Shown here piece after piece: positions 1-64,000 of a stretch of DNA of 64,000 nucleotides. The notes beneath the pieces were generated by a model. It was not told the DNA's origin and ran no database searches. It worked only from the letters and a program-made list of their open reading frames with translations. A program made the position numbers and the translations under genes. This DNA is from Nibribacter ruber (lineage in GTDB: Bacteria; Bacteroidota; Bacteroidia; Cytophagales; Hymenobacteraceae): positions 3,905,001-3,969,000 of the forward strand of contig NZ_CP047897.1 in the NCBI RefSeq assembly GCF_009913235.1, written 5' to 3'. Position 1 is the stretch's first letter, and each line of letters starts with the position of its first letter.

Positions 1-514
1 AGCCGCCATAGGTAAATGGATTAGCCATGTACATGGAAGGAGAGGCGGGGCCAATGCTCTTCCAGACGCTGCCGCTCAGCATGAGTTTCTCGGTCATGGC
101 ATAGGAGCCGCCCACATGCAACAAGTACTGCCGCGAGGCCGGATTGCCCAGAGTCAACGGACCGGCTCCTGCTCCCTCGCCGCGTGCGGCAGAGGATACC
201 GTAGACCCGCCCCAACTCTGAATCATCATAAGGCTGCTGAACACCTGAAAACGAGGCGTCACGTGGTACTGTACCCGTGGCTCAAGGTAGCTTGCAGAGC
301 CAAAACTGCTGAACGCCGCCCCTGCTGACAGGCTGTAGCTTAGCCTGGACGTTTTTAAAAGAGTGGACGCTGCCTGAACAGAATCAGGTTTGGTAGCCGT
401 TACCGTAGGTTGGGCGCTAGTCTCTGGCAGCAAGGTCATGTCCTGCGCCTGCAACGTTCCGCCCAAAAGCAAGGCTGCGCACAAGGCCGTATAGAAGGAT
501 AATTTTTTGGTCAT
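1..514 (-). CDS. Exported protein of unknown function, C-terminus cut by window edge
   Basis: An open frame runs leftward from an ATG at 514 to the window edge without a stop, giving at least 171 codons. The N-terminus (MTKKLSFYTALCAALLLGG, then an AQA-type end near residue 23) is a typical signal peptide. The mature part alternates polar and apolar residues with many Gly, Ser, Tyr and aromatic positions, including a segment like LSYSLSAGAAFSSFG, as seen in outer-membrane beta-barrels. I do not recognise the family; porin-like or outer-membrane-beta-barrel is an inference from composition only. The 3' end lies outside the window. Confidence 0.6.
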   Translation of the reverse strand, partial: MTKKLSFYTALCAALLLGGTLQAQDMTLLPETSAQPTVTATKPDSVQAASTLLKTSRLSYSLSAGAAFSSFGSASYLEPRVQYHVTPRFQVFSSLMMIQSWGGSTVSSAARGEGAGAGPLTLGNPASRQYLLHVGGSYAMTEKLMLSGSVWKSIGPASPSMYMANPFTYGG

Positions 515-583
515 AGTCTGAATACCCAACCGGGCACTACAAATCTAACGAAAACATCAGGTAATATTGTAAGGCAGCCTCGT

Positions 584-621
584 CGTTTTTAGTCTGATTT
601 CCAGAAACTAAGCCAAAAACG
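584..621. repeat. Palindromic intergenic repeat, copy 1
   Basis: Imperfect copy of the CGTTTTT...AAAAACG palindrome (CCAG centre), 6 bases beyond the stop of the M61 peptidase gene and between two genes read leftward. Confidence 0.8.
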
Positions 622-627
622 CCGGGG

Positions 628-2475
628 CTACTGCACTGTTTTACTTCCTAACCAGGCCTCGCGGCGGGCTTTCATGTCTGGCGTGAGCGTCTGACCGGTT
701 TTCTCCAGAGGCACCATTTCAATTTTTGGGTCCTGCGCCAGCGTGACGGCCACTTGTTTCTTGGTGCCGCGCTGCTCTACTTCCACCTGAACGGTCTGGC
801 CGGGCTTGAACTTGTTCAAAATCTCATCCAGGGTCTTCTGGTCTTTCAGCTTTTTGCCATTCACCGTCAAAAGGACGTCTTCGCGGTCCAGGCCTGCCTT
901 GTAGAGCGGGCTGCCAATGTGCGTGCCGCTCATTAACGTGGCCTGGTCATTAGTGAACTGTAATTGTTCTGTGTTCAAAACGGCTTTTCCCGGCCGCGCA
1001 GTCCGCAAAACCACACCCATCTGCTTGGCCAGGGTTTCATACGGCATCAGCTCCTTGCCATGTACGTGTCTTAAGAAGAAATCTTTGGCGAAGGCAGGAT
1101 CTTTGGTCAAATCTGCCAAGGCTACTTCCAGGTCTGCCAGCGTATATGGCTTTTCTGGTTTGCCGTGGCGCTGCCAGAGCAGGCGCATGTAGTCGTCTAA
1201 GGTCAAGCCCTGAAATCTGGTGCGTAAGGTCAGGTCCAAACCAAAGCCCACCGCACTCCCGAAGGTGTAGTACGAGATGAACGTATTGTGCCTGTTCACC
1301 GGGTCCACTGATCTGGAGGCGTCTACAAACGGCGCCTGCATGCTCATCTCAACTGGCGAGAAGTAGTTTTTGCCCGGTGCGAAGATTACATAACCCACCT
1401 CATCGGCGGCGGCCTGCAAGTATTCTTCTGCGTTGATGACGCCCGCGCGGTGCATGAGCAAGTCTGTGTAGTAATTAGTGAAGCCTTCGGCCAGCCACAG
1501 TTCACCGCTCATGTTGGCGTCTGCAAAGTTGAACGGCTCCAGGCTCTTGGGCCTGATGCGCTCTACGTTCCAGGAATGGAAAAACTCATGCGCCAGAGTT
1601 CCCAGATTGCCAATCATGCCGGTGCGCAAAGGACGCGAACTGGTGATGCTGGTAGAGTTGCGGTGCTCCATTCCGTCTCCAGGCGTGCCCGGCATGTAAC
1701 AGGCCAAAAAGGTGTACGTGCCGAAGTCAAAGGCGGGAAGCTCCCCAAACACGGCCTGCGCCTGCGTGACAATGCGCTGGGCCTTCTGCGTGTACTCGTC
1801 CAGTTCTTTCTCAGTGCCCTGGTGGTGCATGGCAATTCTAACCTGCTGGGTGCGGCCGTTTTCTGCCACGGGCCACTGGCGCCATTGCAGGTTGGCCAGC
1901 TCAGTGGGGCTGTCCATGAGGTATTGGAAATTTGGCGCGCTGAACGTGAGGTTGTTGCCAGTCTCGGGCTTTAACTGCGTGGCTGCTGTCCATTGCGGAA
2001 AATTAGTGGCCTTGAATTCCACCCGCGCTGGGGCCTGCTCAAAGCCGTTGGCGTACATAAACGTGGCAGGAGCGTTTAACTTGGCATGCGTTTCATTCAC
2101 GCCGGCATAGGTGCCATCGGGTCGGTCAGCGAAGAGGGTGTAGGTGATGTGTACCGTGCCGTCATGGCCAGAGACGTTCCATTGGTGCAGGTTGGGTCTG
2201 GTGATGGGTAATGGTTTGCCCTGGCTGTCAAAGGCCTGCACGCTGTACACGTTCTTGGCGAACTCATGCAACGCATACCGGCCTGGCGAGGAGCGGCTCA
2301 TGCGCACTTCCAGCACCGGAGTTTTCACCCCCTGAAAGACCGCTTTTACCTGGGCCTCATGGTGGGCCGCGTTCTCAAACGAAACCGTGTAGTGTATTTG
2401 TTGTTCCTGGGCTTGGGCAGGAGAGGTGAACCCCCATATCATGACGGCAACGGCCGCACAAATGCTCTTTTTCAT
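628..2475 (-). CDS. M61 family (glycyl aminopeptidase-like) peptidase with PDZ domain
   Basis: A 615-residue exported metallopeptidase. A signal peptide (residues 1-22, ending AQA) is followed by the N-terminal M61 beta domain. The catalytic domain has the zinc motif HEFFH at about residues 296-300, followed by WNVERIRP, which is highly typical of M61, and a third-ligand region LAEGFTNYY near residue 329. A PDZ domain lies near residues 495-585 (GSPLYKAGLDREDVLLTVNG). The family cleaves N-terminal Gly or Ala residues; here it probably acts in the periplasm on peptides. Length and domain order match intact family members. The ATG at 2475 directly precedes the signal peptide. Confidence 0.93.
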   Translation of the reverse strand: MKKSICAAVAVMIWGFTSPAQAQEQQIHYTVSFENAAHHEAQVKAVFQGVKTPVLEVRMSRSSPGRYALHEFAKNVYSVQAFDSQGKPLPITRPNLHQWNVSGHDGTVHITYTLFADRPDGTYAGVNETHAKLNAPATFMYANGFEQAPARVEFKATNFPQWTAATQLKPETGNNLTFSAPNFQYLMDSPTELANLQWRQWPVAENGRTQQVRIAMHHQGTEKELDEYTQKAQRIVTQAQAVFGELPAFDFGTYTFLACYMPGTPGDGMEHRNSTSITSSRPLRTGMIGNLGTLAHEFFHSWNVERIRPKSLEPFNFADANMSGELWLAEGFTNYYTDLLMHRAGVINAEEYLQAAADEVGYVIFAPGKNYFSPVEMSMQAPFVDASRSVDPVNRHNTFISYYTFGSAVGFGLDLTLRTRFQGLTLDDYMRLLWQRHGKPEKPYTLADLEVALADLTKDPAFAKDFFLRHVHGKELMPYETLAKQMGVVLRTARPGKAVLNTEQLQFTNDQATLMSGTHIGSPLYKAGLDREDVLLTVNGKKLKDQKTLDEILNKFKPGQTVQVEVEQRGTKKQVAVTLAQDPKIEMVPLEKTGQTLTPDMKARREAWLGSKTVQ

Positions 2476-2534
2476 AGAAGCGTAGATTTACGCCTCAAGA
2501 TACACAGGATTGCCATAGGGCGCCACCCTCTTTT

Positions 2535-3203
2535 TTAAGGACCAGGCTTTCTGTATTGCTGCGCGCAGATGAACCCACCGTAGAAGTCCGTTTCTTCTTC
2601 TAGGGTATACCCCCGTTCCTGAAACAACTGCCGGAAGAGCGGTAACCTCCTGGCCGGCACCTGGCTCACCCAACCAAAGAAGCGGTACATGGCCCACAGC
2701 AAAGGTTGCTGCCAGATTTTCTTAAACCAACTGTCGCTCTCCTGGAAGTCTGTGTGCAGCCAGAGCCCGCCGGTTAGTAAATGCTGGTCCAGGGTCTGCA
2801 CCATCTGCCGGGCCTGCTCCACTGCAAACAAATCCAACACGAAGGGCGTCAGAACCACGTGGAACTTCTCCTCTGTGCCCAAGTCTTTTTCTGTACCGAC
2901 TCTGAACTCTACCTGCGTTTCCAGCCCGGATTGGCTCTTTTTCTGAAGCCTTTCCTTCGCCAGATGGACCATTTTCTCAGAAGCCTCCAGAAACAGGACA
3001 TGCCCGGGTCGAGCCAGCCTCAGTACCTCCGTCAAAATCCAACCGGTTCCCCCGCCCAAGATCAGCACTTGGGCATGTTCAGGAATACTAGCCAAATACT
3101 GTTGCTGGGCTCTAAGTTGCGCACTGCCATACACCCCCTTCGCCAGTTGGTCATACAGCGGCGCGATACCATTGAAATTTGGAAAAGAGGGCACTAGAGA
3201 CAT
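2535..3203 (-). CDS. Class I SAM-dependent methyltransferase
   Basis: A 222-residue protein with a Rossmann methyltransferase fold. The SAM-binding glycine motif VLILGGGTGWI lies at about residues 46-56, followed by an acidic residue at the end of strand 2 (LFLEAS) and a motif IV-like VVLTPFVLDLF. The substrate is unknown. The open frame extends upstream to 3248, but that extension reads through a palindromic repeat and encodes the repeat-derived peptide NRPKTE, so I place the start at the ATG at 3203, where the sequence resembles a normal N-terminus. The gene is 59 bases upstream of the M61 gene on the same strand and may be cotranscribed with it. Confidence 0.8.
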   Translation of the reverse strand: MSLVPSFPNFNGIAPLYDQLAKGVYGSAQLRAQQQYLASIPEHAQVLILGGGTGWILTEVLRLARPGHVLFLEASEKMVHLAKERLQKKSQSGLETQVEFRVGTEKDLGTEEKFHVVLTPFVLDLFAVEQARQMVQTLDQHLLTGGLWLHTDFQESDSWFKKIWQQPLLWAMYRFFGWVSQVPARRLPLFRQLFQERGYTLEEETDFYGGFICAQQYRKPGP

Positions 3204-3214
3204 ATCCTGGGCTT

Positions 3215-3254
3215 CCGTTTTTGGCCTATTTCCCCGAAAATACGCCAAAAACAG
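3215..3254. repeat. Palindromic intergenic repeat, copy 2
   Basis: Copy of the palindrome 11 bases upstream of the methyltransferase ATG at 3203, so it would form a hairpin in the leader of that mRNA. Confidence 0.85.
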
Positions 3255-3639
3255 GAGTTTAAGAAAGAGGTATTTAGTATGTAGGTTGCTAGACCTTTAA
3301 CGGCCGGATTGCTTCTTGTCTTGCCTGGCAATTGGTATTTGAGGTTTTCTACAGTGTACAGGGACTTGTATGGACTGATTACGTTTATGCTGAAGTTGTT
3401 TTTCCGGGAACTACTTGTACACAGTTTTAGAAATAGTAGAAAGGAAACCCCTTGCCTCTGACACATCACCTCAACAGCTTGTTTCTTCTGCAAGTATAAA
3501 CACCCCTCTACTGAGCTTCGCCCCCTGCCTCAAACTCACGTTCTGTAAATCCGCAAGGGAAGAATTGCGAAAGGGGAGAATTTGCGTTGGGCCAAGCCTG
3601 ATGGAGTGATATCCAGCACTGTATCAAGTAACTGGACGC
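3255..3639. other. Gene-free stretch
   Basis: No convincing reading frame: the open frames here overlap each other on both strands and have cysteine- and serine-rich, non-protein-like composition. No repeat match was found. It adjoins the candidate structured RNA. Confidence 0.5.
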
Positions 3640-4020
3640 AGAACCAGAAAATACACGAAACAAAAAAAAGAAACCAAACCGTGCTTTAGCACGCGGGACT
3701 CTGCAACAACAGCCAAGGCCATCACCAGCAACAAGCAAACCACCCATCAAGCCTAAGCAGAATTGGGACCCAAGCCAGTCCTGGTCCTGAGCGCCTCTGG
3801 TGTTTGTGCGCCGCTGGCAGCGGCGGCAGGGACAAAGTCCCACAAACAACAACAGTGCGAAGGGCCAGGACGGGGCCCCGCGGCCATGAGCGCTTACCGG
3901 AAACTATGAAACAAGAAAAGTGGTGCGCACCGGAGAAGACGGTACTGCCAAGGGAACAGCCAACGGAAGTCCATGACAAATGCCTACCAGCAAGTCAAGG
4001 ATGTAACATCCGCGCCATAG
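3640..4020 (+). ncRNA. Candidate structured RNA of unknown class
   Basis: No protein is credible here, but the plus strand folds well by eye. An outer stem pairs 3778-3787 (GTCCTGGTCC) with 3862-3871 (GGGCCAGGAC, with one G-U pair). Inside it TGTTTGTG (3801-3808) pairs with CACAAACA (3841-3848), enclosing two hairpins: CGCCGCT/AGCGGCG (3809-3825) and GGGAC/GTCCC (3829-3841). Further hairpins are GTGC-TTTA-GCAC (3681-3692), CGGGG-CCCCG (3871-3880), GGTGCGCACC (3922-3931) and GGATGT-A-ACATCC (3999-4011). Unpaired stretches are A-rich, as in structured RNAs. The G-U pair favours the plus strand. I could not match it to tmRNA, RNase P, 6S RNA or a group II intron domain V; a degenerate intron is possible. 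Ends are approximate. Confidence 0.45.
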
Positions 4021-4131
4021 TAGCAAAATCAAAGCAGTTAGTAAGACAGTTAAATATCGTTGGTGAAACCACCAGCTACAGCAGCTAAGAAGGAAGAAAA
4101 GCTAGTGGGCTACCCAACCACCTCCCCTCCA

Positions 4132-4626
4132 TCAATCATGCAAAAAATGCCGCTCCACCGTGTCTTTCAGCTTCTGAAAAATAAACGCGACTGTCTGGTG
4201 CCGCATTTTTTCAAAATCGCCTTTGAACACCTCACGGTACTCCTCCACTTTCTTCTGAAAGAGAATGGACACAAACACGGTGCCCACAGGCTTCTCCACG
4301 GTTTCAGAGGCGCCGCCGCCAAACAGGCCGGTCACGGCAATGCAGACATCGGCTTTGAGCAGGGAGTGCAGGCCCAGGACCATCTCATTGGTGACTTGGT
4401 GGCTTTCGGCGGTGTAAAGGTCCAGGGTCTTCTTTTTCACCTTGAGCACCTTCTGCTTCACAGACGTGTCATAAGTGACCATGCTGCCCAGAAAGACACC
4501 GGTGGTGCCAGTGGCTTTGGAGAGTTCGGCGGCCAGGCTGCCCGCGGTGCAGCTTTCCGCGAACGCCAGGGTCAGGCCTTTATCTTTAAGTTTGAGCACC
4601 AGCGGGGTAAGGTCAGGCATTTTCAT
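4132..4626 (-). CDS. CinA C-terminal domain protein (nicotinamide-nucleotide amidohydrolase family)
   Basis: A 164-residue protein equivalent to the stand-alone CinA C-terminal domain (PncC type), which deamidates NMN to nicotinate mononucleotide in pyridine-nucleotide salvage. The motif AFAESCTAGSLAAELSKATG near residues 19-38 is diagnostic, as is GLFGGGASETVEKPVGTVFVS near residues 103-123. It lacks the N-terminal molybdopterin-binding domain of full CinA. The start is the ATG at 4626; the upstream TTG at 4638 is less likely. It ends close to the structured-RNA region and is divergent from the PAP2 gene at 4800. Confidence 0.85.
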   Translation of the reverse strand: MKMPDLTPLVLKLKDKGLTLAFAESCTAGSLAAELSKATGTTGVFLGSMVTYDTSVKQKVLKVKKKTLDLYTAESHQVTNEMVLGLHSLLKADVCIAVTGLFGGGASETVEKPVGTVFVSILFQKKVEEYREVFKGDFEKMRHQTVAFIFQKLKDTVERHFLHD

Positions 4627-4741
4627 AGAAACTGGCAAAATACGCTTGCCGAATCATACTCTTTTTTGCCCTTGCAGGTTGTCTGACTGAGAAGGCAGCG
4701 TCAACGCCGCTCCCAGATGCACGTACTCTAAAAGCATCCTT

Positions 4742-4780
4742 CGTTTTTGGCCTGTTTCCTGGAAAATAAGCCAAAAACGG
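4742..4780. repeat. Palindromic intergenic repeat, copy 3
   Basis: Well-conserved copy (CCTGG centre) between divergent genes, 19 bases before the PAP2 start codon at 4800. Confidence 0.88.
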
Positions 4781-4799
4781 ACCACCCAAACCCGCGCCT

Positions 4800-5519
4800 A
4801 TGACACGTAGAATAAGAAAGTTTCTGGCCTCTTCTGCCTTGTTCACGGTAGAGCTGATCATTATCTGGATCGTTTTCCTGGGGTGCCTGGTCTTGTTTTT
4901 CTGGCTGGCCAAGGAAGTGCTGCCCGGCACCGAACTCAAGTTTGACAGCCGGGCCTTTGCGTGGGCAGACAGCATCAACAACGCCGCCCTCACCGAGTTC
5001 ATCAAGGTGGTCACGTTTCTGGCCTCCCGAAACTTCATCACGGGGGCAGCCCTCATGCTTATCGCCTATTTTTTGTTTGTGAAGAAACACAAGTGGTATT
5101 CCCTCAAGGTGCCGGTCATTGCGGTGGGCAGCATCTCGCTTAACTTGCTGTTAAAATATCTGTTCAACCGTCCCCGGCCACTCATCCCGCATCTGGTAGA
5201 CTCCTACGGCCTCAGTTTTCCCAGCGGACACGCCATGATCAGTGCCTCGTTTTATGGGCTCTTGATTTACCTGGTGTACAAAAACGTAAAACCAGAGGCG
5301 GCCCGGTGGGCGTTGATAGCAGGGCTTAGCGTACTCATTGTGTTCATAGGATTCAGCCGGGTGTACCTGCACGTGCACTATGCCACAGATGTGTTGGCGG
5401 GCCTGGCGGCAGGGCTGGGCTGGGTGATTCTGGCGGTGCGTCTGTTGCGCCTCATGGAGAAGTATTCTAAGCGAAACCTCAACCCCGTGGTGAAGGGCGA
5501 GGAGCTGCCCGTGGCCTGA
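4800..5519 (+). CDS. PAP2-family phosphatase (membrane), first paralogue
   Basis: A 239-residue integral membrane phosphatase with about six hydrophobic segments. All three catalytic motifs of the PAP2/acid phosphatase superfamily are present: KYLFNRPRP near residues 118-126, SFPSGHAM near 138-145, and GFSRVYLHVHYATDVLAG near 183-200. Members hydrolyse lipid phosphates such as phosphatidate, undecaprenyl pyrophosphate or phosphatidylglycerol phosphate; the substrate cannot be told here. The gene at 5970 encodes a clear paralogue with the same N-terminal membrane segment pattern, and the tRNA-Leu gene lies between the two. Confidence 0.9.
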   Translation: MTRRIRKFLASSALFTVELIIIWIVFLGCLVLFFWLAKEVLPGTELKFDSRAFAWADSINNAALTEFIKVVTFLASRNFITGAALMLIAYFLFVKKHKWYSLKVPVIAVGSISLNLLLKYLFNRPRPLIPHLVDSYGLSFPSGHAMISASFYGLLIYLVYKNVKPEAARWALIAGLSVLIVFIGFSRVYLHVHYATDVLAGLAAGLGWVILAVRLLRLMEKYSKRNLNPVVKGEELPVA

Positions 5520-5550
5520 AATAATTTCTTAAAAAAGATGCAAACAGGCT

Positions 5551-5580
5551 ATTGTAGGTAGCAAGATTCTATTACCTTTG
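5551..5580 (+). promoter_or_regulatory. Bacteroidota-type promoter for tRNA-Leu
   Basis: ATTG (5551-5554), 18 bases, then TACCTTTG (5573-5580) fits the -33 TTTG / -7 TAnnTTTG consensus of the Bacteroidota housekeeping sigma factor. Transcription would start near 5587, about 24 bases before the tRNA. Confidence 0.65.
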
Positions 5581-5610
5581 TGCCTCCTGCTGCTCATAGC
5601 GGGTGTTTTT

Positions 5611-5692
5611 GCGCTGGTGGCGAAATTGGTAGACGCACTGTCTTCAGGTGGCAGCGCCTTCGGGTGTGGGAGTTCGAGTCTCCCCCAGCGCA
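5611..5692 (+). tRNA. tRNA-Leu (anticodon CAG)
   Basis: The acceptor stem GCGCTGG (5611-5617) pairs with CCAGCGC (5685-5691), with discriminator A at 5692. The anticodon stem CTGTC/GGCAG encloses loop TTCAGGT, giving anticodon CAG (5645-5647) for CUG codons. A long variable arm (CGCC-TTC-GGGTG) marks a class II tRNA, and the T arm carries TTCGAGT. CCA is not encoded in the DNA, so it must be added after transcription. A terminator follows directly. Confidence 0.95.
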
Positions 5693-5704
5693 CGACGGAT
5701 TTGG

Positions 5705-5745
5705 AAAGCGGTATAACTCAAAAGGTTATGCCGCTTTTTGTTTTT
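5705..5745 (+). terminator. Intrinsic terminator of tRNA-Leu
   Basis: AAAGCGGTATAAC pairs with GTTATGCCGCTTT around a 7-base loop (one mismatch), followed by TTGTTTTT. Confidence 0.85.
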
Positions 5746-5969
5746 AGAGTATCTGAGCGCGTGCGCCTTTACCCTGCTGGGCCGTCACAGGTTCTTGCTT
5801 TTACTCCGTCAAACGTCTTTTCTCCATCACTCAAATATTGGTAGAACCACCGTGCCAGCTTACGGCCTGATGAGCAGGTGCGTCTCTCATTCCTGACCGC
5901 CGGAAGGAGAGTTGCCGTATATAGGCAGTAGCTTTCGCGAGCCCTGGATTTTTATCAAGACCTTCCTGC

Positions 5970-6692
5970 ATGCGTACATCAGAATCCAAAAGAGACCATT
6001 GGGCCAGAAGAATTGGTGCGCTGGTTGCCGCCCTTTCCATTCAGGTGTTGTTGATTTGGCTGGTGTTTGTGGGTTCGGCGCTGCTGTTCTTCTGGATGGT
6101 GACCGAAGTATTTGTAGAGCAGGAAAAAGACTTGGATCAGGCAGCCTTCGCCTTTGTGGGCGACTTCACCACGCCCGAGTTCACAGACGCCATGTACTTT
6201 ATCACGTTTTTCGGGTCAAAGTATTTTTTGATTTTCGGGTCCCTGGGTTTGGCGCTGTTTTTTTTCATTTTCAAGAAATGGCGGTTCTACTCGCTCAAAG
6301 TCATTTCCATTGCCGCCACTACCACGCTTTTCAACCAGACTATGAAATGGCTTTTTGGAAGACCCCGCCCAGAGACGGCCTTTCTGGAGCAGGGGGGCAA
6401 CAGTTTTCCCAGCGGCCACGCCATGATTGGCGGCGCTTTCTGGGGCCTGCTGCTGTACCTGGTCTGGACGAACATTGAGCGCCGGTGGCTGCGCTGGCTG
6501 CTCAGCCTTTTACTGGTTCTCTGGATTCTGCTTATTGGGTTTAGCCGGGTGTATTTGAACGTGCATTACGCCTCTGATGTGCTGGCCGGCTGGGGGGCAG
6601 GTTTTTTCTGGCTCATCCTTGCCATTGCCCTGCTCAAGAAAATTCAGCAACGCATGGGCCGCAAAATTGAGGCGGAAGTAAGCGAGGAGTAA
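5970..6692 (+). CDS. PAP2-family phosphatase (membrane), second paralogue
   Basis: A 240-residue paralogue of the gene at 4800, with matching membrane topology and catalytic motifs: KWLFGRPRP near residue 125, SFPSGHAM near 147-154 and GFSRVYLNVHYASDVLAG near 190-207. The two proteins share the middle FYSLKV / WYSLKV segment before a conserved hydrophobic helix, so the pair is a duplication. The N-terminus (MRTSESKRDHWARR) is basic and cytosolic. It has its own upstream region separated from the tRNA by a terminator. Substrate unknown; a phospholipid or undecaprenyl-phosphate role is the usual one. Confidence 0.9.
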   Translation: MRTSESKRDHWARRIGALVAALSIQVLLIWLVFVGSALLFFWMVTEVFVEQEKDLDQAAFAFVGDFTTPEFTDAMYFITFFGSKYFLIFGSLGLALFFFIFKKWRFYSLKVISIAATTTLFNQTMKWLFGRPRPETAFLEQGGNSFPSGHAMIGGAFWGLLLYLVWTNIERRWLRWLLSLLLVLWILLIGFSRVYLNVHYASDVLAGWGAGFFWLILAIALLKKIQQRMGRKIEAEVSEE

Positions 6693-6825
6693 GAATTACG
6701 AATTATGAGTTTCTGTACTAGATGCCTTCTTCCCGTCTGTCATTCTGAAAGAATCTTGTGGGCAAACCAGGCAGCCTGTACCTACGCAGTGAAAACCTCT
6801 ATTCGTTTTACAGAACAGCAATACC

Positions 6826-6856
6826 TGCGGACATAAGCGGACGCTTGCGTCATGGA
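6826..6856 (-). repeat. Dispersed CGCAAGCGTCCGC repeat, copy 1
   Basis: On the minus strand it reads CCATGACGCAAGCGTCCGC then TTATGTCCGC. Two further copies in opposite orientations lie at 53179-53210 and 53366-53398. Confidence 0.65.
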
Positions 6857-6897
6857 ACCCGCAAGTTTTACAAATACAAGTGGAAGGTTGGAAAAGG

Positions 6898-6936
6898 CGT
6901 TTTTGGCCTGTTTCCCTTAAAAGAGGCTAAAAACGG
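6898..6936. repeat. Palindromic intergenic repeat, copy 4
   Basis: Left arm CGTTTTTGGCCTGTTT is conserved; the right arm AGAGGCTAAAAACGG is slightly diverged. Between convergent genes. Confidence 0.8.
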
Positions 6937-7058
6937 ATTTGCGGTCACTTAAAAGTTTAGGAGAGAGCCATTGGTTAGAGGATGAATTAGGCTCCATCCA
7001 GAAGAAGTTGTGGCGGGGTTTGTTAACCTTTTATTTTGGAAGCTGCCACGTTGCTCAT

Positions 7059-7592
7059 TCAGTCAGGCTTCTTCAAAAGTCTCTGGTACAGGCTTAGGTT
7101 GTCTTGGTCAAAAACTACAAACGTGACTTGCTCTGGAAGGGCATGATGCTGCAGAAAATCTTGCACTGTGGACACTGCTATGTGAGCCGCCTGGTCTTTG
7201 GGGTAACCGTAGATGCCCGTGCTGATGTTTGGGAACGCAACCGTTTTGATCCCATGCTTTTCTGCCAGCTCCAGGGAGTGGCGGTAGCAATTGGCCAAAA
7301 GGGCAGGCTCGTTTTTATGGCCGCCGTTCCACACGGGCCCCACCGTATGAATCACGTAACTGGCCGGTAAATTCCCTCCTGTTGTAATCACGGCCTCGCC
7401 GGTTTTGCAGCCGCCCTGCCGGGCCACAATCTGCCGGCATTCGGCTAGAATGGCCGGGCCGCCGGCTCTATGGATGGCACCGTCCACGCCGCCGCCGCCC
7501 AGCAAACTGGTGTTGGCCGCGTTGACGATGGCGTCTGTATTCACCTTGGTAATGTCACTCTGCATGAGGTGGATTCTGTGGCTGTGGGGCAT
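7059..7592 (-). CDS. Macro-domain protein (O-acetyl-ADP-ribose deacetylase-like)
   Basis: A 177-residue stand-alone macro domain. The ADP-ribose-binding signature VNAANTSLLGGGGVDGAIHRAGG is at about residues 23-45 (first half DAIVNAANTSLLGGGG), followed by the phosphate loop region NISTGIYGYPKDQAA near 121-135. This matches the YmdB/MacroD class, which removes ADP-ribose from acidic side chains and hydrolyses O-acetyl-ADP-ribose. It acts in the cytosol. Its ATG at 7592 lies 2 bases from a palindromic repeat, so the repeat forms the immediate mRNA leader. Confidence 0.93.
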   Translation of the reverse strand: MPHSHRIHLMQSDITKVNTDAIVNAANTSLLGGGGVDGAIHRAGGPAILAECRQIVARQGGCKTGEAVITTGGNLPASYVIHTVGPVWNGGHKNEPALLANCYRHSLELAEKHGIKTVAFPNISTGIYGYPKDQAAHIAVSTVQDFLQHHALPEQVTFVVFDQDNLSLYQRLLKKPD

Positions 7593-7594
7593 GG

Positions 7595-7632
7595 CGTTTT
7601 TGGGTTATTTTCCAGAAATCAGGCTAAAAACG
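7595..7632. repeat. Palindromic intergenic repeat, copy 5
   Basis: Starts 2 bases upstream of the macro-domain gene's ATG, in the ribosome-loading region of that mRNA. Confidence 0.8.
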
Positions 7633-7691
7633 ATGGTTTTGGTTTGGCTTCAGCTAATGCTCCAAACAATCATTCATTCAATCAATAAGAA

Positions 7692-10019
7692 TTAGCATTT
7701 GACGTAGACGCGCAGGGCCTTCAGGCCGCTCACGCCTTGCAGGTCTTCAATCTCCAGATGTTCCACGTCTTCGGTGAGCATGTTCTTGTTTTGGAGGTAC
7801 TCAATGTACTCCAGGTACTCGTTGGCTTCGCGGGCCTGGGAGTACACAATGGCAATCTTACCCGGCTGGGTGAGGCGTTCGTCAGTGCCGCGTACCATGG
7901 CTTTGTCAACCCGCTTCTTCACAATCTCATAGCGTATGTTGTAAGCACCGTCCACGTCAAACTTGCGCTCATCCTGCCTGAACCTGATGGCCAGGGGCTG
8001 GCTGTGCATCAAGATGAGCTGGGTGGTTTCCAGCGGCACTTCCAGCTGGGGTTTTAGAGCGGCGGTGAGACGGGTGACCTCACACATGACCATGAGCTGC
8101 CAGAGCCTGAGGTTGCGCAGAAACATGGCGTCAAAGGGTTGGGTTTCTTCCAGAGACGCGCCCACGTAGATGTTGAATTCTACCCCGTCTGTCTTGAACT
8201 TCTCAAAATAATGCGGGTACATCTCCTGGGCTTTCAGCTCTTCCTGCTCAATGTATTTAGAGATGGTCTCATTGATAAGCGTGAGGCTTTCTTCAAAGGC
8301 CTTGCGGCGCTTGTACAAGATGCCCAACTGCGGATCCATGGCGTTGCGGTAGTTCTGGATGTAGGGCAGTAGGTCTGGGTGCGTGGCCTCCAGAAACGTG
8401 AACATGGGTTCTACCTGCGTGCGCAGCAGCTCAAAAATGAGAATACCGTCTTGTTGCAGCACGCCCTTTTTCAATTGCCTCAAATGCTTGGAAACCGAAA
8501 AGCGCAGCTCATCCAGAATGGGCAGGGTGTGTACTTCAATGGCTTTTTTCAAGATGCGCTCTGCCAGGTGCAGGTGCTCGGCCAGGTCTCCCTGAATGGC
8601 GGTGTTACGTTCTGTGCTGGAACTGCGCACGTCTGCCACGGCATAGAGCGGGTACACGTCTTTGAACACAATAGGCTCCATTTCTGCCGCGCCGTTCATC
8701 TCATTGGCTCGGTTGAGCATGTTGAGGGCCGCTTCTCTAAACCGCCATTCCAGCACCGGATGAATGGCCGTGAACTTCTCCCTGATTACCGCCTGCACCC
8801 GTGATTCTACTTCCTCTGAGTTCCTGTTCACAGCCACCGAGAAGAGAGGCAGGAACTGGTCCATTTTGGCCAGCGAGAAATTGTCCAGGTCGCCGGGGTT
8901 GGGCGAGCCCAGTTCCAGAATGCCAATGGGCTCATCGCCGTACCGTAACAGAGCCAGGATGATGTTGCGTATGCCCATGCCCAGCATTTCTTCGCGCACG
9001 CCGTCTGGCAACAACTGCGTCACAGACACGTCTTTGATGACCAACGGCTTGCCCTCGCGCACCAGACTGTCATAAATGGACTTGAACCCCACGTAGCTGC
9101 TGCTGCCCGGCTCACTTTGCAGTAAAAAGCTGTGGTTGATCTTATTCCCGAAGTTGACGAACGTGCTCCGGTTCTTATGGAAGGCCGCCACGCCCAACTG
9201 CAGGTGCGGGCGTTTAAAGAAAATGCGCACCTTCTCCTGCAACTGCTCAAAGCGGTCTGGGGCCAGCATCACGTCGCGTTCCAGCAAATCATTCTTAAGC
9301 GATGACAATACCTCCTGCACCGTCACGTCTACCAGATGCAAGGTGTAAAAGCCACTTATCTCAAACAGATCGGGTGGCAAGGCCTGCATCCAGATATCCA
9401 TGTCCCGGATGTTGTCCAGCAGGTACTGGATATCAGATTCGGCGAGTTCTGGCAGCTCCTGCAAGGCGTTGATCTCCAGAAACTGGGTATTAATTTCTAC
9501 ATTGAAATGGCGGTACAAGCCCAGCTGGTAATCTGGAACGGTATAGATAAGGAACTCCTCATGCGGCACCTGTATGCCATAGAACTTCTCCAGCACCAGA
9601 AAATACACCATGCGCACCCGGTTGAACAGCATGCGGTTCTCATCAATGTTAAGCGGGCGCTTTAAATGGTTTTGGTCTGTGAGGATGATCTGTTTGAACA
9701 GGTCAGTGTAGTAAAAGCTGGCATCATACAATGGTCCCACGGTGCCAATGGCCTCCACCACCTGCGTGGCCGGCGGAAAAATAGCCGTCATGAGCAAATC
9801 AATCAGGCACTGATGCTTTTCCAGGGCGCTGAAGTCTTCAATGGGCTGAAGCAGTTCTGGGGCGGCCTTCAACTGCTTTTTTATCTCATCGGCGCATAAA
9901 TTAAAGCTGCTCCGGCAGCCCGTTTGCTCATTCTGCCAGTAGTTAATGATGGGAGTAAGGCTGAAATAAGCCTTAAACGGAAACGCAGCGATGCTTATCT
10001 GGTGTTCTTGGGAATTCAT
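7692..10019 (-). CDS. Large GAF-domain protein of unknown function
   Basis: A 775-residue cytosolic protein with no membrane segments. A GAF-like domain is visible at about residues 290-430, where a core such as GIRNIILALLRYGDEPIGILELGSP resembles GAF strands; the following segment starts a long helical region. The N- and C-terminal thirds are helical and not recognised. No histidine-kinase, cyclase or HD output domain was found, so this is not a classical two-component sensor. The frame opens at 10088 but the likely start is the ATG at 10019 (MNSQEHQIS). Proteins of this size and architecture appear to be conserved in Cytophagales, by my recollection. Confidence 0.7.
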   Translation of the reverse strand: MNSQEHQISIAAFPFKAYFSLTPIINYWQNEQTGCRSSFNLCADEIKKQLKAAPELLQPIEDFSALEKHQCLIDLLMTAIFPPATQVVEAIGTVGPLYDASFYYTDLFKQIILTDQNHLKRPLNIDENRMLFNRVRMVYFLVLEKFYGIQVPHEEFLIYTVPDYQLGLYRHFNVEINTQFLEINALQELPELAESDIQYLLDNIRDMDIWMQALPPDLFEISGFYTLHLVDVTVQEVLSSLKNDLLERDVMLAPDRFEQLQEKVRIFFKRPHLQLGVAAFHKNRSTFVNFGNKINHSFLLQSEPGSSSYVGFKSIYDSLVREGKPLVIKDVSVTQLLPDGVREEMLGMGIRNIILALLRYGDEPIGILELGSPNPGDLDNFSLAKMDQFLPLFSVAVNRNSEEVESRVQAVIREKFTAIHPVLEWRFREAALNMLNRANEMNGAAEMEPIVFKDVYPLYAVADVRSSSTERNTAIQGDLAEHLHLAERILKKAIEVHTLPILDELRFSVSKHLRQLKKGVLQQDGILIFELLRTQVEPMFTFLEATHPDLLPYIQNYRNAMDPQLGILYKRRKAFEESLTLINETISKYIEQEELKAQEMYPHYFEKFKTDGVEFNIYVGASLEETQPFDAMFLRNLRLWQLMVMCEVTRLTAALKPQLEVPLETTQLILMHSQPLAIRFRQDERKFDVDGAYNIRYEIVKKRVDKAMVRGTDERLTQPGKIAIVYSQAREANEYLEYIEYLQNKNMLTEDVEHLEIEDLQGVSGLKALRVYVKC

Positions 10020-10174
10020 ACACGGCTTTAAACGGAAAATCTGTGGTGTAGGGCAAGAAAACCCACGTTTCCTGCAGGAGTTTTTCAATAATTTTCTGCC
10101 GGCCTGTTCCCAACGTTTCAGGTAAGTGCTAAAAAGGTCCTTGCTGCGTTAGACAACTCGTTCAGAAAGGCTAG

Positions 10175-10207
10175 CAAAGCTAGTTTTGTAAACGCTCTTA
10201 TTGCAAA
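10175..10207 (-). promoter_or_regulatory. Possible promoter for the GAF-domain gene
   Basis: On the minus strand TTTG (10207-10204), 21 bases, TAGCTTTG (10182-10175). It would give a leader of about 150 bases. The surrounding 10020-10330 stretch is AT-rich and holds no other feature I can support. Confidence 0.4.
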
Positions 10208-10332
10208 GGAAATTGGAGAAAATTAGCTGAAGGTTTTTATTTTAAATTGGTGGAATTGTAAAAAAAAGACTTAACAAATAGTTGGCCTAATTGTTTTATT
10301 TAAACTGAAAATTGGTTACATGAGAAGGCGAA

Positions 10333-10382
10333 AAATAACCTTTATTAAAAAGAAAAGCCCGTCAACGGCGGGCTTTTATTTG
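10333..10382 (-). terminator. Intrinsic terminator of the fasciclin gene
   Basis: AAAAGCCCG and CGGGCTTTT arms around a short loop; read on the minus strand it is followed by a T-rich tract. It lies 24 bases beyond the stop codon. Confidence 0.8.
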
Positions 10383-10405
10383 TGCTCATGTAAATCTGTT
10401 AAAGT

Positions 10406-10972
10406 TTACATGGTGGGTAAAACTACGGCATCAATCACGTGGGTTACGCCATTGCTGGAGATGACATCGGCTATGGCAACCGTGGCTCCATTGATCATGA
10501 CCATGTTGCCCTTGCGGGTGACGGTGAGGGTTTCTCCATTCACAGTTTTTAGTTTCTGGCCGTTTTTCAGGTCTTTGGCTTGCAGGCGACCGGGTACTAC
10601 GTGGTAGGTTAAGATGGCCGTGAGTTTTGCCTTGTTTTCTGGCAGTAACAGCATTTCAAGGGTGCCGGCGGGCAGTTTCTCAAACGCTGCATTGGTTGGG
10701 GCAAACACTGTGAAAGGGCCTGGGCCCATCAAGGTTTCTACCAGGCCAGCGGCTTTTACAGCGGCAACCAGAGTGGTATGGTCGCTAGAACCCAAGGCAT
10801 TGGCGACAATGTTTTTGGACGGTACCATCATGGCGCCGCCCACCAGCACGCCTTCTTTTTTCTCGGCACCGGTGGTTTTGTCCATTTTAGTTTTAGACGT
10901 GGTTTGGGCAGTGGCATCAACGGCAAAGAAAGAGGCGCCTGCCAAGGCAATGAATAGGATAGACTTTTTCAT
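10406..10972 (-). CDS. Exported fasciclin (FAS1) domain protein
   Basis: A 188-residue protein with a signal peptide (residues 1-22, ending ATAQ) and a single FAS1 domain from about residue 45. The two conserved FAS1 boxes are visible: GPFTVFAPTNAAFEKLP near residues 86-102 and, later, LTYHVVPGRL plus the end VIDAVVLPT. FAS1 proteins mediate adhesion or act as small extracellular or periplasmic proteins; the ligand is unknown. It is a monocistronic gene with its own terminator. Starts at the ATG at 10972. Confidence 0.93.
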   Translation of the reverse strand: MKKSILFIALAGASFFAVDATAQTTSKTKMDKTTGAEKKEGVLVGGAMMVPSKNIVANALGSSDHTTLVAAVKAAGLVETLMGPGPFTVFAPTNAAFEKLPAGTLEMLLLPENKAKLTAILTYHVVPGRLQAKDLKNGQKLKTVNGETLTVTRKGNMVMINGATVAIADVISSNGVTHVIDAVVLPTM

Positions 10973-11097
10973 AATGGTAAGATGGCTTTTGGTTTGTTAT
11001 GCCTCACTTACGTTGCCAGCCCCGCCTCCGGATTTTAGCTTTTAAAAAATATTTTATGCGCTTATTAAATACACTTTTGTATTGTTTGTTTTAATGT

Positions 11098-11136
11098 TGT
11101 TTTTGGTGTGTTTTATCGGAATTAGCCAAAAACAGG
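11098..11136. repeat. Palindromic intergenic repeat, copy 6 (diverged)
   Basis: Outer arms TGTTTTTGG / CCAAAAACA kept, centre diverged. Lies in the gap between two genes read leftward. Confidence 0.65.
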
Positions 11137-11145
11137 TAGCTATTA

Positions 11146-11180
11146 AAAAAGAAAAGCCTGCACATGCGGCAGGCTTTTCT
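11146..11180 (-). terminator. Intrinsic terminator of the M16 peptidase pair
   Basis: AAGAAAAGCCTGC pairs with GCAGGCTTTTCTT around a short loop, 22 bases beyond the stop at 11202; T-rich on the minus strand. Confidence 0.85.
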
Positions 11181-11201
11181 TGAGAGATAAGGGAATGTGG
11201 T

Positions 11202-12821
11202 TTATTTGAACGTGTCTTTGGTATCTACCACGCGCACTTCTTTTACATTTAGTTTGAAGTTGGCAATCTGGGCGTCTTCTGTCTTCACTGCCTGCGGCAG
11301 TCCTTCCTTGACAATGTTAGAATAACTCATTGGGGAAGGCGTGTTGTTGCGTAGGGCATCGGCGAGAGGTTGGGCTTCGCTGTCATCGGTGACAATGGTG
11401 ACAAACAGGTTGTCTGCGGTCCAGTATTTCTTGATGGCGGCGTTCACATCTTCTACCGTCAGTTTAGCCAGCAGGGCGTCCATTTCCTCTATGTAGTTTT
11501 TGCGGCCGTAGTAATGCGAGTCCAGCAAGAAGCCCAGTTGTTTCTCTGGCGTCTGGATGTAGAGTTTGTTGTAGCTGCGCAGGAACTGGCGGGTCAGGTC
11601 AAAGTCTTCTTTGGAGATGCCGTTCTTAATCATGTCATCCACCTCGCGCAAAGCCAGCCGAAGCGCAAAATGCGCATGCCCCACCTTGATGTTGCCCAAC
11701 TCCTTGTACTGCTGTTTCAGGCCTTCGGCGGTTTGCACGGGCCTGATCCAGAGGGCGTGGTAATTAGACGTTCTGGGCACGCCTGCTACCGGCAGCATGT
11801 TACCGCCGCCGTTCTCGTACCATTCAATGTAAGAATAGTCGCCGTAGTTCATGGAGCGGGTGCTGCGTATTTTCTCATACAGCTGGCCGTAGCTTTTGCG
11901 GTGCTCGCCCAAATACGAGTTAGCCACCATCAAAGCGGCAAAGTTATCTGAAGACCGCGTGATGGACAAAGGCGCACCCGTGAAGATGGCAGAACCTAAC
12001 GCGTTTGGCTTACTGATGATCTCCACCACAATACCGTTCGGCTTATTGGGCTGACCCGGACGCCCCACATTAGGCTCTACAGATGAAAGGCCTTTCATGT
12101 CTTGCTTCAGCTGGCTCAGAAACTCTGGAGAGTAGTTACCGGCAATGCCAATGGTCACGTTGTTATGGGTGAAGAAGTTCTTGTATTGGTTCTTCACGTC
12201 CTCTAAGGTGATGGCCTGCACGCCGGCGCTGGTGCCTTGGGCGGTGTGCTGGTAGTTGGTGCCCCTGAACAACAGATCTTCCAAGGCTTTCTTGCTGTAT
12301 TCTTCATCTGAAGAAGTTCTCAACACCTGGTCTACGTAGTTCTGCTGGTTGGACTTCACGCGGCTGAAATCCTCTGGCGCAAAACGCGGCGTGAGCATCA
12401 AGCCTTTCAAGATGGGATAGAACTGGTTCAGGAAGTCTTTGTGCACCGCAAAGGTGAACACCGTCACTTCTTTGTCCACGCTGGCGCCGTAGCGGGCCGC
12501 CATGGGGTAGATTTTTTCCTGAATCTGGGTGTTGGTGAGGTCCTGCGTGCCGCTGGCCATGATGGTTTGCGCCGTGGCATAGGTGAGGCCTTCTTTTCCG
12601 TCTGGGTCAGTCATAGAGCCGTTTCGGAACATGAGCTTTACAATCACCTTGTCAGACTCGGGCAGGGAAAGTTCTACCACGTCAATAGGACGTAATGGCT
12701 GTAAGTTTTCTATAACCGTTGGTGCGGCGCCGTCTGTAGTGGTGGCAGACGTTTGCAGTTGTTTCTGGCAGGCTGCCATGGTCATAGCCAAGGGCAGAAT
12801 GTAGGCGAAGATTCTTTTCAT
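11202..12821 (-). CDS. M16 (insulinase-family) peptidase-like lipoprotein, inactive subunit
   Basis: A 539-residue M16-fold protein. The N-terminus MKRIFAYILPLAMTMAAC is a lipoprotein signal with the lipobox Cys at 18. The position where active M16 subunits carry HxxEH has no such motif (RNGSMTDPDGKEGLTYATA), so this is predicted to be the catalytically silent partner of a heterodimeric M16B peptidase. Two M16 repeats follow. Its ATG overlaps the stop of the active partner by one base (TAATG), which implies translational coupling and a 1:1 complex in the periplasm. Confidence 0.88.
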   Translation of the reverse strand: MKRIFAYILPLAMTMAACQKQLQTSATTTDGAAPTVIENLQPLRPIDVVELSLPESDKVIVKLMFRNGSMTDPDGKEGLTYATAQTIMASGTQDLTNTQIQEKIYPMAARYGASVDKEVTVFTFAVHKDFLNQFYPILKGLMLTPRFAPEDFSRVKSNQQNYVDQVLRTSSDEEYSKKALEDLLFRGTNYQHTAQGTSAGVQAITLEDVKNQYKNFFTHNNVTIGIAGNYSPEFLSQLKQDMKGLSSVEPNVGRPGQPNKPNGIVVEIISKPNALGSAIFTGAPLSITRSSDNFAALMVANSYLGEHRKSYGQLYEKIRSTRSMNYGDYSYIEWYENGGGNMLPVAGVPRTSNYHALWIRPVQTAEGLKQQYKELGNIKVGHAHFALRLALREVDDMIKNGISKEDFDLTRQFLRSYNKLYIQTPEKQLGFLLDSHYYGRKNYIEEMDALLAKLTVEDVNAAIKKYWTADNLFVTIVTDDSEAQPLADALRNNTPSPMSYSNIVKEGLPQAVKTEDAQIANFKLNVKEVRVVDTKDTFK

Positions 12822-14176
12822 TATTTCACACCTCCTTCTTTGTTAGGCGAAATGGTGGCAATGGTTAAGCCGCTTTCCACGAAATATTTTTTAGCCACGT
12901 TCATCAAGTCCTGCGGCGTTACCTGGTCATACAAGGCATAGGTTCGGTTGAGGCTCTCTGCGTCACCGGTCAGCCAAATGAACCTAGACAGCGAGTTGGC
13001 GATGGCGTCTGGGCTGTCCATACTCATGGCAAAAGAGTAACGGTTGTTCGACTTGGTGTCGGCGAGCTTCTGGGCATCTACCGGTTTGGTCTTCATCTCA
13101 TTCACGGCCTTCACAATTTCGTCCTTTACGTATTGCATGTCTTCGGCTTTCACTACGGAGGCAGACAAGGAAATGAGGTTAGGGTCGCGGGCAAACTGCG
13201 CACCGCCGCCCACAAAGCGTACTTTCTGCTCTTGCAGCACCAGTTTCTTGTACAAGTCTGAGGTCTCTGAAAACAGGATGCTGGTCAACAGGTCCAGGGC
13301 CGGCAGGTCCTTGGCTTCGTCTGAAAACGCCGGGCCTTTGTAACCCAGCATCAGGTACGGCGGAAAACCGGCTTGCTGCACGTGCGCGTATCGCGTCTCT
13401 TTCTGGGCGGGCTCGGTCTCAATTTTAGGTTGGTAGCTTCCGCGTTTCCAGGCCCCAAAGTATTTCTCTGCCAGGCGGTTTACTTCTTCCTGTTTCACAT
13501 CGCCTACTACCACAATGGTGGCGTACTCTGGGCGGTAGAACCGGTTGAAGAATACCTTGGAGTACTCATACTGGTTGGGCATGTCTACCACGTCTTCAAA
13601 GAAACCCATGGTGGTGTGCGCGTAAGTATGCTTCTTGAAGGCCGTGCCGTACACCTTCTCATTCAGCTGCGAATAGGGGCTGGCCGAGTTTTTGGTGTAT
13701 TCGCCTTTCACGGCGCCGGCCTCTGTCTTAAAGTCATGCACCGAGTATTTGAGGTTCTGGAAACGGTCTGCCTCTATCTCGAACATCTTGTCCAACATGT
13801 CGGCGTTGCCTGTCATGTGGTAAATGGTGCGGTCAATGGAGGTGTTGGCGTTGGCAGAGGCCCCCAGGGCTTTCACGGTCTCCTCGTACTTCTCTGTAGG
13901 GTATTTGTCTGTGCCCCTAAACATCATGTGCTCAAAGAAGTGCGCGAAGCCTGTCTTGCCGGGTTCCATTTCTTCCCTGGAACCTGCGCGCACCACAATG
14001 TAAAAGGCGGCCAGTCCCGGGCTGTTGTAGGGCACCGTCACCACGTTCAGGCCGTTGGCCAGTTTTTTCTGCTGAATGGGGTAGGGCAGAATCTTGTCGC
14101 CGCCCTGGTCTTGGGCAAAGCCACTGGACACCAGTGCCGCCCAGGCCACCAGAAGGCTGAGTAGTTTCGTCTTCAT
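12821..14176 (-). CDS. M16 (insulinase-family) zinc peptidase, active subunit
   Basis: A 451-residue exported zinc protease. A signal peptide (MKTKLLSLLVAWAALVSSGFAQ) is followed by the inverted zinc motif HFFEH at about residues 77-81 (GFAHFFEHMMFRGT), with the third-ligand glutamate region EIEADRFQNL about 75 residues on. This is the catalytic half of the M16B pair with the downstream lipoprotein. The frame opens further upstream at 14227, but the ATG at 14176 precedes the signal peptide. Substrate unknown; periplasmic peptide turnover is the likely role. Confidence 0.92.
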   Translation of the reverse strand: MKTKLLSLLVAWAALVSSGFAQDQGGDKILPYPIQQKKLANGLNVVTVPYNSPGLAAFYIVVRAGSREEMEPGKTGFAHFFEHMMFRGTDKYPTEKYEETVKALGASANANTSIDRTIYHMTGNADMLDKMFEIEADRFQNLKYSVHDFKTEAGAVKGEYTKNSASPYSQLNEKVYGTAFKKHTYAHTTMGFFEDVVDMPNQYEYSKVFFNRFYRPEYATIVVVGDVKQEEVNRLAEKYFGAWKRGSYQPKIETEPAQKETRYAHVQQAGFPPYLMLGYKGPAFSDEAKDLPALDLLTSILFSETSDLYKKLVLQEQKVRFVGGGAQFARDPNLISLSASVVKAEDMQYVKDEIVKAVNEMKTKPVDAQKLADTKSNNRYSFAMSMDSPDAIANSLSRFIWLTGDAESLNRTYALYDQVTPQDLMNVAKKYFVESGLTIATISPNKEGGVK

Positions 14177-14251
14177 TTGTCTTGCGTTTTGGTAGGAATT
14201 TGTGAACTGCTGGTAAGTCGCAGCCACCGGGTTGAATTTACAAAAGCATTG

Positions 14252-14292
14252 CCGTTTTTGCTCTGTTTTCTGAGAAAGAAGCTAAAAACTGG
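14252..14292. repeat. Palindromic intergenic repeat, copy 7 (diverged)
   Basis: CCGTTTTTGCTCTGTTTTC with CTGA centre and diverged right arm, in the region upstream of the M16 operon. Confidence 0.65.
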
Positions 14293-14447
14293 TTTGTAAG
14301 GAGGTTCATCTTCCTCCTTGAGGGCAAGGGTATGAGGGGCAAGTTCAAAGTCTATAGTAGCTAATCCAAGGCAATGTCTTGACTCGCCGCAGATTCTTAC
14401 CTTGAGGATGATTGCCCAAACGAGCGTTTGAGACAGCGAGCGTAGCT

Positions 14448-14865
14448 CAGGGGAGGGGTGTTTACATCAACTGGTCATCCTTTCTGCCGTTGTTGGTGTT
14501 ATCACCGACAACCAAAACTGCCGTTAAAGCCACTACCTCCCAACTCCTTCTTACTAAACCTCTACTTATCTTACTTTCTGCCTGGGTTTGTCACTTTTCT
14601 CCTTGATGAGAAAAGTAACCAAAAGAATCAAGAGCCCCCGAACTCGCTGAACGCTCGGACAGGCGGTGGTTCAGAGTTCTGCACCTGGCTGAGGTGATCT
14701 GTTTCATGGCTGGCTTACGCCGCTGCCGGTTGACAAGCCACTACTTTCTCCCTCGGGAAAAGAGACTTAGATTGAACAGTCTCTTTTCCCTCAGTCAAGG
14801 GCAGGCTGGGTCGTGTTTGAAGGGTTGCAATGCCTGCATTCGCTGGCGCGGGAATGTAGAGACAA
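14448..14865 (+). repeat. Dispersed ~400-bp repeat, copy A
   Basis: Matches the reverse strand of 48641-48990. The strongest blocks are GTTTGTCACTTTTCTCCTTG followed by ATGAGAAAAGTAACCAAAAG (from 14586), TGCACCTGGYTGAGGTGATC (near 14682), and an inverted pair of AGAGACTT/AGTCTCTTT segments (14762-14790). Both copies also share GAGGGGTGTTTACAYCA near the left end. Short frames inside (such as one reading VTFLLDEKSNQKNQ) occur in both copies but have no protein-like conservation elsewhere. No transposase is present, so it is a non-autonomous repeat or a relic. Confidence 0.75.
14487..14512 (+). repeat. GTTGTTGGTGTTATCACC palindrome, copy 1
   Basis: CCGTTGTTGGTGTTATCACC then GACAAC; an imperfect palindrome with a second, reverse copy at 27388-27412. 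It lies inside the larger dispersed repeat. Confidence 0.6.
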
Positions 14866-14889
14866 CGGCACTGCCTTGTCTCCCGCGCG

Positions 14890-14940
14890 TTGCTGATAAA
14901 GCTCCCCTCCTGATGTAGGAGGGGCTGGGGGTGGTTATCC
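14890..14940. repeat. CTCCCCTCC...GGAGGGG palindromic motif
   Basis: GCTCCCCTCCTGATGTAGGA then GGGGCTGGGGGTGG. It can form a GC-rich hairpin. Only one clear copy was seen in this window. Confidence 0.4.
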
Positions 14941-14960
14941 CCTGCGTCTGTGCCAAATAC

Positions 14961-14996
14961 CGTTTTTGACCTAAATCACCCAAAAAAACAAAAACG
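14961..14996. repeat. Strongly diverged palindromic repeat, copy 8
   Basis: Only the outer ends CGTTTTTG...CAAAAACG match the family; the centre is lost. Weak member. Confidence 0.4.
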
Positions 14997-15061
14997 AATT
15001 GCCAGACTCAGAACTCAGGACTAAACGCGTAGTGCACGCAGCTCCTATTAGAGTCTATGCT

Positions 15062-15100
15062 CGCTTTTCGCCTAATTCCCAGAAAGCAGGCCAGAAACGG
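15062..15100. repeat. Palindromic intergenic repeat, copy 9
   Basis: CGCTTTTCGCCTAATTCC then CAGAAAGCAGGCCAGAAACG, ending 4 bases before the MFS transporter stop codon (minus strand). Confidence 0.7.
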
Positions 15101-15103
15101 CTT

Positions 15104-16258
15104 TTAATCCATCCTGGCTCTGGAGGAAAGTACCGCTACGGTGATGCCCATCACGGCAATGAGGGCGAAGGAGAGGCGCAGGCTGCTGAGGCCGGCCACC
15201 AGGCCAATCAACGGTGGGCCTACCAGAAACCCCGCAAAGCCGATAGTGGTCACCGCCGCCAGGGCCGTACTGGGAGACATGGTCTTGGACCGGCCGGCCT
15301 CACCATACACTAGGGGCACTACCGCACTCACGCCCATCCCAACCAGCAAAAAGCCTAAAATGGCAGTCGCCAGGTACGGGAACAAGACGGCAATGGTCAG
15401 GCCACCGGCCGTTAGAAGACCGCTGAAGATTAAGACCTTCCGGAGGCCCAGTTTGGTGGTAAGCCAGTCGGCAATGAAGCGGGTGCCGGCCATGGTGCTC
15501 ATGAAGGCAGTGTACCCGGCGGCTACCCAGGCTTTTTCGGCGCCCACCACTTTCTGGAAGTAGATACCGCTCCAATCAAACATGGCCCCCTCGCAGATTA
15601 ACGAGCAGAAGGCAATCATGCCCAGCACAATCAAAGAACGGTCTGGCATGACAAACAAGGGCTGCTTTTCCTGGGGCTTGTCGTCTGCCGGCAGAACGTA
15701 TCTGAAACAAACGGCCACGCCCACTACGGTCACTGCCAGAATGAGCAGGAAATGATGAAACGGGATCACATTGGAGCCGATCATGAAGGTGCCAATGGCC
15801 GCGCCCGTGAAACCAGCCAGACTCCAGAGCCCATGAAAAGAAGCCATGATAGACTTCTTGTACATATTCTCTACGCCCACGGCCTGCGTGTTCACGGCAA
15901 TGTTGGAGAGGTTGCTGCCAAACCCGAAGAAGAACAAGGCCACCACTAGCTGCCAGGTGTTTTGGGCTAAACCAATGGACACCAGCACCAGGCTGTAGAA
16001 TAGCAGGCCCGCCGTGATGGCGTTTCTGCTGCCAATCTTGGGAATGAGCCAACCGGCAAAGGGCAGTGACATCATCAAACCCACGGGCAGGGAGAACAAC
16101 ACGCCGCCCAAGGCTGCTTCAGAAAGGTGTAGTTTTTCCTGAATGCTGGGAATGCGCGAACCCCAGCTGGCAAAGCACAGACCTAGTAGAAAGAACAAGC
16201 AGCCCACGGCCAGGCGGTACGTTCTGCGTGAGTATGTTGAGGAGGGAGTAGTGGTCAT
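15104..16258 (-). CDS. Major facilitator superfamily transporter
   Basis: A 384-residue protein with 12 predicted membrane segments, in the YbjJ/fucose-permease-like group of the MFS. A motif A-like loop, GWLIPKIGSRNAITAG, follows helix 2, and RGSRIPSI-like FASWGSRIPSIQEKL lies after helix 1. The substrate cannot be assigned from sequence. Read leftward from an ATG at 16258, divergent from yitT; CAAAAATA at 16279-16286 (TATTTTTG on the minus strand) could be its -7 element. Confidence 0.88.
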   Translation of the reverse strand: MTTTPSSTYSRRTYRLAVGCLFFLLGLCFASWGSRIPSIQEKLHLSEAALGGVLFSLPVGLMMSLPFAGWLIPKIGSRNAITAGLLFYSLVLVSIGLAQNTWQLVVALFFFGFGSNLSNIAVNTQAVGVENMYKKSIMASFHGLWSLAGFTGAAIGTFMIGSNVIPFHHFLLILAVTVVGVAVCFRYVLPADDKPQEKQPLFVMPDRSLIVLGMIAFCSLICEGAMFDWSGIYFQKVVGAEKAWVAAGYTAFMSTMAGTRFIADWLTTKLGLRKVLIFSGLLTAGGLTIAVLFPYLATAILGFLLVGMGVSAVVPLVYGEAGRSKTMSPSTALAAVTTIGFAGFLVGPPLIGLVAGLSSLRLSFALIAVMGITVAVLSSRARMD

Positions 16259-16311
16259 GAGGATACGTGGGCAAAGTGCAAAAATAGCCTAAACACATGG
16301 GAAATCGATTT

Positions 16312-16350
16312 CGTTTTTGGCTTCTTTCCTGGGAAACAGACCAAAAACGG
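16312..16350. repeat. Palindromic intergenic repeat, copy 10
   Basis: CGTTTTTGGCTTCTTTCC / GGGAAACAGACCAAAAACGG in the divergent promoter region between the MFS and YitT genes. Confidence 0.83.
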
Positions 16351-16533
16351 ACCGCTATCTTTTTTGAAACCGGCCAGACTTCTCTTTTTTTGGACCTATA
16401 CAAGCACTTTTTTCTTCCAGTGTAAAATGAAAGAAAAAGTTCTCTTCTAAATTTCGCATCTTTAACCAGTCGAACTAAGTCTTCTTTTCAAAACCGCCCT
16501 TTCAGCGGATATTTTCTTCTCTTAACTTCCCCT

Positions 16534-17412
16534 ATGGATCAAGGTCAAAGCGTCAACAACCTGGGCAATACCGTAAAAAATACAATTCTCATTGGAATGG
16601 GCATCCTGTCGGCGGCCTTTGGCCTGAAGGGCTTCTTGCTCTCCAGCCACCTGATTGACGGCGGTGTAACGGGTATTTCCATGCTGTTGTCGGCGGCGTT
16701 TGGATTGCCGCTGGCCATTCTTATTCTGCTCATCAACCTGCCGTTCATTGTGCTGGGTTATAAGCAGATGGGCATGCGGTTTACCTTGAAAAGTGCGGCG
16801 GCCATTGCCGGTCTTTCCCTGGCCTTGGTGTTTGTGGAGTTTCCAGACGTAACCCATGACATTCTGCTTACTGCCGTATTTGGCGGTGTATTCATTGGCG
16901 CCGGCATTGGATTGGCCATGCGGGGCGGGGCAGTCCTGGACGGAACGGAGATTGCCGCCCTGGTGGTAAGCAAAAACTATCCGCTCAAGGTGAGTGACTT
17001 CATCCTGCTGCTCAACATACTCATCTTCCTTTCGGCGTTGTTCGTGCTGGGCACCGAGACGGCGCTTTACTCTATCCTGACGTACTTCTCTGCCTCTAAG
17101 ATGATTGACTTCTTTATACAGGGTATTGAGCAGTACACTGGCGTGACCATTGTCTCTGAGCACAGTGAGAAGATACGGCAGGCCGTGACCGAGAACCTGG
17201 GCCGCGGCGTGACCATCTACCAGGGCAAGCGCGGGTTTGGCAAGCGCGGCACCTCCAACGTAGACATTGACATTGTCTTCACGGTAGTGACGCGGTTTGA
17301 GCTGCCAGATTTAAAGAAGGAAGTGAAATTGATTGACCCCAATGCGTTCATGTTCCAGCACAGCATTGATGACACTGAGGGCGGCATGGTTAAACGCAGA
17401 CCGTTGCACTAA
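16534..17412 (+). CDS. YitT family membrane protein (DUF161 plus DUF2179)
   Basis: A 292-residue protein with about five membrane helices (residues 15-175) of the YitT/DUF161 type, containing SSHLIDGGVTGISMLLS near residues 36-52 and GGVFIGAGIGLAMRGGAVLD-like DGTEIAALVVSK near 125-148, then a cytosolic DUF2179 domain (ENLGRGVTIYQGKRGFGKRG near residues 220-239). Function is not established; a transport role is presumed for the family. Its start, MDQGQSVNN at 16534, directly precedes the first helix. Confidence 0.9.
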   Translation: MDQGQSVNNLGNTVKNTILIGMGILSAAFGLKGFLLSSHLIDGGVTGISMLLSAAFGLPLAILILLINLPFIVLGYKQMGMRFTLKSAAAIAGLSLALVFVEFPDVTHDILLTAVFGGVFIGAGIGLAMRGGAVLDGTEIAALVVSKNYPLKVSDFILLLNILIFLSALFVLGTETALYSILTYFSASKMIDFFIQGIEQYTGVTIVSEHSEKIRQAVTENLGRGVTIYQGKRGFGKRGTSNVDIDIVFTVVTRFELPDLKKEVKLIDPNAFMFQHSIDDTEGGMVKRRPLH

Positions 17413-17467
17413 TATTTAATTGGTACATTACTCTTATTAAGTCTGTTTTGATGTTATTTTAGGAATA

Positions 17468-17992
17468 ATGAGAAAGATATTGCTGGGAATTACGATAGGA
17501 ATGGTTGTCGTCTTAGGATTTTTTGGCCTGTCTAAAAACAGAACAGGAGAGGCAGGAAAGGAGCGATTCCCTCTAGAAGATTTCAGTATTCTTCAAGCCA
17601 ATGACCGAAACGGCGGACTTGGGTTCTTAATGGTGAACCAATCCTATAAGAATTATGAATTTAAAAAAGAGTATCCCTGGTATTTGTGGGTAGATATTGA
17701 GGTCCGAGAAAAAAATGCAAACGGACACCCCACCAGTAATGAAGCTACACACTTAAATAATTTGGAGGATGAAATAGATGCTGAATTGAAGAAGGTCTGC
17801 GGTAGGCATTACTTGGGAAGAACCACCTTTGAAGGGACCAGAGAATTACTGTATTATGTAGATGACCCAGAAAAAGCGAATGCTGTCCTGCAAAAACTAG
17901 CGAGTAATCCCAATTCTATCAGGCAATTTCAGTTTAAGATAGAAGAAGACAAAGAATGGAGCAAGGTAGCCTATCTCTTTCAGCAGGATTAA
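17468..17992 (+). CDS. DUF695 domain protein with N-terminal membrane anchor
   Basis: A 174-residue protein. Residues 4-21 form a hydrophobic signal or anchor segment. The rest matches the DUF695 pattern: a tryptophan-rich strand (YPWYLWVDIEV), then GHPTSNEATHLNNLEDEIDA near residues 77-96, a YLGRTTFEGTRELLYYVDD block near 117-135, and a closing KEWSKVAYLF. No activity is known for the family. The gene follows yitT by 55 bases and is convergent with the thioredoxin-like gene, from which a 59-base hairpin separates it. Confidence 0.75.
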   Translation: MRKILLGITIGMVVVLGFFGLSKNRTGEAGKERFPLEDFSILQANDRNGGLGFLMVNQSYKNYEFKKEYPWYLWVDIEVREKNANGHPTSNEATHLNNLEDEIDAELKKVCGRHYLGRTTFEGTRELLYYVDDPEKANAVLQKLASNPNSIRQFQFKIEEDKEWSKVAYLFQQD

Positions 17993-18013
17993 GCATCAGG
18001 TTTGTTGATTAAA

Positions 18014-18053
18014 CCGTTTTTGGCTTGTTTTCCAGGAAACAGCCTAAAAACGG
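18014..18053. repeat. Palindromic intergenic repeat, copy 11
   Basis: CCGTTTTTGGCTTGTTTTCC / AGGAAACAGCCTAAAAACGG, 21 bases after the DUF695 stop and just before a separate strong terminator hairpin. Confidence 0.87.
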
Positions 18054-18069
18054 CAGCATAAATCAGGAT

Positions 18070-18128
18070 AAAATAAGAGAGGCCGAAGAAAAAGCACCAT
18101 ACATGCTTTCTTCGGCCTCTCTTATTTT
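18070..18128. terminator. Bidirectional terminator with 22-bp perfect stem
   Basis: AAAATAAGAGAGGCCGAAGA(AA) pairs perfectly with (TT)TCTTCGGCCTCTCTTATTTT around a 15-base loop. It sits between convergent genes and presents a T-tract on both strands. Confidence 0.9.
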
Positions 18129-18142
18129 GGTAAGCTTTGGGG

Positions 18143-18706
18143 TTACTTTTTCTCGGTGCCTTTGATGATGTTGAGCAACTGCATTTCAATGGTTGGGTAG
18201 GCTACTTCTACAATCCTGCCCAGTTCCTTGCCTTCTTTGTTGTACACGATGAAGGTAGGCACGGCCGTCACGTTGTATTGCTTTTCTTCGCCGGTCCAGG
18301 TGGTTTTGTCTTCGCGCAAGCTTACCATCTGCAGTTTGGTAAGCGGTACGCGGCCCACGTCCAAAACCTTGAACAAGCGCGGCAGGTCGCGCTGGGTGTC
18401 TATGCACCAACTTCCTACAAAAGCCTTGAACGTGACATTCTCCAGCAGCGGCGTCAGTTCTTCCATTATTTTGGCGTTGGGCGTGTACCGCTGGTAAGCC
18501 GGGTGGAACCAGCCGCTGTACGGAGCCTGGTCAAAGGCCACGCGTGTGATGGGGCCAATTAGAATGGTCTCGCCGGTAGCGGTTTTCTCCTCGCGGTTCT
18601 CATTGGGGTTGATGCCCGTGTGCACGGCTTCGCTGGAGCTTTGTTTGGATCCGGCGCAGCCAGCCAGGGCCAGGGCCGTCGCAAAAACAAGAAGATGCTT
18701 TTTCAT
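18143..18706 (-). CDS. Thioredoxin-fold lipoprotein with CxxT active site
   Basis: A 187-residue lipoprotein: the signal MKKHLLVFATALALAGC has the lipobox Cys at 17. The thioredoxin-like domain runs from about residue 80 and carries GSWCIDTQRDLPRLF near residues 97-111, where the second Cys of CxxC is replaced by Thr. The cis-proline strand VTAVPTFIVYNKEGKELGRI follows near residues 147-166. With only one active-site Cys it may act as an isomerase, a thiol carrier or a structural protein rather than a classical reductase. It faces the periplasm. Partner unknown. Confidence 0.85.
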   Translation of the reverse strand: MKKHLLVFATALALAGCAGSKQSSSEAVHTGINPNENREEKTATGETILIGPITRVAFDQAPYSGWFHPAYQRYTPNAKIMEELTPLLENVTFKAFVGSWCIDTQRDLPRLFKVLDVGRVPLTKLQMVSLREDKTTWTGEEKQYNVTAVPTFIVYNKEGKELGRIVEVAYPTIEMQLLNIIKGTEKK

Positions 18707-18748
18707 ACTATTTTCTATTCTAATAACAGCCGCGCTCGCGGTGATGAC

Positions 18749-20128
18749 TTAGATGGCTTCAATAGGTCTTGGCTCGTCCAGGTCCACAAACTCGCCTTCC
18801 CAGCGGGCAATGACGGCGGTGGCCAGGCAGTTACCAATCACGTTCACAGAGGTGCGGGCCATGTCCATTAGTTCATCAATACCTAAAATGATAAAGATTG
18901 GTTCTACCGGCAGGTTGAAAGAAGCGGCCGTGCCCAGCAGAATTACCAGAGAAGCTCTTGGTACCCCGGCCACGCCTTTACTGGTCAGCATGAGGGTAAA
19001 CACCATCAACAACTGCTGCTCCCAGCTTAAGTTAATGCCCGCAGCCTGCGCCACGAAGATAGAAGCCAAGGAAAGGTACAACGTGGTACCGTCCAGGTTG
19101 AAGCTATAGCCCATGGGCATGACAAAGGCCACCACCTTGCGGGGTACGCCAATAGATTCCATGGCTTCCATGGCACGCGGCAGGGCGGCCTCAGAACTGG
19201 TGGTGGCAAAGGCAATGGATACGGGCTCTGCAATGGCCTTGGCAAACATCTTCACCGGAATCCGGAAGAAGAGCGCCACCGGAAGCAACACCAGTAACAA
19301 GAAGGCAATCAAGGCCACATAGAGCGTAGCCAGCAGTTTGAACAGGTTCACCAGAATCCCGAAGCCCATGTGCCCCACGGTGTAGGCAATGGCCGCACCC
19401 ACCGCAATGGGCGCAAAGTACATGATGATGTTGGTGAACTTGAACATGGTCTCAGCCAAGCTCTCTGTTACCTCTAGCAACGGACGGCGTTTGCGCTCAT
19501 TGAGCATGGCCAGGGCAATGCCAAACAGCACGCTGAACACCACAATCTGCAACACCTGACCCTCGGCCACGGACTTGGCAATGTTCTCTGGGAAGATGTG
19601 CAGCACAATGTCTTGCCAGGTTTGCGGCTCTGCGGCTTTAATCTCATTGCTGGTAACGCCTTTCAAGACAATGCCTTCGCCGGCCTTGCTGATGTTGATG
19701 GCCGCCAGACCAATGAAAAGCGCCACGGTTGTGACTACCTCAAAGTAAATCAAGGCCTTGCCACCCATCTTGCCCACCTGTTTCAGGTTGGAGTGGCCGG
19801 CAATACCCACCACCAGGGTAGCGAAGATCAAGGGAGCAATGATGGTTTTCACCATCTTCAAGAAGATTTTGCTCATCACGTTCAGGCCCTGGGCGAAGTC
19901 TGGGAAACTGTACCCAATCTCGGCGCCAATGACCATGCTCACCAGAATCCAGGTGGTCAGTGATTTTTTACGATAGGCAAACAGGATGAGCACCAGGATG
20001 CCAATCCAACGGGCGGCGCCCAGCGCCAGGTCTGGCACGGCAACAATGCCGTAGTTGTGCATGACGGTAAGAACGGCAGAGATGGTGAGCACCAGAAACG
20101 CCACCAACGCAAGAGTAGAGTTTTTCAT
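18749..20128 (-). CDS. Dicarboxylate/amino acid:cation symporter (DAACS family)
   Basis: A 459-residue membrane protein of the GltP/DctA family. Family landmarks are FLKMVKTIIAPLIFATLVVGIA near residues 88-110 (split: FLKMVKTIIAPL), the serine-rich re-entrant loop AFATTSSEAALPRAM, the NLDGTTLY motif (GYSFNLDGTTLYLSLASIF), and the second loop TSKGVAGVPRASLVILL. These form the substrate and sodium sites, so it should take up glutamate, aspartate or C4-dicarboxylates with Na+ or H+. The start is the ATG at 20128 (MKNSTLALV); an upstream GTG is less likely. CAAATATA at 20227-20234 may be its -7 box. Confidence 0.93.
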   Translation of the reverse strand: MKNSTLALVAFLVLTISAVLTVMHNYGIVAVPDLALGAARWIGILVLILFAYRKKSLTTWILVSMVIGAEIGYSFPDFAQGLNVMSKIFLKMVKTIIAPLIFATLVVGIAGHSNLKQVGKMGGKALIYFEVVTTVALFIGLAAINISKAGEGIVLKGVTSNEIKAAEPQTWQDIVLHIFPENIAKSVAEGQVLQIVVFSVLFGIALAMLNERKRRPLLEVTESLAETMFKFTNIIMYFAPIAVGAAIAYTVGHMGFGILVNLFKLLATLYVALIAFLLLVLLPVALFFRIPVKMFAKAIAEPVSIAFATTSSEAALPRAMEAMESIGVPRKVVAFVMPMGYSFNLDGTTLYLSLASIFVAQAAGINLSWEQQLLMVFTLMLTSKGVAGVPRASLVILLGTAASFNLPVEPIFIILGIDELMDMARTSVNVIGNCLATAVIARWEGEFVDLDEPRPIEAI

Positions 20129-20346
20129 AAAGTAGTACGCGGTCACACCCAGAAAGGGGTGTTGGGCAAAGGGTTAGAAGAATGGGAATGAGCGGTTTTT
20201 TGAAGTTCGCCCACCTTTGTGACTGCCAAATATACTTTAAAACTATGGTTTCCTAAAGAGGCAGTCAAACGATAGTTTCCCTCTTTTTTCTGGCTTTTCC
20301 CCCTTTTTTGCCCTAGACTTGAATTCTGACCCAAACCCCTGACAAG

Positions 20347-21342
20347 ATGAACTGGCAAATTGAGCTTCTGGACCTGGCCTTGAAATTCACCTGGAAAATC
20401 TCCAGAAACGCCTCAGACATGAAAACCAACCTGTTGGTGACCGTGGGCGATGAGCGCACACAAGGCAGGGGAGAGGCCGCCCCCAACATACGCTACGGCG
20501 AAACGCCTGAACTTCTGCAACAACAGTTTAATAGTCTGCAAAAAAACGGCCTGGCCAACGTTGAAACCGTGGAGGAACTGCAACACCTTACCCAGCAGGA
20601 GAAAACGCTGCCGGCCCTGCGCTTCGCCCTGGAGTCTGCCCTGGTGCATTACCTTGCTAGAAAAGAAAACAAAACCGTGGCCCAGTACTTGGGCGTGCCG
20701 GCGGTGGCTTCTACCCCCACAGCCTTCACGTTCCCCATCATGGACCCGGGCAAAATTGCCGACTTCGCCAAAGAACACCAACTGCAACGGTTCCAATATC
20801 TGAAGGTGAAGGTAAACCAGGAGTCTGGTCTGGATATGATGGGCGAGGTGTACAAAGCCACCTCGCAGCCCCTGATGGTAGACGCCAACGAGGCCTGGCA
20901 GGACCCAGACGCCCTTATTCGGTTTATGGAAGGCCTCAAAAAGTGGCCCATTCTCATGATTGAGCAACCCATGCCAGCCGGCCTGGACGAGGAATATCTG
21001 TACCTGAAAAAGCATTCACCCTATGATCTCTTCGCAGATGAGTCTGTGACAGACCACGCCGACTGGGATTTGTTAAAGCAGCAGTTTCACGGCGTGAACA
21101 TGAAGCTCATGAAAGCCGGCGGTTACCTAAATGGGCTATCCATCCTGCAGAAGACACGGTCCCTAGGTTTAAAAACCATGATTGGCTGTATGGTGGAAAC
21201 CTCCATGGGCATCTGGTCTGCCATTCAATTGTCCCATGGCGTAGACTTCCTGGACTTGGATGGTATGCTGGTGGTCAAAGACGAGCCCTTCAAGTATGTA
21301 AAAGAACAAGACGGTCTCTTACTGCCCGTAACGCAGCCGTAG
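20347..21342 (+). CDS. Enolase-superfamily dipeptide epimerase (L-Ala-D/L-Glu epimerase type)
   Basis: A 331-residue enolase-superfamily enzyme of the muconate-lactonizing subgroup. The catalytic Lys pair motif KVKVN is near residues 156-160; metal ligands are in DANEAW (near 178-183), EQPMP (near 205-209) and ADES (near 227-230); the second general base lies in MKLMKAGG (near 252-259). The DLDG motif close to the C-terminus matches dipeptide epimerases that recycle murein Ala-Glu. It is read opposite to the symporter gene at 18749. Its stop codon TAG (21340-21342) lies inside the left arm of a 58-base palindrome. Confidence 0.88.
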   Translation: MNWQIELLDLALKFTWKISRNASDMKTNLLVTVGDERTQGRGEAAPNIRYGETPELLQQQFNSLQKNGLANVETVEELQHLTQQEKTLPALRFALESALVHYLARKENKTVAQYLGVPAVASTPTAFTFPIMDPGKIADFAKEHQLQRFQYLKVKVNQESGLDMMGEVYKATSQPLMVDANEAWQDPDALIRFMEGLKKWPILMIEQPMPAGLDEEYLYLKKHSPYDLFADESVTDHADWDLLKQQFHGVNMKLMKAGGYLNGLSILQKTRSLGLKTMIGCMVETSMGIWSAIQLSHGVDFLDLDGMLVVKDEPFKYVKEQDGLLLPVTQP

Positions 21343-21394
21343 CCGCCGTTTTTGGCTTGTTTTCTGGAAAACAAGCCAAAAACGACGGCTACGG
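21337..21394. repeat. Palindromic repeat, copy 12, with extended 28-bp arms
   Basis: The core palindrome (TTTTC-TG-GAAAA centre) is extended by CCGTAGCCG on the left and CGGCTACGG on the right, giving 28-bp arms with one mismatch. It includes the epimerase stop codon. Confidence 0.92.
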
Positions 21395-21441
21395 AATGAT
21401 TTGTGATTAGTGAATAATGATTAATAGTTATTATGAAGTCA

Positions 21442-22017
21442 TTATTTTTTTTCCATCTGCGTGAGTTGCTTCTGGACTTTGGCCAGGTCTGCGTCTACTT
21501 TCTGCAGTTCTTTTGATTTGGTTTTGGACTGAACGGCTTTTTCTAGAAGGGCGTTTTTCTGCTCCAGCAGTTCGCGTTTGCGTTGTAGTAGGTCCAGGCG
21601 GGTTTGCAGGTGCTGGGCCATGTTGAGCTCATTTCTGAGGGCAGCCGTGTCTCCCGTAACCACCGTGCTCTCATTTATAATCACGGGCGTTTTGGCAAAC
21701 ACGCCGTTCACGTCCACGCGGTCGCCTTCCAGCATTTTTATTTCGTCTCCTCTTCTGGTCACCACTACGCCGTCTGGGGTAACGGTGGTGCCGTTGGGCA
21801 TTCTTCTGGTTTCTTGGATGGGCGTAATGACATCATTGTTGATTTCCACCACCACGCCGTTGCGCATCATGAGTCCCTGTTTGAAAGGAGTCACGCTGGG
21901 AGTGACGGTTTTTCCGCTTTTAGAAGTAGAGATAGAAGCACTCTGGGCCAGGCTCTGGTGGCTAGCACCAAAGATAAACAAGAGGAGTAAGGCCGGTAGT
22001 AAGAGGATGCGTGTCAT
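21442..22017 (-). CDS. Exported DUF6799-like protein with C-terminal coiled coil
   Basis: A 191-residue exported protein. A signal peptide (residues 1-24, ending LAQ) is followed by two or more short repeats of the type GLMMRNGVVVEINND, PNGTTVTPDGVVVTRRGDEI and LEGDRVDVNG, the pattern of the DUF6799 domain often seen in Hymenobacter-type bacteria. The last 75 residues (QHLQTRLDLLQRKRELLEQK and on) are a lysine-rich coiled coil. Function unknown; a periplasmic or surface role is inferred. Confidence 0.72.
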   Translation of the reverse strand: MTRILLLPALLLLFIFGASHQSLAQSASISTSKSGKTVTPSVTPFKQGLMMRNGVVVEINNDVITPIQETRRMPNGTTVTPDGVVVTRRGDEIKMLEGDRVDVNGVFAKTPVIINESTVVTGDTAALRNELNMAQHLQTRLDLLQRKRELLEQKNALLEKAVQSKTKSKELQKVDADLAKVQKQLTQMEKK

Positions 22018-22033
22018 GTGCGTTGGTTGAAAA

Positions 22034-22074
22034 TGGTTTTTAGGCTATTTTTTGGGAATAAGGGCAAAAACAGG
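22034..22074. repeat. Palindromic intergenic repeat, copy 13 (diverged)
   Basis: GGTTTTTAGGCTATTTTTTG / GGGCAAAAACAGG, ending 3 bases before the DedA stop codon. Confidence 0.65.
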
Positions 22075-22076
22075 AA

Positions 22077-22730
22077 TTACAGTTCTGTCTTGGCCGTGGC
22101 GTTCCGTTCTTTAAAGTACTGAATAATACCCGGCAAGATAGACAAAGCTATGATGATTGGTATAGCATAATGCAAATACTCTTTCAATTGAGGGAACTGC
22201 CGGCCCAGGTAATAGCTGCTCACCACCAGAGAGCAGACCCACAGCGCCGTGCCCAGGGCGCTCACCACCAGAAACCGAGAGAGCTCCATGCCGGTGGCGC
22301 CGGCCAGCAGCGGATTGAACGTGCGCACCACCGGCACAAACTTGCCCAGAATCACGGCAGACTTTCCTTTCTCCTGGTAAAATTTCTGTGCCTTGTCCAG
22401 GTGCCGGCGCTTAAAATACCAGGTGTCTTCTTTCTTGTAGAGCTTTTTGCCCATTTTCCGGCCAATGCTGAAGCCCAGCAGGTCTCCGGCAATGCCGGCG
22501 GCCGTCATACTGATTAACAAGACGCCCAAGGGAACCGTGAGCACGTCTGCCCCGGCTAGCAGTCCCGTGGCCAGCAGCAGAGAGTCGCCGCCGGGTATGA
22601 CCAGGCCAATGAGCAGTCCCGTCTCTACAAACATCACCGAAAGGATAAGTGCCATGCCACCGTACTTGATCATGTTCTCAGGGCTGGAGAACATCTCAGG
22701 AAAAGTTACCAGAAGAAATAAAAGCGTCAT
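22077..22730 (-). CDS. DedA family membrane protein (VTT domain)
   Basis: A 217-residue DedA protein. The characteristic FVETGLLIGLVIPGGDSLLL stretch near residues 35-54 and the GKFVPVVRTFNPLLAGATGM re-entrant loop near 137-156 (conserved Arg) match DedA/VTT proteins, which include undecaprenyl-phosphate and phospholipid translocases. About six hydrophobic segments are present. It may recycle lipid carriers, which fits the PAP2 phosphatases elsewhere in the window, though there is no linkage. Divergent from the MarR gene. Confidence 0.92.
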   Translation of the reverse strand: MTLLFLLVTFPEMFSSPENMIKYGGMALILSVMFVETGLLIGLVIPGGDSLLLATGLLAGADVLTVPLGVLLISMTAAGIAGDLLGFSIGRKMGKKLYKKEDTWYFKRRHLDKAQKFYQEKGKSAVILGKFVPVVRTFNPLLAGATGMELSRFLVVSALGTALWVCSLVVSSYYLGRQFPQLKEYLHYAIPIIIALSILPGIIQYFKERNATAKTEL

Positions 22731-22879
22731 GGTGCGGGTGGTTAACGGTGTCTGTGGCTCATACGCAGAGCGGTCCGGTCATGTTAGGCGGGGCCATCAT
22801 CTGGTATTTTTCCTTCAGCTCAGAAAATGTTGCCATTAACTCACAGAATACTTTGCCTTTATGCTATTTTTGCCATGAC

Positions 22880-23329
22880 ATGAAGATTGAAGACGAAATA
22901 AAACAAAGCACGTTCAAGGATGCTTTCCAAAAGGCCTACATCAATATTGTGTATACGGCCAACAGCCTGCAGCTGACCCAGTCCACCATCCTGAAGGGGT
23001 ACGGCATCACGTTGCCCCAATACAACATTCTGCGCATACTGCGGGGACAATACCCCAAGCCTGCCACCGTTAACCTTTTAATTGAGCGCATGCTGGACAA
23101 GACTTCTAACGCGTCCCGCATTGTAGACAAGCTAGAGGCTAAGCAATTGGTTACCCGCACACAGTGCCCCACAGACCGCCGTACGGTAGACATTCTCATC
23201 ACAGAGAAAGGATTGCAGATTCTGCAGGAACTGGACCAGGCCCAGCAAGGGAACCAACACGGCATCCAGAACCTTACCCAGCAAGAAGCAGAATTGCTGA
23301 GCAACCTGCTGGACAAGATCAGAGACTAA
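22880..23329 (+). CDS. MarR family transcriptional regulator
   Basis: A 149-residue winged-helix regulator. The recognition region reads PKPATVNLLIERMLDKTSNASR near residues 58-79, then VDKLEAKQLVTRTQCPTDRR and RTVDILITEKG, the MarR wing. The frame extends upstream to 22748, but the ATG at 22880 (MKIEDEIKQ) is the usual family start. It is followed after 37 bases by a YceI-family gene on the same strand, a pairing common in Bacteroidota, so it probably regulates its own transcript and the YceI gene. Confidence 0.9.
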   Translation: MKIEDEIKQSTFKDAFQKAYINIVYTANSLQLTQSTILKGYGITLPQYNILRILRGQYPKPATVNLLIERMLDKTSNASRIVDKLEAKQLVTRTQCPTDRRTVDILITEKGLQILQELDQAQQGNQHGIQNLTQQEAELLSNLLDKIRD

Positions 23330-23366
23330 CCATTTACTCCACTTAATAAACCCTAATTTTAAGCCC

Positions 23367-24074
23367 ATGAAAAGAATTGTACTTTCTGCGCTACTGGCCG
23401 CCGCAGTGGGAGCCTCTGCCTTTACCACCTTCAATCCTGTAACTTCTGAAACTGCGGTGCCGGCAAAACTGGCTGCCGGAGTGCAAACGTTCAAGGTAGA
23501 GACCACAGAGAGCACGCTGGGCTGGATTGGCCGTAAAGTGACTGGTGAGCACAACGGCAACCTGAAACTGCAGAGCGGCTCCATGCTATTTGACAAAAGC
23601 GCCCTGCGCGGCGGTTCCTTTGCCATTGACATGACCTCCATCACCTGCAATGACCTGCAAGGCAACTCCAACAAAAACCTGGTGAATCACTTGCGCTCAG
23701 ATGACTTCTTTTCTGTGGAGAAAAACCCTACGGCCAACTTCATCATCACCAACCTGGTGCCCAAGGGCAACGCCAAAGTAGGATCTACCAACTACATTGT
23801 GACGGGAAATCTTACCATTAAAGGCATTACCAATGAAATCACATTCCCGGCGGCTGTTTGGGTGAAAAAGGGCGTAGCCACGGCCACTGGCACCTTAAAG
23901 TTTGACCGTACCAAATGGGACATCAAGTTCCGGTCTGGCAACTTCTTCGAGAACCTGGGCGACAAAGCCATTCAAGATGACATTGAACTTAAACTGAACG
24001 TGGTAGCGAAAGCAGAAGAGGTGACCAAAGCTAAAAAGGAGAAAACAGACAAAGCCAAGGTAGCCAAAAGCTAA
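23367..24074 (+). CDS. YceI family exported lipid-binding-like protein
   Basis: A 235-residue exported protein. The signal peptide (residues 1-19) is followed by a YceI lipocalin-like barrel: STLGWIGRKVTGEHNGNLKL near residues 53-72, HLRSDDFFSVEKNPTANFII near 108-127 and GNLTIKGITNEITFPA near 147-162 are hallmark segments. YceI proteins bind isoprenoid-type lipids in the periplasm. The C-terminal 15 residues are a lysine-rich tail (KKEKTDKAKVAKS) not usual for the family. Probably cotranscribed with the upstream marR-type gene. Confidence 0.92.
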   Translation: MKRIVLSALLAAAVGASAFTTFNPVTSETAVPAKLAAGVQTFKVETTESTLGWIGRKVTGEHNGNLKLQSGSMLFDKSALRGGSFAIDMTSITCNDLQGNSNKNLVNHLRSDDFFSVEKNPTANFIITNLVPKGNAKVGSTNYIVTGNLTIKGITNEITFPAAVWVKKGVATATGTLKFDRTKWDIKFRSGNFFENLGDKAIQDDIELKLNVVAKAEEVTKAKKEKTDKAKVAKS

Positions 24075-24080
24075 ACTAGG

Positions 24081-24153
24081 TTACCCGTCTAGGCATAAAA
24101 AAAGCCGCTCTTCTCATTAAGAAGAACGGCTTTTTTTATGCCTAGACGGGTAA
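24081..24153. terminator. Long bidirectional terminator (73 bp, arms over 30 bp)
   Basis: TTACCCGTCTAGGCATAAAA...TTTTATGCCTAGACGGGTAA with inner AAAGCCG/CGGCTTT and TCTTCT-CATT-AAGAAGA. Nearly perfect palindrome between convergent genes, with T-tracts on both strands. Confidence 0.9.
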
Positions 24154-24225
24154 AAACGAAAAACCCGGAAGCTCGGTGTCTTGTGGCCAGGCTTTCGGGT
24201 TTTCAGGAAAATAGGAGAAAGGGTA

Positions 24226-24462
24226 CTAGAAAATCTCTTTAATGCGAGGTCTGTTGTAATCAGGCTCCCAGTCATCAATGGGCAGGCGAATGCCTGGGGG
24301 GAGGTCAAGGTCGGGCAAGCCGTCATTGAGAGGTTCGCCGCCGTCGTCGTCGCTGTCATCCTGGGGGGGCACCCGGTATTTTTTGCGCGGTACCAAAGCA
24401 AAAAACGCCAGCATGGCCAACACCACCAAGGAGTATACAATACTGATCATAAGAATCAACAT
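24226..24462 (-). CDS. Small membrane protein with acidic, proline-rich tail
   Basis: A 78-residue protein: one membrane helix (residues 1-24), a basic stop-transfer (PRKKYR), then an acidic stretch (QDDSDDDGGEP) and a proline-rich segment PDLDLPPGIRLPIDDWEPD. It starts at an ATG at 24462 and is convergent with the YceI gene. I do not recognise a named family; the acidic/PDLDLPPG arrangement resembles small conserved proteins of Hymenobacter-type bacteria. Function unknown. Reading-frame support comes from the clean topology. Confidence 0.6.
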   Translation of the reverse strand: MLILMISIVYSLVVLAMLAFFALVPRKKYRVPPQDDSDDDGGEPLNDGLPDLDLPPGIRLPIDDWEPDYNRPRIKEIF

Positions 24463-24579
24463 TAGGTGTCATACATACCACTCACAGTCAGGGGGGTGGG
24501 TCCTCTTGTTCAACGTATAGCGGGCTCTCTATGTTAGGCCCAGAACCAAAAAAATAGCCAGGGTGAAACAGGTTCTTGG

Positions 24580-24610
24580 TTTGTTTTTAAATAAGTAGCT
24601 GCTAGCTTTG
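24580..24610 (+). promoter_or_regulatory. Promoter of the riboswitch-TonB receptor transcript
   Basis: TTTG (24580-24583), 19 bases, TAGCTTTG (24603-24610): a textbook Bacteroidota promoter. Transcription would begin near 24617, just before the riboswitch. Confidence 0.75.
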
Positions 24611-24617
24611 TCCCAAG

Positions 24618-24695
24618 TTTTAGGGGTGCCTTAACAAAACGGGCTGAGATCATACCCATTGAACCTGATACGGTTAGTACCGGCGAAGGGAAAAA
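24618..24695 (+). promoter_or_regulatory. TPP (THI-box) riboswitch
   Basis: GGGGTGCC (24623-24630), the conserved GGCTGAGATCATACCC (24642-24657) with the pyrimidine-sensing CTGAGA loop, TTGAACCTGATACGGTTAGT (24659-24678) and ACCGGCGAAGGGAA (24679-24692) are the diagnostic blocks of the thiamine pyrophosphate aptamer. The aptamer precedes the TonB-receptor ATG by about 75 bases. Thiamine pyrophosphate binding should reduce expression of the receptor, by attenuation or by hiding the start site; which one was not resolved. Confidence 0.95.
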
Positions 24696-24768
24696 CAAGG
24701 GAAACAAAACAATTTGGGAGCACCAACCCCTGGTGTGGCCTGCATGTTTTACCATTACCATCTTTCAC

Positions 24769-27228
24769 ATGAAAAGAGTATTAGCCCTGCTTGTGGGCTG
24801 TCTGTTGCCTTGGTTTGCCATGGCACAAATTACGCTGTCTTCTTATGATTCTGTAGACGTCACCTTATCTGGCCGCGTAATAGACGCCGCCACCCGCCAG
24901 CCGTTGGTGGGCAGTACCATTTACATCCAGCAGATAAGTCTGCAAACCCAGAGCGGCGCAGACGGGCGCTTTCAATTTGTCAACCTTCTAGCTGGCGACT
25001 ATTTGGTAAGAATCAGCCATGTGGGCTACGGCACCGTGACAGAGTACATAGAGTTGGGTGAAAGCCAGAACCAGGAGTTTGCCCTCACGCGCGACAACCT
25101 CACTACCAAAGAAGTATTGGTGACGGCCACCCGCGCCAATGAGAAAACCGGCACCACCTACAGCAACGTGAGCAAAGAAGAAATCCAGAGCCGAAATTTC
25201 GGTCAGGACCTGCCCTATCTGCTGGAAAACACGCCGTCATTGGTCACCAACTCAGACGCCGGGGCGGGTGTGGGCTATACCGGCTTGCGCATACGGGGCT
25301 CAGACATTACCCGCATTAACGTGACCGTGAATGGCATACCAGTGAACGACGCCGAGAGCCACGGTGTCTTCTTTGTGAACATGCCTGACTTTGCTTCTTC
25401 TTTGCAGGACGTGCAGATACAGCGAGGCGTGGGTACCTCCAGCAACGGACCCGGAGCCTTCGGGGCAAGCCTGAACCTGCAGACCCAAGACGCCAGCCAG
25501 GAAGCGTATGCGCGCACGGACAACGCCTTTGGCTCTTACAACACCTGGAAAAACAACGTACAGTTTGGTACCGGCCTGCTGGGTGGAAAGTTTGCGGTTG
25601 ACGGCCGTCTATCCAGAGTCTCTTCTGACGGCTACATTGACCGCGCCACCTCAGACCTTAAGTCCTTTTATGTGTCTGGCAGTTACTACGGCGCTAAGGA
25701 TTTCTTGAAACTGGTGGTCTTTGGCGGAAAGGAAATCACCTACCAGGCATGGAACGGGGTAGACGAAGAAACCCTTAAAACCAACCGCACCTTTAACTCT
25801 GCGGGCACAGACTATGGTAGCACAGAAATACCCTATGACAACGAGGTAGACGACTATCAACAGAACCATTATCAATTACACTATGGCCATTCCTTCAGTC
25901 CGCAATGGACGCTGAACGGAGCTTTGCACTATACACGGGGCTTCGGGTTTTATGAGCAATTCAAAGTGAATGAGAAATTCGCCAATTACAACATTCCGGT
26001 GGCTGATGGCAGTACCGTGAAAAGAACGGACTTAGTGCGCCAGAAGTGGCTGGACAATCATTTCTACGGAACCACTTTCTCTTTGCAGTACCAAGGCCTG
26101 GGCAGATTGTCGGCTACGTTGGGAGGGGGCTGGAACCGGTATGCCGGAGACCATTACGGCGAGGTAATTTGGGCGCAGTACGCTTCTACCATTAGACCCA
26201 ACCACCGCTACTATGAGAACGATGCCCAGAAAACCGACTTCAACGTGTATGGCAAGGTAAACCTGGCCGTCACGGACCAACTAGGCTTGTTCACTGACCT
26301 GCAGGTGCGTACCGTGGATTATAAGATTGACGGCTTTGACGATGACCGCCGCGACGTAACCACCCGCGCTGATTATGCTTTCTTCAACCCCAAAGCCGGT
26401 ATCACCTACAACATCACCAACAACCACAACCTGTACGCATCCGTGGCGGTGGGCAACCGTGAACCTACGCGTTCTGATTTCACAGACCGTCCGGCCAATG
26501 ACGTGGCCAAACCAGAGCGCCTGGTGGACTGGGAAGCCGGTTACCGTTTCAACCAAAGCCTGGGCCAAGTGGCAGGCCAGTCATTGCTGTTCCGCTCAGA
26601 TTTGACGTATTTTTACATGGACTACAAAGATCAATTGGTCTTAACGGGTCAGCTGAATGATGTGGGAACGGCACTTAGAACCAACATCCCAGAAAGCTAT
26701 AGAACCGGCGTAGAGCTGTCGGGTAACCTGTTCATTGGCGAGTTTGTGGATGTGACTACCAACCTGTCCTTCTCCAGAAACCGCATCAAGCAGTTCACCG
26801 AGGTCCTGCCTATTGACTATAACCCAGAGGATGTGGTAGTAAATGAGTACGATGAAACCACCATTGCCTATTCGCCTAGCGTAGTGACGTCTTCACAGAT
26901 TCAGGTGAGACCCCTGACCGGTTTGCGCGTGGCTTTCCAGTACAAGACCGTGAGTGAGCAATTCCTGGACAATACCGCCAGCCAGAACCGAAGATTATCA
27001 CCGTATGGCATAGGGGATGCCCACGTGTTCTACACCTTCAAACCGGTTTCTTGGATGAAGGAAGTAGAAGTGGGATTGCTGGTGAACAACGTCTTCAATA
27101 AAGAGTATGAGGCCAACGGCTACACCTTCACAGAGCTATACGATGGTGACCCGAACCGCTATGATTACAACTATTATTTCCCCCAAGCGCCACGTAACTT
27201 CCTGGCTCAGGTAAGCCTTCGTTTTTAA
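24769..27228 (+). CDS. TonB-dependent outer-membrane receptor, thiamine-regulated
   Basis: An 819-residue receptor. The signal peptide (MKRVLALLVGCLLPWFAMAQ) is followed by a carboxypeptidase-like regulatory domain (residues about 30-110: VIDAATRQPLVGSTIYIQQI), a plug domain (about 120-235, with GLRIRGSDITRINVTVNGIP and the preceding QDLPYLLENTPSL) and a 22-strand-type barrel ending in the usual terminal Phe (SLRF). The TPP riboswitch in its leader predicts that it imports thiamine or a precursor. The start is the ATG at 24769, not the upstream frame opening. The stop codon TAA lies within a palindromic repeat whose left end supplies the final Arg-Phe-stop codons. Confidence 0.94.
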   Translation: MKRVLALLVGCLLPWFAMAQITLSSYDSVDVTLSGRVIDAATRQPLVGSTIYIQQISLQTQSGADGRFQFVNLLAGDYLVRISHVGYGTVTEYIELGESQNQEFALTRDNLTTKEVLVTATRANEKTGTTYSNVSKEEIQSRNFGQDLPYLLENTPSLVTNSDAGAGVGYTGLRIRGSDITRINVTVNGIPVNDAESHGVFFVNMPDFASSLQDVQIQRGVGTSSNGPGAFGASLNLQTQDASQEAYARTDNAFGSYNTWKNNVQFGTGLLGGKFAVDGRLSRVSSDGYIDRATSDLKSFYVSGSYYGAKDFLKLVVFGGKEITYQAWNGVDEETLKTNRTFNSAGTDYGSTEIPYDNEVDDYQQNHYQLHYGHSFSPQWTLNGALHYTRGFGFYEQFKVNEKFANYNIPVADGSTVKRTDLVRQKWLDNHFYGTTFSLQYQGLGRLSATLGGGWNRYAGDHYGEVIWAQYASTIRPNHRYYENDAQKTDFNVYGKVNLAVTDQLGLFTDLQVRTVDYKIDGFDDDRRDVTTRADYAFFNPKAGITYNITNNHNLYASVAVGNREPTRSDFTDRPANDVAKPERLVDWEAGYRFNQSLGQVAGQSLLFRSDLTYFYMDYKDQLVLTGQLNDVGTALRTNIPESYRTGVELSGNLFIGEFVDVTTNLSFSRNRIKQFTEVLPIDYNPEDVVVNEYDETTIAYSPSVVTSSQIQVRPLTGLRVAFQYKTVSEQFLDNTASQNRRLSPYGIGDAHVFYTFKPVSWMKEVEVGLLVNNVFNKEYEANGYTFTELYDGDPNRYDYNYYFPQAPRNFLAQVSLRF

Positions 27229-27258
27229 CCTGATTTCCAGAAAACACCCGAAAAACGG
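27220..27258. repeat. Palindromic repeat, copy 14, overlapping a stop codon
   Basis: CGTTTTTAACCTGATTTCCA / GAAAACACCCGAAAAACGG. The left arm contains the TonB receptor's last two codons and TAA; the right arm AAAAACGG is shared with the following terminator stem. Confidence 0.82.
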
Positions 27259-27293
27259 CATCCCCTGCTCAGGCGGGGGATGCCGTTTTTTTT
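27251..27293 (+). terminator. Terminator of the TonB receptor gene
   Basis: AAAAACGGCATCCCC pairs with GGGGATGCCGTTTTT around a short loop, followed by a T-run. Its 5' arm is also the 3' arm of the preceding palindromic repeat, so the two hairpins are mutually exclusive. Confidence 0.87.
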
Positions 27294-27302
27294 ATGGCTG
27301 AA

Positions 27303-27341
27303 CCGATTTTGGCCTGTTTTCTAGAAAAGAGGCGAAAAACG
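27303..27341. repeat. Palindromic intergenic repeat, copy 15
   Basis: CCGATTTTGGCCTGTTTTC / GAAAAGAGGCGAAAAACG with a CTAG-type centre. Second copy within 85 bases of copy 14. Confidence 0.8.
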
Positions 27342-27573
27342 ATGTTTAACTCATCAGGTCAAGCTGGTCATGGTAGAGGGAGTCTAAGTTATTGGTGATA
27401 ACACCAACAACGGCGGGAGGTGTTGCATCCATATGCTCAGAAAATCAATGCGTACTTATACTCGCAACTCTAGACTCGCGACTCAAGACTCTTTACTTAG
27501 AACTTGGGTAGCACCTCAATTCTTGCTAAGTTTGGCAATAGTCCTCATTAACCAAGTAATAACTCTATTTCTC
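27342..27573. other. Leader region of the acyl-CoA dehydrogenase gene
   Basis: Holds the reverse copy of the GTTGTTGGTG palindrome at 27388-27412. An in-frame extension of the dehydrogenase frame is open back to 27433 but is not protein-like; no further feature was seen. Confidence 0.5.
27388..27412 (-). repeat. GTTGTTGGTGTTATCACC palindrome, copy 2
   Basis: GTTATTGGTGATAACACC then AACAACGG: reverse complement of the motif at 14487-14512 with two differences. Confidence 0.6.
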
Positions 27574-28752
27574 ATGGCTTCTGATACTTCTGGTTTCACA
27601 GATTACTTTAACATAGATGACCTCCTGACAGATGAGCACAAGCTTATCCGACAGACCATGCGTGACTTTGTCAAGCGCGAAATCTCCCCAAATATTGAGA
27701 AGTGGGCGCAGGACGCACATTTTCCTTCTGAGATTGTCAAGAAGTTTGGCGACGTAGGCGCCTTTGGTCCTACCATTCCCACAGAATACGGCGGGGGCGG
27801 ACTGGACTACATCAGCTACGGCCTCATCATGCAGGAGATTGAGCGCGGCGACTCAGGGATGCGTTCCACGGCATCGGTGCAGGGTTCTTTGGTGATGTAC
27901 CCCATCTACGCCTACGGCTCTGAGGAACAGCGCAACAAGTACCTGCCTAAGCTAGCCAGCGGCGAATGGTTGGGTTGCTTTGGCTTAACCGAGCCAGACC
28001 ATGGTTCTAATCCGGGCGGAATGACCACCAACATCAAAGACATGGGTGACCATTACCTGTTGAACGGTGCCAAGCTTTGGATTTCTAACTCACCCGAAAG
28101 CCAGGTGGCGGTGGTGTGGGCCAAAAACGAGGAAGGTAGGATTAAGGGTGTCATTGTAGAGCGCGGCATGGAAGGCTTTACCGCCCCCGAAATCCACAAC
28201 AAATGGAGCTTGCGTGCCTCAGTTACTGGCGAGCTGGTATTTGACAACGTGAAAGTGCCCAAGGAAAACCTTTTGCCCAACATTGATGGCCTGAAAGGAC
28301 CTTTGGGATGTTTGGATTCGGCTAGATACGGTATTGCCTGGGGAGCGATTGGCGCCGCCATTGACTGTTATGAGTCTGCCTTGAAATATGCCAAAGAGCG
28401 CATTCAGTTCGGTAAACCCATTGCCAGCTTCCAGTTAATCCAGAAGAAACTAGCCGAGATGATCACCGAGATCACTAAAGCCCAATTAATGGTTTGGCGT
28501 TTAGGCATGCTTAAGAACGAAGGCAAAGCCACTACTCAGCAAATCTCCATGGCGAAGCGCAACAGCGTGGACATGGCCTTGCACATTGCCCGCGAAGCCC
28601 GCCAGATTCATGGTGGAATGGGCATTACCGGCGAGTACCCAATCATGCGCCACATGATGAACCTGGAAAGCGTGATTACCTATGAAGGCACCCATGACAT
28701 CCACTTGTTGATTACTGGCGCAGACATTACCGGTATTCAGGCATTTAAGTAA
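27574..28752 (+). CDS. Glutaryl-CoA dehydrogenase-type acyl-CoA dehydrogenase
   Basis: A 392-residue flavoprotein. The acyl-CoA dehydrogenase signature GCFGLTEPDHGSNPGGM is near residues 134-150, the FAD/ADP loop is near KERIQFGKPIASFQLIQKKL, and the catalytic glutamate is in VITYEGTHDIHLL near residues 368-380. The TYEGTHDIH context and the overall sequence fit glutaryl-CoA dehydrogenase, which oxidatively decarboxylates glutaryl-CoA to crotonyl-CoA in lysine and tryptophan breakdown. The start is the ATG at 27574 (MASDTSGFTDYFN). Confidence 0.88.
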   Translation: MASDTSGFTDYFNIDDLLTDEHKLIRQTMRDFVKREISPNIEKWAQDAHFPSEIVKKFGDVGAFGPTIPTEYGGGGLDYISYGLIMQEIERGDSGMRSTASVQGSLVMYPIYAYGSEEQRNKYLPKLASGEWLGCFGLTEPDHGSNPGGMTTNIKDMGDHYLLNGAKLWISNSPESQVAVVWAKNEEGRIKGVIVERGMEGFTAPEIHNKWSLRASVTGELVFDNVKVPKENLLPNIDGLKGPLGCLDSARYGIAWGAIGAAIDCYESALKYAKERIQFGKPIASFQLIQKKLAEMITEITKAQLMVWRLGMLKNEGKATTQQISMAKRNSVDMALHIAREARQIHGGMGITGEYPIMRHMMNLESVITYEGTHDIHLLITGADITGIQAFK

Positions 28753-28786
28753 TCATTGTTCGTTATTGGTTACTCGAATTCCAAGT

Positions 28787-28830
28787 AAAAACAAAAAGGC
28801 CACTACAGAAATGTAGCGGCCTTTTTGTTT
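28787..28830 (+). terminator. Terminator of the acyl-CoA dehydrogenase gene
   Basis: AAAAACAAAAAGGCC(A)CTAC pairs with GTAG(C)GGCCTTTTTGTTTTT around AGAAAT. Its 3' T-run merges with the next palindromic repeat. Confidence 0.88.
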
Positions 28831-28863
28831 TTGGGCTGTTTTCTTGGAAACAGGCCAAAAATG
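28826..28863. repeat. Palindromic intergenic repeat, copy 16
   Basis: TGTTTTTGGGCTGTTTTC / GGAAACAGGCCAAAAATG, immediately after the terminator and sharing its T-run. Confidence 0.8.
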
Positions 28864-28905
28864 AATTGATGGAAGGGCTAACTTAACTTCTTTTCCCTCG
28901 CTCGA

Positions 28906-29011
28906 CTCTGGCGAGTGTGAAGTACGTGCGGCGTCCCGCCGCTATACCAAAACGCACCCATTCTTTTGGTTAATTCGGCCAGAGGCCTGAGGTTGCCCAC
29001 ACTCGCCAGAG
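28906..29011. repeat. 106-bp MITE-like unit with 14-bp terminal inverted repeats
   Basis: CTCTGGCGAGTGTG (28906-28919) is the exact reverse complement of CACACTCGCCAGAG (28998-29011). The interior contains a GCGGCGTCCCGCCGC hairpin. The right end is itself part of a small palindrome (28998-29020). No coding sequence. Confidence 0.55.
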
Positions 29012-29020
29012 GCGAGTGTG

Positions 29021-29057
29021 GATTTTGCCTGTTTTCTGGGAAACAGCCCAAAAACGG
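29021..29057. repeat. Palindromic intergenic repeat, copy 17
   Basis: GATTTTGCCTGTTTTCTG / GGAAACAGCCCAAAAACGG, ending 2 bases before the stop of the 108-residue gene on the minus strand. Confidence 0.8.
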
Positions 29058-29059
29058 CA

Positions 29060-29386
29060 CTAGTTGTAATTCAGGTTCAGGATAATCTCCAGGCTGGCAT
29101 GGGCGGGACCGCAGATATCATGCAGGTCTACCGTCCCGTTTTGACCTGCCTGCACCGCAACGCGTTTGGTGTCAATCTCAGACAAGGCCTTGTAAATGTA
29201 CTCCAAGGCTTGTTTGGTGGCAAGTTGCACGTGCGCCGAGTTGTTGGTGAACTGTAAGGTCTTTATCAGGTGGAGAATCTCGTTGCATTGCGTCTGAAGT
29301 TCATGAAGAGCTTCCTTTTCATTAGTGGCTTCGCACTCCAAGTTTTCCATCAATACCTTTAAGGAGGCGAATGTATCTATGTTCAT
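29060..29386 (-). CDS. Small cytosolic helical protein of unknown function
   Basis: A 108-residue protein, almost wholly alpha-helical by composition: heptad-like stretches such as LECEATNEKEALHELQTQCN, and LEYIYKALSEIDTKRVAV. There is no signal or membrane segment. Family not recognised. It starts at an ATG at 29386, divergent from ruvB with 270 bases between, and ends against a palindromic repeat. Cysteines are few, so a metal site is not suggested. Confidence 0.55.
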   Translation of the reverse strand: MNIDTFASLKVLMENLECEATNEKEALHELQTQCNEILHLIKTLQFTNNSAHVQLATKQALEYIYKALSEIDTKRVAVQAGQNGTVDLHDICGPAHASLEIILNLNYN

Positions 29387-29656
29387 GTGATTGGTATAAA
29401 GGAAAGGTAAGCCGGTTCAGCTTGGTAACAAGGGCAATGCCATAATCGGTCCAATTACTAGATTAATGTTCCAGACTTGGAAGATGATAGAGGAGGGATC
29501 TATGTAAGGTATGCTAAATATATTAGATTCTTGGATGTATTTGGTAAAAATACTAGCAAAAAGATACGCTTTTACAGCTTTATATGGAGCGTTTTTACAT
29601 CGATAGCTGTTATCTTTACAACTGAATCTTTGCTGTACTGCTAGGAGATTTTACAC

Positions 29657-30700
29657 ATGAGAGAAGATTATTTAAGCGGCGAAGCCGAGAACTTATCACC
29701 CGCTGAGAAGGAGTATGACAAAGCTCTTCGGCCGCTGGACTTTGGTGACTTCACCGGCCAGGACAAAGTGGTAGAAAACCTGAAGATATTTGTGGGCGCA
29801 GCCATCATGCGCGGCGAGGCCTTGGATCACGTCCTTTTACACGGACCTCCCGGCTTGGGTAAAACCACGTTGAGCCACATCATCGCCAACGCCTTAGGCT
29901 CCAATATCAAAATCACGTCTGGCCCCGTGTTGGACAAACCCAGTGACCTAGCTGGTCTACTCACGAATCTGGAGCGCAACGACGTGCTCTTTATTGATGA
30001 GATTCACCGCCTGAACCCCATTGTAGAAGAGTACCTGTACTCGGCTATGGAGGATTATAAGATTGACATCATGCTGGATTCTGGCCCCAACGCCCGTTCC
30101 GTGCAGATTTCACTCAATCCGTTTACCTTGATTGGCGCCACAACGCGTTCTGGTTTGCTGACCTCGCCACTGCGTGCGCGCTTTGGTATCAACTCGCGTT
30201 TGGAATACTATGACTCCAAGTTGTTGACCTCTATTGTGATGCGTTCCTCAGAGATTCTGGGAGCGCCTATTTATGAGGACGCCGCTTTTGAGATTGCCCG
30301 TCGTAGCCGTGGTACGCCGCGTATTGCCAACAACCTGTTGCGCCGTACCCGTGACTTCGCGCAGATTAAGGGAGACGGTACCATTACGGTTGACATTGCC
30401 CAATTTGCCCTCAACGCCCTGGACGTAGACAGCAACGGTCTGGACGAGATGGATAAACGCATCTTGAGCACCATCATTGACAAGTTCAAAGGTGGTCCGG
30501 TGGGTCTTTCTACTATTGCCACGGCCTGCGGCGAAGAAGCCGAGACCATTGAAGAGGTATATGAGCCATTCCTGATTCAGGAAGGCTACATTAAGCGTAC
30601 CAGCCGGGGCCGTGAAGCTACGGAGGCCGCGTACCGTCACCTGGGTAAAATTGCGCCTAACCACGTGCGTAGCGGTACCTTGTTTGACCAGGCTGAGTAA
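29657..30700 (+). CDS. ruvB: Holliday junction branch-migration ATPase RuvB
   Basis: A 347-residue AAA+ motor that drives branch migration with RuvA. Walker [17 protein letters not shown] is near residues 61-76, Walker [11 protein letters not shown] near 112-121, sensor 1 [18 protein letters not shown] near 158-175, the arginine-finger region RARFGI within it, and the RuvB winged-helix end [13 protein letters not shown] near 312-324. The N-terminal [18 protein letters not shown] motif is typical. Length is normal. Followed by its own terminator, then queG, a neighbour often seen in Bacteroidota. Confidence 0.98.
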
Positions 30701-30720
30701 TTGGATTTATACATTGCATT

Positions 30721-30762
30721 AGAAAGCCCTGACTCATTTGAGATTCAGGGCTTTCTTTTTAG
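30721..30762 (+). terminator. Terminator of ruvB
   Basis: AGAAAGCCCTGA pairs with TCAGGGCTTTCT, followed by TTTT; 20 bases after the stop. Confidence 0.88.
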
Positions 30763-30778
30763 AAAATTATGTAGTTGT

Positions 30779-30817
30779 CGTTTTTAGCCTGTTTTCTAGA
30801 AAGTAGGCCAAAAACAG
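30779..30817. repeat. Palindromic intergenic repeat, copy 18
   Basis: CGTTTTTAGCCTGTTTTC / GAAAGTAGGCCAAAAACAG (CTAG centre), between the ruvB terminator and queG. Confidence 0.85.
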
Positions 30818-30887
30818 AATTTATAAGGCAACTGAAATTCTTTTCCGCCAATTTTGTTCCCACAACAGAAGCATCTCTCTTTTTCCA

Positions 30888-31829
30888 ATGTTTAACCTCG
30901 CCCCAAAACATACGCAACTTATCAAGCAGAAGGCTCAGGAACTGGGCTTTATGTACTGCGGGGTGTCCAAGGCTGAGTTTTTAGAAGATGAGGCGCCTAG
31001 GCTGGAGAACTGGCTCAACCAGAATAAGCACGGCCAGATGCATTACATGGCCAACCATTTTGACAAGCGCCTGGACCCAAGACTACTGGTAGAAGGTGCC
31101 AAGTCGGTGGTGAGTTTGCTGTTGAATTATTTTCCAGAGGAAACGCAGCCGGAAGACACGCTCAAAATTTCAAAATACGCCTACGGGCAGGATTATCATT
31201 TTGTCATCAAAGACAAGCTTAAGACGCTATTTAATTACATTCAGGAAGAGATTGGCGAGGTAGGGGGAAGGGTGTTTGTAGACTCAGCACCGGTCATGGA
31301 CAAGGTTTGGGCCAAGAAAAGCGGACTGGGCTGGGTAGGTAAGAACAGCAATTTAATACGTCCGGGAACTGGCAGTTTCTTCTTCATTGCCGAACTGATT
31401 CTGGACTTGGAGCTGGAGCCGGATGGACCCATCAAAGACTACTGCGGTACCTGTACCAAATGCATGGACGCGTGTCCTACAGACGCCATTTCACAACCGT
31501 ATGTGGTAGACGGCAGCAAATGCATTTCTTATTTTACCATTGAGTTGAAAGACCAGATTCCTTATGAAGTAGACGGAAAGTTTGGGAACTGGGTGTTTGG
31601 CTGTGATATCTGCCAGGATGTGTGCCCGTGGAACCGGTTTAGCAAGCCGCACCAGGAGCCGGCCTTTGCGCCACATCCAGAGTTGCTCCGCCTCACCATG
31701 GGGGATTGGCAAGAGCTTACTCAAGATGTATTTCAGGATTTGTTCAGGAAATCTGCTGTCAAGCGCACGGGCTATAATGGATTGCTCCGGAACCTGCGCT
31801 TTGTCACAGCCGACGAGAAAACTGCCTAG
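30888..31829 (+). CDS. queG: Epoxyqueuosine reductase QueG
   Basis: A 313-residue cobalamin- and iron-sulfur-dependent enzyme that makes the last step of queuosine synthesis on tRNA. The [20 protein letters not shown] motif is near residues 132-151. Two 4Fe-4S clusters are supplied by [16 protein letters not shown] near 186-201 and [10 protein letters not shown] near 239-248. Usual length for the family. It ends with TAG overlapping the stop of a small gene on the other strand (shared CTAG at 31826-31829). Confidence 0.97.
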
Positions 31830-32020
31830 GCAGCCATTACATTCCCGAATACCCGGTTCAAGATGCTGTCATACTTGTTGTTGTAGCGTTTGTAGCACCA
31901 CTCTCTCAAGCTTTCCAGTTCATTTCTCACGAGCATACGGAGACCTTTTCTAAGCTCTTTCTCAAATAGTTTTTGATCAAAGCTCACTTTGTCCAAGATC
32001 ATTTTCACATACTCCAACAT
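31826..32020 (-). CDS. Small conserved-looking helical protein
   Basis: A 64-residue protein rich in charged helical segments ([35 protein letters not shown]). It starts at an ATG at 32020 and its stop shares four bases with the queG stop on the other strand. No named domain; I recall similar 60-70 residue proteins in Cytophagales, which is weak evidence. Function unknown. Confidence 0.6.
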
Positions 32021-32123
32021 GGCGTGTATAAGTGTTTATAGGTAAGGTATAAGTTGAATGGATTAGACTATACGTGCTAAAATTGCAAAAGATGCCTTTA
32101 AAACAGATGATTTTATACAAATT

Positions 32124-32164
32124 TAATAAAAAAAGGCAGCCCACAAGGCTGCCTTTTTTTATTT
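32124..32164 (-). terminator. Terminator of the ferritin-like gene pair
   Basis: AATAAAAAAAGGCAGCC pairs with GGCTGCCTTTTTTTATT around CACAA; 25 bases beyond the stop at 32189, with a T-run on each strand. Confidence 0.88.
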
Positions 32165-32188
32165 TCATAATGATGGGTGAAAAATTGC

Positions 32189-33031
32189 CTATTTGATAAA
32201 AGGATCTACAATCGCGAGCACTTGGGCCATGGTCAACGGCTCGTCAAAGGCCTCAGACGCGGCCTCGGCGGTGATGGTTACACTTCCAAAAGTACCCGTG
32301 ATAGGCACACCTGCCTGCGTAGTCACTTCTTCCCCGTCATAAATGCCCTGGAAGGCCGCTGGCAAACCACCACGGTCTTTCAACGTGATCCATGGCTTGT
32401 TAGAGGCTACGCCTCCGGTGGCAGCGTCTCTGCGCATGCGGCGCAAGTGAGCAGCGTGGCGGGCTTCTACAGAGTGAATCTGCAGGGCAGCCTGTAACAC
32501 GGCGTCATTGCTGATCAAAGACGGAGCGGCACCTTTATAGGCACGGACCCCAGTGTCTTCAAAGGCCTGGGCCACGGCCAGCATGGTGCCGTAGTTGGTG
32601 AAAGTGTCAGACAACAGACCACCGGCAGAATAGTCAAAGCTAGCCTGCGTGTACGTAGTGGGGGCACCACTGTTCAAGCTGGTTATGGCGCTTCTCAAGA
32701 AGGCTACGTGGTCTTCTTCATGGTCTCTGATGGTTTCAAAGGCCGTCTTAGCCGCAGCGGTAGGGAAAAGGTTGGTAGCAGCGGCTTGCTTGTAGAAGTA
32801 GTACTCCAGGTTCTCTAAGGCCAGGGCGTATTCCAGTACTTCTCTGATAGACGACGTGCTCTGACCATAGGCTTTGTTCAACACAGACCCGAAGGCCAAT
32901 GGAACGGCGGCGGCAGCCAGCTTCTTGCCAAAACCGGCGAAGTGCTTGAACACCGCTCTTCTTGGGTCTAAGCGATCGTATACCTCTGGGTCTACTTTTT
33001 CTATTTCTTTGATGATGTTGAAGATATTCAT
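32189..33031 (-). CDS. Ferritin-like domain protein (Ferritin_2 type), second of pair
   Basis: A 280-residue protein with a possible export segment (RRAVFKHFAGFGKKLAAAAV near residues 24-43, Tat-like) and a four-helix ferritin-like bundle. Putative metal ligands lie in ALALENLEYYFY, IRDHEEDHVAFLRSAI, AQAFEDTGVRAYKGA and IHSVEARHAAHLR. This pattern matches the Ferritin_2 family, for which iron or oxidative-stress functions are proposed but not established. It is 13 bases after the related gene at 33045, forming a two-gene operon of paralogues. Confidence 0.85.
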   Translation of the reverse strand: MNIFNIIKEIEKVDPEVYDRLDPRRAVFKHFAGFGKKLAAAAVPLAFGSVLNKAYGQSTSSIREVLEYALALENLEYYFYKQAAATNLFPTAAAKTAFETIRDHEEDHVAFLRSAITSLNSGAPTTYTQASFDYSAGGLLSDTFTNYGTMLAVAQAFEDTGVRAYKGAAPSLISNDAVLQAALQIHSVEARHAAHLRRMRRDAATGGVASNKPWITLKDRGGLPAAFQGIYDGEEVTTQAGVPITGTFGSVTITAEAASEAFDEPLTMAQVLAIVDPFIK

Positions 33032-33044
33032 AGTAGTCTGCTGC

Positions 33045-33809
33045 TTATTGGGTTGGTAAATTGCTTCCGTTTAGTTTTTCTTTCACAAATGGCTGAGCCA
33101 AGGCGAGTACCTGCATAGGCGTCAACGCCACGTCCAGGCCATTTTCGTCTACAATGTTACCAGCCGTAACGCCGGCTGCACCACTGGCGAAGGTTCCGTT
33201 AGAAATCATGTCCCTGATTTCGGCGGCGTGACGGGCCTCTACAGAAACAATTTTACCGGCAATGCCCAGGTACGCAACCCCGGCGGCAGAGATTAGCTTG
33301 CCAGCGCCGTTGTAGGCGGCTACTCCCAGGTCTTCAAAGGTTTTGGCGGTGGCCAGGATGGACTCACGGCTAGCCAAGGCGCTGGCCGGCAGGTTAGGCG
33401 TAAGGCTTGGAATGATCTGGCTGGCGGCCGCGGCGGTGATGGCTTTTTTGAAAAACTCGCGGTGCGCAATCTCATGGTTTCTAATGTCGGTCAAAGAGGC
33501 TCTCTCAGTGGCATTAGGAAACAAGGTGTTGAAGTTAGGCAAAGCGACTACGGCCGTGTAGAAGGCGGCTTCCAGTTGCTCCAGCGCATAGGCGTAATTT
33601 AAAATGCCCACGTCTCCAGAACCTAAGTTTACGGAGTCATCGGTGACAACCATGTCATCTTCATCATCGTCGTCGCAGCTGGTGGTGAGCACTACCGCGG
33701 TGGCGGCCATGGCCACTCCTGTGTACTTCAAGAAGTTGCGTCTGTTGAAGGGGGTGTTGATCCTGTTTTCTGTTTCGTCTACAGGGGTGGGTTCTAGGTT
33801 TTCTGCCAT
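33045..33809 (-). CDS. Ferritin-like domain protein with Tat-type signal, first of pair
   Basis: A 254-residue paralogue of the downstream gene. The N-terminus has the twin-arginine motif NRRNFLKYTGVAMAATAVVL near residues 21-40, followed by TTSC and an aspartate-rich linker (DDDDEDD). Ligand-bearing helices are ALEQLEAAFYTAV, IRNHEIAHREFFKKAI, TFEDLGVAAYNGAG and IVSVEARHAAEIRD. It is predicted to be exported folded, with metal bound. The start is the ATG at 33809 (MAENLEPT); the frame extends to 33860 without a better start. Confidence 0.87.
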   Translation of the reverse strand: MAENLEPTPVDETENRINTPFNRRNFLKYTGVAMAATAVVLTTSCDDDDEDDMVVTDDSVNLGSGDVGILNYAYALEQLEAAFYTAVVALPNFNTLFPNATERASLTDIRNHEIAHREFFKKAITAAAASQIIPSLTPNLPASALASRESILATAKTFEDLGVAAYNGAGKLISAAGVAYLGIAGKIVSVEARHAAEIRDMISNGTFASGAAGVTAGNIVDENGLDVALTPMQVLALAQPFVKEKLNGSNLPTQ

Positions 33810-34063
33810 AGTTTTAAAGTTTGAAGTGTAACATAAGAATGGACCTTCTGCTTGGGTCAAGCTTTAAAGGGACCGGTGACCTCCGGCGCCGCAGCCTCCC
33901 GGATTTCAGCGAGACCTACGAGGCCGGCCCGGGGTCCGGATTTTGGGAGGGGCGAATTTTTTTCGGGAGAAGTTATTTCTTCTTTGCGCGGCGGGTCTTT
34001 TGCAGGAAAGAGAGGGCACTACGGCGGTAATTCGTATTTTTGGCAATAGGCAGCGCTAATGTG

Positions 34064-34102
34064 CGTTTTTAGCCTGTTTTCCAGGAATTAGATGAAAAAG
34101 GG
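34064..34102. repeat. Palindromic repeat, copy 19, containing the batD start codon
   Basis: Left arm CGTTTTTAGCCTGTTTTCC is well kept; the right arm is diverged and contains the ATG (34092-34094) of the next gene. Confidence 0.7.
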
Positions 34103-35519
34103 AATTGCGGTCTTCTGTTGGATATTGCTCTGGGCAGGCACCTGCTGGGGGCAGACCCTGTCCATTGAGTACGGCCCGGCCACTATTCCCATAGACCAGT
34201 ATTTTACCATCTCTGTTAAGGCATCGCCTAACAAACCGGCCAAGGTAGAGGGTTTTCCTGAGGTGGAGGGATTTCAGAAAAGCACCCGCCAGCTGTCTTC
34301 GTCTACCTATAAAACCGGAGAGCAGATTACGGTGGTGTACACGCTCACGCAGCGCTATGCTCCGCTCAAAGAAGGCGAGTTTAACGTGAAACCGTTTACC
34401 CTCACGGTAGACGGCAAGACGGTGGCCGGCAAGGCCATTAAGGTGAAGGTTGGCCCGCCGCAGCCGGTCAAGCCCGCCCAGGATTCACTGCCCGCCGCCC
34501 CCCTGGTGGCCCCCGCACCAGAATTTGTAGACGTGAAGGAGAATGCCTTCCTCACCTTGTATGTGCCCAAAAAGCGTGTGTTTGTGGGGGAAAGCGTGCC
34601 TGTCTCTCTCTGGTTCTACGTAGCCGACACCGACCTTGGCTTGCTGGACTTCTATCAGTTTGAAACGCAGATCATGGACATTGTGCGCCAGTTAAAGCAG
34701 CGGAGCGCCTGGGAAGAAGTGCTGGAGCAACAGGAAATCCAACCCGAAAAAATAAAAGTAGGAGACAAGGCCTTTACCCGGTTCAAGCTGTATGAGTCGG
34801 TGCTGTTTCCTATTACGGCGCAGGCGCTGCAGTTCCCGGGGGTGCAACTGCAGATGGTCAAGTACAAAGTAGCCAAGAACCCCAGCCTGCTCACCCAGAA
34901 TAGACTGCCAGAATATAAAACCTACAGCACGGCGCCGCAGTCCATAGCGGTGCAGCCTTTGCCGCCGCATCCGCTCAAAGACCAGGTGCCGGTGGGCGTG
35001 TTCAGATTGCAGGAACAACTGTCTAGAAACGCCATCTCAGTGAACCAGAACGGGGTGTACCAGTTTAAAGTGGAGGGCGAAGGGAACATTGGCGCGCTGC
35101 CGCCGCCACATACGTTGTGGGCTTCCAGTGGAATAGAAATCTACCCGCCCGAGGTGCGCCAGTACAAGAACGCCGCCAATGGCAGAATCTCTGGCGGGAA
35201 GACTTTCCGGTATTTTATTGTGGGCCGGCACCCGGGCACGTACCCTTTCAAGACCTTGTTTCAGTGGGTGTATTTCAATCCTGTTACCGCGCGCTATGAT
35301 ACCTTGCAACCCAAACTGACCCTTCGGGTGCGCGGACAGGAAGACCAGAATGCCTTCATCAGGGCGCAGGACGTAGGCAATTTCTACGACATCATTGAAA
35401 ACGAAAGCAACACCCTGGCCGGGTTAGACCATATGCAGGAGGCCCGGCGCTATACCAACATCGCCCTGGCGGTAGTGCTGGTGGTGGCCCTGTTTATATT
35501 TATCAAGAAGAACTCATGA
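34092..35519 (+). CDS. batD: BatD family protein
   Basis: A 475-residue exported protein of the BatD (aerotolerance) family. A signal peptide (residues 1-20) is followed by several immunoglobulin-like beta domains, with the family-typical [20 protein letters not shown] near residues 54-73 (GF.K..) and [15 protein letters not shown], and a C-terminal membrane helix ([15 protein letters not shown], about residues 456-470). BatD works with membrane VWA proteins and a MoxR ATPase, none of which are in this window. Its stop overlaps the aroC start (ATGA), so the two are coupled. Confidence 0.87.
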
Positions 35520-36598
35520 GCAATACCTACGGATCTATCTTCAGGATTACCACCTTCGGGGAATCACATGGCACGGCGGTGGGCGTGGTGGTAGACGGCT
35601 GCCCCGCCGGCTTGCCAATTACCATTGAAGAGATCCAACAAGCCCTGGATAGACGCCGACCGGGTCAGTCCAAAATCACCACGCCCCGCGATGAGAAAGA
35701 CCAGGTGCAGATTTTGTCGGGTATTTTCAACGGACAGACGCAGGGCACGCCCATTGCGCTCACGGTCTTCAACAAGGACCAGGCCAGCCATGACTACACG
35801 CACATTGAGCAAGCCTACCGGCCATCACACGCAGATTACACCTACACCGCCAAATATGGCTCCCGCGACCACCGCGGCGGCGGCCGCAGCTCCGCCCGTG
35901 AAACGCTGGCCCGCGTGGCCGCTGGCGTACTGGCGCAGAAGTTTCTGGCGCAGCAGGGCATTCAAATCACCGCCTACGTGTCACAGGTAGGCAACATTCA
36001 CGCTCCGGCAGATTATGCTCAGCTAGATTTGGGCCAGGTAGACAGCAATATTGTGCGCTGCCCAGACCCAGAAACTGCCCAAGCCATGATTCAGTTGATA
36101 GAAGAAACCAGAGATAACCTAGATACGGTGGGGGGTGTGATTACCTGCGTCATAAAAGGCGTACCGGCCGGGTTGGGCGAACCGGTGTTTGACAAGTTGC
36201 ACGCCGAGCTAGGCAAGGCCATGCTGAGTATTAACGCGGTGAAGGGCTTTGAGTACGGCAGCGGGTTTGCCGGCGTGAGCATGTACGGCTCGCAGCACAA
36301 TGACGCTTTCTACACCGATGAGAATGGCCAGGTAAAAACGCGTACCAACCACTCAGGCGGTATTCAAGGAGGGATTTCTAACGGGCAGGACATCTACTTC
36401 AGAGTGGCGTTCAAACCTGTGGCTACCATTTTGCAACCCCAGACCAGCATTGACCAGAGCGGGCAGGAGATCACGCTGCAAGGCAAAGGCCGCCATGACC
36501 CGTGCGTGCTACCTAGAGCGGTGCCCATTGTAGACGCCATGGCCGCCCTGGTGCTGGCCGATTTCGTGCTCAGACAGCGGGCCAATAAAATGAACTAG
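35516..36598 (+). CDS. aroC: Chorismate synthase
   Basis: A 360-residue FMN-dependent enzyme that converts EPSP to chorismate, the final shikimate-pathway step. All three signatures are present: [18 protein letters not shown] near residues 15-32, the [18 protein letters not shown] stretch near 119-137, and [17 protein letters not shown] near 324-340. Length fits the family. It starts at ATG 35516, four bases inside the batD end, and is followed by a degenerate palindromic repeat and then a 60-base perfect palindrome. Confidence 0.98.
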
Positions 36599-36601
36599 CA
36601 G

Positions 36602-36639
36602 CGGTTTTTAGCCGGTTTTGTCAGATTTAAGCCAAAACT
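36602..36639. repeat. Palindromic intergenic repeat, copy 20 (diverged)
   Basis: CGGTTTTTAGCCGGTTTTG / TTTAAGCCAAAACT, 4 bases after the aroC stop. Confidence 0.55.
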
Positions 36640-36689
36640 AGAGTTTTATCATCTGGGCCGCATCTCTACTTAAGTAGGCTCCAATAAAC

Positions 36690-36749
36690 AAGCAAGGTCC
36701 CGTTTTTGGGCTGTTTCCTGTAAAACAGCCCAAAAACGGGACCTTGCTT
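36690..36749. repeat. Palindromic repeat, copy 21, perfect 27-bp arms
   Basis: AAGCAAGGTCC joined to the core CGTTTTTGGGCTGTTT pairs perfectly with the right arm around CCTGTA. The right end runs into CTTTTATG. It lies between convergent genes and may also end transcription. Confidence 0.93.
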
Positions 36750-36769
36750 TTATGCAACGCTTCTCTCTT

Positions 36770-38143
36770 TTACCTGATGACCAGCAGCCAGATCAGGAAC
36801 AAGATAGGCAGTAAGTATACCAGAGAGTATTTGTAGACATAGGTGAAGAACGGAGGCATTTTCACACCGGCCTGCTCGGCAATGGCTTTCACCATGAAAT
36901 TAGGGCCGTTGCCAATATAGGTCATGGCGCCAAACAACACGGCTCCAATGGAAATGGCCTCCAGGGTAACCAGCGTTGCATGGTTGGGAACGCCTTGGGC
37001 AAACTGCTGCACCTGATGGATGCTACCATAGTCCATGCCGTATTTGGCCATGCCCAGTGACAGAAAGTTGGCATAGGTAGGAGCGTTGTCCAGCACGCCA
37101 GAAAGAGAACCGGTGGTCCAGTACAGCATGCTGGGCGTTAGGTAGCCCGAGAACTGCGGGCTGGCGGCCAGCTCAGCGGAAAGCTGCAGTGCCGGCATCA
37201 TGGTAAAAAATATCCCGAAGAACAGAAACACCACTTCCAGAATGGGCTCAAACGAGAAATGGTTACCGTTGAGGGCCGTTCGGCTGGCAAATTTAAAGCA
37301 GAAGGCCGCCGCCGCCAATTGCACCAGCTCGCGGACGAAAGAAACCTTGATGCCGCCTTCCATGGGAATGTAAGGGAGCCACTCAAAGCTGGACGGATTC
37401 AGGAAGGTAGCCCCAATGATCACGGCCAGCCACAGAATGTTGCGCTTGCCCGTGAAGTAAAACTCGGTTTTGGCCTCAATCTTTTCTTTCACGCCAGGCT
37501 TAGGCTGGTAGCCTACTTTGTTCATTCTGTCTCTAAAGAAGAAGATAAGGCATAAGCCACCTACCGCCATGATCCAGGGAATGAACAAATTCTGCAGCGT
37601 CCAGAAGAACGGTACGCCCTTCAGGAACCCGATGAACAACGGCGGATCGCCCAGCGGCGTAAGCATTCCGCCGGCGTTGCTCACCACAAAGATGAAGAAC
37701 ACAATCTGGTAGGGTTGTATGCGGTGGTTGTTCAACCGGATGAACGGCCTGATTAAAAGCAGAGAAGCACCCGTAGTCCCGATCACATTGGCCAGGCACG
37801 CACCCAGAAACAGAATGGCCACGTTAATAAGAGGAGTGGCATTGGCATTGGCGTTGATGTAAATGCCCCCGGCGGCTACGTACAAGGCGCTCAGGAGAAT
37901 GGCGAAGGAAGCATATTCGGCTAAGGTCTCAGCGGGCAGGTGGGTGTCTTGCAGCACTACCAGGTAGTAGGCCAGCACCAGCAGCCCCAGCCCCACGGCA
38001 ATGGCCTTGTAGTACTTGTGCCAGAAATGCGAAAAGAAGATGGGCCCCGTAGCAATAAGGCCAATGAGCAGCAGAAAAGGGAAGATAAGGTAACCAGGAA
38101 TGTCGTGCGGCGTCACCGCTAAGAGTACAGACGCTTCAAGCAT
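36770..38143 (-). CDS. Sodium:proton antiporter-like / ion transporter (IT superfamily)
   Basis: A 457-residue membrane protein with about 11-12 helices in the ion transporter (CitM/NhaD-like) superfamily. Re-entrant-loop features include NVIGTTGASLLLIRPFIRLN near residues 110-129, VVSNAGGMLTPLGDPPLFIG near 147-166, and SLSGVLDNAPTYANF near 335-349. These match the putative sodium:proton antiporter group of Bacteroidota; the exact substrate is not proven. The start is the ATG at 38143; the frame opens at a TTG 12 bases before. Convergent with aroC. Confidence 0.83.
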   Translation of the reverse strand: MLEASVLLAVTPHDIPGYLIFPFLLLIGLIATGPIFFSHFWHKYYKAIAVGLGLLVLAYYLVVLQDTHLPAETLAEYASFAILLSALYVAAGGIYINANANATPLINVAILFLGACLANVIGTTGASLLLIRPFIRLNNHRIQPYQIVFFIFVVSNAGGMLTPLGDPPLFIGFLKGVPFFWTLQNLFIPWIMAVGGLCLIFFFRDRMNKVGYQPKPGVKEKIEAKTEFYFTGKRNILWLAVIIGATFLNPSSFEWLPYIPMEGGIKVSFVRELVQLAAAAFCFKFASRTALNGNHFSFEPILEVVFLFFGIFFTMMPALQLSAELAASPQFSGYLTPSMLYWTTGSLSGVLDNAPTYANFLSLGMAKYGMDYGSIHQVQQFAQGVPNHATLVTLEAISIGAVLFGAMTYIGNGPNFMVKAIAEQAGVKMPPFFTYVYKYSLVYLLPILFLIWLLVIR

Positions 38144-38340
38144 GGGTGAAATCAATGATGGAACATACGTAGTGAGTAAAGTTAAGCTTTATATGATAAA
38201 CGGGTGGCTCTTTTTGGGTTGGTTTCAGAAAACATACCAGTCACGGGCGGCGGCTAGTGCTACTTTCTATTGTATTTCTCCCTAATTTTGGAAACTTAAT
38301 GCAAGTGCCTCAGGTTTTTATAACAAAGCAAGATATAGCC

Positions 38341-38952
38341 ATGACTGATAATACCACCAAACCAATTTCTGTTTACGCAGAAGCCAACCCCAACCCAGAA
38401 TCCATGAAGTTTGTGCTCAACTCTTCGCTGCTAGGCGAGGGACAGAGCGTGGACTATGCCACGGTAGAAGCGGCCGTAGATTCTCCGTTTGCGCAGGAGC
38501 TGTTCAACTTTGAGTACGTGTCCAGAGTGTTCATTGCCAGCAACTTTGTGACCGTGACCAAGAACACCGCAGACCAGTGGCCAACCTTGATCCCAGAGCT
38601 GAGAACGTTCATCAAGTCGTACGTAGAGGCGGGCGGGCCTATCTTCATTGGCACGCCGGCGGCTACCAGCGCAGCCACCACAGAACTGCCTACCAACCTG
38701 TCTGCCGAAGACGCAGACATCTCACAGAAGGTGATTGACCTGTTAGAGAACTACGTGCGCCCGGCGGTAGAGCAAGACGGCGGTAACATCACGTTCAAGT
38801 CATACAACGAAGGCATTGTGACCGTGAACCTGCAAGGCTCTTGCAGCGGCTGTCCTTCTGCCACGGTTACCTTGAAAGCCGGTATTGAGAACCTGCTCAA
38901 GCGCATGGTCCCCGAAGTGAAAGAAGTAGTAGCCGAAGGCGTGACCTTGTAA
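38341..38952 (+). CDS. NifU family iron-sulfur cluster carrier (Nfu type)
   Basis: A 203-residue protein with an N-terminal Nfu domain (residues about 9-95: AEANPNPESMKFVLNSSLLG) and a C-terminal NifU domain with the cluster ligand motif CSGCPSATVTLKAGIENLL near residues 165-183. It delivers Fe-S clusters to client enzymes such as QueG-type proteins. The start is the ATG at 38341 (MTDNTTK); the open frame extends to 38257 without a protein-like sequence. A terminator follows. Confidence 0.93.
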   Translation: MTDNTTKPISVYAEANPNPESMKFVLNSSLLGEGQSVDYATVEAAVDSPFAQELFNFEYVSRVFIASNFVTVTKNTADQWPTLIPELRTFIKSYVEAGGPIFIGTPAATSAATTELPTNLSAEDADISQKVIDLLENYVRPAVEQDGGNITFKSYNEGIVTVNLQGSCSGCPSATVTLKAGIENLLKRMVPEVKEVVAEGVTL

Positions 38953-38971
38953 GCGACACAAAACTTTTTTT

Positions 38972-39005
38972 AAAAGCCCCGGCCCAACCGCCGGGGCTTT
39001 TTGTT
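38972..39005 (+). terminator. Terminator of the nifU-type gene
   Basis: AAAAGCCCCGG pairs with CCGGGGCTTTT around CCCAACCG, then TGTTTTT. Confidence 0.88.
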
Positions 39006-39019
39006 TTTCACCCCAAACC

Positions 39020-39075
39020 GCGCAAGGCCGTTTTTAGGCTATTTTCCAGGAAATTGCCCAAAAACGGCCTTGCGC
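39020..39075. repeat. Palindromic repeat, copy 22, with extended arms
   Basis: The core is flanked by GCGCAAGGC and GCCTTGCGC, which extend the stem beyond the conserved CGTTTTT/AAAAACG ends. Confidence 0.9.
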
Positions 39076-39196
39076 TGGAAGAAGATGGTTTTGGACCAGT
39101 GCGCAGTTGAGCAAAGGAAAGAGAAGAAAGCTAGTTGAAATTAGCCAATACCAAGAAGCCACTGCCTGCGTATACGGCCTACAACTAAAGCAAATT

Positions 39197-40966
39197 ATGT
39201 CCTCAGCCGCCATCATTCTTGAAGATCCAAAGCCGCACCCTACCAAGTTAAAGGAACTGGCAGCCACTGCCATCTGCGGCAATGACATCACCTCTTCTTG
39301 TCTGTATGTTTCCGCCCTGGCCATTGTGTATTCGGGGCAATATGCGTGGGTGGCGCTTTTGATGGTGGGCGGCGTGCTGTACCTGTTCAGGAGCATTTAC
39401 GGCGAAGTGGTAGGCGCCCTTCCTTTGAACGGCGGCGCGTACAATGCCTTGCTCAACACTACCAGCAAAAGCACGGCCTCTCTAGCGGCCTGCCTTACCT
39501 TGCTGTCTTACATGGCCACGGCCGTAATCTCTGCCAGTGAGGCCATGCATTACGTGCACCACCTGTGGGAGGGACTGCCCATCCTGTATGCCACCATTGC
39601 CCTGCTGGCAGTGTTCATGGCCCTTACCATCATGGGCATTGGGGAGTCTTCCATTGTGGCGGTCATCATTTTCCTTACCCACATCACCACCCTCACGCTG
39701 CTGGTGGTGGTGGGATTTGCCTTCCTGTTTTCGCATGGGTTTGACACCTTGGCCTTAAACTACAGCCAACCGGTGCAGGGCAGTATCTGGAAGGCGCTGT
39801 TCTTCGGGTTTGCGGCGGCCATGCTGGGGATTTCGGGGTTTGAGAGTTCGGCTAATTTTGTGGAGGAACAGGCCCCCGGGGTATTCCCTAAAACGCTGCG
39901 CAACATGTGGCTGGCCGTGACCGTGTTCAACCCGCTAACTGCGTTCCTGGCTATTGCCATCATTCCCATGGCGGCGGTTGCTCAGAACCAAACTGCCCTG
40001 CTGGCCTATCTGGGCGAAGTGGCCGGCGGTCCCTGGCTGGCTACCCTGGTGTCTGTGAATGCGGCCTTGGTCTTGAGCGGTGCCGTACTCACCTCTTATG
40101 TGGGCGTGACGGGTCTGGTACAGCGCATGACCTTAGACCGGTGCCTGCCGCAGTTTCTGCTCATCACCAACAAGAAAGGCTCGGCGTTTCTCATCATGAT
40201 TTCTTTCTTCCTGCTGTGCGTCTCCATCTTATTGATCACGCAGGGAGACATAAGCGCCTTGGCGGGCGTGTACACCATTTCCTTTCTGTCAGTGATGGCC
40301 TTGTTTGGAGCAGGCAACGTGTTGTTGAAAGTGCGCCGGAAACGGTTGCCCCGGCCGGTGCGGGCCTCTGCCTTTGTTTTGGTGCTGGCCATTTTTGCTG
40401 TTTTAATGGCCTTGTTGGGTAATGCTCTTCTCAACCCGGCTTACGTGTGGGTGTTTCTCAAATACTTCATCCCCACGGTGACGCTGGTGTTCATTATGCT
40501 CTACCGGATTGAACTGCTTGGTTTTTTAGCCTACATGGTGCGCCAGATAGAGGAGCCGGTCAACAAACTCCTTCCGCTTAAGTCTAGTTCTATACTTCGG
40601 TTGATAAGCCGTATCCGGTCGCAGGAATTTGTGTTTTTTACCAAGGGAGACAACATTGCCAACATCAACAAGGTCATGCGGTACATTGTGGAGAATGAGC
40701 ACACCAATCGGTTGAGAATCGTGAACATTCTGCGGGAAGGGGAAGAGCCGCCCAAAAAGCTCATGCATGAAGTTGAAGTGCTGGATGCCGCCTATCCAGA
40801 GCTTGTAGTGGACTTTATCATCTTAAGGGGCACGTTCGGGCCAGAGCTTATCCAAGAACTTTCCAACAAGTGGGGCATTCCCAAGAACTTCATGTTCATT
40901 GGTTCGCCGGGAGACCAGTTTCCCTATGGCTTGCAGGAACTGGGAGGCGTACGCCTGGTCATTTAA
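39197..40966 (+). CDS. APC-superfamily amino acid permease with C-terminal cytosolic domain
   Basis: A 589-residue transporter: about 12 membrane segments (residues about 25-440) of the amino acid-polyamine-organocation type, with AAMLGISGFESSANFVEEQA near residues 202-221 (the helix 6 GFE substrate motif) and an early ELAATAICGNDITSSCLYVS. A soluble domain of about 150 residues follows (NINKVMRYIVENEHTNRLRI, then GIPKNFMFIGSPGDQ), resembling a universal-stress-like fold. Substrate unknown. The likely start is ATG 39197; the frame opens at a TTG at 39107. Confidence 0.85.
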   Translation: MSSAAIILEDPKPHPTKLKELAATAICGNDITSSCLYVSALAIVYSGQYAWVALLMVGGVLYLFRSIYGEVVGALPLNGGAYNALLNTTSKSTASLAACLTLLSYMATAVISASEAMHYVHHLWEGLPILYATIALLAVFMALTIMGIGESSIVAVIIFLTHITTLTLLVVVGFAFLFSHGFDTLALNYSQPVQGSIWKALFFGFAAAMLGISGFESSANFVEEQAPGVFPKTLRNMWLAVTVFNPLTAFLAIAIIPMAAVAQNQTALLAYLGEVAGGPWLATLVSVNAALVLSGAVLTSYVGVTGLVQRMTLDRCLPQFLLITNKKGSAFLIMISFFLLCVSILLITQGDISALAGVYTISFLSVMALFGAGNVLLKVRRKRLPRPVRASAFVLVLAIFAVLMALLGNALLNPAYVWVFLKYFIPTVTLVFIMLYRIELLGFLAYMVRQIEEPVNKLLPLKSSSILRLISRIRSQEFVFFTKGDNIANINKVMRYIVENEHTNRLRIVNILREGEEPPKKLMHEVEVLDAAYPELVVDFIILRGTFGPELIQELSNKWGIPKNFMFIGSPGDQFPYGLQELGGVRLVI

Positions 40967-40983
40967 GAAACGCCATCTTCTAT

Positions 40984-41021
40984 CGTTTTTGGCCTTTTTT
41001 CCAGAAAATACGCCAAAAACG
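40984..41021. repeat. Palindromic intergenic repeat, copy 23
   Basis: CGTTTTTGGCCTTTTTTC / AGAAAATACGCCAAAAACG, 17 bases after the permease stop. Confidence 0.85.
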
Positions 41022-41161
41022 ACAGGAGAACAATCCTTTCATCTGCCCAGAGGCATTACTTAGTAATACAGTTTCCTTTTCATACATAGGCAGAAGTCAA
41101 TTGAATACGCGTCTGCCACAAGGCATCCAAAATATTTGAAATCAGATCTCTCTTGCTTTGC

Positions 41162-41220
41162 GAAGTATCATAAACAAGAAAGCCCGGCAATATGCCGGGC
41201 TTTCTTGTTTATGATACTTC
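41162..41220. terminator. Bidirectional terminator with perfect 27-bp stem
   Basis: GAAGTATCATAAACAAGAAA(GCCCGGC) pairs perfectly with its complement around AATAT. It ends 10 bases from the secDF stop and faces the permease gene on the other side. Confidence 0.92.
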
Positions 41221-41229
41221 CTCTGTTTA

Positions 41230-44220
41230 CTATGAAACAATCACAGGCTTGGCAGAAGTGGTGGTAACGTTCTCTTTGTCTACGTTGGTAGTGTCCACTA
41301 CAATAGGAGAGGCAATGAACAAGGTAGAATACGTACCGGTCAAAGAACCTACCAACATGGCAAACGAGAAGCCTCTCAGTGTTTCACCACCAAAGATGAA
41401 GAGCACGATCACTACCAGCAATACCGTTAAGTTGGTAATGATGGTACGGCTAAAGGTGCTGTTCAAGGCTGGGTTTACAATGTCTTTGAACTTCATGCGT
41501 GGGTTTTCCTGCGTGTATTCCCTGATACGGTCAAACACTACCACGGTATCATTGATGGAGTAACCAATAATAGTGAGGATGGAGGCAATGAACACCTGGT
41601 CCATCTCAAAAGAAACTCCAAACAGGTTGGCAATGGTAAAGGCAGAGAATACCACCAACACGTCATGGATCAAGGCGATTACCCCGCCCAAGCTATACTG
41701 CCAGCGGCTGAAACGGAAGGCCAGGTAGAGGAAGATTCCGGCAAAAGCCAGCAACACGGCAATAACCGCCGTCTTCTGAATGTCATCGGCCATGGTAGCA
41801 CCCACTTTAGAAGAGCTTACGATTTTAGGACTCTGTGCCTGGTATTCTTTCAAGCCTTGCACCAAGGCCGCCTGAACGGTTTCATCTGCCTGGGTAGACT
41901 CATCTTCCGCCAAATAACTGGTGGTTACTTTTAAGCGGTTAGTGGCACCATACGTTTTTACTTCGGTACCTTTTCCCTGGAACTCGTCATCCAGGGCAGA
42001 ACGTACGTCAGATGCCGGAACGGCAGAGGTAAAGTCTACCACGTAAGAACGGCCTCCTTTAAAGTCAACCCCAAGAGGAAGTTCTCCCTTGATGAACACG
42101 GCGGCAATACCAAAGGCAATAAGCACGGTAGAGAAAAGATAGGCCTTCTTGCGATTGCCCAGAATGTCAAACTTGATGTTCTTGAACCAGTTTCTGGAAA
42201 GCGGCGTCTCCAGGGATAGGGTGCTGGCTTTTTCGCCTTTCGCCATCCACTCAATCAGGATTCTTGAAACGTACACGGCAGTGAAGAATGAAGTGGCAAT
42301 ACCAATCATCAAAGTGATGGCAAAACCTTTCACCGGCCCAGACCCGAAGAAGAACAGGATGATACCGGCCAGCAACGTGGTCACGTTGGAGTCAAAGATG
42401 GAGCTGAATGCTTTGCTATACCCTTTCTTGATGGCTTCCTGAATGTTAAGCCCGGCGGCCATTTCTTCTTTGATACGCTCAAAGATCAATACGTTGGCAT
42501 CTACAGACATACCCATGGTCAAGACCATACCAGCAATACCAGGCAAGGTAAGGGCGGTGCCAAACTGGGCCAGAATACCAATGATGAAGAAGATGTTGAA
42601 CAACAAGGCAATGTTAGCGATGATGCCACCTTTTGCATAGTAGGCAATCATGAAGATTACTACCAATACCAAACCAGCCAAAGAAGAAATCAAACCTTGG
42701 TTAATGGCTTCCTGACCCAGCGACGGACCTACAATGGCCTCTTCCACAATGCGGGTAGGCGCTGGCATTTTACCAGCTTTCAAGATATTGGCCAAATCCT
42801 GGGCCTCGTCAATGGTGAAAGAACCAGAGATGGAAGAGCTACCACCGCTGATCTCATTCTGTACCACTGGCGCAGAGTACACATAGTTGTCTAGCACAAT
42901 GGCTACCTGACGACCAATGTTGTCTGCCGTTAAACGCTGCCATTTCTTAGAACCGGCCACGTTCATGCTCATGTTTACTTCTGGCTGACCTGTTTGGCTG
43001 TAATCCTGGCGGGCGTCTGCAATGTACTCACCTGTCAGAGGTGCTTTGCCGTCACGGCCTTTCTTCACGGCAAACAGTTCCAGGAACTCAGCACCGTCAT
43101 TGGCCACGATTGGTTTCACGCTCCACAAGAACTTCATGTTCTGCGGGAACAGGGCGCGTACTTCTTCCTTGGCAAACAAGGCGTTTACTTTGGCAGTGTC
43201 ACGTACGTTTGAACCCAAACCACCCGGAAGCGGCGTGAACAAGCGCGACAACAGTGAGCTTTGGTTGGTGTTTAAAGAGTCAGTTTTGGCTTTGGCAGTG
43301 TCTACTTTGGCCAGTTGGTTGGCAAGAGCGGTAGTGTCACCAGCGGCTTTGGCTAGCGTAGTGTCTGCTGGAGCCGCAGCGGCCGCCAGGGTAGAGGCAC
43401 CAGTGGTAGAAGTACCTTTTAATTTGTTGGCAGACTCTTCTTTCACCAGGTAGTCATTCAGTTGGGTGAAATAAGGAGCGAACTCATCTGTGCGCCATAC
43501 TTCCCAGAACTCCAGATTAGCAGTTCCTTGCAACAATCTACGAACACGCTCAGGATTGTCTACACCCGGTAATTCAATCTGGATGCGGTTGGTGCCTTTC
43601 AGTTGCTGAATGTTAGGCTGGTTTACGCCAAACTTGTCAATACGGGTGCGCAAGATGTTGAATGAACGGGCAACGGCGTCATTTACCTCACGGTTGATTT
43701 CTGCCAGTACATCTTTGTCTGAAGAAGCGTAGCTTAAGTTGCGGTTGGCGCTGTTGGCAAACAATGAAGACAATTTGGCGTTAGGGGCAATCTCGCGGTA
43801 AGAGCGGTAGAACAGGTCTACAAAGTTCTCCTGGCTGTTTACCTGCAGTTTCTGAGCCTGCGCAATGGCTTTTTCAAACGCCGGGTCTTTGCGGTTGCCG
43901 GCCATGGCTTTGATGATTTCCACTGGAGAAACCTCCAGCGTCACGTGCATACCGCCTTTTAAGTCAAGACCAAGGCCCAATTCGCTTTCTTTGATTTCCT
44001 GGTAGGTGTAATCCTTGCCCAAGAAATTCCAAACCGGAGCTTTCCAGACAGAGTCCAGATAGGTTTGCTTTTTATAGTGGTCCACCTGCCCTGAGGCGTT
44101 GGTGGCATAGGCCGTGGCTTTGTCTTCCACCTTACCTGATACCAGAGAGAACGATAGATAGTACAGGCACAAGACCGAGACTATCACCGTCAGGAAAATA
44201 AGAAATCCTTTGTTACGCAT
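41230..44220 (-). CDS. secDF: Protein translocase SecDF fusion
   Basis: A 996-residue fusion of SecD and SecF, as in other Bacteroidota. The SecD half carries an N-terminal helix, GLGLDLKGGMHVTLEVSPVE near residues 81-100, a periplasmic P1 domain and MSVDANVLIFERIKEEM near 568-584. The SecF half begins near 690 with LGVDFKGGRSYVVDF and has YSINDTVVVFDRIREYTQEN near 900-919. It uses the proton gradient to pull exported proteins out of SecYEG. An Ala/Thr-rich insertion lies near residues 265-325 of the periplasmic part, longer than in many SecDs. Confidence 0.98.
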   Translation of the reverse strand: MRNKGFLIFLTVIVSVLCLYYLSFSLVSGKVEDKATAYATNASGQVDHYKKQTYLDSVWKAPVWNFLGKDYTYQEIKESELGLGLDLKGGMHVTLEVSPVEIIKAMAGNRKDPAFEKAIAQAQKLQVNSQENFVDLFYRSYREIAPNAKLSSLFANSANRNLSYASSDKDVLAEINREVNDAVARSFNILRTRIDKFGVNQPNIQQLKGTNRIQIELPGVDNPERVRRLLQGTANLEFWEVWRTDEFAPYFTQLNDYLVKEESANKLKGTSTTGASTLAAAAAPADTTLAKAAGDTTALANQLAKVDTAKAKTDSLNTNQSSLLSRLFTPLPGGLGSNVRDTAKVNALFAKEEVRALFPQNMKFLWSVKPIVANDGAEFLELFAVKKGRDGKAPLTGEYIADARQDYSQTGQPEVNMSMNVAGSKKWQRLTADNIGRQVAIVLDNYVYSAPVVQNEISGGSSSISGSFTIDEAQDLANILKAGKMPAPTRIVEEAIVGPSLGQEAINQGLISSLAGLVLVVIFMIAYYAKGGIIANIALLFNIFFIIGILAQFGTALTLPGIAGMVLTMGMSVDANVLIFERIKEEMAAGLNIQEAIKKGYSKAFSSIFDSNVTTLLAGIILFFFGSGPVKGFAITLMIGIATSFFTAVYVSRILIEWMAKGEKASTLSLETPLSRNWFKNIKFDILGNRKKAYLFSTVLIAFGIAAVFIKGELPLGVDFKGGRSYVVDFTSAVPASDVRSALDDEFQGKGTEVKTYGATNRLKVTTSYLAEDESTQADETVQAALVQGLKEYQAQSPKIVSSSKVGATMADDIQKTAVIAVLLAFAGIFLYLAFRFSRWQYSLGGVIALIHDVLVVFSAFTIANLFGVSFEMDQVFIASILTIIGYSINDTVVVFDRIREYTQENPRMKFKDIVNPALNSTFSRTIITNLTVLLVVIVLFIFGGETLRGFSFAMLVGSLTGTYSTLFIASPIVVDTTNVDKENVTTTSAKPVIVS

Positions 44221-44380
44221 GAGTTTTGTAAAATGTATTGAAATGGATGGTAATACTACAGAAGCTCTCTGCCGTGTTCAAAGCCATTAATAGGCCGTGC
44301 CAGCAGAAAAAAGCAAATAAATTCAATGGATAGGGAGTCACCCACGCGCCAGAAAGGCCAGCGGGCGGCGGCAACACGCG

Positions 44381-44743
44381 TTAGGGCGCGTTGGGCGAAA
44401 TAGGTTGGGTGGTCTGTTGAAGGAGGTAGAACGTCCAGTACGCCAGAGGCGCTTTGGTGCTTACATTTTGGACCGTAGGGGCAGAGAATGAAAACGATGG
44501 CAGCAGAGTGGGTTCTGCCAGTAATACGTCTGTAAACGAAGTAGTGGCCTCCAGGGAAACCTTCTGCTTAACCACTGACCCCTCTGCGTGGTGGTGGGCT
44601 TTTACCGCGGCTTCCTCCGCTGGGGTGGAGGCGGTATGGGCAAAAGCGGGCAGCGCCCGATGGTTCACCGTCAAGACGAGCAACAGGGCCAGGCTAGTGC
44701 ATAGCAGGCGCCAATGGTGCGATATGTTTTGTCCGGTTTTCAT
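44381..44743 (-). CDS. Small exported protein of unknown function
   Basis: A 120-residue protein with a signal-like N-terminus (MKTGQNISHHWRLLCTSLAL then LLVLTV, cleavage near PAFAHTA) and a short mature part containing VKAHHHAEGSVVKQKVSLEA and ending QPISPNAP. The start is the ATG at 44743; the frame continues upstream through a terminator, which rules out the longer version. Similar short His-containing exported proteins occur in Cytophagales by my recollection. Role unknown. Confidence 0.55.
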   Translation of the reverse strand: MKTGQNISHHWRLLCTSLALLLVLTVNHRALPAFAHTASTPAEEAAVKAHHHAEGSVVKQKVSLEATTSFTDVLLAEPTLLPSFSFSAPTVQNVSTKAPLAYWTFYLLQQTTQPISPNAP

Positions 44744-44778
44744 CTGTATAAGCAAAGATATAGGAATCTGGCATAAAA

Positions 44779-44820
44779 CAAAAGCCACTGCCTTACACTC
44801 AGGTAAAGCAGCGGCTTTCA
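44779..44820 (-). terminator. Terminator of the uridine kinase gene
   Basis: AAAGCCACTGCCTTAC pairs with GTAAAGCAGCGGCTTT (small mismatches). Read on the minus strand it is followed by TGTTTTATG, 35 bases past the udk stop. Confidence 0.85.
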
Positions 44821-44854
44821 AAAAGAGTTCCAACCGGTTTGGGCCGGGGTTGTG

Positions 44855-45478
44855 CTATTTAGATATTTTTGAGTTCAGGTAGGTCACCAAAACCTCCAGG
44901 CCTTTGTCAAAATGACGGTTGTTGGGAATGATCACGTCTGCGTCATTCTTGAAAGGCTTGATGTATTTCTCATAGGTAGGAGCCACGTGGTTGGTGTAGC
45001 GGTACAGCACATCATCCAGGTCATAGCCGCGTTCTACCTTGTCTCTAATGATGCGGCGTTGCAGTTTAATGTACTCTTTGGCGTCTATGTACACCTTCAG
45101 GTCCAGCAGGTTGGCCACTTCTTCAAAATAGAAGACAAAGATGCCTTCCACTACCACAATGGGGGCCGGCTTGAATTCCAACTGGCGCGGAACGACGTTG
45201 GGGTTGTTGAAGGTGTATTCCTTGCGGTGGATGGTCTCGCCCTGGCTTAGTTTGAGAATGTCCTGGGCGTAGGCGTGGCTGTCAATGGAAGTGGGCAAGT
45301 CAAAGTTCAGGACGCCCTGCTCGTCTTTGAACTGCTTCTCCCGGTCATGGTAATAATTGTCTTGTGAGATGAGGCAGATGTCCTCAGGTGCATATGAAGC
45401 CAGTAACTTACTCAAGAAGGTGGTTTTTCCTGAGGCGCTTCCTCCCGTAATGCCTACAATGAACGGCTTTTGATGCAT
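44855..45478 (-). CDS. udk: Uridine kinase
   Basis: A 207-residue P-loop nucleoside kinase that phosphorylates uridine and cytidine for pyrimidine salvage. The P-loop GITGGSASGKTTF is near residues 9-21, the QDNYYHD substrate motif near 39-45, and VVVEGIFVFYFEEV near 111-124; the RRIIRDKVERGYDLDDVL segment matches udk. TAATTTTG on the minus strand (45509-45502) may be its -7 promoter element, 24 bases before the ATG. Confidence 0.95.
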   Translation of the reverse strand: MHQKPFIVGITGGSASGKTTFLSKLLASYAPEDICLISQDNYYHDREKQFKDEQGVLNFDLPTSIDSHAYAQDILKLSQGETIHRKEYTFNNPNVVPRQLEFKPAPIVVVEGIFVFYFEEVANLLDLKVYIDAKEYIKLQRRIIRDKVERGYDLDDVLYRYTNHVAPTYEKYIKPFKNDADVIIPNNRHFDKGLEVLVTYLNSKISK

Positions 45479-45554
45479 AAGTGCAATTGGTTTACGGGGT
45501 GCAAAATTAGGTTTTTAGATGCAGGCCGCCTAATGAAGCCTTAAAAGAATTTGC

Positions 45555-46151
45555 TCAGGTGCCGGTTTGCACATAGCGGTGCCGCAAGAACGAAACCAAC
45601 TGCTGCACGGCCCGCGCCCGGTGGCTGATTTGGTTCTTCTGCTCGCTGCTCATCTCGGCAAAAGACAAAGAACTGGTCTCTGGCGCGAAGATGGGGTCAT
45701 AGCCAAATCCGTTAGTCCCTTTGGGAGCCTCCAGAATGTGACCCTCCACAATGCCGTCAAAGTAATGCAACTCGCCCTCCTCCAGAATCAAGGCAATGGA
45801 CGTCCTGAACCGGGCTTTTCTGTTTTTCTGGCCTTGCAGGTTGTTCAGCACCTTCTGCATGTTGGCCTGGTTGTCACGTGCGGGGCCTGCGTAGCGCGCT
45901 GAATACACACCCGGCTCTTGGTTCAATGCTGCTACCTCCAGCCCCGTGTCATCTGCGAAGCAAGGCGTCTTGAACTTCTCCCAGACGTACTGCGCCTTTT
46001 GCAAAGCATTGCCTTCCAGGGTGTCCTGGTCTTCGGCTAGCTCCTCGGTGCAGCCCAGTTCTTCCAGGCTCACCAATTCAAACGGTGCGCCCAGCAATGA
46101 CTGGATTTCTTTTAGTTTATGGGCATTGTTAGAAGCGAAGCAGATTTTCAT
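45555..46151 (-). CDS. rdgB: Non-canonical purine NTP pyrophosphatase (RdgB/HAM1)
   Basis: A 198-residue enzyme that hydrolyses ITP, dITP and XTP to monophosphates, keeping deaminated purines out of nucleic acids. The N-terminal FASNNAHKLKEIQSLL motif is near residues 4-19, ADDTGLEVAAL near 66-76, GPARDNQANMQKVLNNL near 88-104, and GTNGFGYDPIF plus the closing KNQISHRARA are diagnostic. Length is typical. Confidence 0.96.
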   Translation of the reverse strand: MKICFASNNAHKLKEIQSLLGAPFELVSLEELGCTEELAEDQDTLEGNALQKAQYVWEKFKTPCFADDTGLEVAALNQEPGVYSARYAGPARDNQANMQKVLNNLQGQKNRKARFRTSIALILEEGELHYFDGIVEGHILEAPKGTNGFGYDPIFAPETSSLSFAEMSSEQKNQISHRARAVQQLVSFLRHRYVQTGT

Positions 46152-46340
46152 GACAGTGATCAGTTAACAGTAAAGAGTAAACAGTTGGTAGTAACCAATA
46201 AATAGTGAGCAGTAAACTAGGGAACAATATTAATATTGTTGAAGCCGTTTTTGGCCTGTTTTGAGTGAAACAGACTAAAAACGGAAATCTCCTTTTATCC
46301 TGTTCACTGATTACTCCTAACTGTTCCCTGCTAACTGTTT
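46152..46340. repeat. Inverted AACAGT-rich tracts flanking a palindromic repeat
   Basis: 46152-46222 is built of AACAGT/AGTAAACAG-like units, and 46300-46345 contains their reverse complements (CTGTTTACTGTTAC, AACTGTTCCCTGCTAACTG). The two tracts flank the palindromic repeat at 46245-46284, so the whole 190-base gap can fold on itself. Confidence 0.6.
46245..46284. repeat. Palindromic intergenic repeat, copy 24
   Basis: CCGTTTTTGGCCTGTTTTG / GTGAAACAGACTAAAAACGG at the middle of the gap between two minus-strand genes. Confidence 0.85.
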
Positions 46341-46344
46341 ACTG

Positions 46345-46854
46345 TTACATCAAATACGCCCCAAAAGTCTCGTCGTTCAATTCTACTTTCACGTGCTCTT
46401 TTAGCGTAGTGGCCAGGGAGTAGCCGGTGTAGGTGGCAGAGATGGGGTAGAGTGGGTGGTGGCGGTCTACCAACGTGGCAATCTCCAGTTTCTTGCAGTC
46501 CTTCTCCAGAAAGGCCCGCAGGGTGTAGGCCAGCGTTTTGCCGGTGTTCAAGACATCATCCACCAGTACCACCACGGTGCCTTTCAAAGACTCTGGGCTG
46601 GGTGTGAGGGTGAGGTCATGCTGCAAGGGCTGGGTTTTATGCAGGCGCACCTCCATGAGGTCAACGGGCAGGGGAGAGACGTTTTTCAGTTCCTTGGCCA
46701 GCAGTTGGGCCAGGAGATAGCCGTTTTCATGTATGCCGGCCAGCACCAGGCGCTCCTCTTCAAAATTGCGCTCATAGATCTCAAAAGCCATGCGCGTAAT
46801 CTTCTGGAGGATGGCTTGCCGGTCCAGAATCAGGTTATCTGTGGTAAAGGCCAT
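46345..46854 (-). CDS. Type I phosphoribosyltransferase (PyrR-like)
   Basis: A 169-residue protein with the PRPP-binding motif VVVLVDDVLNTGKTLAYTLR near residues 93-112, the flexible-loop and hood pattern of PRTases, and an N-terminal ITRMAFEIYERN helix as in PyrR/uracil phosphoribosyltransferase-like proteins. It may act in pyrimidine salvage or regulation, consistent with udk nearby; a specific substrate cannot be assigned. The start is the ATG at 46854 (MAFTTDNLIL). The frame extends further upstream without a credible start. Confidence 0.82.
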   Translation of the reverse strand: MAFTTDNLILDRQAILQKITRMAFEIYERNFEEERLVLAGIHENGYLLAQLLAKELKNVSPLPVDLMEVRLHKTQPLQHDLTLTPSPESLKGTVVVLVDDVLNTGKTLAYTLRAFLEKDCKKLEIATLVDRHHPLYPISATYTGYSLATTLKEHVKVELNDETFGAYLM

Positions 46855-46962
46855 GGGCAGCGTAGCGGGTTTACGTGAGTGATGCGGCCAAATTACTGAA
46901 TTATTTACAGAACAGGCCAGGCCCCGGTAAACCATGGCTCTTAAATATTTTGAGGTTATAGT

Positions 46963-46992
46963 TTTGAATGTGCACAAGAAGTGTTAATTTTG
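46963..46992 (+). promoter_or_regulatory. Promoter of the ribosomal protein L31 gene
   Basis: TTTG (46963-46966), 18 bases, TAATTTTG (46985-46992); start site expected near 46999, giving a leader of about 37 bases. Confidence 0.72.
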
Positions 46993-47035
46993 CCACCTGA
47001 TTCTAGAAATGCGTCTTTAAAAATACAGCAATACA

Positions 47036-47278
47036 ATGAGAAAGGACATTCATCCTGAGTACAGAGAAGTAGTTTTCCAAGATACTTCCTCAGATTTCAA
47101 ATTCATCACCCGCTCTACCATGAACTCTAGCGAGACTATCACTATGGAAGACGGCAAAACGTATCCAGTGATCAAAGTAGAGGTTTCTTCTGCTTCGCAC
47201 CCTTTCTACACTGGTAAAAACCTGTTCGTGGATACTGCAGGACGTATTGACAAGTTCAAGCAGCGTTACAAAAAATAA
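47036..47278 (+). CDS. rpmE2: Ribosomal protein L31 type B
   Basis: An 80-residue large-subunit protein. [20 protein letters not shown] at the start and [19 protein letters not shown] followed by a basic end are typical of type B L31. It contains no cysteine, so it is the zinc-independent form; whether a zinc-type copy exists elsewhere cannot be seen here. It has its own promoter and terminator. Confidence 0.97.
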
Positions 47279-47302
47279 GCGATTTCTTCGCCTCACCGTA
47301 TA

Positions 47303-47338
47303 AAGGTCTTCCTGAATTTTTTTGGGAAGACTTTTTTA
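47303..47338 (+). terminator. Terminator of rpmE2
   Basis: GTCTTCC (47306-47312) pairs with GGAAGAC (47325-47331), followed by TTTTTTATTTTT just before the next gene. Confidence 0.75.
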
Positions 47339-47347
47339 TTTTTGACC

Positions 47348-48559
47348 ATGAACATCATCCTCTTCGACGACCCCGCCCTACGGGCCAACCTCCTGCCGTT
47401 CACCTACACCCGCCCCGTGGCCGACATACGGGTAGGCATCCAGACCATCTCTGAGAAATGGGCGTATGTCTCCCAGGGCCAGGTTTCCTTCCTGACCCAG
47501 GACTACCTCCAGCAGAAGTTCGCGCAGCAAACCACTGATGCCAATCTGTATGTAAACGGCGCTTTGTGTCCCACAGAAGGATTGTTTGGGCAGGTGCAGC
47601 AGTTGAAGGAGGGCCAGGCGCTTTATGCCGGAGAAACATTGTTGGCGGTACATGCGGGAGCGAAGACCTTTGCTTCTATTGAGGACTTGTACGCAACCTT
47701 TAGTGAGGAGAAAGTGCATGTAGAGGAGGCAGACGTGGTGCTAGTAGAGAACTCCTGGGATATTTTCAGGATCAACGGCGCCCAGATCAAGGCAGACTTC
47801 GCCCGCCTGACCAAAGGCCGAACCAGCCAGCCCATCAATGACGAGCATACCATTGTCTACGCCCCAGAAAACATCTTTATTGAGGAAGGCGTCAAAATTA
47901 GAGCTGCCATTTTAAATGCTGAGGACGGGCCTATATATTTAGGCAAGAACAGCCAGGTGCATGAAGGAGCCATCATCAAGGGACCTTTTGCCTTAGGCGA
48001 GGGCAGTAACGTGAACATGGGCGGCAAAATGCGCGGCGACATCACCATAGGGCCTTTCTGCAAGGTGGGTGGCGAAGTGAGCAACTGCGTCTTCTTCGGA
48101 TTTTCCAACAAGGGCCATGAGGGTTTCTTGGGCAACTCAGTGGTGGGTGAGTGGTGCAACTTCGGGGCAGATACCAATACCTCCAACCTCAAGAACAACT
48201 ACGCCAAGGTAAAACTCTGGCACCACACCAAAGAGCGCTTCGTGGACACCGGCCTGCAGTTCTGCGGCCTCATGATGGCCGACCATGCCAAATGCGGCAT
48301 TAATACCATGTTTAACACCGGCACGGTAGTAGGCGTGGGCGCCAATGTATTTGGTGCAGGCTATCCCAGAAACTTCATCCCGTCCTTCTCCTGGGGCGGT
48401 GTGACCGGCTACGAGACCTTCCAGCTCCGCAAAGCCTTTGAAGTAGCACAGGTAGTCCTGGAACGCCGTGGCCTCCCGCTCACCGATGAAGACAAAAACA
48501 TCCTCACCCACGTCTTCGAACAAACCAAACCTTCCCGTACTTGGGAGAAGACAGCGTAA
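47348..48559 (+). CDS. GlmU-like sugar nucleotidyltransferase / acetyltransferase (Bacteroidota type)
   Basis: A 403-residue protein of the alternative GlmU family: a degenerate nucleotidyltransferase N-terminal half (MNIILFDDPALRANLLPFTY) and a left-handed beta-helix acetyltransferase C-terminal half (hexad repeats near residues 185-340, e.g. GPIYLGKNSQVHEGAIIKGP). It is predicted to make UDP-N-acetylglucosamine for peptidoglycan and lipid A. The ATG at 47348 is chosen over the TTG at 47342. The intergenic gap to rpmE2 is only 69 bases, but a terminator lies there. Confidence 0.88.
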   Translation: MNIILFDDPALRANLLPFTYTRPVADIRVGIQTISEKWAYVSQGQVSFLTQDYLQQKFAQQTTDANLYVNGALCPTEGLFGQVQQLKEGQALYAGETLLAVHAGAKTFASIEDLYATFSEEKVHVEEADVVLVENSWDIFRINGAQIKADFARLTKGRTSQPINDEHTIVYAPENIFIEEGVKIRAAILNAEDGPIYLGKNSQVHEGAIIKGPFALGEGSNVNMGGKMRGDITIGPFCKVGGEVSNCVFFGFSNKGHEGFLGNSVVGEWCNFGADTNTSNLKNNYAKVKLWHHTKERFVDTGLQFCGLMMADHAKCGINTMFNTGTVVGVGANVFGAGYPRNFIPSFSWGGVTGYETFQLRKAFEVAQVVLERRGLPLTDEDKNILTHVFEQTKPSRTWEKTA

Positions 48560-48580
48560 GACGTAAAAAAGTATATATTC

Positions 48581-48636
48581 CAAAACTCCCGTTTTTGGCT
48601 TATTTCTCAGGAAACAGGCCAAAAACGGGAGTTTTG
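48581..48636. repeat. Palindromic repeat, copy 25, with extended arms
   Basis: The core is flanked by CAAAACTCC and GGAGTTTTG, adding a locus-specific stem. It follows the GlmU-like gene by 21 bases. Confidence 0.9.
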
Positions 48637-48640
48637 TTGT

Positions 48641-48990
48641 GGGTCTTCCCGCCTGCAGGGCGATATAGGCATTGCAACTCCTCCAATACCAACCCGCCTG
48701 CCCGCGACTGAGGGCAAAGAGACTGGTTGATTTAAGTCTCTTTGCCCGAGGGAGATAGCAGTGGCCTGTCCAACAGCAAAGGCCTAAGCTAACTATGAAA
48801 CAGATCACCTCAACCAGGTGCAGAGAATGAAGAAAAGCTGTCTGAGCGTCAGCGAGCTTCTTTTCTTCTTGATTCTTTTGGTTACTTTTCTCATCAAGGA
48901 GAAAAGTGACAAACGCGGGCAGGAAGTAAGAAATGATTGATTGCAGAAGGAAAGATATGGGAGGATTATCTGCTGGTGTAAACACCCCTC
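48641..48990 (-). repeat. Dispersed ~400-bp repeat, copy B
   Basis: Reverse-strand match to 14448-14865 (copy A): the blocks GTTTGTCACTTTTCTCCTTG, AAAGAGACTTAAAT...AGTCTCTTTGCCCT, GGTGATCTGTTTCATA and AGGGGTGTTTACA occur in the same order and spacing. No transposase. With copy 25 and copy 26 of the palindromic repeat on each side, it fills most of the 603-base gene-free gap 48560-49162. Confidence 0.75.
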
Positions 48991-49051
48991 TGCGCTCCCC
49001 TCAAGGGGAGAGTCCGCGTTGAATAACCGCATTGAGCGTAAGAAACAAAAA

Positions 49052-49091
49052 CCGTTTTCCGCCTGATTTCTGAAAAATAGCCTAAAAACGC
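49052..49091. repeat. Palindromic intergenic repeat, copy 26
   Basis: CCGTTTTCCGCCTGATTTC / GAAAAATAGCCTAAAAACG, about 70 bases before the start of the DNA polymerase III subunit gene. Confidence 0.75.
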
Positions 49092-49162
49092 CGGCACTCT
49101 CTTATCTTTACAGTTCATCTGAAAACAAGCCATCTAGCCTTGTTTCTAATCTAGAACCCATC

Positions 49163-50287
49163 GTGCAGTTTTCTCAAATTTACGGCCACCAGGAAACCAA
49201 GCAACTGCTGTTGAACTCGGTGCAGGCACAGCACGTGGCCCATGCGCAACTGTTCTTCGGGCCAGAAGGTGGAGCTAATTTAGCCTTGGCGCTAGCGTAT
49301 GCCCAATACCTGAACTGCGAGACGCCTACGGCAGAAGATTCCTGCGGCACTTGTTCCAGCTGTTCCAAAATCAGTAAGCTTATTCACCCAGACGTCAATT
49401 TTGTGATGCCGGTGACCAAGACCAAAGACCAGTCCGAGGCCCTGAGCAAGCACTTCATCAAACACTGGCGCACGTTCCTGGCCGACAGCCCCTACCAGAC
49501 GCTCAATGACTGGATGCAGTACATCGGTGCCGACAACAAGCAAGGCAACATTGCCCGCGAGGAAAGCCGCGAACTCATCAGAACCACCGCGTTGAAAGCC
49601 TTCGAGGCCAAATACAAAGTAGTCATCATCTGGCTTCCTGAGCTGTTGCACTCGACCACCGCCAACGCCTTACTCAAGCTCTTAGAAGAGCCGCCCGCCG
49701 CGACGGTATTCCTGTTGGTGAGCAACTCCACAGACAAAGTGCTGACCACCATTCTGTCACGTACGCAACTGGTGAAAGTGCGCATGTTCACAGAAGAAGA
49801 GGTGATGCATTACCTGACAGAACAGCAGAATGTTGACAAGGACACCGCTTACCAGGTGGCGCAGTTGGCCGAGGGAAACTTGCAGGCGGCACGCGTGCTG
49901 AGCAAAGAGATGACCTCAGACTATTTCACGTTTTTCCTGAGTTGGATGCGCCTGTGCTACAACCACAAGTTTGACGGCATCATTGAGCAGAGCGAAGATT
50001 TCCAGAAGCTGGGCCGTGAGAATCAGAAGAACTTCCTGCAGTTTGCCTTGAATTTGTTGCGCAAGGTCTTGTTGTATGGCGTAGATAGTCACTTGATTAC
50101 CTTCTTGCCGGCGCCTGAGATGGATTTCGTGCAGAAGTTCTCCAAGCTCATTCACCAAGGCAACGGTGCCCAGCTTTCTGAGCAGATTAATGAGGCGCAT
50201 TACCACATTGAACGGAACGCTCACCCCAAGATTACGTTTTTAGATACGTCTATTCAGATTGCGCACTTAATCAGGCCAGTCGCTTAA
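49163..50287 (+). CDS. holB: DNA polymerase III delta' subunit (HolB-type clamp-loader)
   Basis: A 374-residue clamp-loader ATPase-fold protein. The zinc site CGTCSSC is near residues 61-67, the DnaX-like SRC region is replaced by ILSRTQLVKVRMFTEEEV near residues 195-212, and LLKLLEEPPAATVFLLVSN near 170-188 is a family hallmark. The Walker A region reads GPEGGANLA, degenerate as expected for delta'. A GTG start at 49163 (MQFSQIYGHQ) is preferred because it matches the conserved family start. Coupled to hemC by a 9-base gap. Confidence 0.9.
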   Translation: MQFSQIYGHQETKQLLLNSVQAQHVAHAQLFFGPEGGANLALALAYAQYLNCETPTAEDSCGTCSSCSKISKLIHPDVNFVMPVTKTKDQSEALSKHFIKHWRTFLADSPYQTLNDWMQYIGADNKQGNIAREESRELIRTTALKAFEAKYKVVIIWLPELLHSTTANALLKLLEEPPAATVFLLVSNSTDKVLTTILSRTQLVKVRMFTEEEVMHYLTEQQNVDKDTAYQVAQLAEGNLQAARVLSKEMTSDYFTFFLSWMRLCYNHKFDGIIEQSEDFQKLGRENQKNFLQFALNLLRKVLLYGVDSHLITFLPAPEMDFVQKFSKLIHQGNGAQLSEQINEAHYHIERNAHPKITFLDTSIQIAHLIRPVA

Positions 50288-50296
50288 ATAGAATAT

Positions 50297-51241
50297 ATGC
50301 AAGCAGATACAAACTCACCCATCATAAGAATTGGTACCCGCGGAAGCCGTCTGGCGCTTTGGCAGGCGCACCACGTAGCGGACACCCTGCGCGCCCACGG
50401 CATGAAAGTGGACATTGTCACCATCACTACCAAAGGCGATTTAGTTTTAGATAAGTCCTTGGACAAAATAGGAGCGAAGGGTGTCTTCACCGAAGAGTTG
50501 GAGGAAAGCCTGCGCGACGGAAGCATTGACATTGCCGTGCACAGCGCCAAAGACGTTCAGTCTAGCATTCCCGAGGATTTGGAACTGTTGGCCTTTATGG
50601 AGCGCGAGAAAGTGCATGACGTGGTGATATCTTTTGACCCGCTGTTCAAATTAGGCGAAGGCCAGCAAGTGATTGGCACCTCGTCCACGCGCCGCCGCTC
50701 CATGCTCAAGCGCTTTTACCCAGACGTGATTACCGCCGAGTGCCGGGGTAATTTGCAGACCCGCATCCAGAAGCTGAAAGACGGTCAATACGACGCTATT
50801 CTCTTGGCTTATGCCGGCGTGGCCCGCATGCAGTATGACCACATGATTGCCCAGCATCTGCCTTTGGATAAATTCATTCCGGCCGCCGGGCAGGGGAGCG
50901 TAGCCATTGAATGCGCCAAAACCTTGCCATTAGAGCGTAAGCTGAAGTTGAAGGAAGCCTTGGACCATGCCCCAACGCATTCTTGCCTTGCCGCTGAACG
51001 TGCTTACTTGCGCACCATGGAAGGCGGTTGTAGTATTCCGTCCTTCGCGCTGGCTACGCTAGAGGGTGACCAACTGACCTTAAAAGCCGGTATCATCAGT
51101 CTAGATGGTGAAGAGTTTATCTTGGAAGAAACAACAGGTGATAAAGAGCAGGCAGAAACCATGGGCGAACAACTAGCGCACGTAGTGTTAAGCCAAGGCG
51201 GCGACCGCATTTTGCAGGAGATTCGTGCTACCAAGCACTAG
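50297..51241 (+). CDS. hemC: Hydroxymethylbilane synthase
   Basis: A 314-residue porphobilinogen deaminase that polymerises four porphobilinogens in haem synthesis. Motifs: RIGTRGSRLALWQA near residues 11-24, DIAVHSAKDV near 77-86, TSSTRRRSML near 127-136, and the dipyrromethane-cofactor Cys in MEGGCSIPSFALA near 239-251. Length is normal. Located directly after the delta' gene with which it is probably cotranscribed; a 160-base imperfect palindrome follows. Confidence 0.97.
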   Translation: MQADTNSPIIRIGTRGSRLALWQAHHVADTLRAHGMKVDIVTITTKGDLVLDKSLDKIGAKGVFTEELEESLRDGSIDIAVHSAKDVQSSIPEDLELLAFMEREKVHDVVISFDPLFKLGEGQQVIGTSSTRRRSMLKRFYPDVITAECRGNLQTRIQKLKDGQYDAILLAYAGVARMQYDHMIAQHLPLDKFIPAAGQGSVAIECAKTLPLERKLKLKEALDHAPTHSCLAAERAYLRTMEGGCSIPSFALATLEGDQLTLKAGIISLDGEEFILEETTGDKEQAETMGEQLAHVVLSQGGDRILQEIRATKH

Positions 51242-51401
51242 GAGCTTGTTTATGTTTTGGTTTTGCCAGCGAAAAGTGGAAGCAGAAGGTTCTGGCGAAA
51301 TAATTTTTGAGCAGCATAGCAGCGCTACGGTGAGAAAAAATTATGAAGACAGGTTCTTTTGATGCCGCTTTGCAGCGCAAAAAGAAAACATATACATGCT
51401 C
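51242..51401. repeat. 160-bp imperfect palindrome, MITE-like
   Basis: The left half GAGCTTGTTTATGTTTTG... (51242-) mirrors the right half ...AAAACATATACATGCTC (to 51401) at roughly 70% identity, with an inner ATAATTTTT / AAAAAATTAT stem around a short centre. It fills the gap between hemC and the palindromic repeat at 51408. Confidence 0.6.
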
Positions 51402-51407
51402 CAAATT

Positions 51408-51446
51408 CGTTTTTAACCTAATTTCCAGAAATCAGCCTAAAAATAG
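51408..51446. repeat. Palindromic intergenic repeat, copy 27
   Basis: CGTTTTTAACCTAATTTCC / CAGAAATCAGCCTAAAAATAG, ending 3 bases before the cyclophilin ATG. Confidence 0.82.
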
Positions 51447-51449
51447 AAT

Positions 51450-52073
51450 ATGTTGAAGAAAATCGCCCTCTTTTTTAGCCTTTGCCTGCTCGTTGCCGTG
51501 CAGACGCAGGCCCAGAAGAAAAGCAAGAAAGACTACCTCGTCACCATCACCACGTCGCAAGGAGTTATGCGCTTGGTGTTGTTTGAAGACACGCCCAAGC
51601 ACCGCGACAACTTCCTGAAACTGGTGAAGGACAAGTACTATGACGGCACTACCTTTCACCGCATCATCAAGGACTTCATGATTCAGGGCGGCGACCCGAA
51701 CACCAAGAATGACAACCCCAATGATGACGGCGCCGGCAACCCAGGCTATACCATTCCTGCGGAGATTTTGCCTCATCACAAGCACATATATGGCGCTTTA
51801 GCTGCCGCTCGTCTCAGCGACAATATGAACCCGAGCAAGGCCTCCAGCGGTTCGCAGTTTTACCTGGTAGAAAACAAGGAAGGTGTTCCGTTTCTGGATG
51901 GTAACTACACGGTGTATGGCCAAGTCATTGATGGGTTATCGGTGATCGAAAAGATTGCCGACCAGCCTAAAAACTTTATGGACCGGCCCACCACTGACAT
52001 TAAGATGACGGTGACGGCCAAGAAGATGAAGAAGAAACAAATCACCAAGCTCTACGGCTACCACTACGAATAA
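51450..52073 (+). CDS. Exported peptidyl-prolyl cis-trans isomerase (cyclophilin type)
   Basis: A 207-residue protein with a signal peptide (residues 1-21, ending TQAQ) and one cyclophilin domain. Catalytic motif FHRIIKDFMIQGGDP is near residues 69-83, and the SSGSQFYLV strand (near 131-139) and DGNYTVYGQVIDGLSVIEKI (150-169) complete it. It speeds folding of exported proteins. Its start codon lies 3 bases after a palindromic repeat. The next gene follows after 9 bases. Confidence 0.95.
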   Translation: MLKKIALFFSLCLLVAVQTQAQKKSKKDYLVTITTSQGVMRLVLFEDTPKHRDNFLKLVKDKYYDGTTFHRIIKDFMIQGGDPNTKNDNPNDDGAGNPGYTIPAEILPHHKHIYGALAAARLSDNMNPSKASSGSQFYLVENKEGVPFLDGNYTVYGQVIDGLSVIEKIADQPKNFMDRPTTDIKMTVTAKKMKKKQITKLYGYHYE

Positions 52074-52082
52074 CCACCCGCT

Positions 52083-52985
52083 ATGAAAACCATCCTCATT
52101 ACCGGCTCCAACGGGCTGTTGGGCCAAAAACTGGTAGACCTGTTGCACACAGAAGCATCGGTGAAAATTATTGCGTCCTCGCGCGGCACTAATAAATTGG
52201 CGGAGATTTACCCGAAGGCAGCCTTCGTGGCCATGGACGTGACCAACGCCGATCAGGTAGAAGAAGTAATTTCTGAGACCCAGCCTACGCACATCATCCA
52301 CACAGCGGCCATGACCAACGTGGACGACTGCGAAAGCCAGCGCGAAGAATGCTGGAAGCAGAACGTAGAAGCGGTAGAGAATCTTGTCAAAGCCAGCGAG
52401 CGCCACGGCGTGCACCTCATCCACCTCTCCACAGACTTTATCTTCGATGGAGAAAAAGGACCTTACGCAGAAGAAGCCGAAGGAAACCCCGTGAACTTTT
52501 ACGGGGAGAGTAAGCTGGCCGCCGAAGAACTGGTAAAGCAGGCTGCCTGCAAGTGGGCCATTCTGCGCACCGTGCTGGTCTTCGGGATTGTTCATGATTA
52601 TGGTCGGTCCAACATTGTGCTGTGGGTGAAAGGCAGTCTGGAGCAAGGCAAGCAAATAAAAGTAGTCAATGACCAACTGCGCACCCCAACCCTTGCCGAA
52701 GATTTGGCGCAAGGCTGTTGGCTGGCCGCCAAGCATGACGCGCAGGGCATCTTCAACATCTCCGGCGAAGAACTGCTTACGCCTCACCAAATGGCCCTGC
52801 AAGTAGCCGACTATTTCCACCTGGACAAAAGCCTGATTGAAGAAGTAGACGGCACGCTCTTCACGCAACCGGCCAAACGTCCGCCGCGCACCGGTTTTGA
52901 CATCACCAAGGCCAAGACGCAACTGGGTTATCAGCCGCATACTTTCAAAGAAAGCATCGCCATTGTAGCGGGGCAGATTCAATAA
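52083..52985 (+). CDS. RmlD-like NAD(P)-dependent sugar-nucleotide reductase
   Basis: A 300-residue extended SDR protein. The Rossmann motif ITGSNGLLGQKL is near residues 6-17, the active-site YGESK (FYGESKLAAEELV) near 140-151, and THIIHTAAMTNVDDCE near 73-88 matches dTDP-4-dehydrorhamnose reductases. In Bacteroidota this type also occurs away from rhamnose operons, and no other dTDP-rhamnose genes are in this window, so the exact substrate is open. Nine bases after the cyclophilin gene, probably an operon. Confidence 0.82.
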   Translation: MKTILITGSNGLLGQKLVDLLHTEASVKIIASSRGTNKLAEIYPKAAFVAMDVTNADQVEEVISETQPTHIIHTAAMTNVDDCESQREECWKQNVEAVENLVKASERHGVHLIHLSTDFIFDGEKGPYAEEAEGNPVNFYGESKLAAEELVKQAACKWAILRTVLVFGIVHDYGRSNIVLWVKGSLEQGKQIKVVNDQLRTPTLAEDLAQGCWLAAKHDAQGIFNISGEELLTPHQMALQVADYFHLDKSLIEEVDGTLFTQPAKRPPRTGFDITKAKTQLGYQPHTFKESIAIVAGQIQ

Positions 52986-53035
52986 ATTAGTCCTGAGTCT
53001 TGAGTCTGGGAATCTTAGGAAGTAGATTAAAGTGT

Positions 53036-53082
53036 TTTCCGTTTTTGGCCTGTTTTCTGGAAAAGAGGCCAAAAACGGAAAC
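53036..53082. repeat. Palindromic repeat, copy 28
   Basis: TTTTCCGTTTTTGGCCTG TTTTC-TG-GAAAA with right arm GAGGCCAAAAACGG: one of the best-conserved copies, and it touches the next hairpin. Confidence 0.9.
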
Positions 53083-53127
53083 GCAAAAGACCTCACAGTT
53101 TTGGAAAACCTGTGAGGTCTTTTGCGT
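53081..53127. terminator. Palindrome ACGCAAAAGACCTCACAG...CTGTGAGGTCTTTTGCGT (terminator-like)
   Basis: 18-bp perfect arms around a loop TTTTGGAAAAC. I recall similar GACCTCACAG-type palindromes as common intergenic hairpins in Bacteroidota; a terminator or dispersed-repeat role is inferred. Confidence 0.65.
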
Positions 53128-53178
53128 TTAGAGCGTAGACACCTGTAGGATCTTCGCACACTACGAGGTCTTCTCCCC

Positions 53179-53398
53179 GTGGCGCAAGCGTCCGCAGGTG
53201 TCCGCATGCAATGATGATTCCTCCTCCTTGGCCTGTCCCCTGACAGGCCAAACCAATGGCCTATGAACCGTTAAAGTGTTGGCCTGTCGGGGGACAGGCC
53301 AAGGGGTGGAGATTTTGTAGAGTAACGGGCACTTCCTTGTCTCCTGACGCATTCCAGTTCTATTATGCGCGCGGACACCAGCGGACGCTTGCGCCATG
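53179..53398. repeat. Inverted-repeat cluster with two GGCCTGTC palindromes
   Basis: GGCGCAAGCGTCCGCAGGTG then TCCGC (53181-53205) has its inverted copy at 53366-53398. Between them are two near-identical GGCCTGTC...GACAGGCC palindromes, at 53231-53250 and 53282-53301, themselves inverted relative to each other. About 220 bases; no coding sequence. A third CGCAAGCGTCCGC copy is at 6826-6856. Confidence 0.65.
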
Positions 53399-53470
53399 GA
53401 AGGAAAGTAATGAAATAATGGCTGCCAGAAACGACCTTATCAAAAACAAGGGCTTTTCCGTAATAGGCCT

Positions 53471-54418
53471 ATGCTCAACCGTTTGCTCCGCCAGATACGC
53501 GACTACTTCAACTTCTCGCAACGCGAGCTCAACGGCTTTCTCATACTCATCTTGGCCATGGCGGTCTTCATTGCCGCGCCCTTTCTACTGTATCAAGAAG
53601 ATGAGCCCTACGACCCCACTACGGACCAGAAAATCCTTGACAGCTTAGTAATACAACTAGACACAAAAGCCGCACATGTAGCCGAGGAGCGGGCCAACCG
53701 CTACCGCAAGAAACCGATCAAACTTTACCGCTTCAATCCTAACCAACTCAACGTGGCGCAGTGGCAGGAGCTGGGGCTGAACAAATACATCGCCCAACGA
53801 ATTCTGAACTACCGCGCCAAGGCTGGAGACTTCAAAAGCAAAGCGCAACTACAGAAGATTTACGGATTGCCAGATTCGCTCTTCCAACTGTGGTACCCAT
53901 ACATTGATTTGCCTGAGGAAAGTGCTGGCTATGCAAAGAGAGACGGCGAATCGTTTTCGGGCTCTTTTCCGGAAAACAGGCCAAAAACGGAGTATGCGCG
54001 CAAACGCTGGGAACTACAGCCCTTTGACTTGAACACGGCAGACACCACGCAACTCAAACAGATAAGAGGCATTGGGAGCAAACTGTCTCAGCGCATCGTC
54101 AAGTTCAGGGACAAGATGGGCGGCTTTCATTCGGTAAACCAGGTGGCTGAGGTGTACGGCTTGGCGCCGGAAGTGATAGACAGCGTGCGCAAATACACCT
54201 TCATCGCGCAGGGCGCCGGCCCGCAGAAACTCAACCTGAACACCGCTACGTTTGACCAGCTTCGTCAGCACCCATATATTGGTTTTAACCTGGCCAAGGC
54301 TATCATCAATTACCGCACCCAGCATGGCGCGTACGGCAGTGTGGAAGACCTGCGTAAAATCAAATTGATTGATGAGGCGGCCTTTCAGAAGATGCAACCT
54401 TATTTGACCGTGCAGTAA
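53471..54418 (+). CDS. Helix-hairpin-helix protein (ComEA-like DNA-binding repeats) with one membrane helix
   Basis: A 315-residue protein: a short cytosolic N-terminus, one membrane helix (about residues 22-42), then three helix-hairpin-helix units: FNPNQLNVAQWQELGLNKYI near 94-113, LNTADTTQLKQIRGIGSKLS near 186-205 and LNTATFDQLRQHPYIGFNLA near 256-275. ComEA-type HhH domains bind DNA without sequence preference, so a DNA-uptake or envelope-DNA role is possible. Residues about 161-174 (SFSGSFPENRPKTE) are encoded by a copy of the palindromic repeat in frame, in a linker between HhH units. Confidence 0.85.
   Translation: MLNRLLRQIRDYFNFSQRELNGFLILILAMAVFIAAPFLLYQEDEPYDPTTDQKILDSLVIQLDTKAAHVAEERANRYRKKPIKLYRFNPNQLNVAQWQELGLNKYIAQRILNYRAKAGDFKSKAQLQKIYGLPDSLFQLWYPYIDLPEESAGYAKRDGESFSGSFPENRPKTEYARKRWELQPFDLNTADTTQLKQIRGIGSKLSQRIVKFRDKMGGFHSVNQVAEVYGLAPEVIDSVRKYTFIAQGAGPQKLNLNTATFDQLRQHPYIGFNLAKAIINYRTQHGAYGSVEDLRKIKLIDEAAFQKMQPYLTVQ
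53952..53990. repeat. Palindromic repeat, copy 29, inside the HhH gene
   Basis: CGTTTTCGGGCTCTTTTCC / GGAAAACAGGCCAAAAACGG: length 39, read in frame. The linker it encodes resembles peptides read from intergenic copies (NRPKTE). Confidence 0.88.
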
Positions 54419-54568
54419 TGTAGCGTCGTGGCACTGACACGACGGGTTTCTACGCAGAGGCAACGGTTCAATTTATCCAAGGCGCTGTCTACTCTTAAAT
54501 ACAGGATATCGTACCCCTCACCAATCTCGTTCCATAGAACCACGTCGTGTCGGTGCCACGATGCTACG
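54419..54568. repeat. 150-bp MITE-like unit with 26-bp terminal inverted repeats
   Basis: TGTAGCGTCGTGGCACTGAC(ACGACG) at 54419-54444 and the reverse-complement-like CGTCGTGTCGGTGCCACGAT(GCTACG) at 54543-54568, with three mismatches. The interior has no frame of note. The 72 bases to the next ATG hold nothing else I can name. Confidence 0.6.
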
Positions 54569-54640
54569 TATTGCAATACGCGTCATTCTTGGTAATTTAC
54601 CCCTTGCACAACACCTAACAAGCGCCTCCGTTTACACCGT

Positions 54641-57600
54641 ATGCAAACTCCAGCCACGTCTCTGCCCAACCTGCTCAAACAGTACCAACGCCGCCTGCTC
54701 AACCTAAGCGGTTCCAACAGGTCTTTGGTGTTGTTGCGGCCGTCGGTGAGTCTGCATTTAGACGTGCATGCACTGGACCATACGCATAAAGGACCATCGT
54801 TTGAGTATGTAGAGGCCTTGCTGGCGGGTAAAGAGAAGATTGCCTTATGCGAGGTGGCCGACGGGCGTGATGCGGCCCTGGCGCCTTTGAATAAGCAACT
54901 GAAGACTATTCAGCGGCGGGCGCATATGATTTGGGAGGAGCGCGGCGCGAAGGAGTTGTTTGTAGGCTGGCCCTTCGTGGAAGGCGCGTTCCCGGACGGT
55001 ACCTTGGTGCGCTGTCCTTTGCTGTTTTTTCCGGTTGAGTTGCAGGTGAACGAGAAACGCCAATGGCAACTAATTCGCCCCGAAGACCAGCCGCCCTTCT
55101 TCAACAAAAGCTTTTTGCTGGCTTACGCGCATTACCTCAACGTACCGGTAGACGAGGCGCTCATGGAACTGGACTTGGATGATTTCCCCTCGGACAGCCA
55201 GGCCTACAGAACCAAGCTCTACGAGACGCTGAAGGAAAGCAACATAGACCTCAACTTCAACCAGGAGCTGTTCACCAACATTCTGCAAGCCTTCAAAACC
55301 TATAAGCGCGAAGACCTGGAGAAGACCTGGAAGCCGGGGCAACTCAAGCTTCAGCCCGAGGCCGTGCTGGGCATCTTTCCGCAGGCCGGTTCTTACCAGC
55401 TAACCGATTATGAGGAACTGCTGGAAAACCCGCCGGCAGAGTCTTTAGAGGAATTGCTCTTGCCTCAAACCGAAGTAAATCCCGCCATTGCCGCCCTGGA
55501 ACAGCAATTGTTTACCGCCTTTGACGCAGACGCCTCGCAGGAAGCCGCGCTTAAGCAGGTGAAGTCGGGGCAGAGCGTGGTGGTGCAGGGACCTCCGGGC
55601 ACGGGTAAGTCCCAGCTCATCTGCAACTTGGTCTCTGACTATCTGGCGCGCGGCAAAACAGTGTTGGTGGTCTGTCAGAAACGCGCCGCCTTGGACGTGG
55701 TGTATTCCAGATTGTCCACGCAAGGCTTAGATAAGTTTGCGGCGCTGGTGCATGACTTGAATCTGGATAGAGGCTTGGTCTTCAATAAAATCCGTCAGCA
55801 GATTGAGCAGGTAGACGAATATCAGCGCCAGGACAAAACGCTGGGCAACGTGCACGCCGAGCGTCAGTTTCTGGAAGTGAGCCGGCGCATCAACCAAATC
55901 TCTGAGCGGCTCAACTCATTGAAAGAAGCCCTGTTTGACACTAGCGTCTGCGGTTGGAGTGTAAAGGAATTGTACCTCCGGAGCAATCTGCGCGCGCCGC
56001 AACTGCCGCTGGAAAATAACTACCTGCCGTTCACGGCGCAGACCTGGCAAGAGGAGCGGCCGCGCCTGATGCACTATTTGCAAGACGCCGTGACCTTGCA
56101 AGCCCCAGATTTCCCGTGGAACGAGCGAAGAAGTTTCCAACACCATACCTGGAACGAGCGGCAAAAACTTCTGCAATTACTAACGGAAATCCCAGCGGCG
56201 GTGCAGGAGAATGCCAAATCATTAGCACCCTTGCTTCCCGCACAAGCCGAGCCCTGGGATGCCTTGCAGGCTTTGCTTCAAGAGCTTTCCACCTTACAAA
56301 CATTGCAACATGACTTGCAGGAAAAAACCGTTTTTAGGCTGTTTTTCGGGAATCTGGGCAAAAACACGAACCAGCGCGAGGCGGAAGGATTATTCACCAA
56401 AATACAGCAACAGACCAAGGCCACATCGGTGCAACTATCTGCCATGGAAGCCGACCAGCTACGGCGGTTGCTACAGAGCCATGACGAGGCGCAATCAGGT
56501 TTCTTCGGGATGATAAAGTGGCAGTTTGCGCAGGAGCGGAAGCAATTACAGACATTTGCCGAGCAGAAGAAAATCACCCACGCAGACACTGCCACGGAGC
56601 AGTTACGCGAGGCCTTGCAGAACTGGGACGGCTTGCAAACGCAGTGGAAGCAGCTGCAAGTACTAGAACCAACATTAGAGATTCTGGAGGAGCTGTTTTC
56701 ACCGCAAGCCAATACAGAATTGACCGCTTTGCAAAAAGCTTGGGAATTGCGGTCACAGCTACAGCAACTGGTGGCGTATGACGTCTTGCCAGAAGAGGTT
56801 TTGCAGATGCGCCCTGAGCGTTTTCAGGCTGTTTTCTCAGAATCTCTGCCAAAACTGAAACTGCTGGAGGAGCGGCAGAACGAGTGGGAGAAGTGGCTCA
56901 CCGAAGGCCAGATTGAACAGCTGGCTGTGGACCCTTCGGCCGTCACGCGCCTGTCCCAGAGCCTAGCAGAAAACTTCGACCGGTTGGTGGCTTATGATGC
57001 CTTGTTGGCTTCTTTCTCACCAGAACTCAAGGCTTGGTTAGCACAACTTCGGCAAGCGGTGCCAGAAGGCATTGAGGCGCAGTTGCAGGCCATGGAGAAC
57101 AGCATTTACCTGGCCTGGATTCAGCATATAGAAGCCAAATATCCAGTGTTGACCATGGTGAGTACCGGCGAACTGGAGCGTCTTGAAGCCGAGTTGCAGG
57201 AAGCCATTCAGCGCAAAGCAGAACTAAGTAGGCAGATCATTCTCTTAAATCTACGCGAGCAGACGTTCAAAAACATGGAGTACAACCGCCTGGGTAATCC
57301 GGTGACGTACCGTAGATTGCTCACGCAGGTAAGTAAGAAAAGACAGCTCTATCCCTTGCGCAAATTGCAGGCGCAGTTCGGGGAAGAAGTGTTGCGTTTG
57401 TTACCTTGCTGGCTAGCCTCGCCCGAGACGGTGTCGGCGTTGTTCCCGCTGGAGCGCGTGTTTGACCTGGTTATTTTTGACGAGGCTTCGCAGTGCTTCG
57501 CCGAAGTGGGAATCCCGGCCATGATGCGCGGCAAGCAGGCCGTCATTGCCGGTGATGAGCAACAACTAGGACCTTCAGATTTATACCGCGTGCGCTTCGG

Positions 57601-58633
57601 TGGCGAGGAAGACGAGGCCGAGGAACTGGTGGTGGAATCCCTGTTGCAACTGAGCGCTTTGCACTTGCCGCAGACCCTGCTCACCGAACATTACCGAAGC
57701 CAGTACCCAGAACTCATCCAGTTCTCCAACCAGCATTTCTACCGCCACAAACTACAACTCATCCCCAAGCAGGAGGCCATGAACAGCACCCAGCCCGCGT
57801 TGCAGTTCTTGAAAGTGGACGGCCTTTGGCAAGACCAAACCAACCGGCCAGAGGCAGAGCGTGTGCGCGATTTAGTCTTTGAACTGATGGCCCAAGACGA
57901 GACTGACATTGGCGTGATTACCTTCAACTTCCCGCAACAGCAATTGGTACAGGACCTACTGGAAGAACAGGCGCTGGGGCAGAACATGCAACTGCCCGAG
58001 GCGCTCATCATCAAGAACATTGAGAACATCCAGGGCGACGAGCGGCAGTTCATCATTTTCTCCATTGGCTACGCGCCAGACGTGAACGGCGTGGTGCGCG
58101 CGCAGTTCGGGAGTTTGAATGCCGCCAAAGGTGAGAACAGGCTGAACGTGGCCATTACGCGCGCCATCAAACGCGTGTACGTGGTGACTAGTCTGTGGCC
58201 AGAGCAGTTCCCCGTGGAGAACGTGAAGCATGTTGGTCCCAAGCTCTTGCGGGACTACCTGGCTTTTGCCAAACAGGTCAGCGAGAACGGTTTTATTCCT
58301 CAACCTGCGCCGGTTGGACAGGTGCCTTCCTCCGCATTATTGTACCCAGCGATTTTGGCCTCTTTTGGCCAAAACAGCCCAAAAACGGAGGTTCAAGCAG
58401 AACTTCCGTTCGCAGACCTTACTTTCCGAAACGAGGGGCGCTATCAAGCCGTACTACTCACCGACGACGACTTGTATTACAGACGCCCATCCGCCAAAGC
58501 CACGCACGCCGATATGCCCTTCAGGCTAAGCGCAAGAGGCTGGAGGTTCGGTACCGTGTACAGTCGTCAGTTCTGGAGCCAGCCTGAACAGGTATGGCAA
58601 AAACTAACCGACTTGAGTACCCCAATACCATGA
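54641..58633 (+). CDS. Large SF1 (UPF1-type) helicase, DUF4011-like N-terminus
   Basis: A 1330-residue superfamily 1 helicase. The N-terminus (LLKQYQRRLLNLSGSNRSLV) resembles DUF4011. Walker A QGPPGTGKSQLICNLV is near residue 316; after a long helical insertion come Walker B FDEASQCFAEV near 945, motif III GDEQQLGPSD, motif IV TEHYRSQYPEL near 1014, motif V NIENIQGDERQFIIFSIGY near 1126 and motif VI NVAITRAIKRVYVV near 1170. The function is unknown: nucleic-acid remodelling, repair or defence are all possible. Two clear and one weak copies of the palindromic repeat lie in its frame. The ATGA overlap at the end couples it to a lipoprotein gene. Confidence 0.88.
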   Translation: MQTPATSLPNLLKQYQRRLLNLSGSNRSLVLLRPSVSLHLDVHALDHTHKGPSFEYVEALLAGKEKIALCEVADGRDAALAPLNKQLKTIQRRAHMIWEERGAKELFVGWPFVEGAFPDGTLVRCPLLFFPVELQVNEKRQWQLIRPEDQPPFFNKSFLLAYAHYLNVPVDEALMELDLDDFPSDSQAYRTKLYETLKESNIDLNFNQELFTNILQAFKTYKREDLEKTWKPGQLKLQPEAVLGIFPQAGSYQLTDYEELLENPPAESLEELLLPQTEVNPAIAALEQQLFTAFDADASQEAALKQVKSGQSVVVQGPPGTGKSQLICNLVSDYLARGKTVLVVCQKRAALDVVYSRLSTQGLDKFAALVHDLNLDRGLVFNKIRQQIEQVDEYQRQDKTLGNVHAERQFLEVSRRINQISERLNSLKEALFDTSVCGWSVKELYLRSNLRAPQLPLENNYLPFTAQTWQEERPRLMHYLQDAVTLQAPDFPWNERRSFQHHTWNERQKLLQLLTEIPAAVQENAKSLAPLLPAQAEPWDALQALLQELSTLQTLQHDLQEKTVFRLFFGNLGKNTNQREAEGLFTKIQQQTKATSVQLSAMEADQLRRLLQSHDEAQSGFFGMIKWQFAQERKQLQTFAEQKKITHADTATEQLREALQNWDGLQTQWKQLQVLEPTLEILEELFSPQANTELTALQKAWELRSQLQQLVAYDVLPEEVLQMRPERFQAVFSESLPKLKLLEERQNEWEKWLTEGQIEQLAVDPSAVTRLSQSLAENFDRLVAYDALLASFSPELKAWLAQLRQAVPEGIEAQLQAMENSIYLAWIQHIEAKYPVLTMVSTGELERLEAELQEAIQRKAELSRQIILLNLREQTFKNMEYNRLGNPVTYRRLLTQVSKKRQLYPLRKLQAQFGEEVLRLLPCWLASPETVSALFPLERVFDLVIFDEASQCFAEVGIPAMMRGKQAVIAGDEQQLGPSDLYRVRFGGEEDEAEELVVESLLQLSALHLPQTLLTEHYRSQYPELIQFSNQHFYRHKLQLIPKQEAMNSTQPALQFLKVDGLWQDQTNRPEAERVRDLVFELMAQDETDIGVITFNFPQQQLVQDLLEEQALGQNMQLPEALIIKNIENIQGDERQFIIFSIGYAPDVNGVVRAQFGSLNAAKGENRLNVAITRAIKRVYVVTSLWPEQFPVENVKHVGPKLLRDYLAFAKQVSENGFIPQPAPVGQVPSSALLYPAILASFGQNSPKTEVQAELPFADLTFRNEGRYQAVLLTDDDLYYRRPSAKATHADMPFRLSARGWRFGTVYSRQFWSQPEQVWQKLTDLSTPIP
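56328..56367. repeat. Palindromic repeat, copy 30, inside the helicase gene
   Basis: CCGTTTTTAGGCTGTTTTTC / GGGAATCTGGGCAAAAACACG, read in frame as TVFRLFFGNLGKNTN within the region between Walker A and B. Confidence 0.75.
56819..56857. repeat. Possible palindromic repeat, copy 31, inside the helicase gene (weak)
   Basis: CGTTTTCAGGCTGTTTTCTC / GAATCTCTGCCAAAACTG. Several mismatches, so it could be a chance match. Confidence 0.35.
58350..58389. repeat. Palindromic repeat, copy 32, inside the helicase gene
   Basis: CGATTTTGGCCTCTTTTGG / CCAAAACAGCCCAAAAACGG; encodes LASFGQNSPKTE in the C-terminal tail of the helicase. Confidence 0.8.
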
Positions 58634-59556
58634 CCTTAAAAGATAAAGTGCTTGAACTAACCGCCGGCCTCTGCCTCTTGGCAGTGGTGGCCTGTGACTC
58701 GGGCAACGCCAAAAATGAAGCAGCCACAGAAGACGGTTCCAGCAAGAAAGAGAAGAAAAAAGACAAGAACTCCGCCACAGACGGCTTTACAATAAGCACC
58801 GCCTATGAACTCACCGAGGTGAGCAAGATGGGCAAGAAAACCGTCCCTGAAAGCTCTGGCCTGGAAGCCTCTTCTGATGGAAATTTCTGGACCCACCCAG
58901 ACGCCGGCAATGACGCGGTGCTGTACAAAGTAAACCTCTCCGGCGAGCTGCTGGAAACCATTACCCTGCAAGGAGCCCATAACACAGACTGGGAGGACAT
59001 AACCCGCGGCCAAGACGGCTTCCTGTACCTGGGTGACATGGGCAACAATGAAAACACCCGGCGAGACCTACAGATTATCAAGGTAGACGAAAAGGGCAAA
59101 AAAGTGGTGGGCACCATCCCGTTCAAATACGCAGACCAAACCGAATTTCCGCCGGCAAAGCAAGACCTGAACTTTGATGTAGAGGGTTTCTTTCTGCAAG
59201 GCAACGCGTTCTACCTGTTCACTAAAAACAGAGGCAAGGGCAATGACTGGGTGAAACTCTACAAAGTGAACAATCAAACCGGCGCGGCCCAAACTGTGGC
59301 TCCCTTAGACAGCCTTGAGGTGAATACCAAAATCACGGCGGCAGACATTTCGCCAGATGGCAAGCATGTGGCTCTGCTGGGTGAAGAGTGGGTATACTTG
59401 TTTGACATCAGTAGCCCAGACCAGGTGTTTAAAGGCACCAAGCACCAGATTAAAATAGACAAAACGGGACAGGCCGAGGGCTTGATTTTTACCAACAACA
59501 CAGACATGCTCATCAGCAATGAGAAGGGCAAACTCTTTCAGCTGAAGGCCAGGTAA
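58630..59556 (+). CDS. Lipoprotein with beta-propeller-like domain
   Basis: A 308-residue lipoprotein: the signal MTLKDKVLELTAGLCLLAVV-AC has the lipobox Cys near 22. A charged linker (AKNEAATEDG, KKEKKKDKNS) leads to a propeller-like domain with repeated short strands: SSGLEASSDGNFWTHPDAGN near residues 74-93, NTDWEDITRGQDGFLYLGDM near 119-138, and AEGLIFTNNTDMLISNEKGK near the end. This resembles SdiA-regulated/esterase-like propellers; the ligand is unknown. Its ATG overlaps the helicase TGA (ATGA), a coupling that is unusual between a cytosolic helicase and a surface lipoprotein. Confidence 0.78.
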   Translation: MTLKDKVLELTAGLCLLAVVACDSGNAKNEAATEDGSSKKEKKKDKNSATDGFTISTAYELTEVSKMGKKTVPESSGLEASSDGNFWTHPDAGNDAVLYKVNLSGELLETITLQGAHNTDWEDITRGQDGFLYLGDMGNNENTRRDLQIIKVDEKGKKVVGTIPFKYADQTEFPPAKQDLNFDVEGFFLQGNAFYLFTKNRGKGNDWVKLYKVNNQTGAAQTVAPLDSLEVNTKITAADISPDGKHVALLGEEWVYLFDISSPDQVFKGTKHQIKIDKTGQAEGLIFTNNTDMLISNEKGKLFQLKAR

Positions 59557-59604
59557 ACCTCACCCGCATTCAAAAGGATGATGATATAAAAACATGCCAG
59601 GCGC

Positions 59605-59637
59605 TAAGTAGTTTTCTGCTTAGCGCTTCTGCTTTCA
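59605..59637 (+). terminator. Terminator of the lipoprotein gene
   Basis: GCGCTAAG and CTTAGCGC around TAGTTTTCTG, followed by TTCTGCTTTC. The T-run is weak. Confidence 0.5.
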
Positions 59638-59647
59638 AGTGAATTTT

Positions 59648-60517
59648 ATGGAAAAGAGAATATTAGTAACCGGTGCCACTGGCACCGTGGGAAATGAAAC
59701 GGTAAAAGCCCTTTCTGCCATGGGCGCGCACGTACGGGCCGGCCTCAGGTCTGTGGTGAAGGGCGAGAACCTCAAACGCCTGCCCGGGGTAGAAGTGGTG
59801 GAGATTGATTTTAGCCGACCTGCCACCCTTACCGCTGCTTTTACCGGCATTGACACTTCTTTCTTGATTACGCCTTTTGACGAGCATCAGGTAGAGATGG
59901 CCAAACAGTTGATTGACGCGGCGCAGAAGGCAGGGGTGCGGCACGTGGTGCGGCTGTCGGCGAGTGGGGCAGAAGCTGAGCCGGGCATCCAACTGGGCAG
60001 ATGGCACCGCGAAGCGGAACAGTATCTGGAGGCTGCGCATCTTCATTATACCCACCTGCGGCCCACGTCTTTCATGCAGAACTTTGTGAACCAGCACGCG
60101 CAGAGCATTCAGGAAGAAAATGCCTTTTACCTGCCTCTGGGCAACGGCCGTGTGACCTACATTGACGTGCGGGACATTGCCGCGGTGGCCGCCAGCATAC
60201 TGTTGCATCCAGAAGGGCATGACGGCATGGCCTATACACTTACCGGTGCAGAGGCGCTGTCTGGTGATGAGGTTGCCAGCGCTTTGTCACAGGCCACGGG
60301 CAGAGCCATTTCTTATGTAGACGTACCCGAGGAGGCCGCCCGAAATGCCATGCAGCAGCACCAATTGCCGGCCTGGATGATTGACAGCCTGTTGGAGTTG
60401 AACGGCATCTGCAAAGCCAATTACGCTTCCGGCACCACAGACACTGTGCAGGAAATCACTGGCAGACCGCCCCATACCTTCGCAGATTTCGCGGAGACCT
60501 ATAAAGCCTGCTTCTAA
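59648..60517 (+). CDS. NmrA-like NAD(P)-binding oxidoreductase
   Basis: A 289-residue atypical SDR of the NmrA/YtfG type. The nucleotide-binding motif ILVTGATGTVGNETVKAL is near residues 5-22, then LRSVVKGENLKRL (an NADP-preferring Arg) and HYTHLRPTSFMQNFVNQHA near 136-154, a typical NmrA segment. No catalytic YxxxK is evident, so it may be a redox sensor or a quinone reductase-like enzyme. The start is the ATG at 59648; the frame opens at a GTG at 59639. Confidence 0.85.
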   Translation: MEKRILVTGATGTVGNETVKALSAMGAHVRAGLRSVVKGENLKRLPGVEVVEIDFSRPATLTAAFTGIDTSFLITPFDEHQVEMAKQLIDAAQKAGVRHVVRLSASGAEAEPGIQLGRWHREAEQYLEAAHLHYTHLRPTSFMQNFVNQHAQSIQEENAFYLPLGNGRVTYIDVRDIAAVAASILLHPEGHDGMAYTLTGAEALSGDEVASALSQATGRAISYVDVPEEAARNAMQQHQLPAWMIDSLLELNGICKANYASGTTDTVQEITGRPPHTFADFAETYKACF

Positions 60518-60533
60518 AGTAAGCTTCTCTGGC

Positions 60534-60585
60534 AGTCCTCCGTTTTTGGCTAGTTTTCATGAAAACTGACCAAAAACGGAGGACT
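60534..60585. repeat. Palindromic repeat, copy 33, with extended arms
   Basis: AGTCCTCCGTTTTTGGCTAG TTTTC-AT-GAAAA CTGACCAAAAACGGAGGACT: 25-bp arms with two mismatches, 17 bases after the oxidoreductase stop. Confidence 0.92.
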
Positions 60586-60722
60586 TTCTGTTTCCTCTAA
60601 AATGAGGATTGCCGCCCCTCCAGAAGATGCGTTCTGTCATCTCTTCCAGTTCCTGAATTCCTCGTTTAGAGTCTCGATTTGGTAAAGCCCTGATAACCAA
60701 TAAAAAAAAAGATGGAAAATGT

Positions 60723-60752
60723 TTTGCAACTACATGATTGCGTTTATATTTG
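60723..60752 (+). promoter_or_regulatory. Promoter (and possible ArsR operator) of the arsR-type operon
   Basis: TTTG (60723-60726), 18 bases, TATATTTG (60745-60752). TTTTGCAA (60722-60729) and ATTTGCAAA (60748-60756) form an interrupted inverted pair overlapping both promoter boxes, a plausible self-regulation site for the ArsR protein. Confidence 0.6.
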
Positions 60753-60780
60753 CAAACGTATGGTAGCATATTAAGAGCAG

Positions 60781-61107
60781 ATGGAAACCAGAAGAGACGT
60801 ATTTCAAGCCATAGCGGATCCTACCCGGCGCGCCATTATTTTGTTGCTGGCCGTGGGTTCTATGACCCCCAACGCCTTAGCCGAGCATTTTAACAGCAGC
60901 CGACAGGCGGTGTCTAAACACATTCAAATCTTAACCGAGTGTGAGATTCTGACGCAGGAGCAACAAGGCCGGGAAATCCATTACCACTTGAACAGCCAGA
61001 AGATGAAGGAGATTGAGAAATGGCTGGACCAGTTCAAACAGTTGCTGGCCCAACGCTTTGACCAGCTAGATGATGTATTGCAGAAACTTAAATCCAAAAA
61101 GAAATGA
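60781..61107 (+). CDS. ArsR/SmtB family transcriptional regulator
   Basis: A 108-residue winged-helix protein. The N-terminal [20 protein letters not shown] near residues 9-28 and the recognition helix [19 protein letters not shown] near residues 33-51 are the ArsR hallmark, with wing [10 protein letters not shown]. It has no CxC metal-binding motif, so it is of the non-metal type that usually controls a linked SRPBCC gene. The next gene begins at an ATGA overlap. Confidence 0.93.
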
Positions 61108-62066
61108 ACAAGGCAATTCTCTTTAATTTTAAGGTAGACAAGGCCAACAAGCTAATTCAGGTGGAACGGTCTTTCAACGCCCCCAATGACCTGGTCTGGG
61201 CCGCCTGGACCGAGTCTGACATCCTGGACCAGTGGTGGGCGCCCAAACCCTACGTGGCGGTCACCAAATCAATGGATTTTAGAGAAGGGGGGCGTTGGCA
61301 TTACTACATGCAGGGGCCAGAGGGAGACAAGCATTATTGCCTGTTTGACTACCAGAGCATCACCCCCTTGTCCTATTTTTCAGGGACAGACGCTTTCTGT
61401 GATGAGAACGCCGTGCCCAACCCTTCTATGCCCAGCGTGCAATGGGAAAATCGGTTTAGCCCAGAAGGAGAAAGCACCCTGGTGCATGTGCAGATGCGTT
61501 TTGAAAAGCTAGAAGACCTGGAAACCATTATCCAGATGGGCTTCAAAGAAGGCTTCACGGCTGGACTGGAGAACCTGGATCAGTACATCGCCGCGCAGTT
61601 TTACCTGCGTAAGCAAAACAAACCAGACAACAAGGCCAGGGTGACTGCATATTTGAACTTCCCGGGCAATACAGAGGAGGCTTTCACTTTTTACAAATCA
61701 GTGTTCAGGACCGAATTTGTGAATGGTATTAAACGGTTTGGCGAAATCCCCGCCGGGCCCAACCAGCCTGTTGTGGCAGAAGAAGTGAAGAAAATGGTCT
61801 TGCATGTGGAACTGCCCTTGTTAGGAGATTTTGTGCTGATGGGCACAGACGCCCCCAAAGAAATGGGCTTTACCCTCACTCCCGGAAACAACATGCACAT
61901 TAGCCTGGAGCCAGCGTCTATGGAAGAGGCCACCCGGCTTTTCACGGAGCTGTCTATAGAAGGTGAGATTGAAATGCCCTTGCAGGAAATGTTTTACGGG
62001 GCGTATTATGCGGGCTTCAGAGACAAGTACGGCATTAACTGGATGATCAACTACCAACCTAAATAA
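61104..62066 (+). CDS. SRPBCC (AHSA1-like) and VOC (PhnB-like) fusion protein
   Basis: A 320-residue two-domain protein. Residues about 15-165 are an AHSA1/SRPBCC domain: [20 protein letters not shown] near 20-39, WWAPKPY near 45-51, and the closing [12 protein letters not shown] near 151-162. Residues about 178-318 form a VOC/PhnB-like domain ([20 protein letters not shown] near 181-200, [19 protein letters not shown] at the end). Both domains are usually separate proteins bound in the same ArsR operons. No metal-binding His triad is evident in the VOC part. Coupled to arsR by ATGA and 14 bases before doxX. Confidence 0.88.
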
Positions 62067-62080
62067 CCTTTTACCTTCTC

Positions 62081-62458
62081 ATGAAACAGAAAATCTTAAC
62101 CGTCCTGTGCGTGTTGCTGGGGCTGTTGCTTCTTAACGGCGGCCTGAACAAGTTCTTCAACTACATGCCTGTGCCAGAAAACCTGCCCGCTGAACTGGTA
62201 AAAGACACCACCGCTCTGATGGAAATCTCTTGGTTGATGCCGCTCATTGGCGCCGCAGAAATCCTTGGCGGAATATTAATCATGTTTCCCAGAACGAGGG
62301 CCTTGGGTGCCTTGGTGATTTTTCCGGTGATGGTAGGCGTTCTATTGACGCACGTTTTGGTGGAGCCGGGCGGGTTGCCCATCGCCTTGGTCATCTGGGC
62401 CATCCTCCTCTGGATAATCTTTGAGAACAGAAGAAAGTACCTGCCGCTCATAGGATAG
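62081..62458 (+). CDS. DoxX-like membrane protein
   Basis: A 125-residue protein with four hydrophobic helices and the DoxX pattern: LLLLNGGLNKFFNYMPVP near residues 15-32, WLMPLIGAAEILGGILIM near 51-68 and FPRTRALGALVI near 69-80. It completes the ArsR / SRPBCC-VOC / DoxX operon, which often responds to redox or small-molecule stress. The membrane partner role is inferred. Confidence 0.85.
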   Translation: MKQKILTVLCVLLGLLLLNGGLNKFFNYMPVPENLPAELVKDTTALMEISWLMPLIGAAEILGGILIMFPRTRALGALVIFPVMVGVLLTHVLVEPGGLPIALVIWAILLWIIFENRRKYLPLIG

Positions 62459-62526
62459 AAAATAATGCGGTATTTAGTACACTCCCTCTTTTAAGAAAGA
62501 ACCCCAAGAGAAACCATGGAAAAGTA

Positions 62527-62562
62527 AAAAGCCCTGCTGATACACCAGCAGGGCTTTTTTTA
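62527..62562. terminator. Bidirectional terminator between doxX and the low-complexity gene
   Basis: AAAAAGCCCTGCTG pairs with CAGCAGGGCTTTTT around ATACAC; T-runs on both sides. Confidence 0.88.
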
Positions 62563-62586
62563 GAAAGTATAGCTAAAAGCTACGGC

Positions 62587-64000
62587 TTATCTTCCTCTGT
62601 TGGAAGAAGAACCTCCTCTGGAAGAAGAGCTTCCGCCGCGGTTGCTTCCGCTAGAATAGTCGTCTCCGTCGCTACCGTAAGAGGTGCGGCCCATGTCTGA
62701 GCTGTCATAGCCAGAACCGCCTCCGCCGTAGTTAGAGTTTCCGGATTGGCCGCCGTAGTTGCCACTGCTCATAGAGCCGTAACCGCTAGAAGAACCATAG
62801 GAAGAACCTCCCTGGCCGTAGCCGCCCATGCCATAGTCACGGTTTTGGTCGCCGTAGCCACCACCGGTCATAGAGCCGCCGTGGCTACCTTGGCTAGAAG
62901 AACCGTAGCCACCGCGTGAACCCATGTCATTGCCCATGTTGCCGTAGTTACCGCCTTGTGAGCCAGAGCCGGCGCCGTAAGTAGAGCCACCGTAGTTGCC
63001 ACCACCCATGGAGCCATAGCCTTGTGAGCTGCGTGATCCAAAGTCGCCGCCTTGTGAGTTGTGGCTGCTGTAACCGCCTTGGCCTGAGCCGTAGCTGCTA
63101 TTGCCCATAGAGCCAGAGCCACCGCTCATAGAACCGTAGCCGCTTGAGTCGCCGTAGCCGCCGCTGCCCATGTTAGAGCCGCGTGATCCCTGCCACTCTT
63201 GGTTGGCACCCTGTGAAGAAGAACCGTAGCCGCCTCTGGAGCCCATGTCTGTGTTGCCGTAGCCACCGCGTGAGCCCATGTCTGAACCTGAACCGTAGCT
63301 AGAGCCACCGTAGTTGCTGCCGCCCATAGATGAGCCGCTGTGACCGCCCTGGCCGTAGCTAGAGCCGCCATAGCTTTGGCCTCGGTTGCTAGAACCACCG
63401 TCAAAGTCTTGATTTCCGTCATAGCCACCGCGTGATGATCCACCGCGTGAGCCGTACTCTTCGCCGTAAGATCCTCCTCTAGAACCCATGGCTCCGTAAG
63501 AACCTGAGTTTTGGTTGCTATAGCCTTGGCTGTAACCTCCCTGGCCTCTGTTGCCTTGGTTGCTGTTGCCATGCATGCCATAACCGCTCTCGTTGCCGTA
63601 GCCCATTTGGTTGCCATAGTAGCCAGAGCCACCATAGTTGGAGTAGCCGCCGCGGTCAGACTCAGAACGAGAAGAGTTGCCGGAGTAGCCTCCTTGTGAA
63701 CTCATGCCGTATGGGTTGCTGCCCATGGAACCGTAGCCCCCTTGGTGAGAGCCCCCGTAGTTGCCGCCCATGGAGCCAGATCCGCCACTATAGCCGCCTT
63801 GGCCATAGTTGCTTCCGCCCATGTTGCCGCTGCCCATAGAAGAGCCGTAGCCTCCCTGGCCGTAGTTAGAGCCACCCTGCTGTCCCCAGCTTTCACCGTG
63901 CTGTTGGCCAGAACCGCCGTAGTTACCGCCCATAGAGCCTTGACCATAGCCGCCTTGGCCGTAGTCACCGCCTTGTGAATTGTAACCACCTTGTCCGTAC
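62587..64000 (-). CDS. Gly/Ser/Tyr/Arg-rich low-complexity protein, 5' end cut by window edge
   Basis: The frame is open from the window edge (64000) to a TAA at 62587-62589, so at least 470 codons lie here and the N-terminus is outside. Composition is almost wholly Gly, Ser, Tyr, Asn and Gln with Met, Asp and Arg: repeated short units such as SNYGQGGY, GGSGSMGGNYG, DMGSRGGYG and SSYGSG. Many SRGG and GGY units resemble the [G/S]Y[G/S] and RGG repeats of phase-separating eukaryotic proteins. No folded domain is visible, and the C-terminus (GGSSSSRGGSSSNRGR) is basic. DNA-level repeats make misassembly possible. Function unknown. Confidence 0.8.
   Translation of the reverse strand, partial: YGQGGYNSQGGDYGQGGYGQGSMGGNYGGSGQQHGESWGQQGGSNYGQGGYGSSMGSGNMGGSNYGQGGYSGGSGSMGGNYGGSHQGGYGSMGSNPYGMSSQGGYSGNSSRSESDRGGYSNYGGSGYYGNQMGYGNESGYGMHGNSNQGNRGQGGYSQGYSNQNSGSYGAMGSRGGSYGEEYGSRGGSSRGGYDGNQDFDGGSSNRGQSYGGSSYGQGGHSGSSMGGSNYGGSSYGSGSDMGSRGGYGNTDMGSRGGYGSSSQGANQEWQGSRGSNMGSGGYGDSSGYGSMSGGSGSMGNSSYGSGQGGYSSHNSQGGDFGSRSSQGYGSMGGGNYGGSTYGAGSGSQGGNYGNMGNDMGSRGGYGSSSQGSHGGSMTGGGYGDQNRDYGMGGYGQGGSSYGSSSGYGSMSSGNYGGQSGNSNYGGGGSGYDSSDMGRTSYGSDGDDYSSGSNRGGSSSSRGGSSSNRGR

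Follow-up and report, generated by a model that had tools for sequence, protein, structure and literature searches.

Genome-wide 38-bp palindromes in Rufibacter resemble a self-recognition signal more closely than a typical mobile repeat

We identified a family of 38-bp dyads, CGTTTTTGGCCTGTTTT-CCAG-AAAACAGGCCAAAAACG, that is strongly over-represented in the genome of Nibribacter ruber (G000, a Rufibacter in the GTDB sense; 196 copies in 464 kb, and none in the reversed control), and whose properties seem closer to those of a genome-wide self-recognition signal than to those of a typical mobile repeat. Sequence comparisons indicate that the motif is in all probability inherited in place, at the DNA level and without insertion; the observations as a whole are, tentatively, best explained by a signal that marks self DNA in the manner of uptake sequences (DUS/USS). 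Extrapolation from the 464 kb sampled gives ~1,800 copies per genome. The scores show a clean gap (200 copies at 14 bits or more, 201 at 8 bits or more, none in the control), and each of 20 evenly spaced 20-kb stretches elsewhere in the genome contains 5-12 copies, with similar density around the chromosome. A 16-mer half-arm, allowing up to three mismatches, gave 58 matches against 1.58 ± 1.32 expected (100 shuffles, largest 8).

The family was first described in the window (the whole 64-kb stretch of DNA analysed here; Table 1), in which 30 copies match the 38-mer consensus at 26/38 or better, the reversed consensus reaching at most 21. The initial annotation rightly reported copies in both orientations, many of them adjoining terminators, and a T-then-A polarity (T in the outer left of the core, A in the outer right) opposite to that of intrinsic terminators. 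Thirty of its 31 main coordinates lie within 11 bases of such copies, the larger offsets arising because it had counted outer arms; the other, 36602 (here 36603), is weaker (24/38, 18 bits), with counterparts in three other species. Its two weak sites fared differently: 56819 was recovered (16 bits), and 14961 was missed by both ungapped scans. Matches at 25205 and 38208 (23-24/38) were treated as chance matches. Instead of the 18-base arms around a 2-4 base centre given there, the unit is 17+4+17 bp, with a gap of 4 bp in 175/175 pairs having both arms above 13 bits; the two centres it named are indeed the commonest (CTGG, 46/201; CCAG, 39/201). At the gathering score, Rfam returned only a TPP riboswitch family and nothing for the palindrome.

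Table 1. Elements of the family in the 64-kb window, from matches to the 38-mer consensus, and the ComEA-like gene carrying one of them.
Positions	Strand	Feature	Match	Remarks
584..621	.	38-bp palindromic element	32/38	
3216..3253	.	38-bp palindromic element	32/38	
4742..4779	.	38-bp palindromic element	35/38	
6898..6935	.	38-bp palindromic element	33/38	
7595..7632	.	38-bp palindromic element	33/38	
11098..11135	.	38-bp palindromic element	26/38	apparently one base short
14253..14290	.	38-bp palindromic element	30/38	
15062..15099	.	38-bp palindromic element	31/38	
16312..16349	.	38-bp palindromic element	33/38	
18015..18052	.	38-bp palindromic element	34/38	
21347..21384	.	38-bp element	36/38	17/17 pairs formed; outer arms 10 bp, at most 1 mismatch, to 21337-21394
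22035..22072	.	38-bp palindromic element	28/38	
27220..27257	.	38-bp palindromic element	32/38	
27304..27341	.	38-bp palindromic element	34/38	
28826..28863	.	38-bp palindromic element	33/38	
29019..29056	.	38-bp palindromic element	32/38	
30779..30816	.	38-bp palindromic element	33/38	
34064..34101	.	38-bp palindromic element	30/38	
36603..36640	.	weak 38-bp element	24/38	first of pair between convergent genes; same place in G007, G006, G005
36701..36738	.	38-bp element	34/38	in terminator-like hairpin loop; outer arms 13 bp to 36688-36751, then T-run
39029..39066	.	38-bp element	31/38	outer arms 11 bp to 39018-39077; G007 element at same place
40984..41021	.	38-bp palindromic element	35/38	G007 element at same place
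46246..46283	.	38-bp palindromic element	32/38	G007 copy elsewhere within same intergenic region
48590..48627	.	38-bp element	33/38	outer arms 9 bp to 48581-48636
49053..49090	.	38-bp palindromic element	31/38	only 3 bases differ in G007 ortholog
51408..51445	.	38-bp palindromic element	29/38	
53040..53077	.	38-bp element	37/38	~55 bp past stop of RmlD-like gene
53471..54418	+	ComEA-like helix-hairpin-helix gene with coding copy		PF12836; TIGR00426 over cut-off, TIGR01259 below cut-off
53952..53989	.	38-bp element	34/38	within ComEA-like gene 53471-54418
56329..56366	.	38-bp element	29/38	within helicase gene 54641-58633
56819..56856	.	weak element	25/38	within helicase gene 54641-58633; 16 bits
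58350..58387	.	38-bp element	31/38	within helicase gene 54641-58633
60541..60578	.	38-bp element	32/38	outer arms 7 bp to 60534-60585

All 16 Rufibacter genomes sampled (the genus in the GTDB sense) contain the family, at 3.3-6.5 copies per 10 kb, and the G000 matrix found no copy in 12 genomes of other genera (379 kb sampled in all). In aligned DNA, which is 69-89% identical between the species compared, a same-place copy was found in 21/21 cases between G000 and its closest relative, G007 (random intergenic points: 19/599, 3%), and in 20/23 cases over nine other pairings (random points: 83/1,415, 6%). Much of the intergenic DNA around conserved copies does not align; in the unaligned gaps 29/39 copies have a counterpart against 0.73 for random points, so that place conservation is not informative there. 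The copies also share private deviations: 35 in 18 one-to-one G007 orthologs, as against 18.7 when permuted (maximum 33 of 5,000), with significance among the other pairings in G006/G005 and G000/G006, and none in the other seven (3-5 loci each). For example, the element at 36701 has the same place in G007, G006, and G005 with different spelling and outer arms; that at 53040 is shared with G007, G006, G001, G005, G009, and G013; and the gap of the 51408 element holds a counterpart of 22-55 bits in 10/10 other genus genomes that have both flanking genes together. The RmlD-ComEA gap of G002, G004, and G011 contains no copy above 4 bits.

We examined seven copies within coding sequence, in four genes. 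The test for insertion covers coding copies only, intergenic ones not being amenable to it, and four of the seven were decidable (GH77, TMEM260-like at aa 577, and the helicase copies 56329 and 56819), all four without insertion. In GH77 (aa 715) and TMEM260-like aa 577 the alignment with out-genus homologs is ungapped, and those homologs score -28 to -6 bits where genus copies score 9.5 to 33. Helicase copy 56329 scores 28-38 bits in 7/7 genus genomes aligned and -24 or lower in three out-genus ones, with no 38-nt insertion in the alignment; copy 56819, ungapped over the element, scores 18-26 bits in the same number (7/7) and below -31 in three out-genus ones. On these alignments, the decidable coding copies arose by substitution, not insertion. 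The other three are in the ComEA linker (53952; 22.9-47.9 bits under a generic matrix in 16/16 genus genomes, -15 or lower in 8/8 out-genus homologs scored), at helicase 58350 (35 bits in G000 and G007 only, -8 to 13 bits in five other genus genomes aligned), and at TMEM260-like aa 73, which has no out-genus counterpart.

The spelling of the motif differs among species. Sharp two-arm dialects were found in G000 and G007 (GTTTTTGGCC), G006 (GTTTTGGGCC), G005 (GTTTAGGGGC), and G013 (GTTTTCGGGCTCATTTC); they are also seen at orthologous loci, with changes on both arms, and the dialect changes even between the close species G001 and G005. In five orthologous G000/G006 pairs, own-dialect letters were present at 0.90 and 0.80 and cross-dialect letters at 0; the own-dialect match of G001 was poor (0.50 against G005 and against G000). 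At four coding loci the copies tend to follow the dialect of their species (P = 0.027, five species, phylogeny not removed); the genome's own matrix had a mean rank of 5.5/16 over 22 tests. Ten of the 16 species have a blurred motif.

Within an element, the arms match the consensus at 0.87 and pair at only 0.79. Since arm covariation was absent from 29 window copies, the 4-bp gap is fixed, and solitary half-sites are rare (at 18 bits or more, 352 lie in elements and 2 are solitary), the motif is likely recognised as a duplex DNA dyad.

How would an uptake-type signal account for these observations? A dimeric protein would read the motif as duplex DNA, and the same recognition would keep each site in, or drive it towards, the current dialect. 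Uptake or processing would favour own-species DNA carrying the motif, and subsequent recombination would substitute good spellings for poor ones locus by locus; if the specificity of the reader shifted, the genome would follow, and if the system were lost, the motif would blur, as in the 10 species above. Tolerance would account for the copies that lie after gene ends and within the loops of terminators. Known uptake sequences resemble the family in their very high copy number, species dialects, substitution-born coding copies, conserved places, inverted arrangement in terminators, and weak consensus in some relatives. Conserved place, dialects and non-insertion in combination served to separate uptake signal sequences from mobile repeats, USS not being insertions, and a weak consensus is described where competence was lost (PMC1626085); DUS occur in dialects (PMC3630211), and terminators can contain inverted DUS pairs (PMC3630211; PMC2397512).

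The phylum is a different one, and the likeness has limits. DUS/USS work as single short words of ~9-12 bp, whereas the Rufibacter unit is a 38-bp palindrome with almost no solitary half-sites. A type IV pilus-type uptake machine is general for known DUS/USS cases. ComEC (PF03772) is present in 16/16 genus genomes, but the pilus check, which used PF00437 only, found no pilus/secretion ATPase over the cut-off in any of the 16, with sub-cut-off matches only (controls: over cut-off in 13/14). The missing ATPase match and the near-absence of solitary half-sites both speak against uptake, as do places that are not kept (the RmlD-ComEA gap of G002, G004, and G011; helicase 58350) and a copy spacing no more regular than intergenic-gap occupancy predicts. 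No Bacteroidota precedent for uptake-type self-DNA recognition was found in the literature searched. The uptake layer of the explanation is a guarded proposal, at slightly below even chances. More speculative still is a Rufibacter self-DNA system with a 38-bp dyad, a dimeric reader, and no type IV pilus, in which dialect switches between sister species would act as a gene-exchange barrier. Descriptions of dialects in uptake sequences come from Neisseriaceae and Pasteurellaceae, and uptake in both families is pilus-based. HIP1-type and Chi-type genome-wide motifs are likewise abundant, species-linked, and found in coding DNA too, but they are ~8 bp long, unlike the 38-bp dyad, and we know of none that shifts as two-arm dialects at orthologous sites.

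In a close rival explanation, though one on the doubtful side, the motif would be bound inside the cell by an abundant dimeric protein with a nucleoid-associated, chromosome-organising, or repair-related role, with selection keeping the ~1,800 sites and the dialects following the protein. The fixed dyad spacing, arms that drift independently around the consensus, the scarcity of lone half-sites, T/A tracts ~one helical turn apart within each arm, the similar density around the chromosome, and the lack of a pilus ATPase over cut-off are all consistent with it. At 49.7 bits in G000 (43 bits at 13 copies), the consensus is nevertheless stronger than suits a regulator, and a change of dialect, even that between G001 and G005, would require the sites to follow one by one.

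The initial annotation likened the family to a REP/BIME system. Palindromes are indeed genome-wide, and a RAYT search found three genes in the genome (PF01797, NF047646), with 52 matches in 15 of 16 genus genomes; like REP/BIME repeats, the elements are short palindromes, mainly intergenic, in both orientations, and prefer 3'-ends. One RAYT gene has perfect-arm copies on both sides; it is present in five genomes including its own, with a copy 40 bp before the aligned start in 4/5. In Bacteroidetes, subclass 2.6 genes are described as having atypical structures on their flanks, copies of which also occur elsewhere (PMC6006769). A TnpA_REP of subclass 2.6 might have spread the palindromes, with RAYT-dependent copying or conversion now homogenising them, which we consider improbable. 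Although flanking copies are somewhat commoner at RAYT loci than at background genes, the excess is not significant in the 19 of 52 loci concerned (upstream, 11 vs 0.41, P = 0.10; downstream, 14 vs 0.56, P = 0.09; both sides within 300 bp, 7 vs 0.23 of 366 genes, P = 0.13). The repeat family is sharp in G007, where the RAYT search gave no match at E ≤ 1e-8, and blurred in G002, which has a RAYT ortholog 73% identical. Other Hymenobacteraceae genera also have RAYT homologs, and the 20-40 kb sampled of each lacks the motif. No GTAG/CGTC tag was found at the flanks, nor when 85 copies were oriented by the centre, flank information being 0.01-0.09 bits per position except at one base (0.54, C or T). 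Unlike REP elements, the Rufibacter motif has long arms that need not pair and no GTAG/CGTC foot, and its orthologous places, shared private deviations, and coding copies that are not insertions where decidable, together with the sharp family of G007, argue against a mobile system.

An RNA element, that is, a 3'-end hairpin terminating transcription or protecting mRNA ends, would fit the preference for convergent (37/56) and tandem (74/142) over divergent gaps (17/53) and the perfect outer arms of at least 6 bp around 18/192 copies (0.03% of 20,000 random places; allowing one mismatch, 21 copies, 11 of them between convergent genes, including the six longest), but is very improbable, given that pairing is not kept by covariation (ortholog compensations 10 vs 7.2, P = 0.13), that spacing is fixed, that copies occur in divergent gaps and inside genes, and that the core has the reverse polarity of an intrinsic terminator (GC stem, then T-run), as which only the 18/192 outer-arm copies could qualify.

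A dense palindromic family together with RAYT genes in one genome is not necessarily a REP family. If the uptake-type explanation is true, Rufibacter would provide a third, unrelated case of uptake sequences, and with it a test of spread by drive versus selection, and would point to a novel DNA receptor in Bacteroidota. If the reader is instead intracellular, sister species would differ at ~1,800 places across the chromosome in how one binding site is spelled, a result no less surprising.

The host genome is a single contig of 4,352,178 bases, placed in the Hymenobacteraceae and in the genus Rufibacter (GTDB sense), with the window at 3,905,001-3,969,000. The consensus of the element is CGTTTTTGGCCTGTTTT-CCAG-AAAACAGGCCAAAAACG (17 + 4 + 17 bp); in the window, at least 26 of its 38 positions are matched at 30 places, and the reversed consensus matches at most 21. 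The initial annotation had proposed a genome-wide family, and this is borne out by 196 copies in 464 kb (the window plus 20 evenly spaced 20-kb stretches), with none in the reversed sequence. With a refined matrix we found 200 copies at 14 bits or more and 201 at 8 bits or more, again with none in the control; these near-equal counts indicate that the elements are cleanly separated from background. Scaled up from the 464 kb, the genome contains about 1,800 copies, and 264 places in the whole genome lie within two mismatches of the element. In the window, Rfam gathering thresholds yield only a TPP riboswitch (see the table) and no family for the element.

Positions of individual features named in the text
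Feature	Position	Strand	Detail
TPP riboswitch	window 24612-24708	+	68.8 bits
Different dispersed repeat	window ~48647-49037		
Stretch of ~165 bp	window ~51239-51404		
ComEA-like helix-hairpin-helix gene	window 53471-54418		strong coding copy
RAYT gene L003/L054	G000:C1:1739211-1739759		
Palindrome in GTTTTGGGCC spelling	L237 1274-1311		IMGVR_UViG_2839759663_000002

From its spacing, half-sites, and arm pairing, we read the element as a probable duplex dyad for a dimer, not a hairpin. The arms contain near-invariant positions (GTTTTT and TTTT, plus the mirror), and positions 8, 10, 11, and 13 are the most variable. The gap between arms is 4 bp in all 175 pairs with both arms above 13 bits (control: none), and half-sites occur almost exclusively as parts of elements: at 18 bits there are 352 within elements, two elsewhere, and none in the control, while at 14 bits five lie outside elements versus five in the control. 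Outside the 38 bp, the flanks are biased at one base only (0.54 bits). Arm agreement with the consensus is 0.87, and arm-to-arm pairing just 0.79; among 29 window copies, pairing and covariation were not above those obtained with shuffled 3′ letters. Selection for a hairpin via compensatory changes was unsupported, both by the covariation test and by a test of compensation among orthologs.

Among gaps of at least 40 bp, copies occur in 37 of the 56 between convergent genes, in 74 of the 142 between tandem genes, and in 17 of the 53 between divergent genes, counts that are approximate since genes were called as the longest non-overlapping ORFs. In tandem gaps, the median distance is 36 bp from the upstream stop and 92 bp from the downstream start. 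Called ORFs contain 41 of the 200 copies, many of these ORFs being short or having the copy near a possibly wrong start; copy-bearing genes confirmed by Pfam/NCBIfam encode a ComEA-like protein, a helicase, a GH77 glucanotransferase, and a TMEM260-like protein. The presence of a strong copy in the ComEA-like gene is possibly a coincidence. Spacing between copies has a coefficient of variation of 0.78 (0.94 +/- 0.06 under uniform placement), but regular spacing was rejected as a sign of DNA-level selection, since a model of independent gap occupancy gives 0.82 +/- 0.06 versus an observed 0.75 (16% of simulations as low). Two other repeats were seen in the window: parts of a different dispersed repeat recur many times, at about 72-100% identity, in G007 (the closest relative), G005, and G006, and a stretch of ~165 bp that stops immediately before element 51408 has dozens of copies in G001 (R. 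ruber), mostly at 76-82% identity.

We mapped copies between genomes via local alignments, using random intergenic points as the control. In aligned DNA, 21 of 21 copies were matched at the same place in G007, versus 19 of 599 random points; for nine pairings of this genome (G000), G001, G005, G006, and G013, whose counts are not independent because loci recur between pairings, the figures were 20 of 23 versus 83 of 1,415. Counterparts in unaligned gaps (5/5 for G007 and 29/39 for the nine pairings) were not clearly above random points (0.87 and 0.73) and were dropped as evidence of conservation; the undivided totals, 28 of 30 in G007 (some copies sharing one counterpart) and 49 of 62 in the nine pairings, can be quoted only with the caveat that this control is near the observed values. 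The intergenic stretch preceding the gene at 51450 contains a 22-55-bit copy in all 11 genus genomes in which both genes were retrieved together; the gap between the RmlD and ComEA genes has a copy in G000, G006, G001, G005, G009, G013, and G007, and none above 4 bits in G002, G004, and G011. At 18 one-to-one orthologs in G007, 35 departures from the consensus are the same in both genomes, versus 18.7 when permuted (maximum 33 in 5,000), which shows descent and not re-insertion. Of the smaller sets, two have significantly shared deviations (P=0.0075 for G006/G005; P=0.049 for G000/G006), and the other seven pairings, with 3-5 loci each, do not.

With a degenerate seed, the family was found in all 16 genus genomes at 3.3-6.5 copies per 10 kb (39-464 kb sampled each; at most one hit per genome in the reversed control). 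Outside the genus, the same seed gave no hit in 11 of 12 genomes and one in the remaining genome (20-40 kb each), and the G000 matrix gave no copy in any of the 12 (379 kb); because this motif served as the seed when the consensus of each species was sought, quite different palindromes in other genera would escape detection. The G000 spelling itself occurs in 8 of 39 whole genomes, all Rufibacter (exact-type search, 2 mismatches). A 39-kb IMG/VR contig contains one perfect-arm palindrome in the GTTTTGGGCC spelling, between two ORFs (see the table); plasmid and phage collections gave no 40-mer match, a short query from which nothing is inferred.

Six species (G000, G007, G001, G005, G006, and G013) have a sharp consensus of 41-50 bits, and ten (G002-G004, G008-G012, G014, and G015) have a blurred one of 25-35 bits at normal density; the groups stay apart at an equal sample size of 13 copies (38-43 versus 24-34 bits). 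Outgroup placement had a support of only 0.48, so that rooting failed and we used unrooted groupings, one of which takes in eight of the ten blurred species. It is as if a homogenising process had been lost in the blurred species. The sharp species differ in dialect, that is, in their own spelling of the element: CGTTTTTGGCCTG in G000 and G007, CGTTTTGGGCCTG in G006, CGTTTAGGGGCTG in G005, and CGTTTTCGGGCTCATTTC in G013, with G001 mixed. The dialect change is found on both arms of individual copies, the consensus itself being built symmetrically.

We aligned the proteins around seven coding copies (four genes) with out-genus homologs, after the test applied to uptake signal sequences (USS) of Haemophilus in PMC1626085. 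Where decidable (four of the seven), the coding copies are, on these alignments, not insertions. The alignment is ungapped at GH77 aa 715 (two out-genus homologs) and at TMEM260-like aa 577 (four out-genus homologs, including that of the out-genus genome G016, locus L191, at -20.5 bits, plus three in-genus paralogs). For helicase copy 56819 it is ungapped across the element; the gap that precedes the element is 2 residues long in two of the three homologs from outside the genus and longer in the remaining one. At 56329 out-genus proteins are not 13 residues shorter. As for the other three copies, genus proteins are 3-6 residues longer in the helicase 58350 region, the ComEA-like copy sits in a variable linker, and TMEM260-like aa 73 has no out-genus counterpart. 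Scored with a generic matrix, the ComEA (22.9-47.9 bits) and GH77 (19-33 bits) copies are present in 16 of 16 genus genomes, and TMEM260-like aa 577 (9.5-30 bits) and aa 73 (20-38 bits; 26 bits in G003, locus L187) in all 14 with the gene. Helicase copies 56329 (28-38 bits) and 56819 (18-26 bits) occur in 7 of 7 aligned genus genomes, and 58350 scores 35 bits in G000 and G007 and -8 to 13 in the five others aligned; out-genus homologs and paralogs score -2.7 to -51 bits at coding-copy positions. The evidence that coding copies track the dialect of their own species is suggestive, not proven: codons at TMEM260-like aa 577 partly follow species spelling (GTTTTTGGCCTG in G000, G007, and G001; GTTTCGGGGCTG in G005; GTTTTCGGGCTC in G013), the own-dialect total is 606 versus 509 permuted (P=0.027; four loci, five sharp species), and the own matrix has a mean rank of 5.5 among 16 (22 tests).

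A REP-associated tyrosine transposase (RAYT) had been suggested as a partner, and the genome does carry three RAYT genes (L003/L054, L001, and L002), whose motifs NHLH, WQ, and YIHQNP/YLHHNP resemble subclass 2.6 as characterized in PMC6006769. One of them, L003/L054, has perfect-arm copies on both sides; five genomes have this gene, and in four of these, G000 included, a copy lies 40 bp ahead of the aligned start. Among 19 loci taken from 52 matches (a set outside which L001 and L002 fall), 11 were flanked upstream, 14 downstream, and 7 on both sides, versus 0.41, 0.56, and 0.23 of 366 background genes, an excess that is not significant (P 0.10, 0.09, and 0.13). G007 has no RAYT match at E<=1e-8 and its family is sharp nonetheless; G002 and G012 have RAYT orthologs of 73-74% identity (that of G012 with an in-frame stop) and a blurred family, and several out-genus genomes have RAYT homologs with the motif absent from the sampled DNA. 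Thus, RAYT is neither sufficient nor presently necessary, and it may have had a past role, or a RAYT-dependent conversion may have been lost recently in G007.

Some copies have additional outer arms of locus-specific sequence, with at least six perfect pairs in 18 of 192 copies versus 0.03% of 20,000 random places. Allowing one mismatch, 21 copies have such arms: 11 between convergent genes, eight in tandem gaps, and two in called ORFs. At several copies, a T-rich run follows the outer arms, so the element there lies within a terminator stem. The chorismate synthase/citrate-transporter gap has two copies each in G000, G007, G006, and G005, and the outer arms of the second differ in each. The outer arms raised the possibility that the element had inserted itself into existing terminator loops. 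We rejected this, since at 36701 the element is kept and the outer arms differ by species, indicating that it is the arms around it that are replaced; this locus showed no empty site.

Any explanation must account for a sequence that is fixed in place, genes included, and whose spelling shifts genome-wide with the species, a combination that insertion does not explain. In literature coverage mostly outside subscription journals, we found nothing joining Rufibacter with natural transformation or Hymenobacter with repetitive extragenic palindromic sequences, and nothing on highly repeated intergenic palindromes of Bacteroidetes; what was found for Rufibacter and palindromic repeats apparently concerns other genera, and for uptake sequences in Bacteroidetes, commensal Neisseria and type IV pili. 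We tentatively prefer, as possible though short of probable, that the element is an uptake-type self-recognition motif, a preference that follows from parallels with Neisseria and Haemophilus. According to PMC3630211, PMC1626085, and PMC2397512, uptake sequences there show dialects, substitution-born coding copies, inverted terminator pairs, and fading with lost competence. Dialects and substitution-born coding copies are common to both systems, whereas the Rufibacter unit is palindromic. This palindromic form counts against the uptake reading, as does the missing pilus/secretion ATPase match: no PF00437 match exceeds the cut-off in the 16 genus genomes (control: 13 of 14 over it). ComEC was found in all 16 genus genomes; since 8 of 9 others searched also have it, its presence says little. 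Alternatively, selection on ~1,800 binding sites of one intracellular dyad-binding protein could account for fixed places and shifting spelling, and we regard this as somewhat less likely than the uptake reading. If the element is an uptake-type motif, DNA of the own species would be taken up and recombined with bias, which is the explanation given for Neisseria and Haemophilus in PMC3630211, PMC1626085, and PMC2397512, the last of which attributes many recent DNA uptake sequences (DUS) to recombination, not point mutation.
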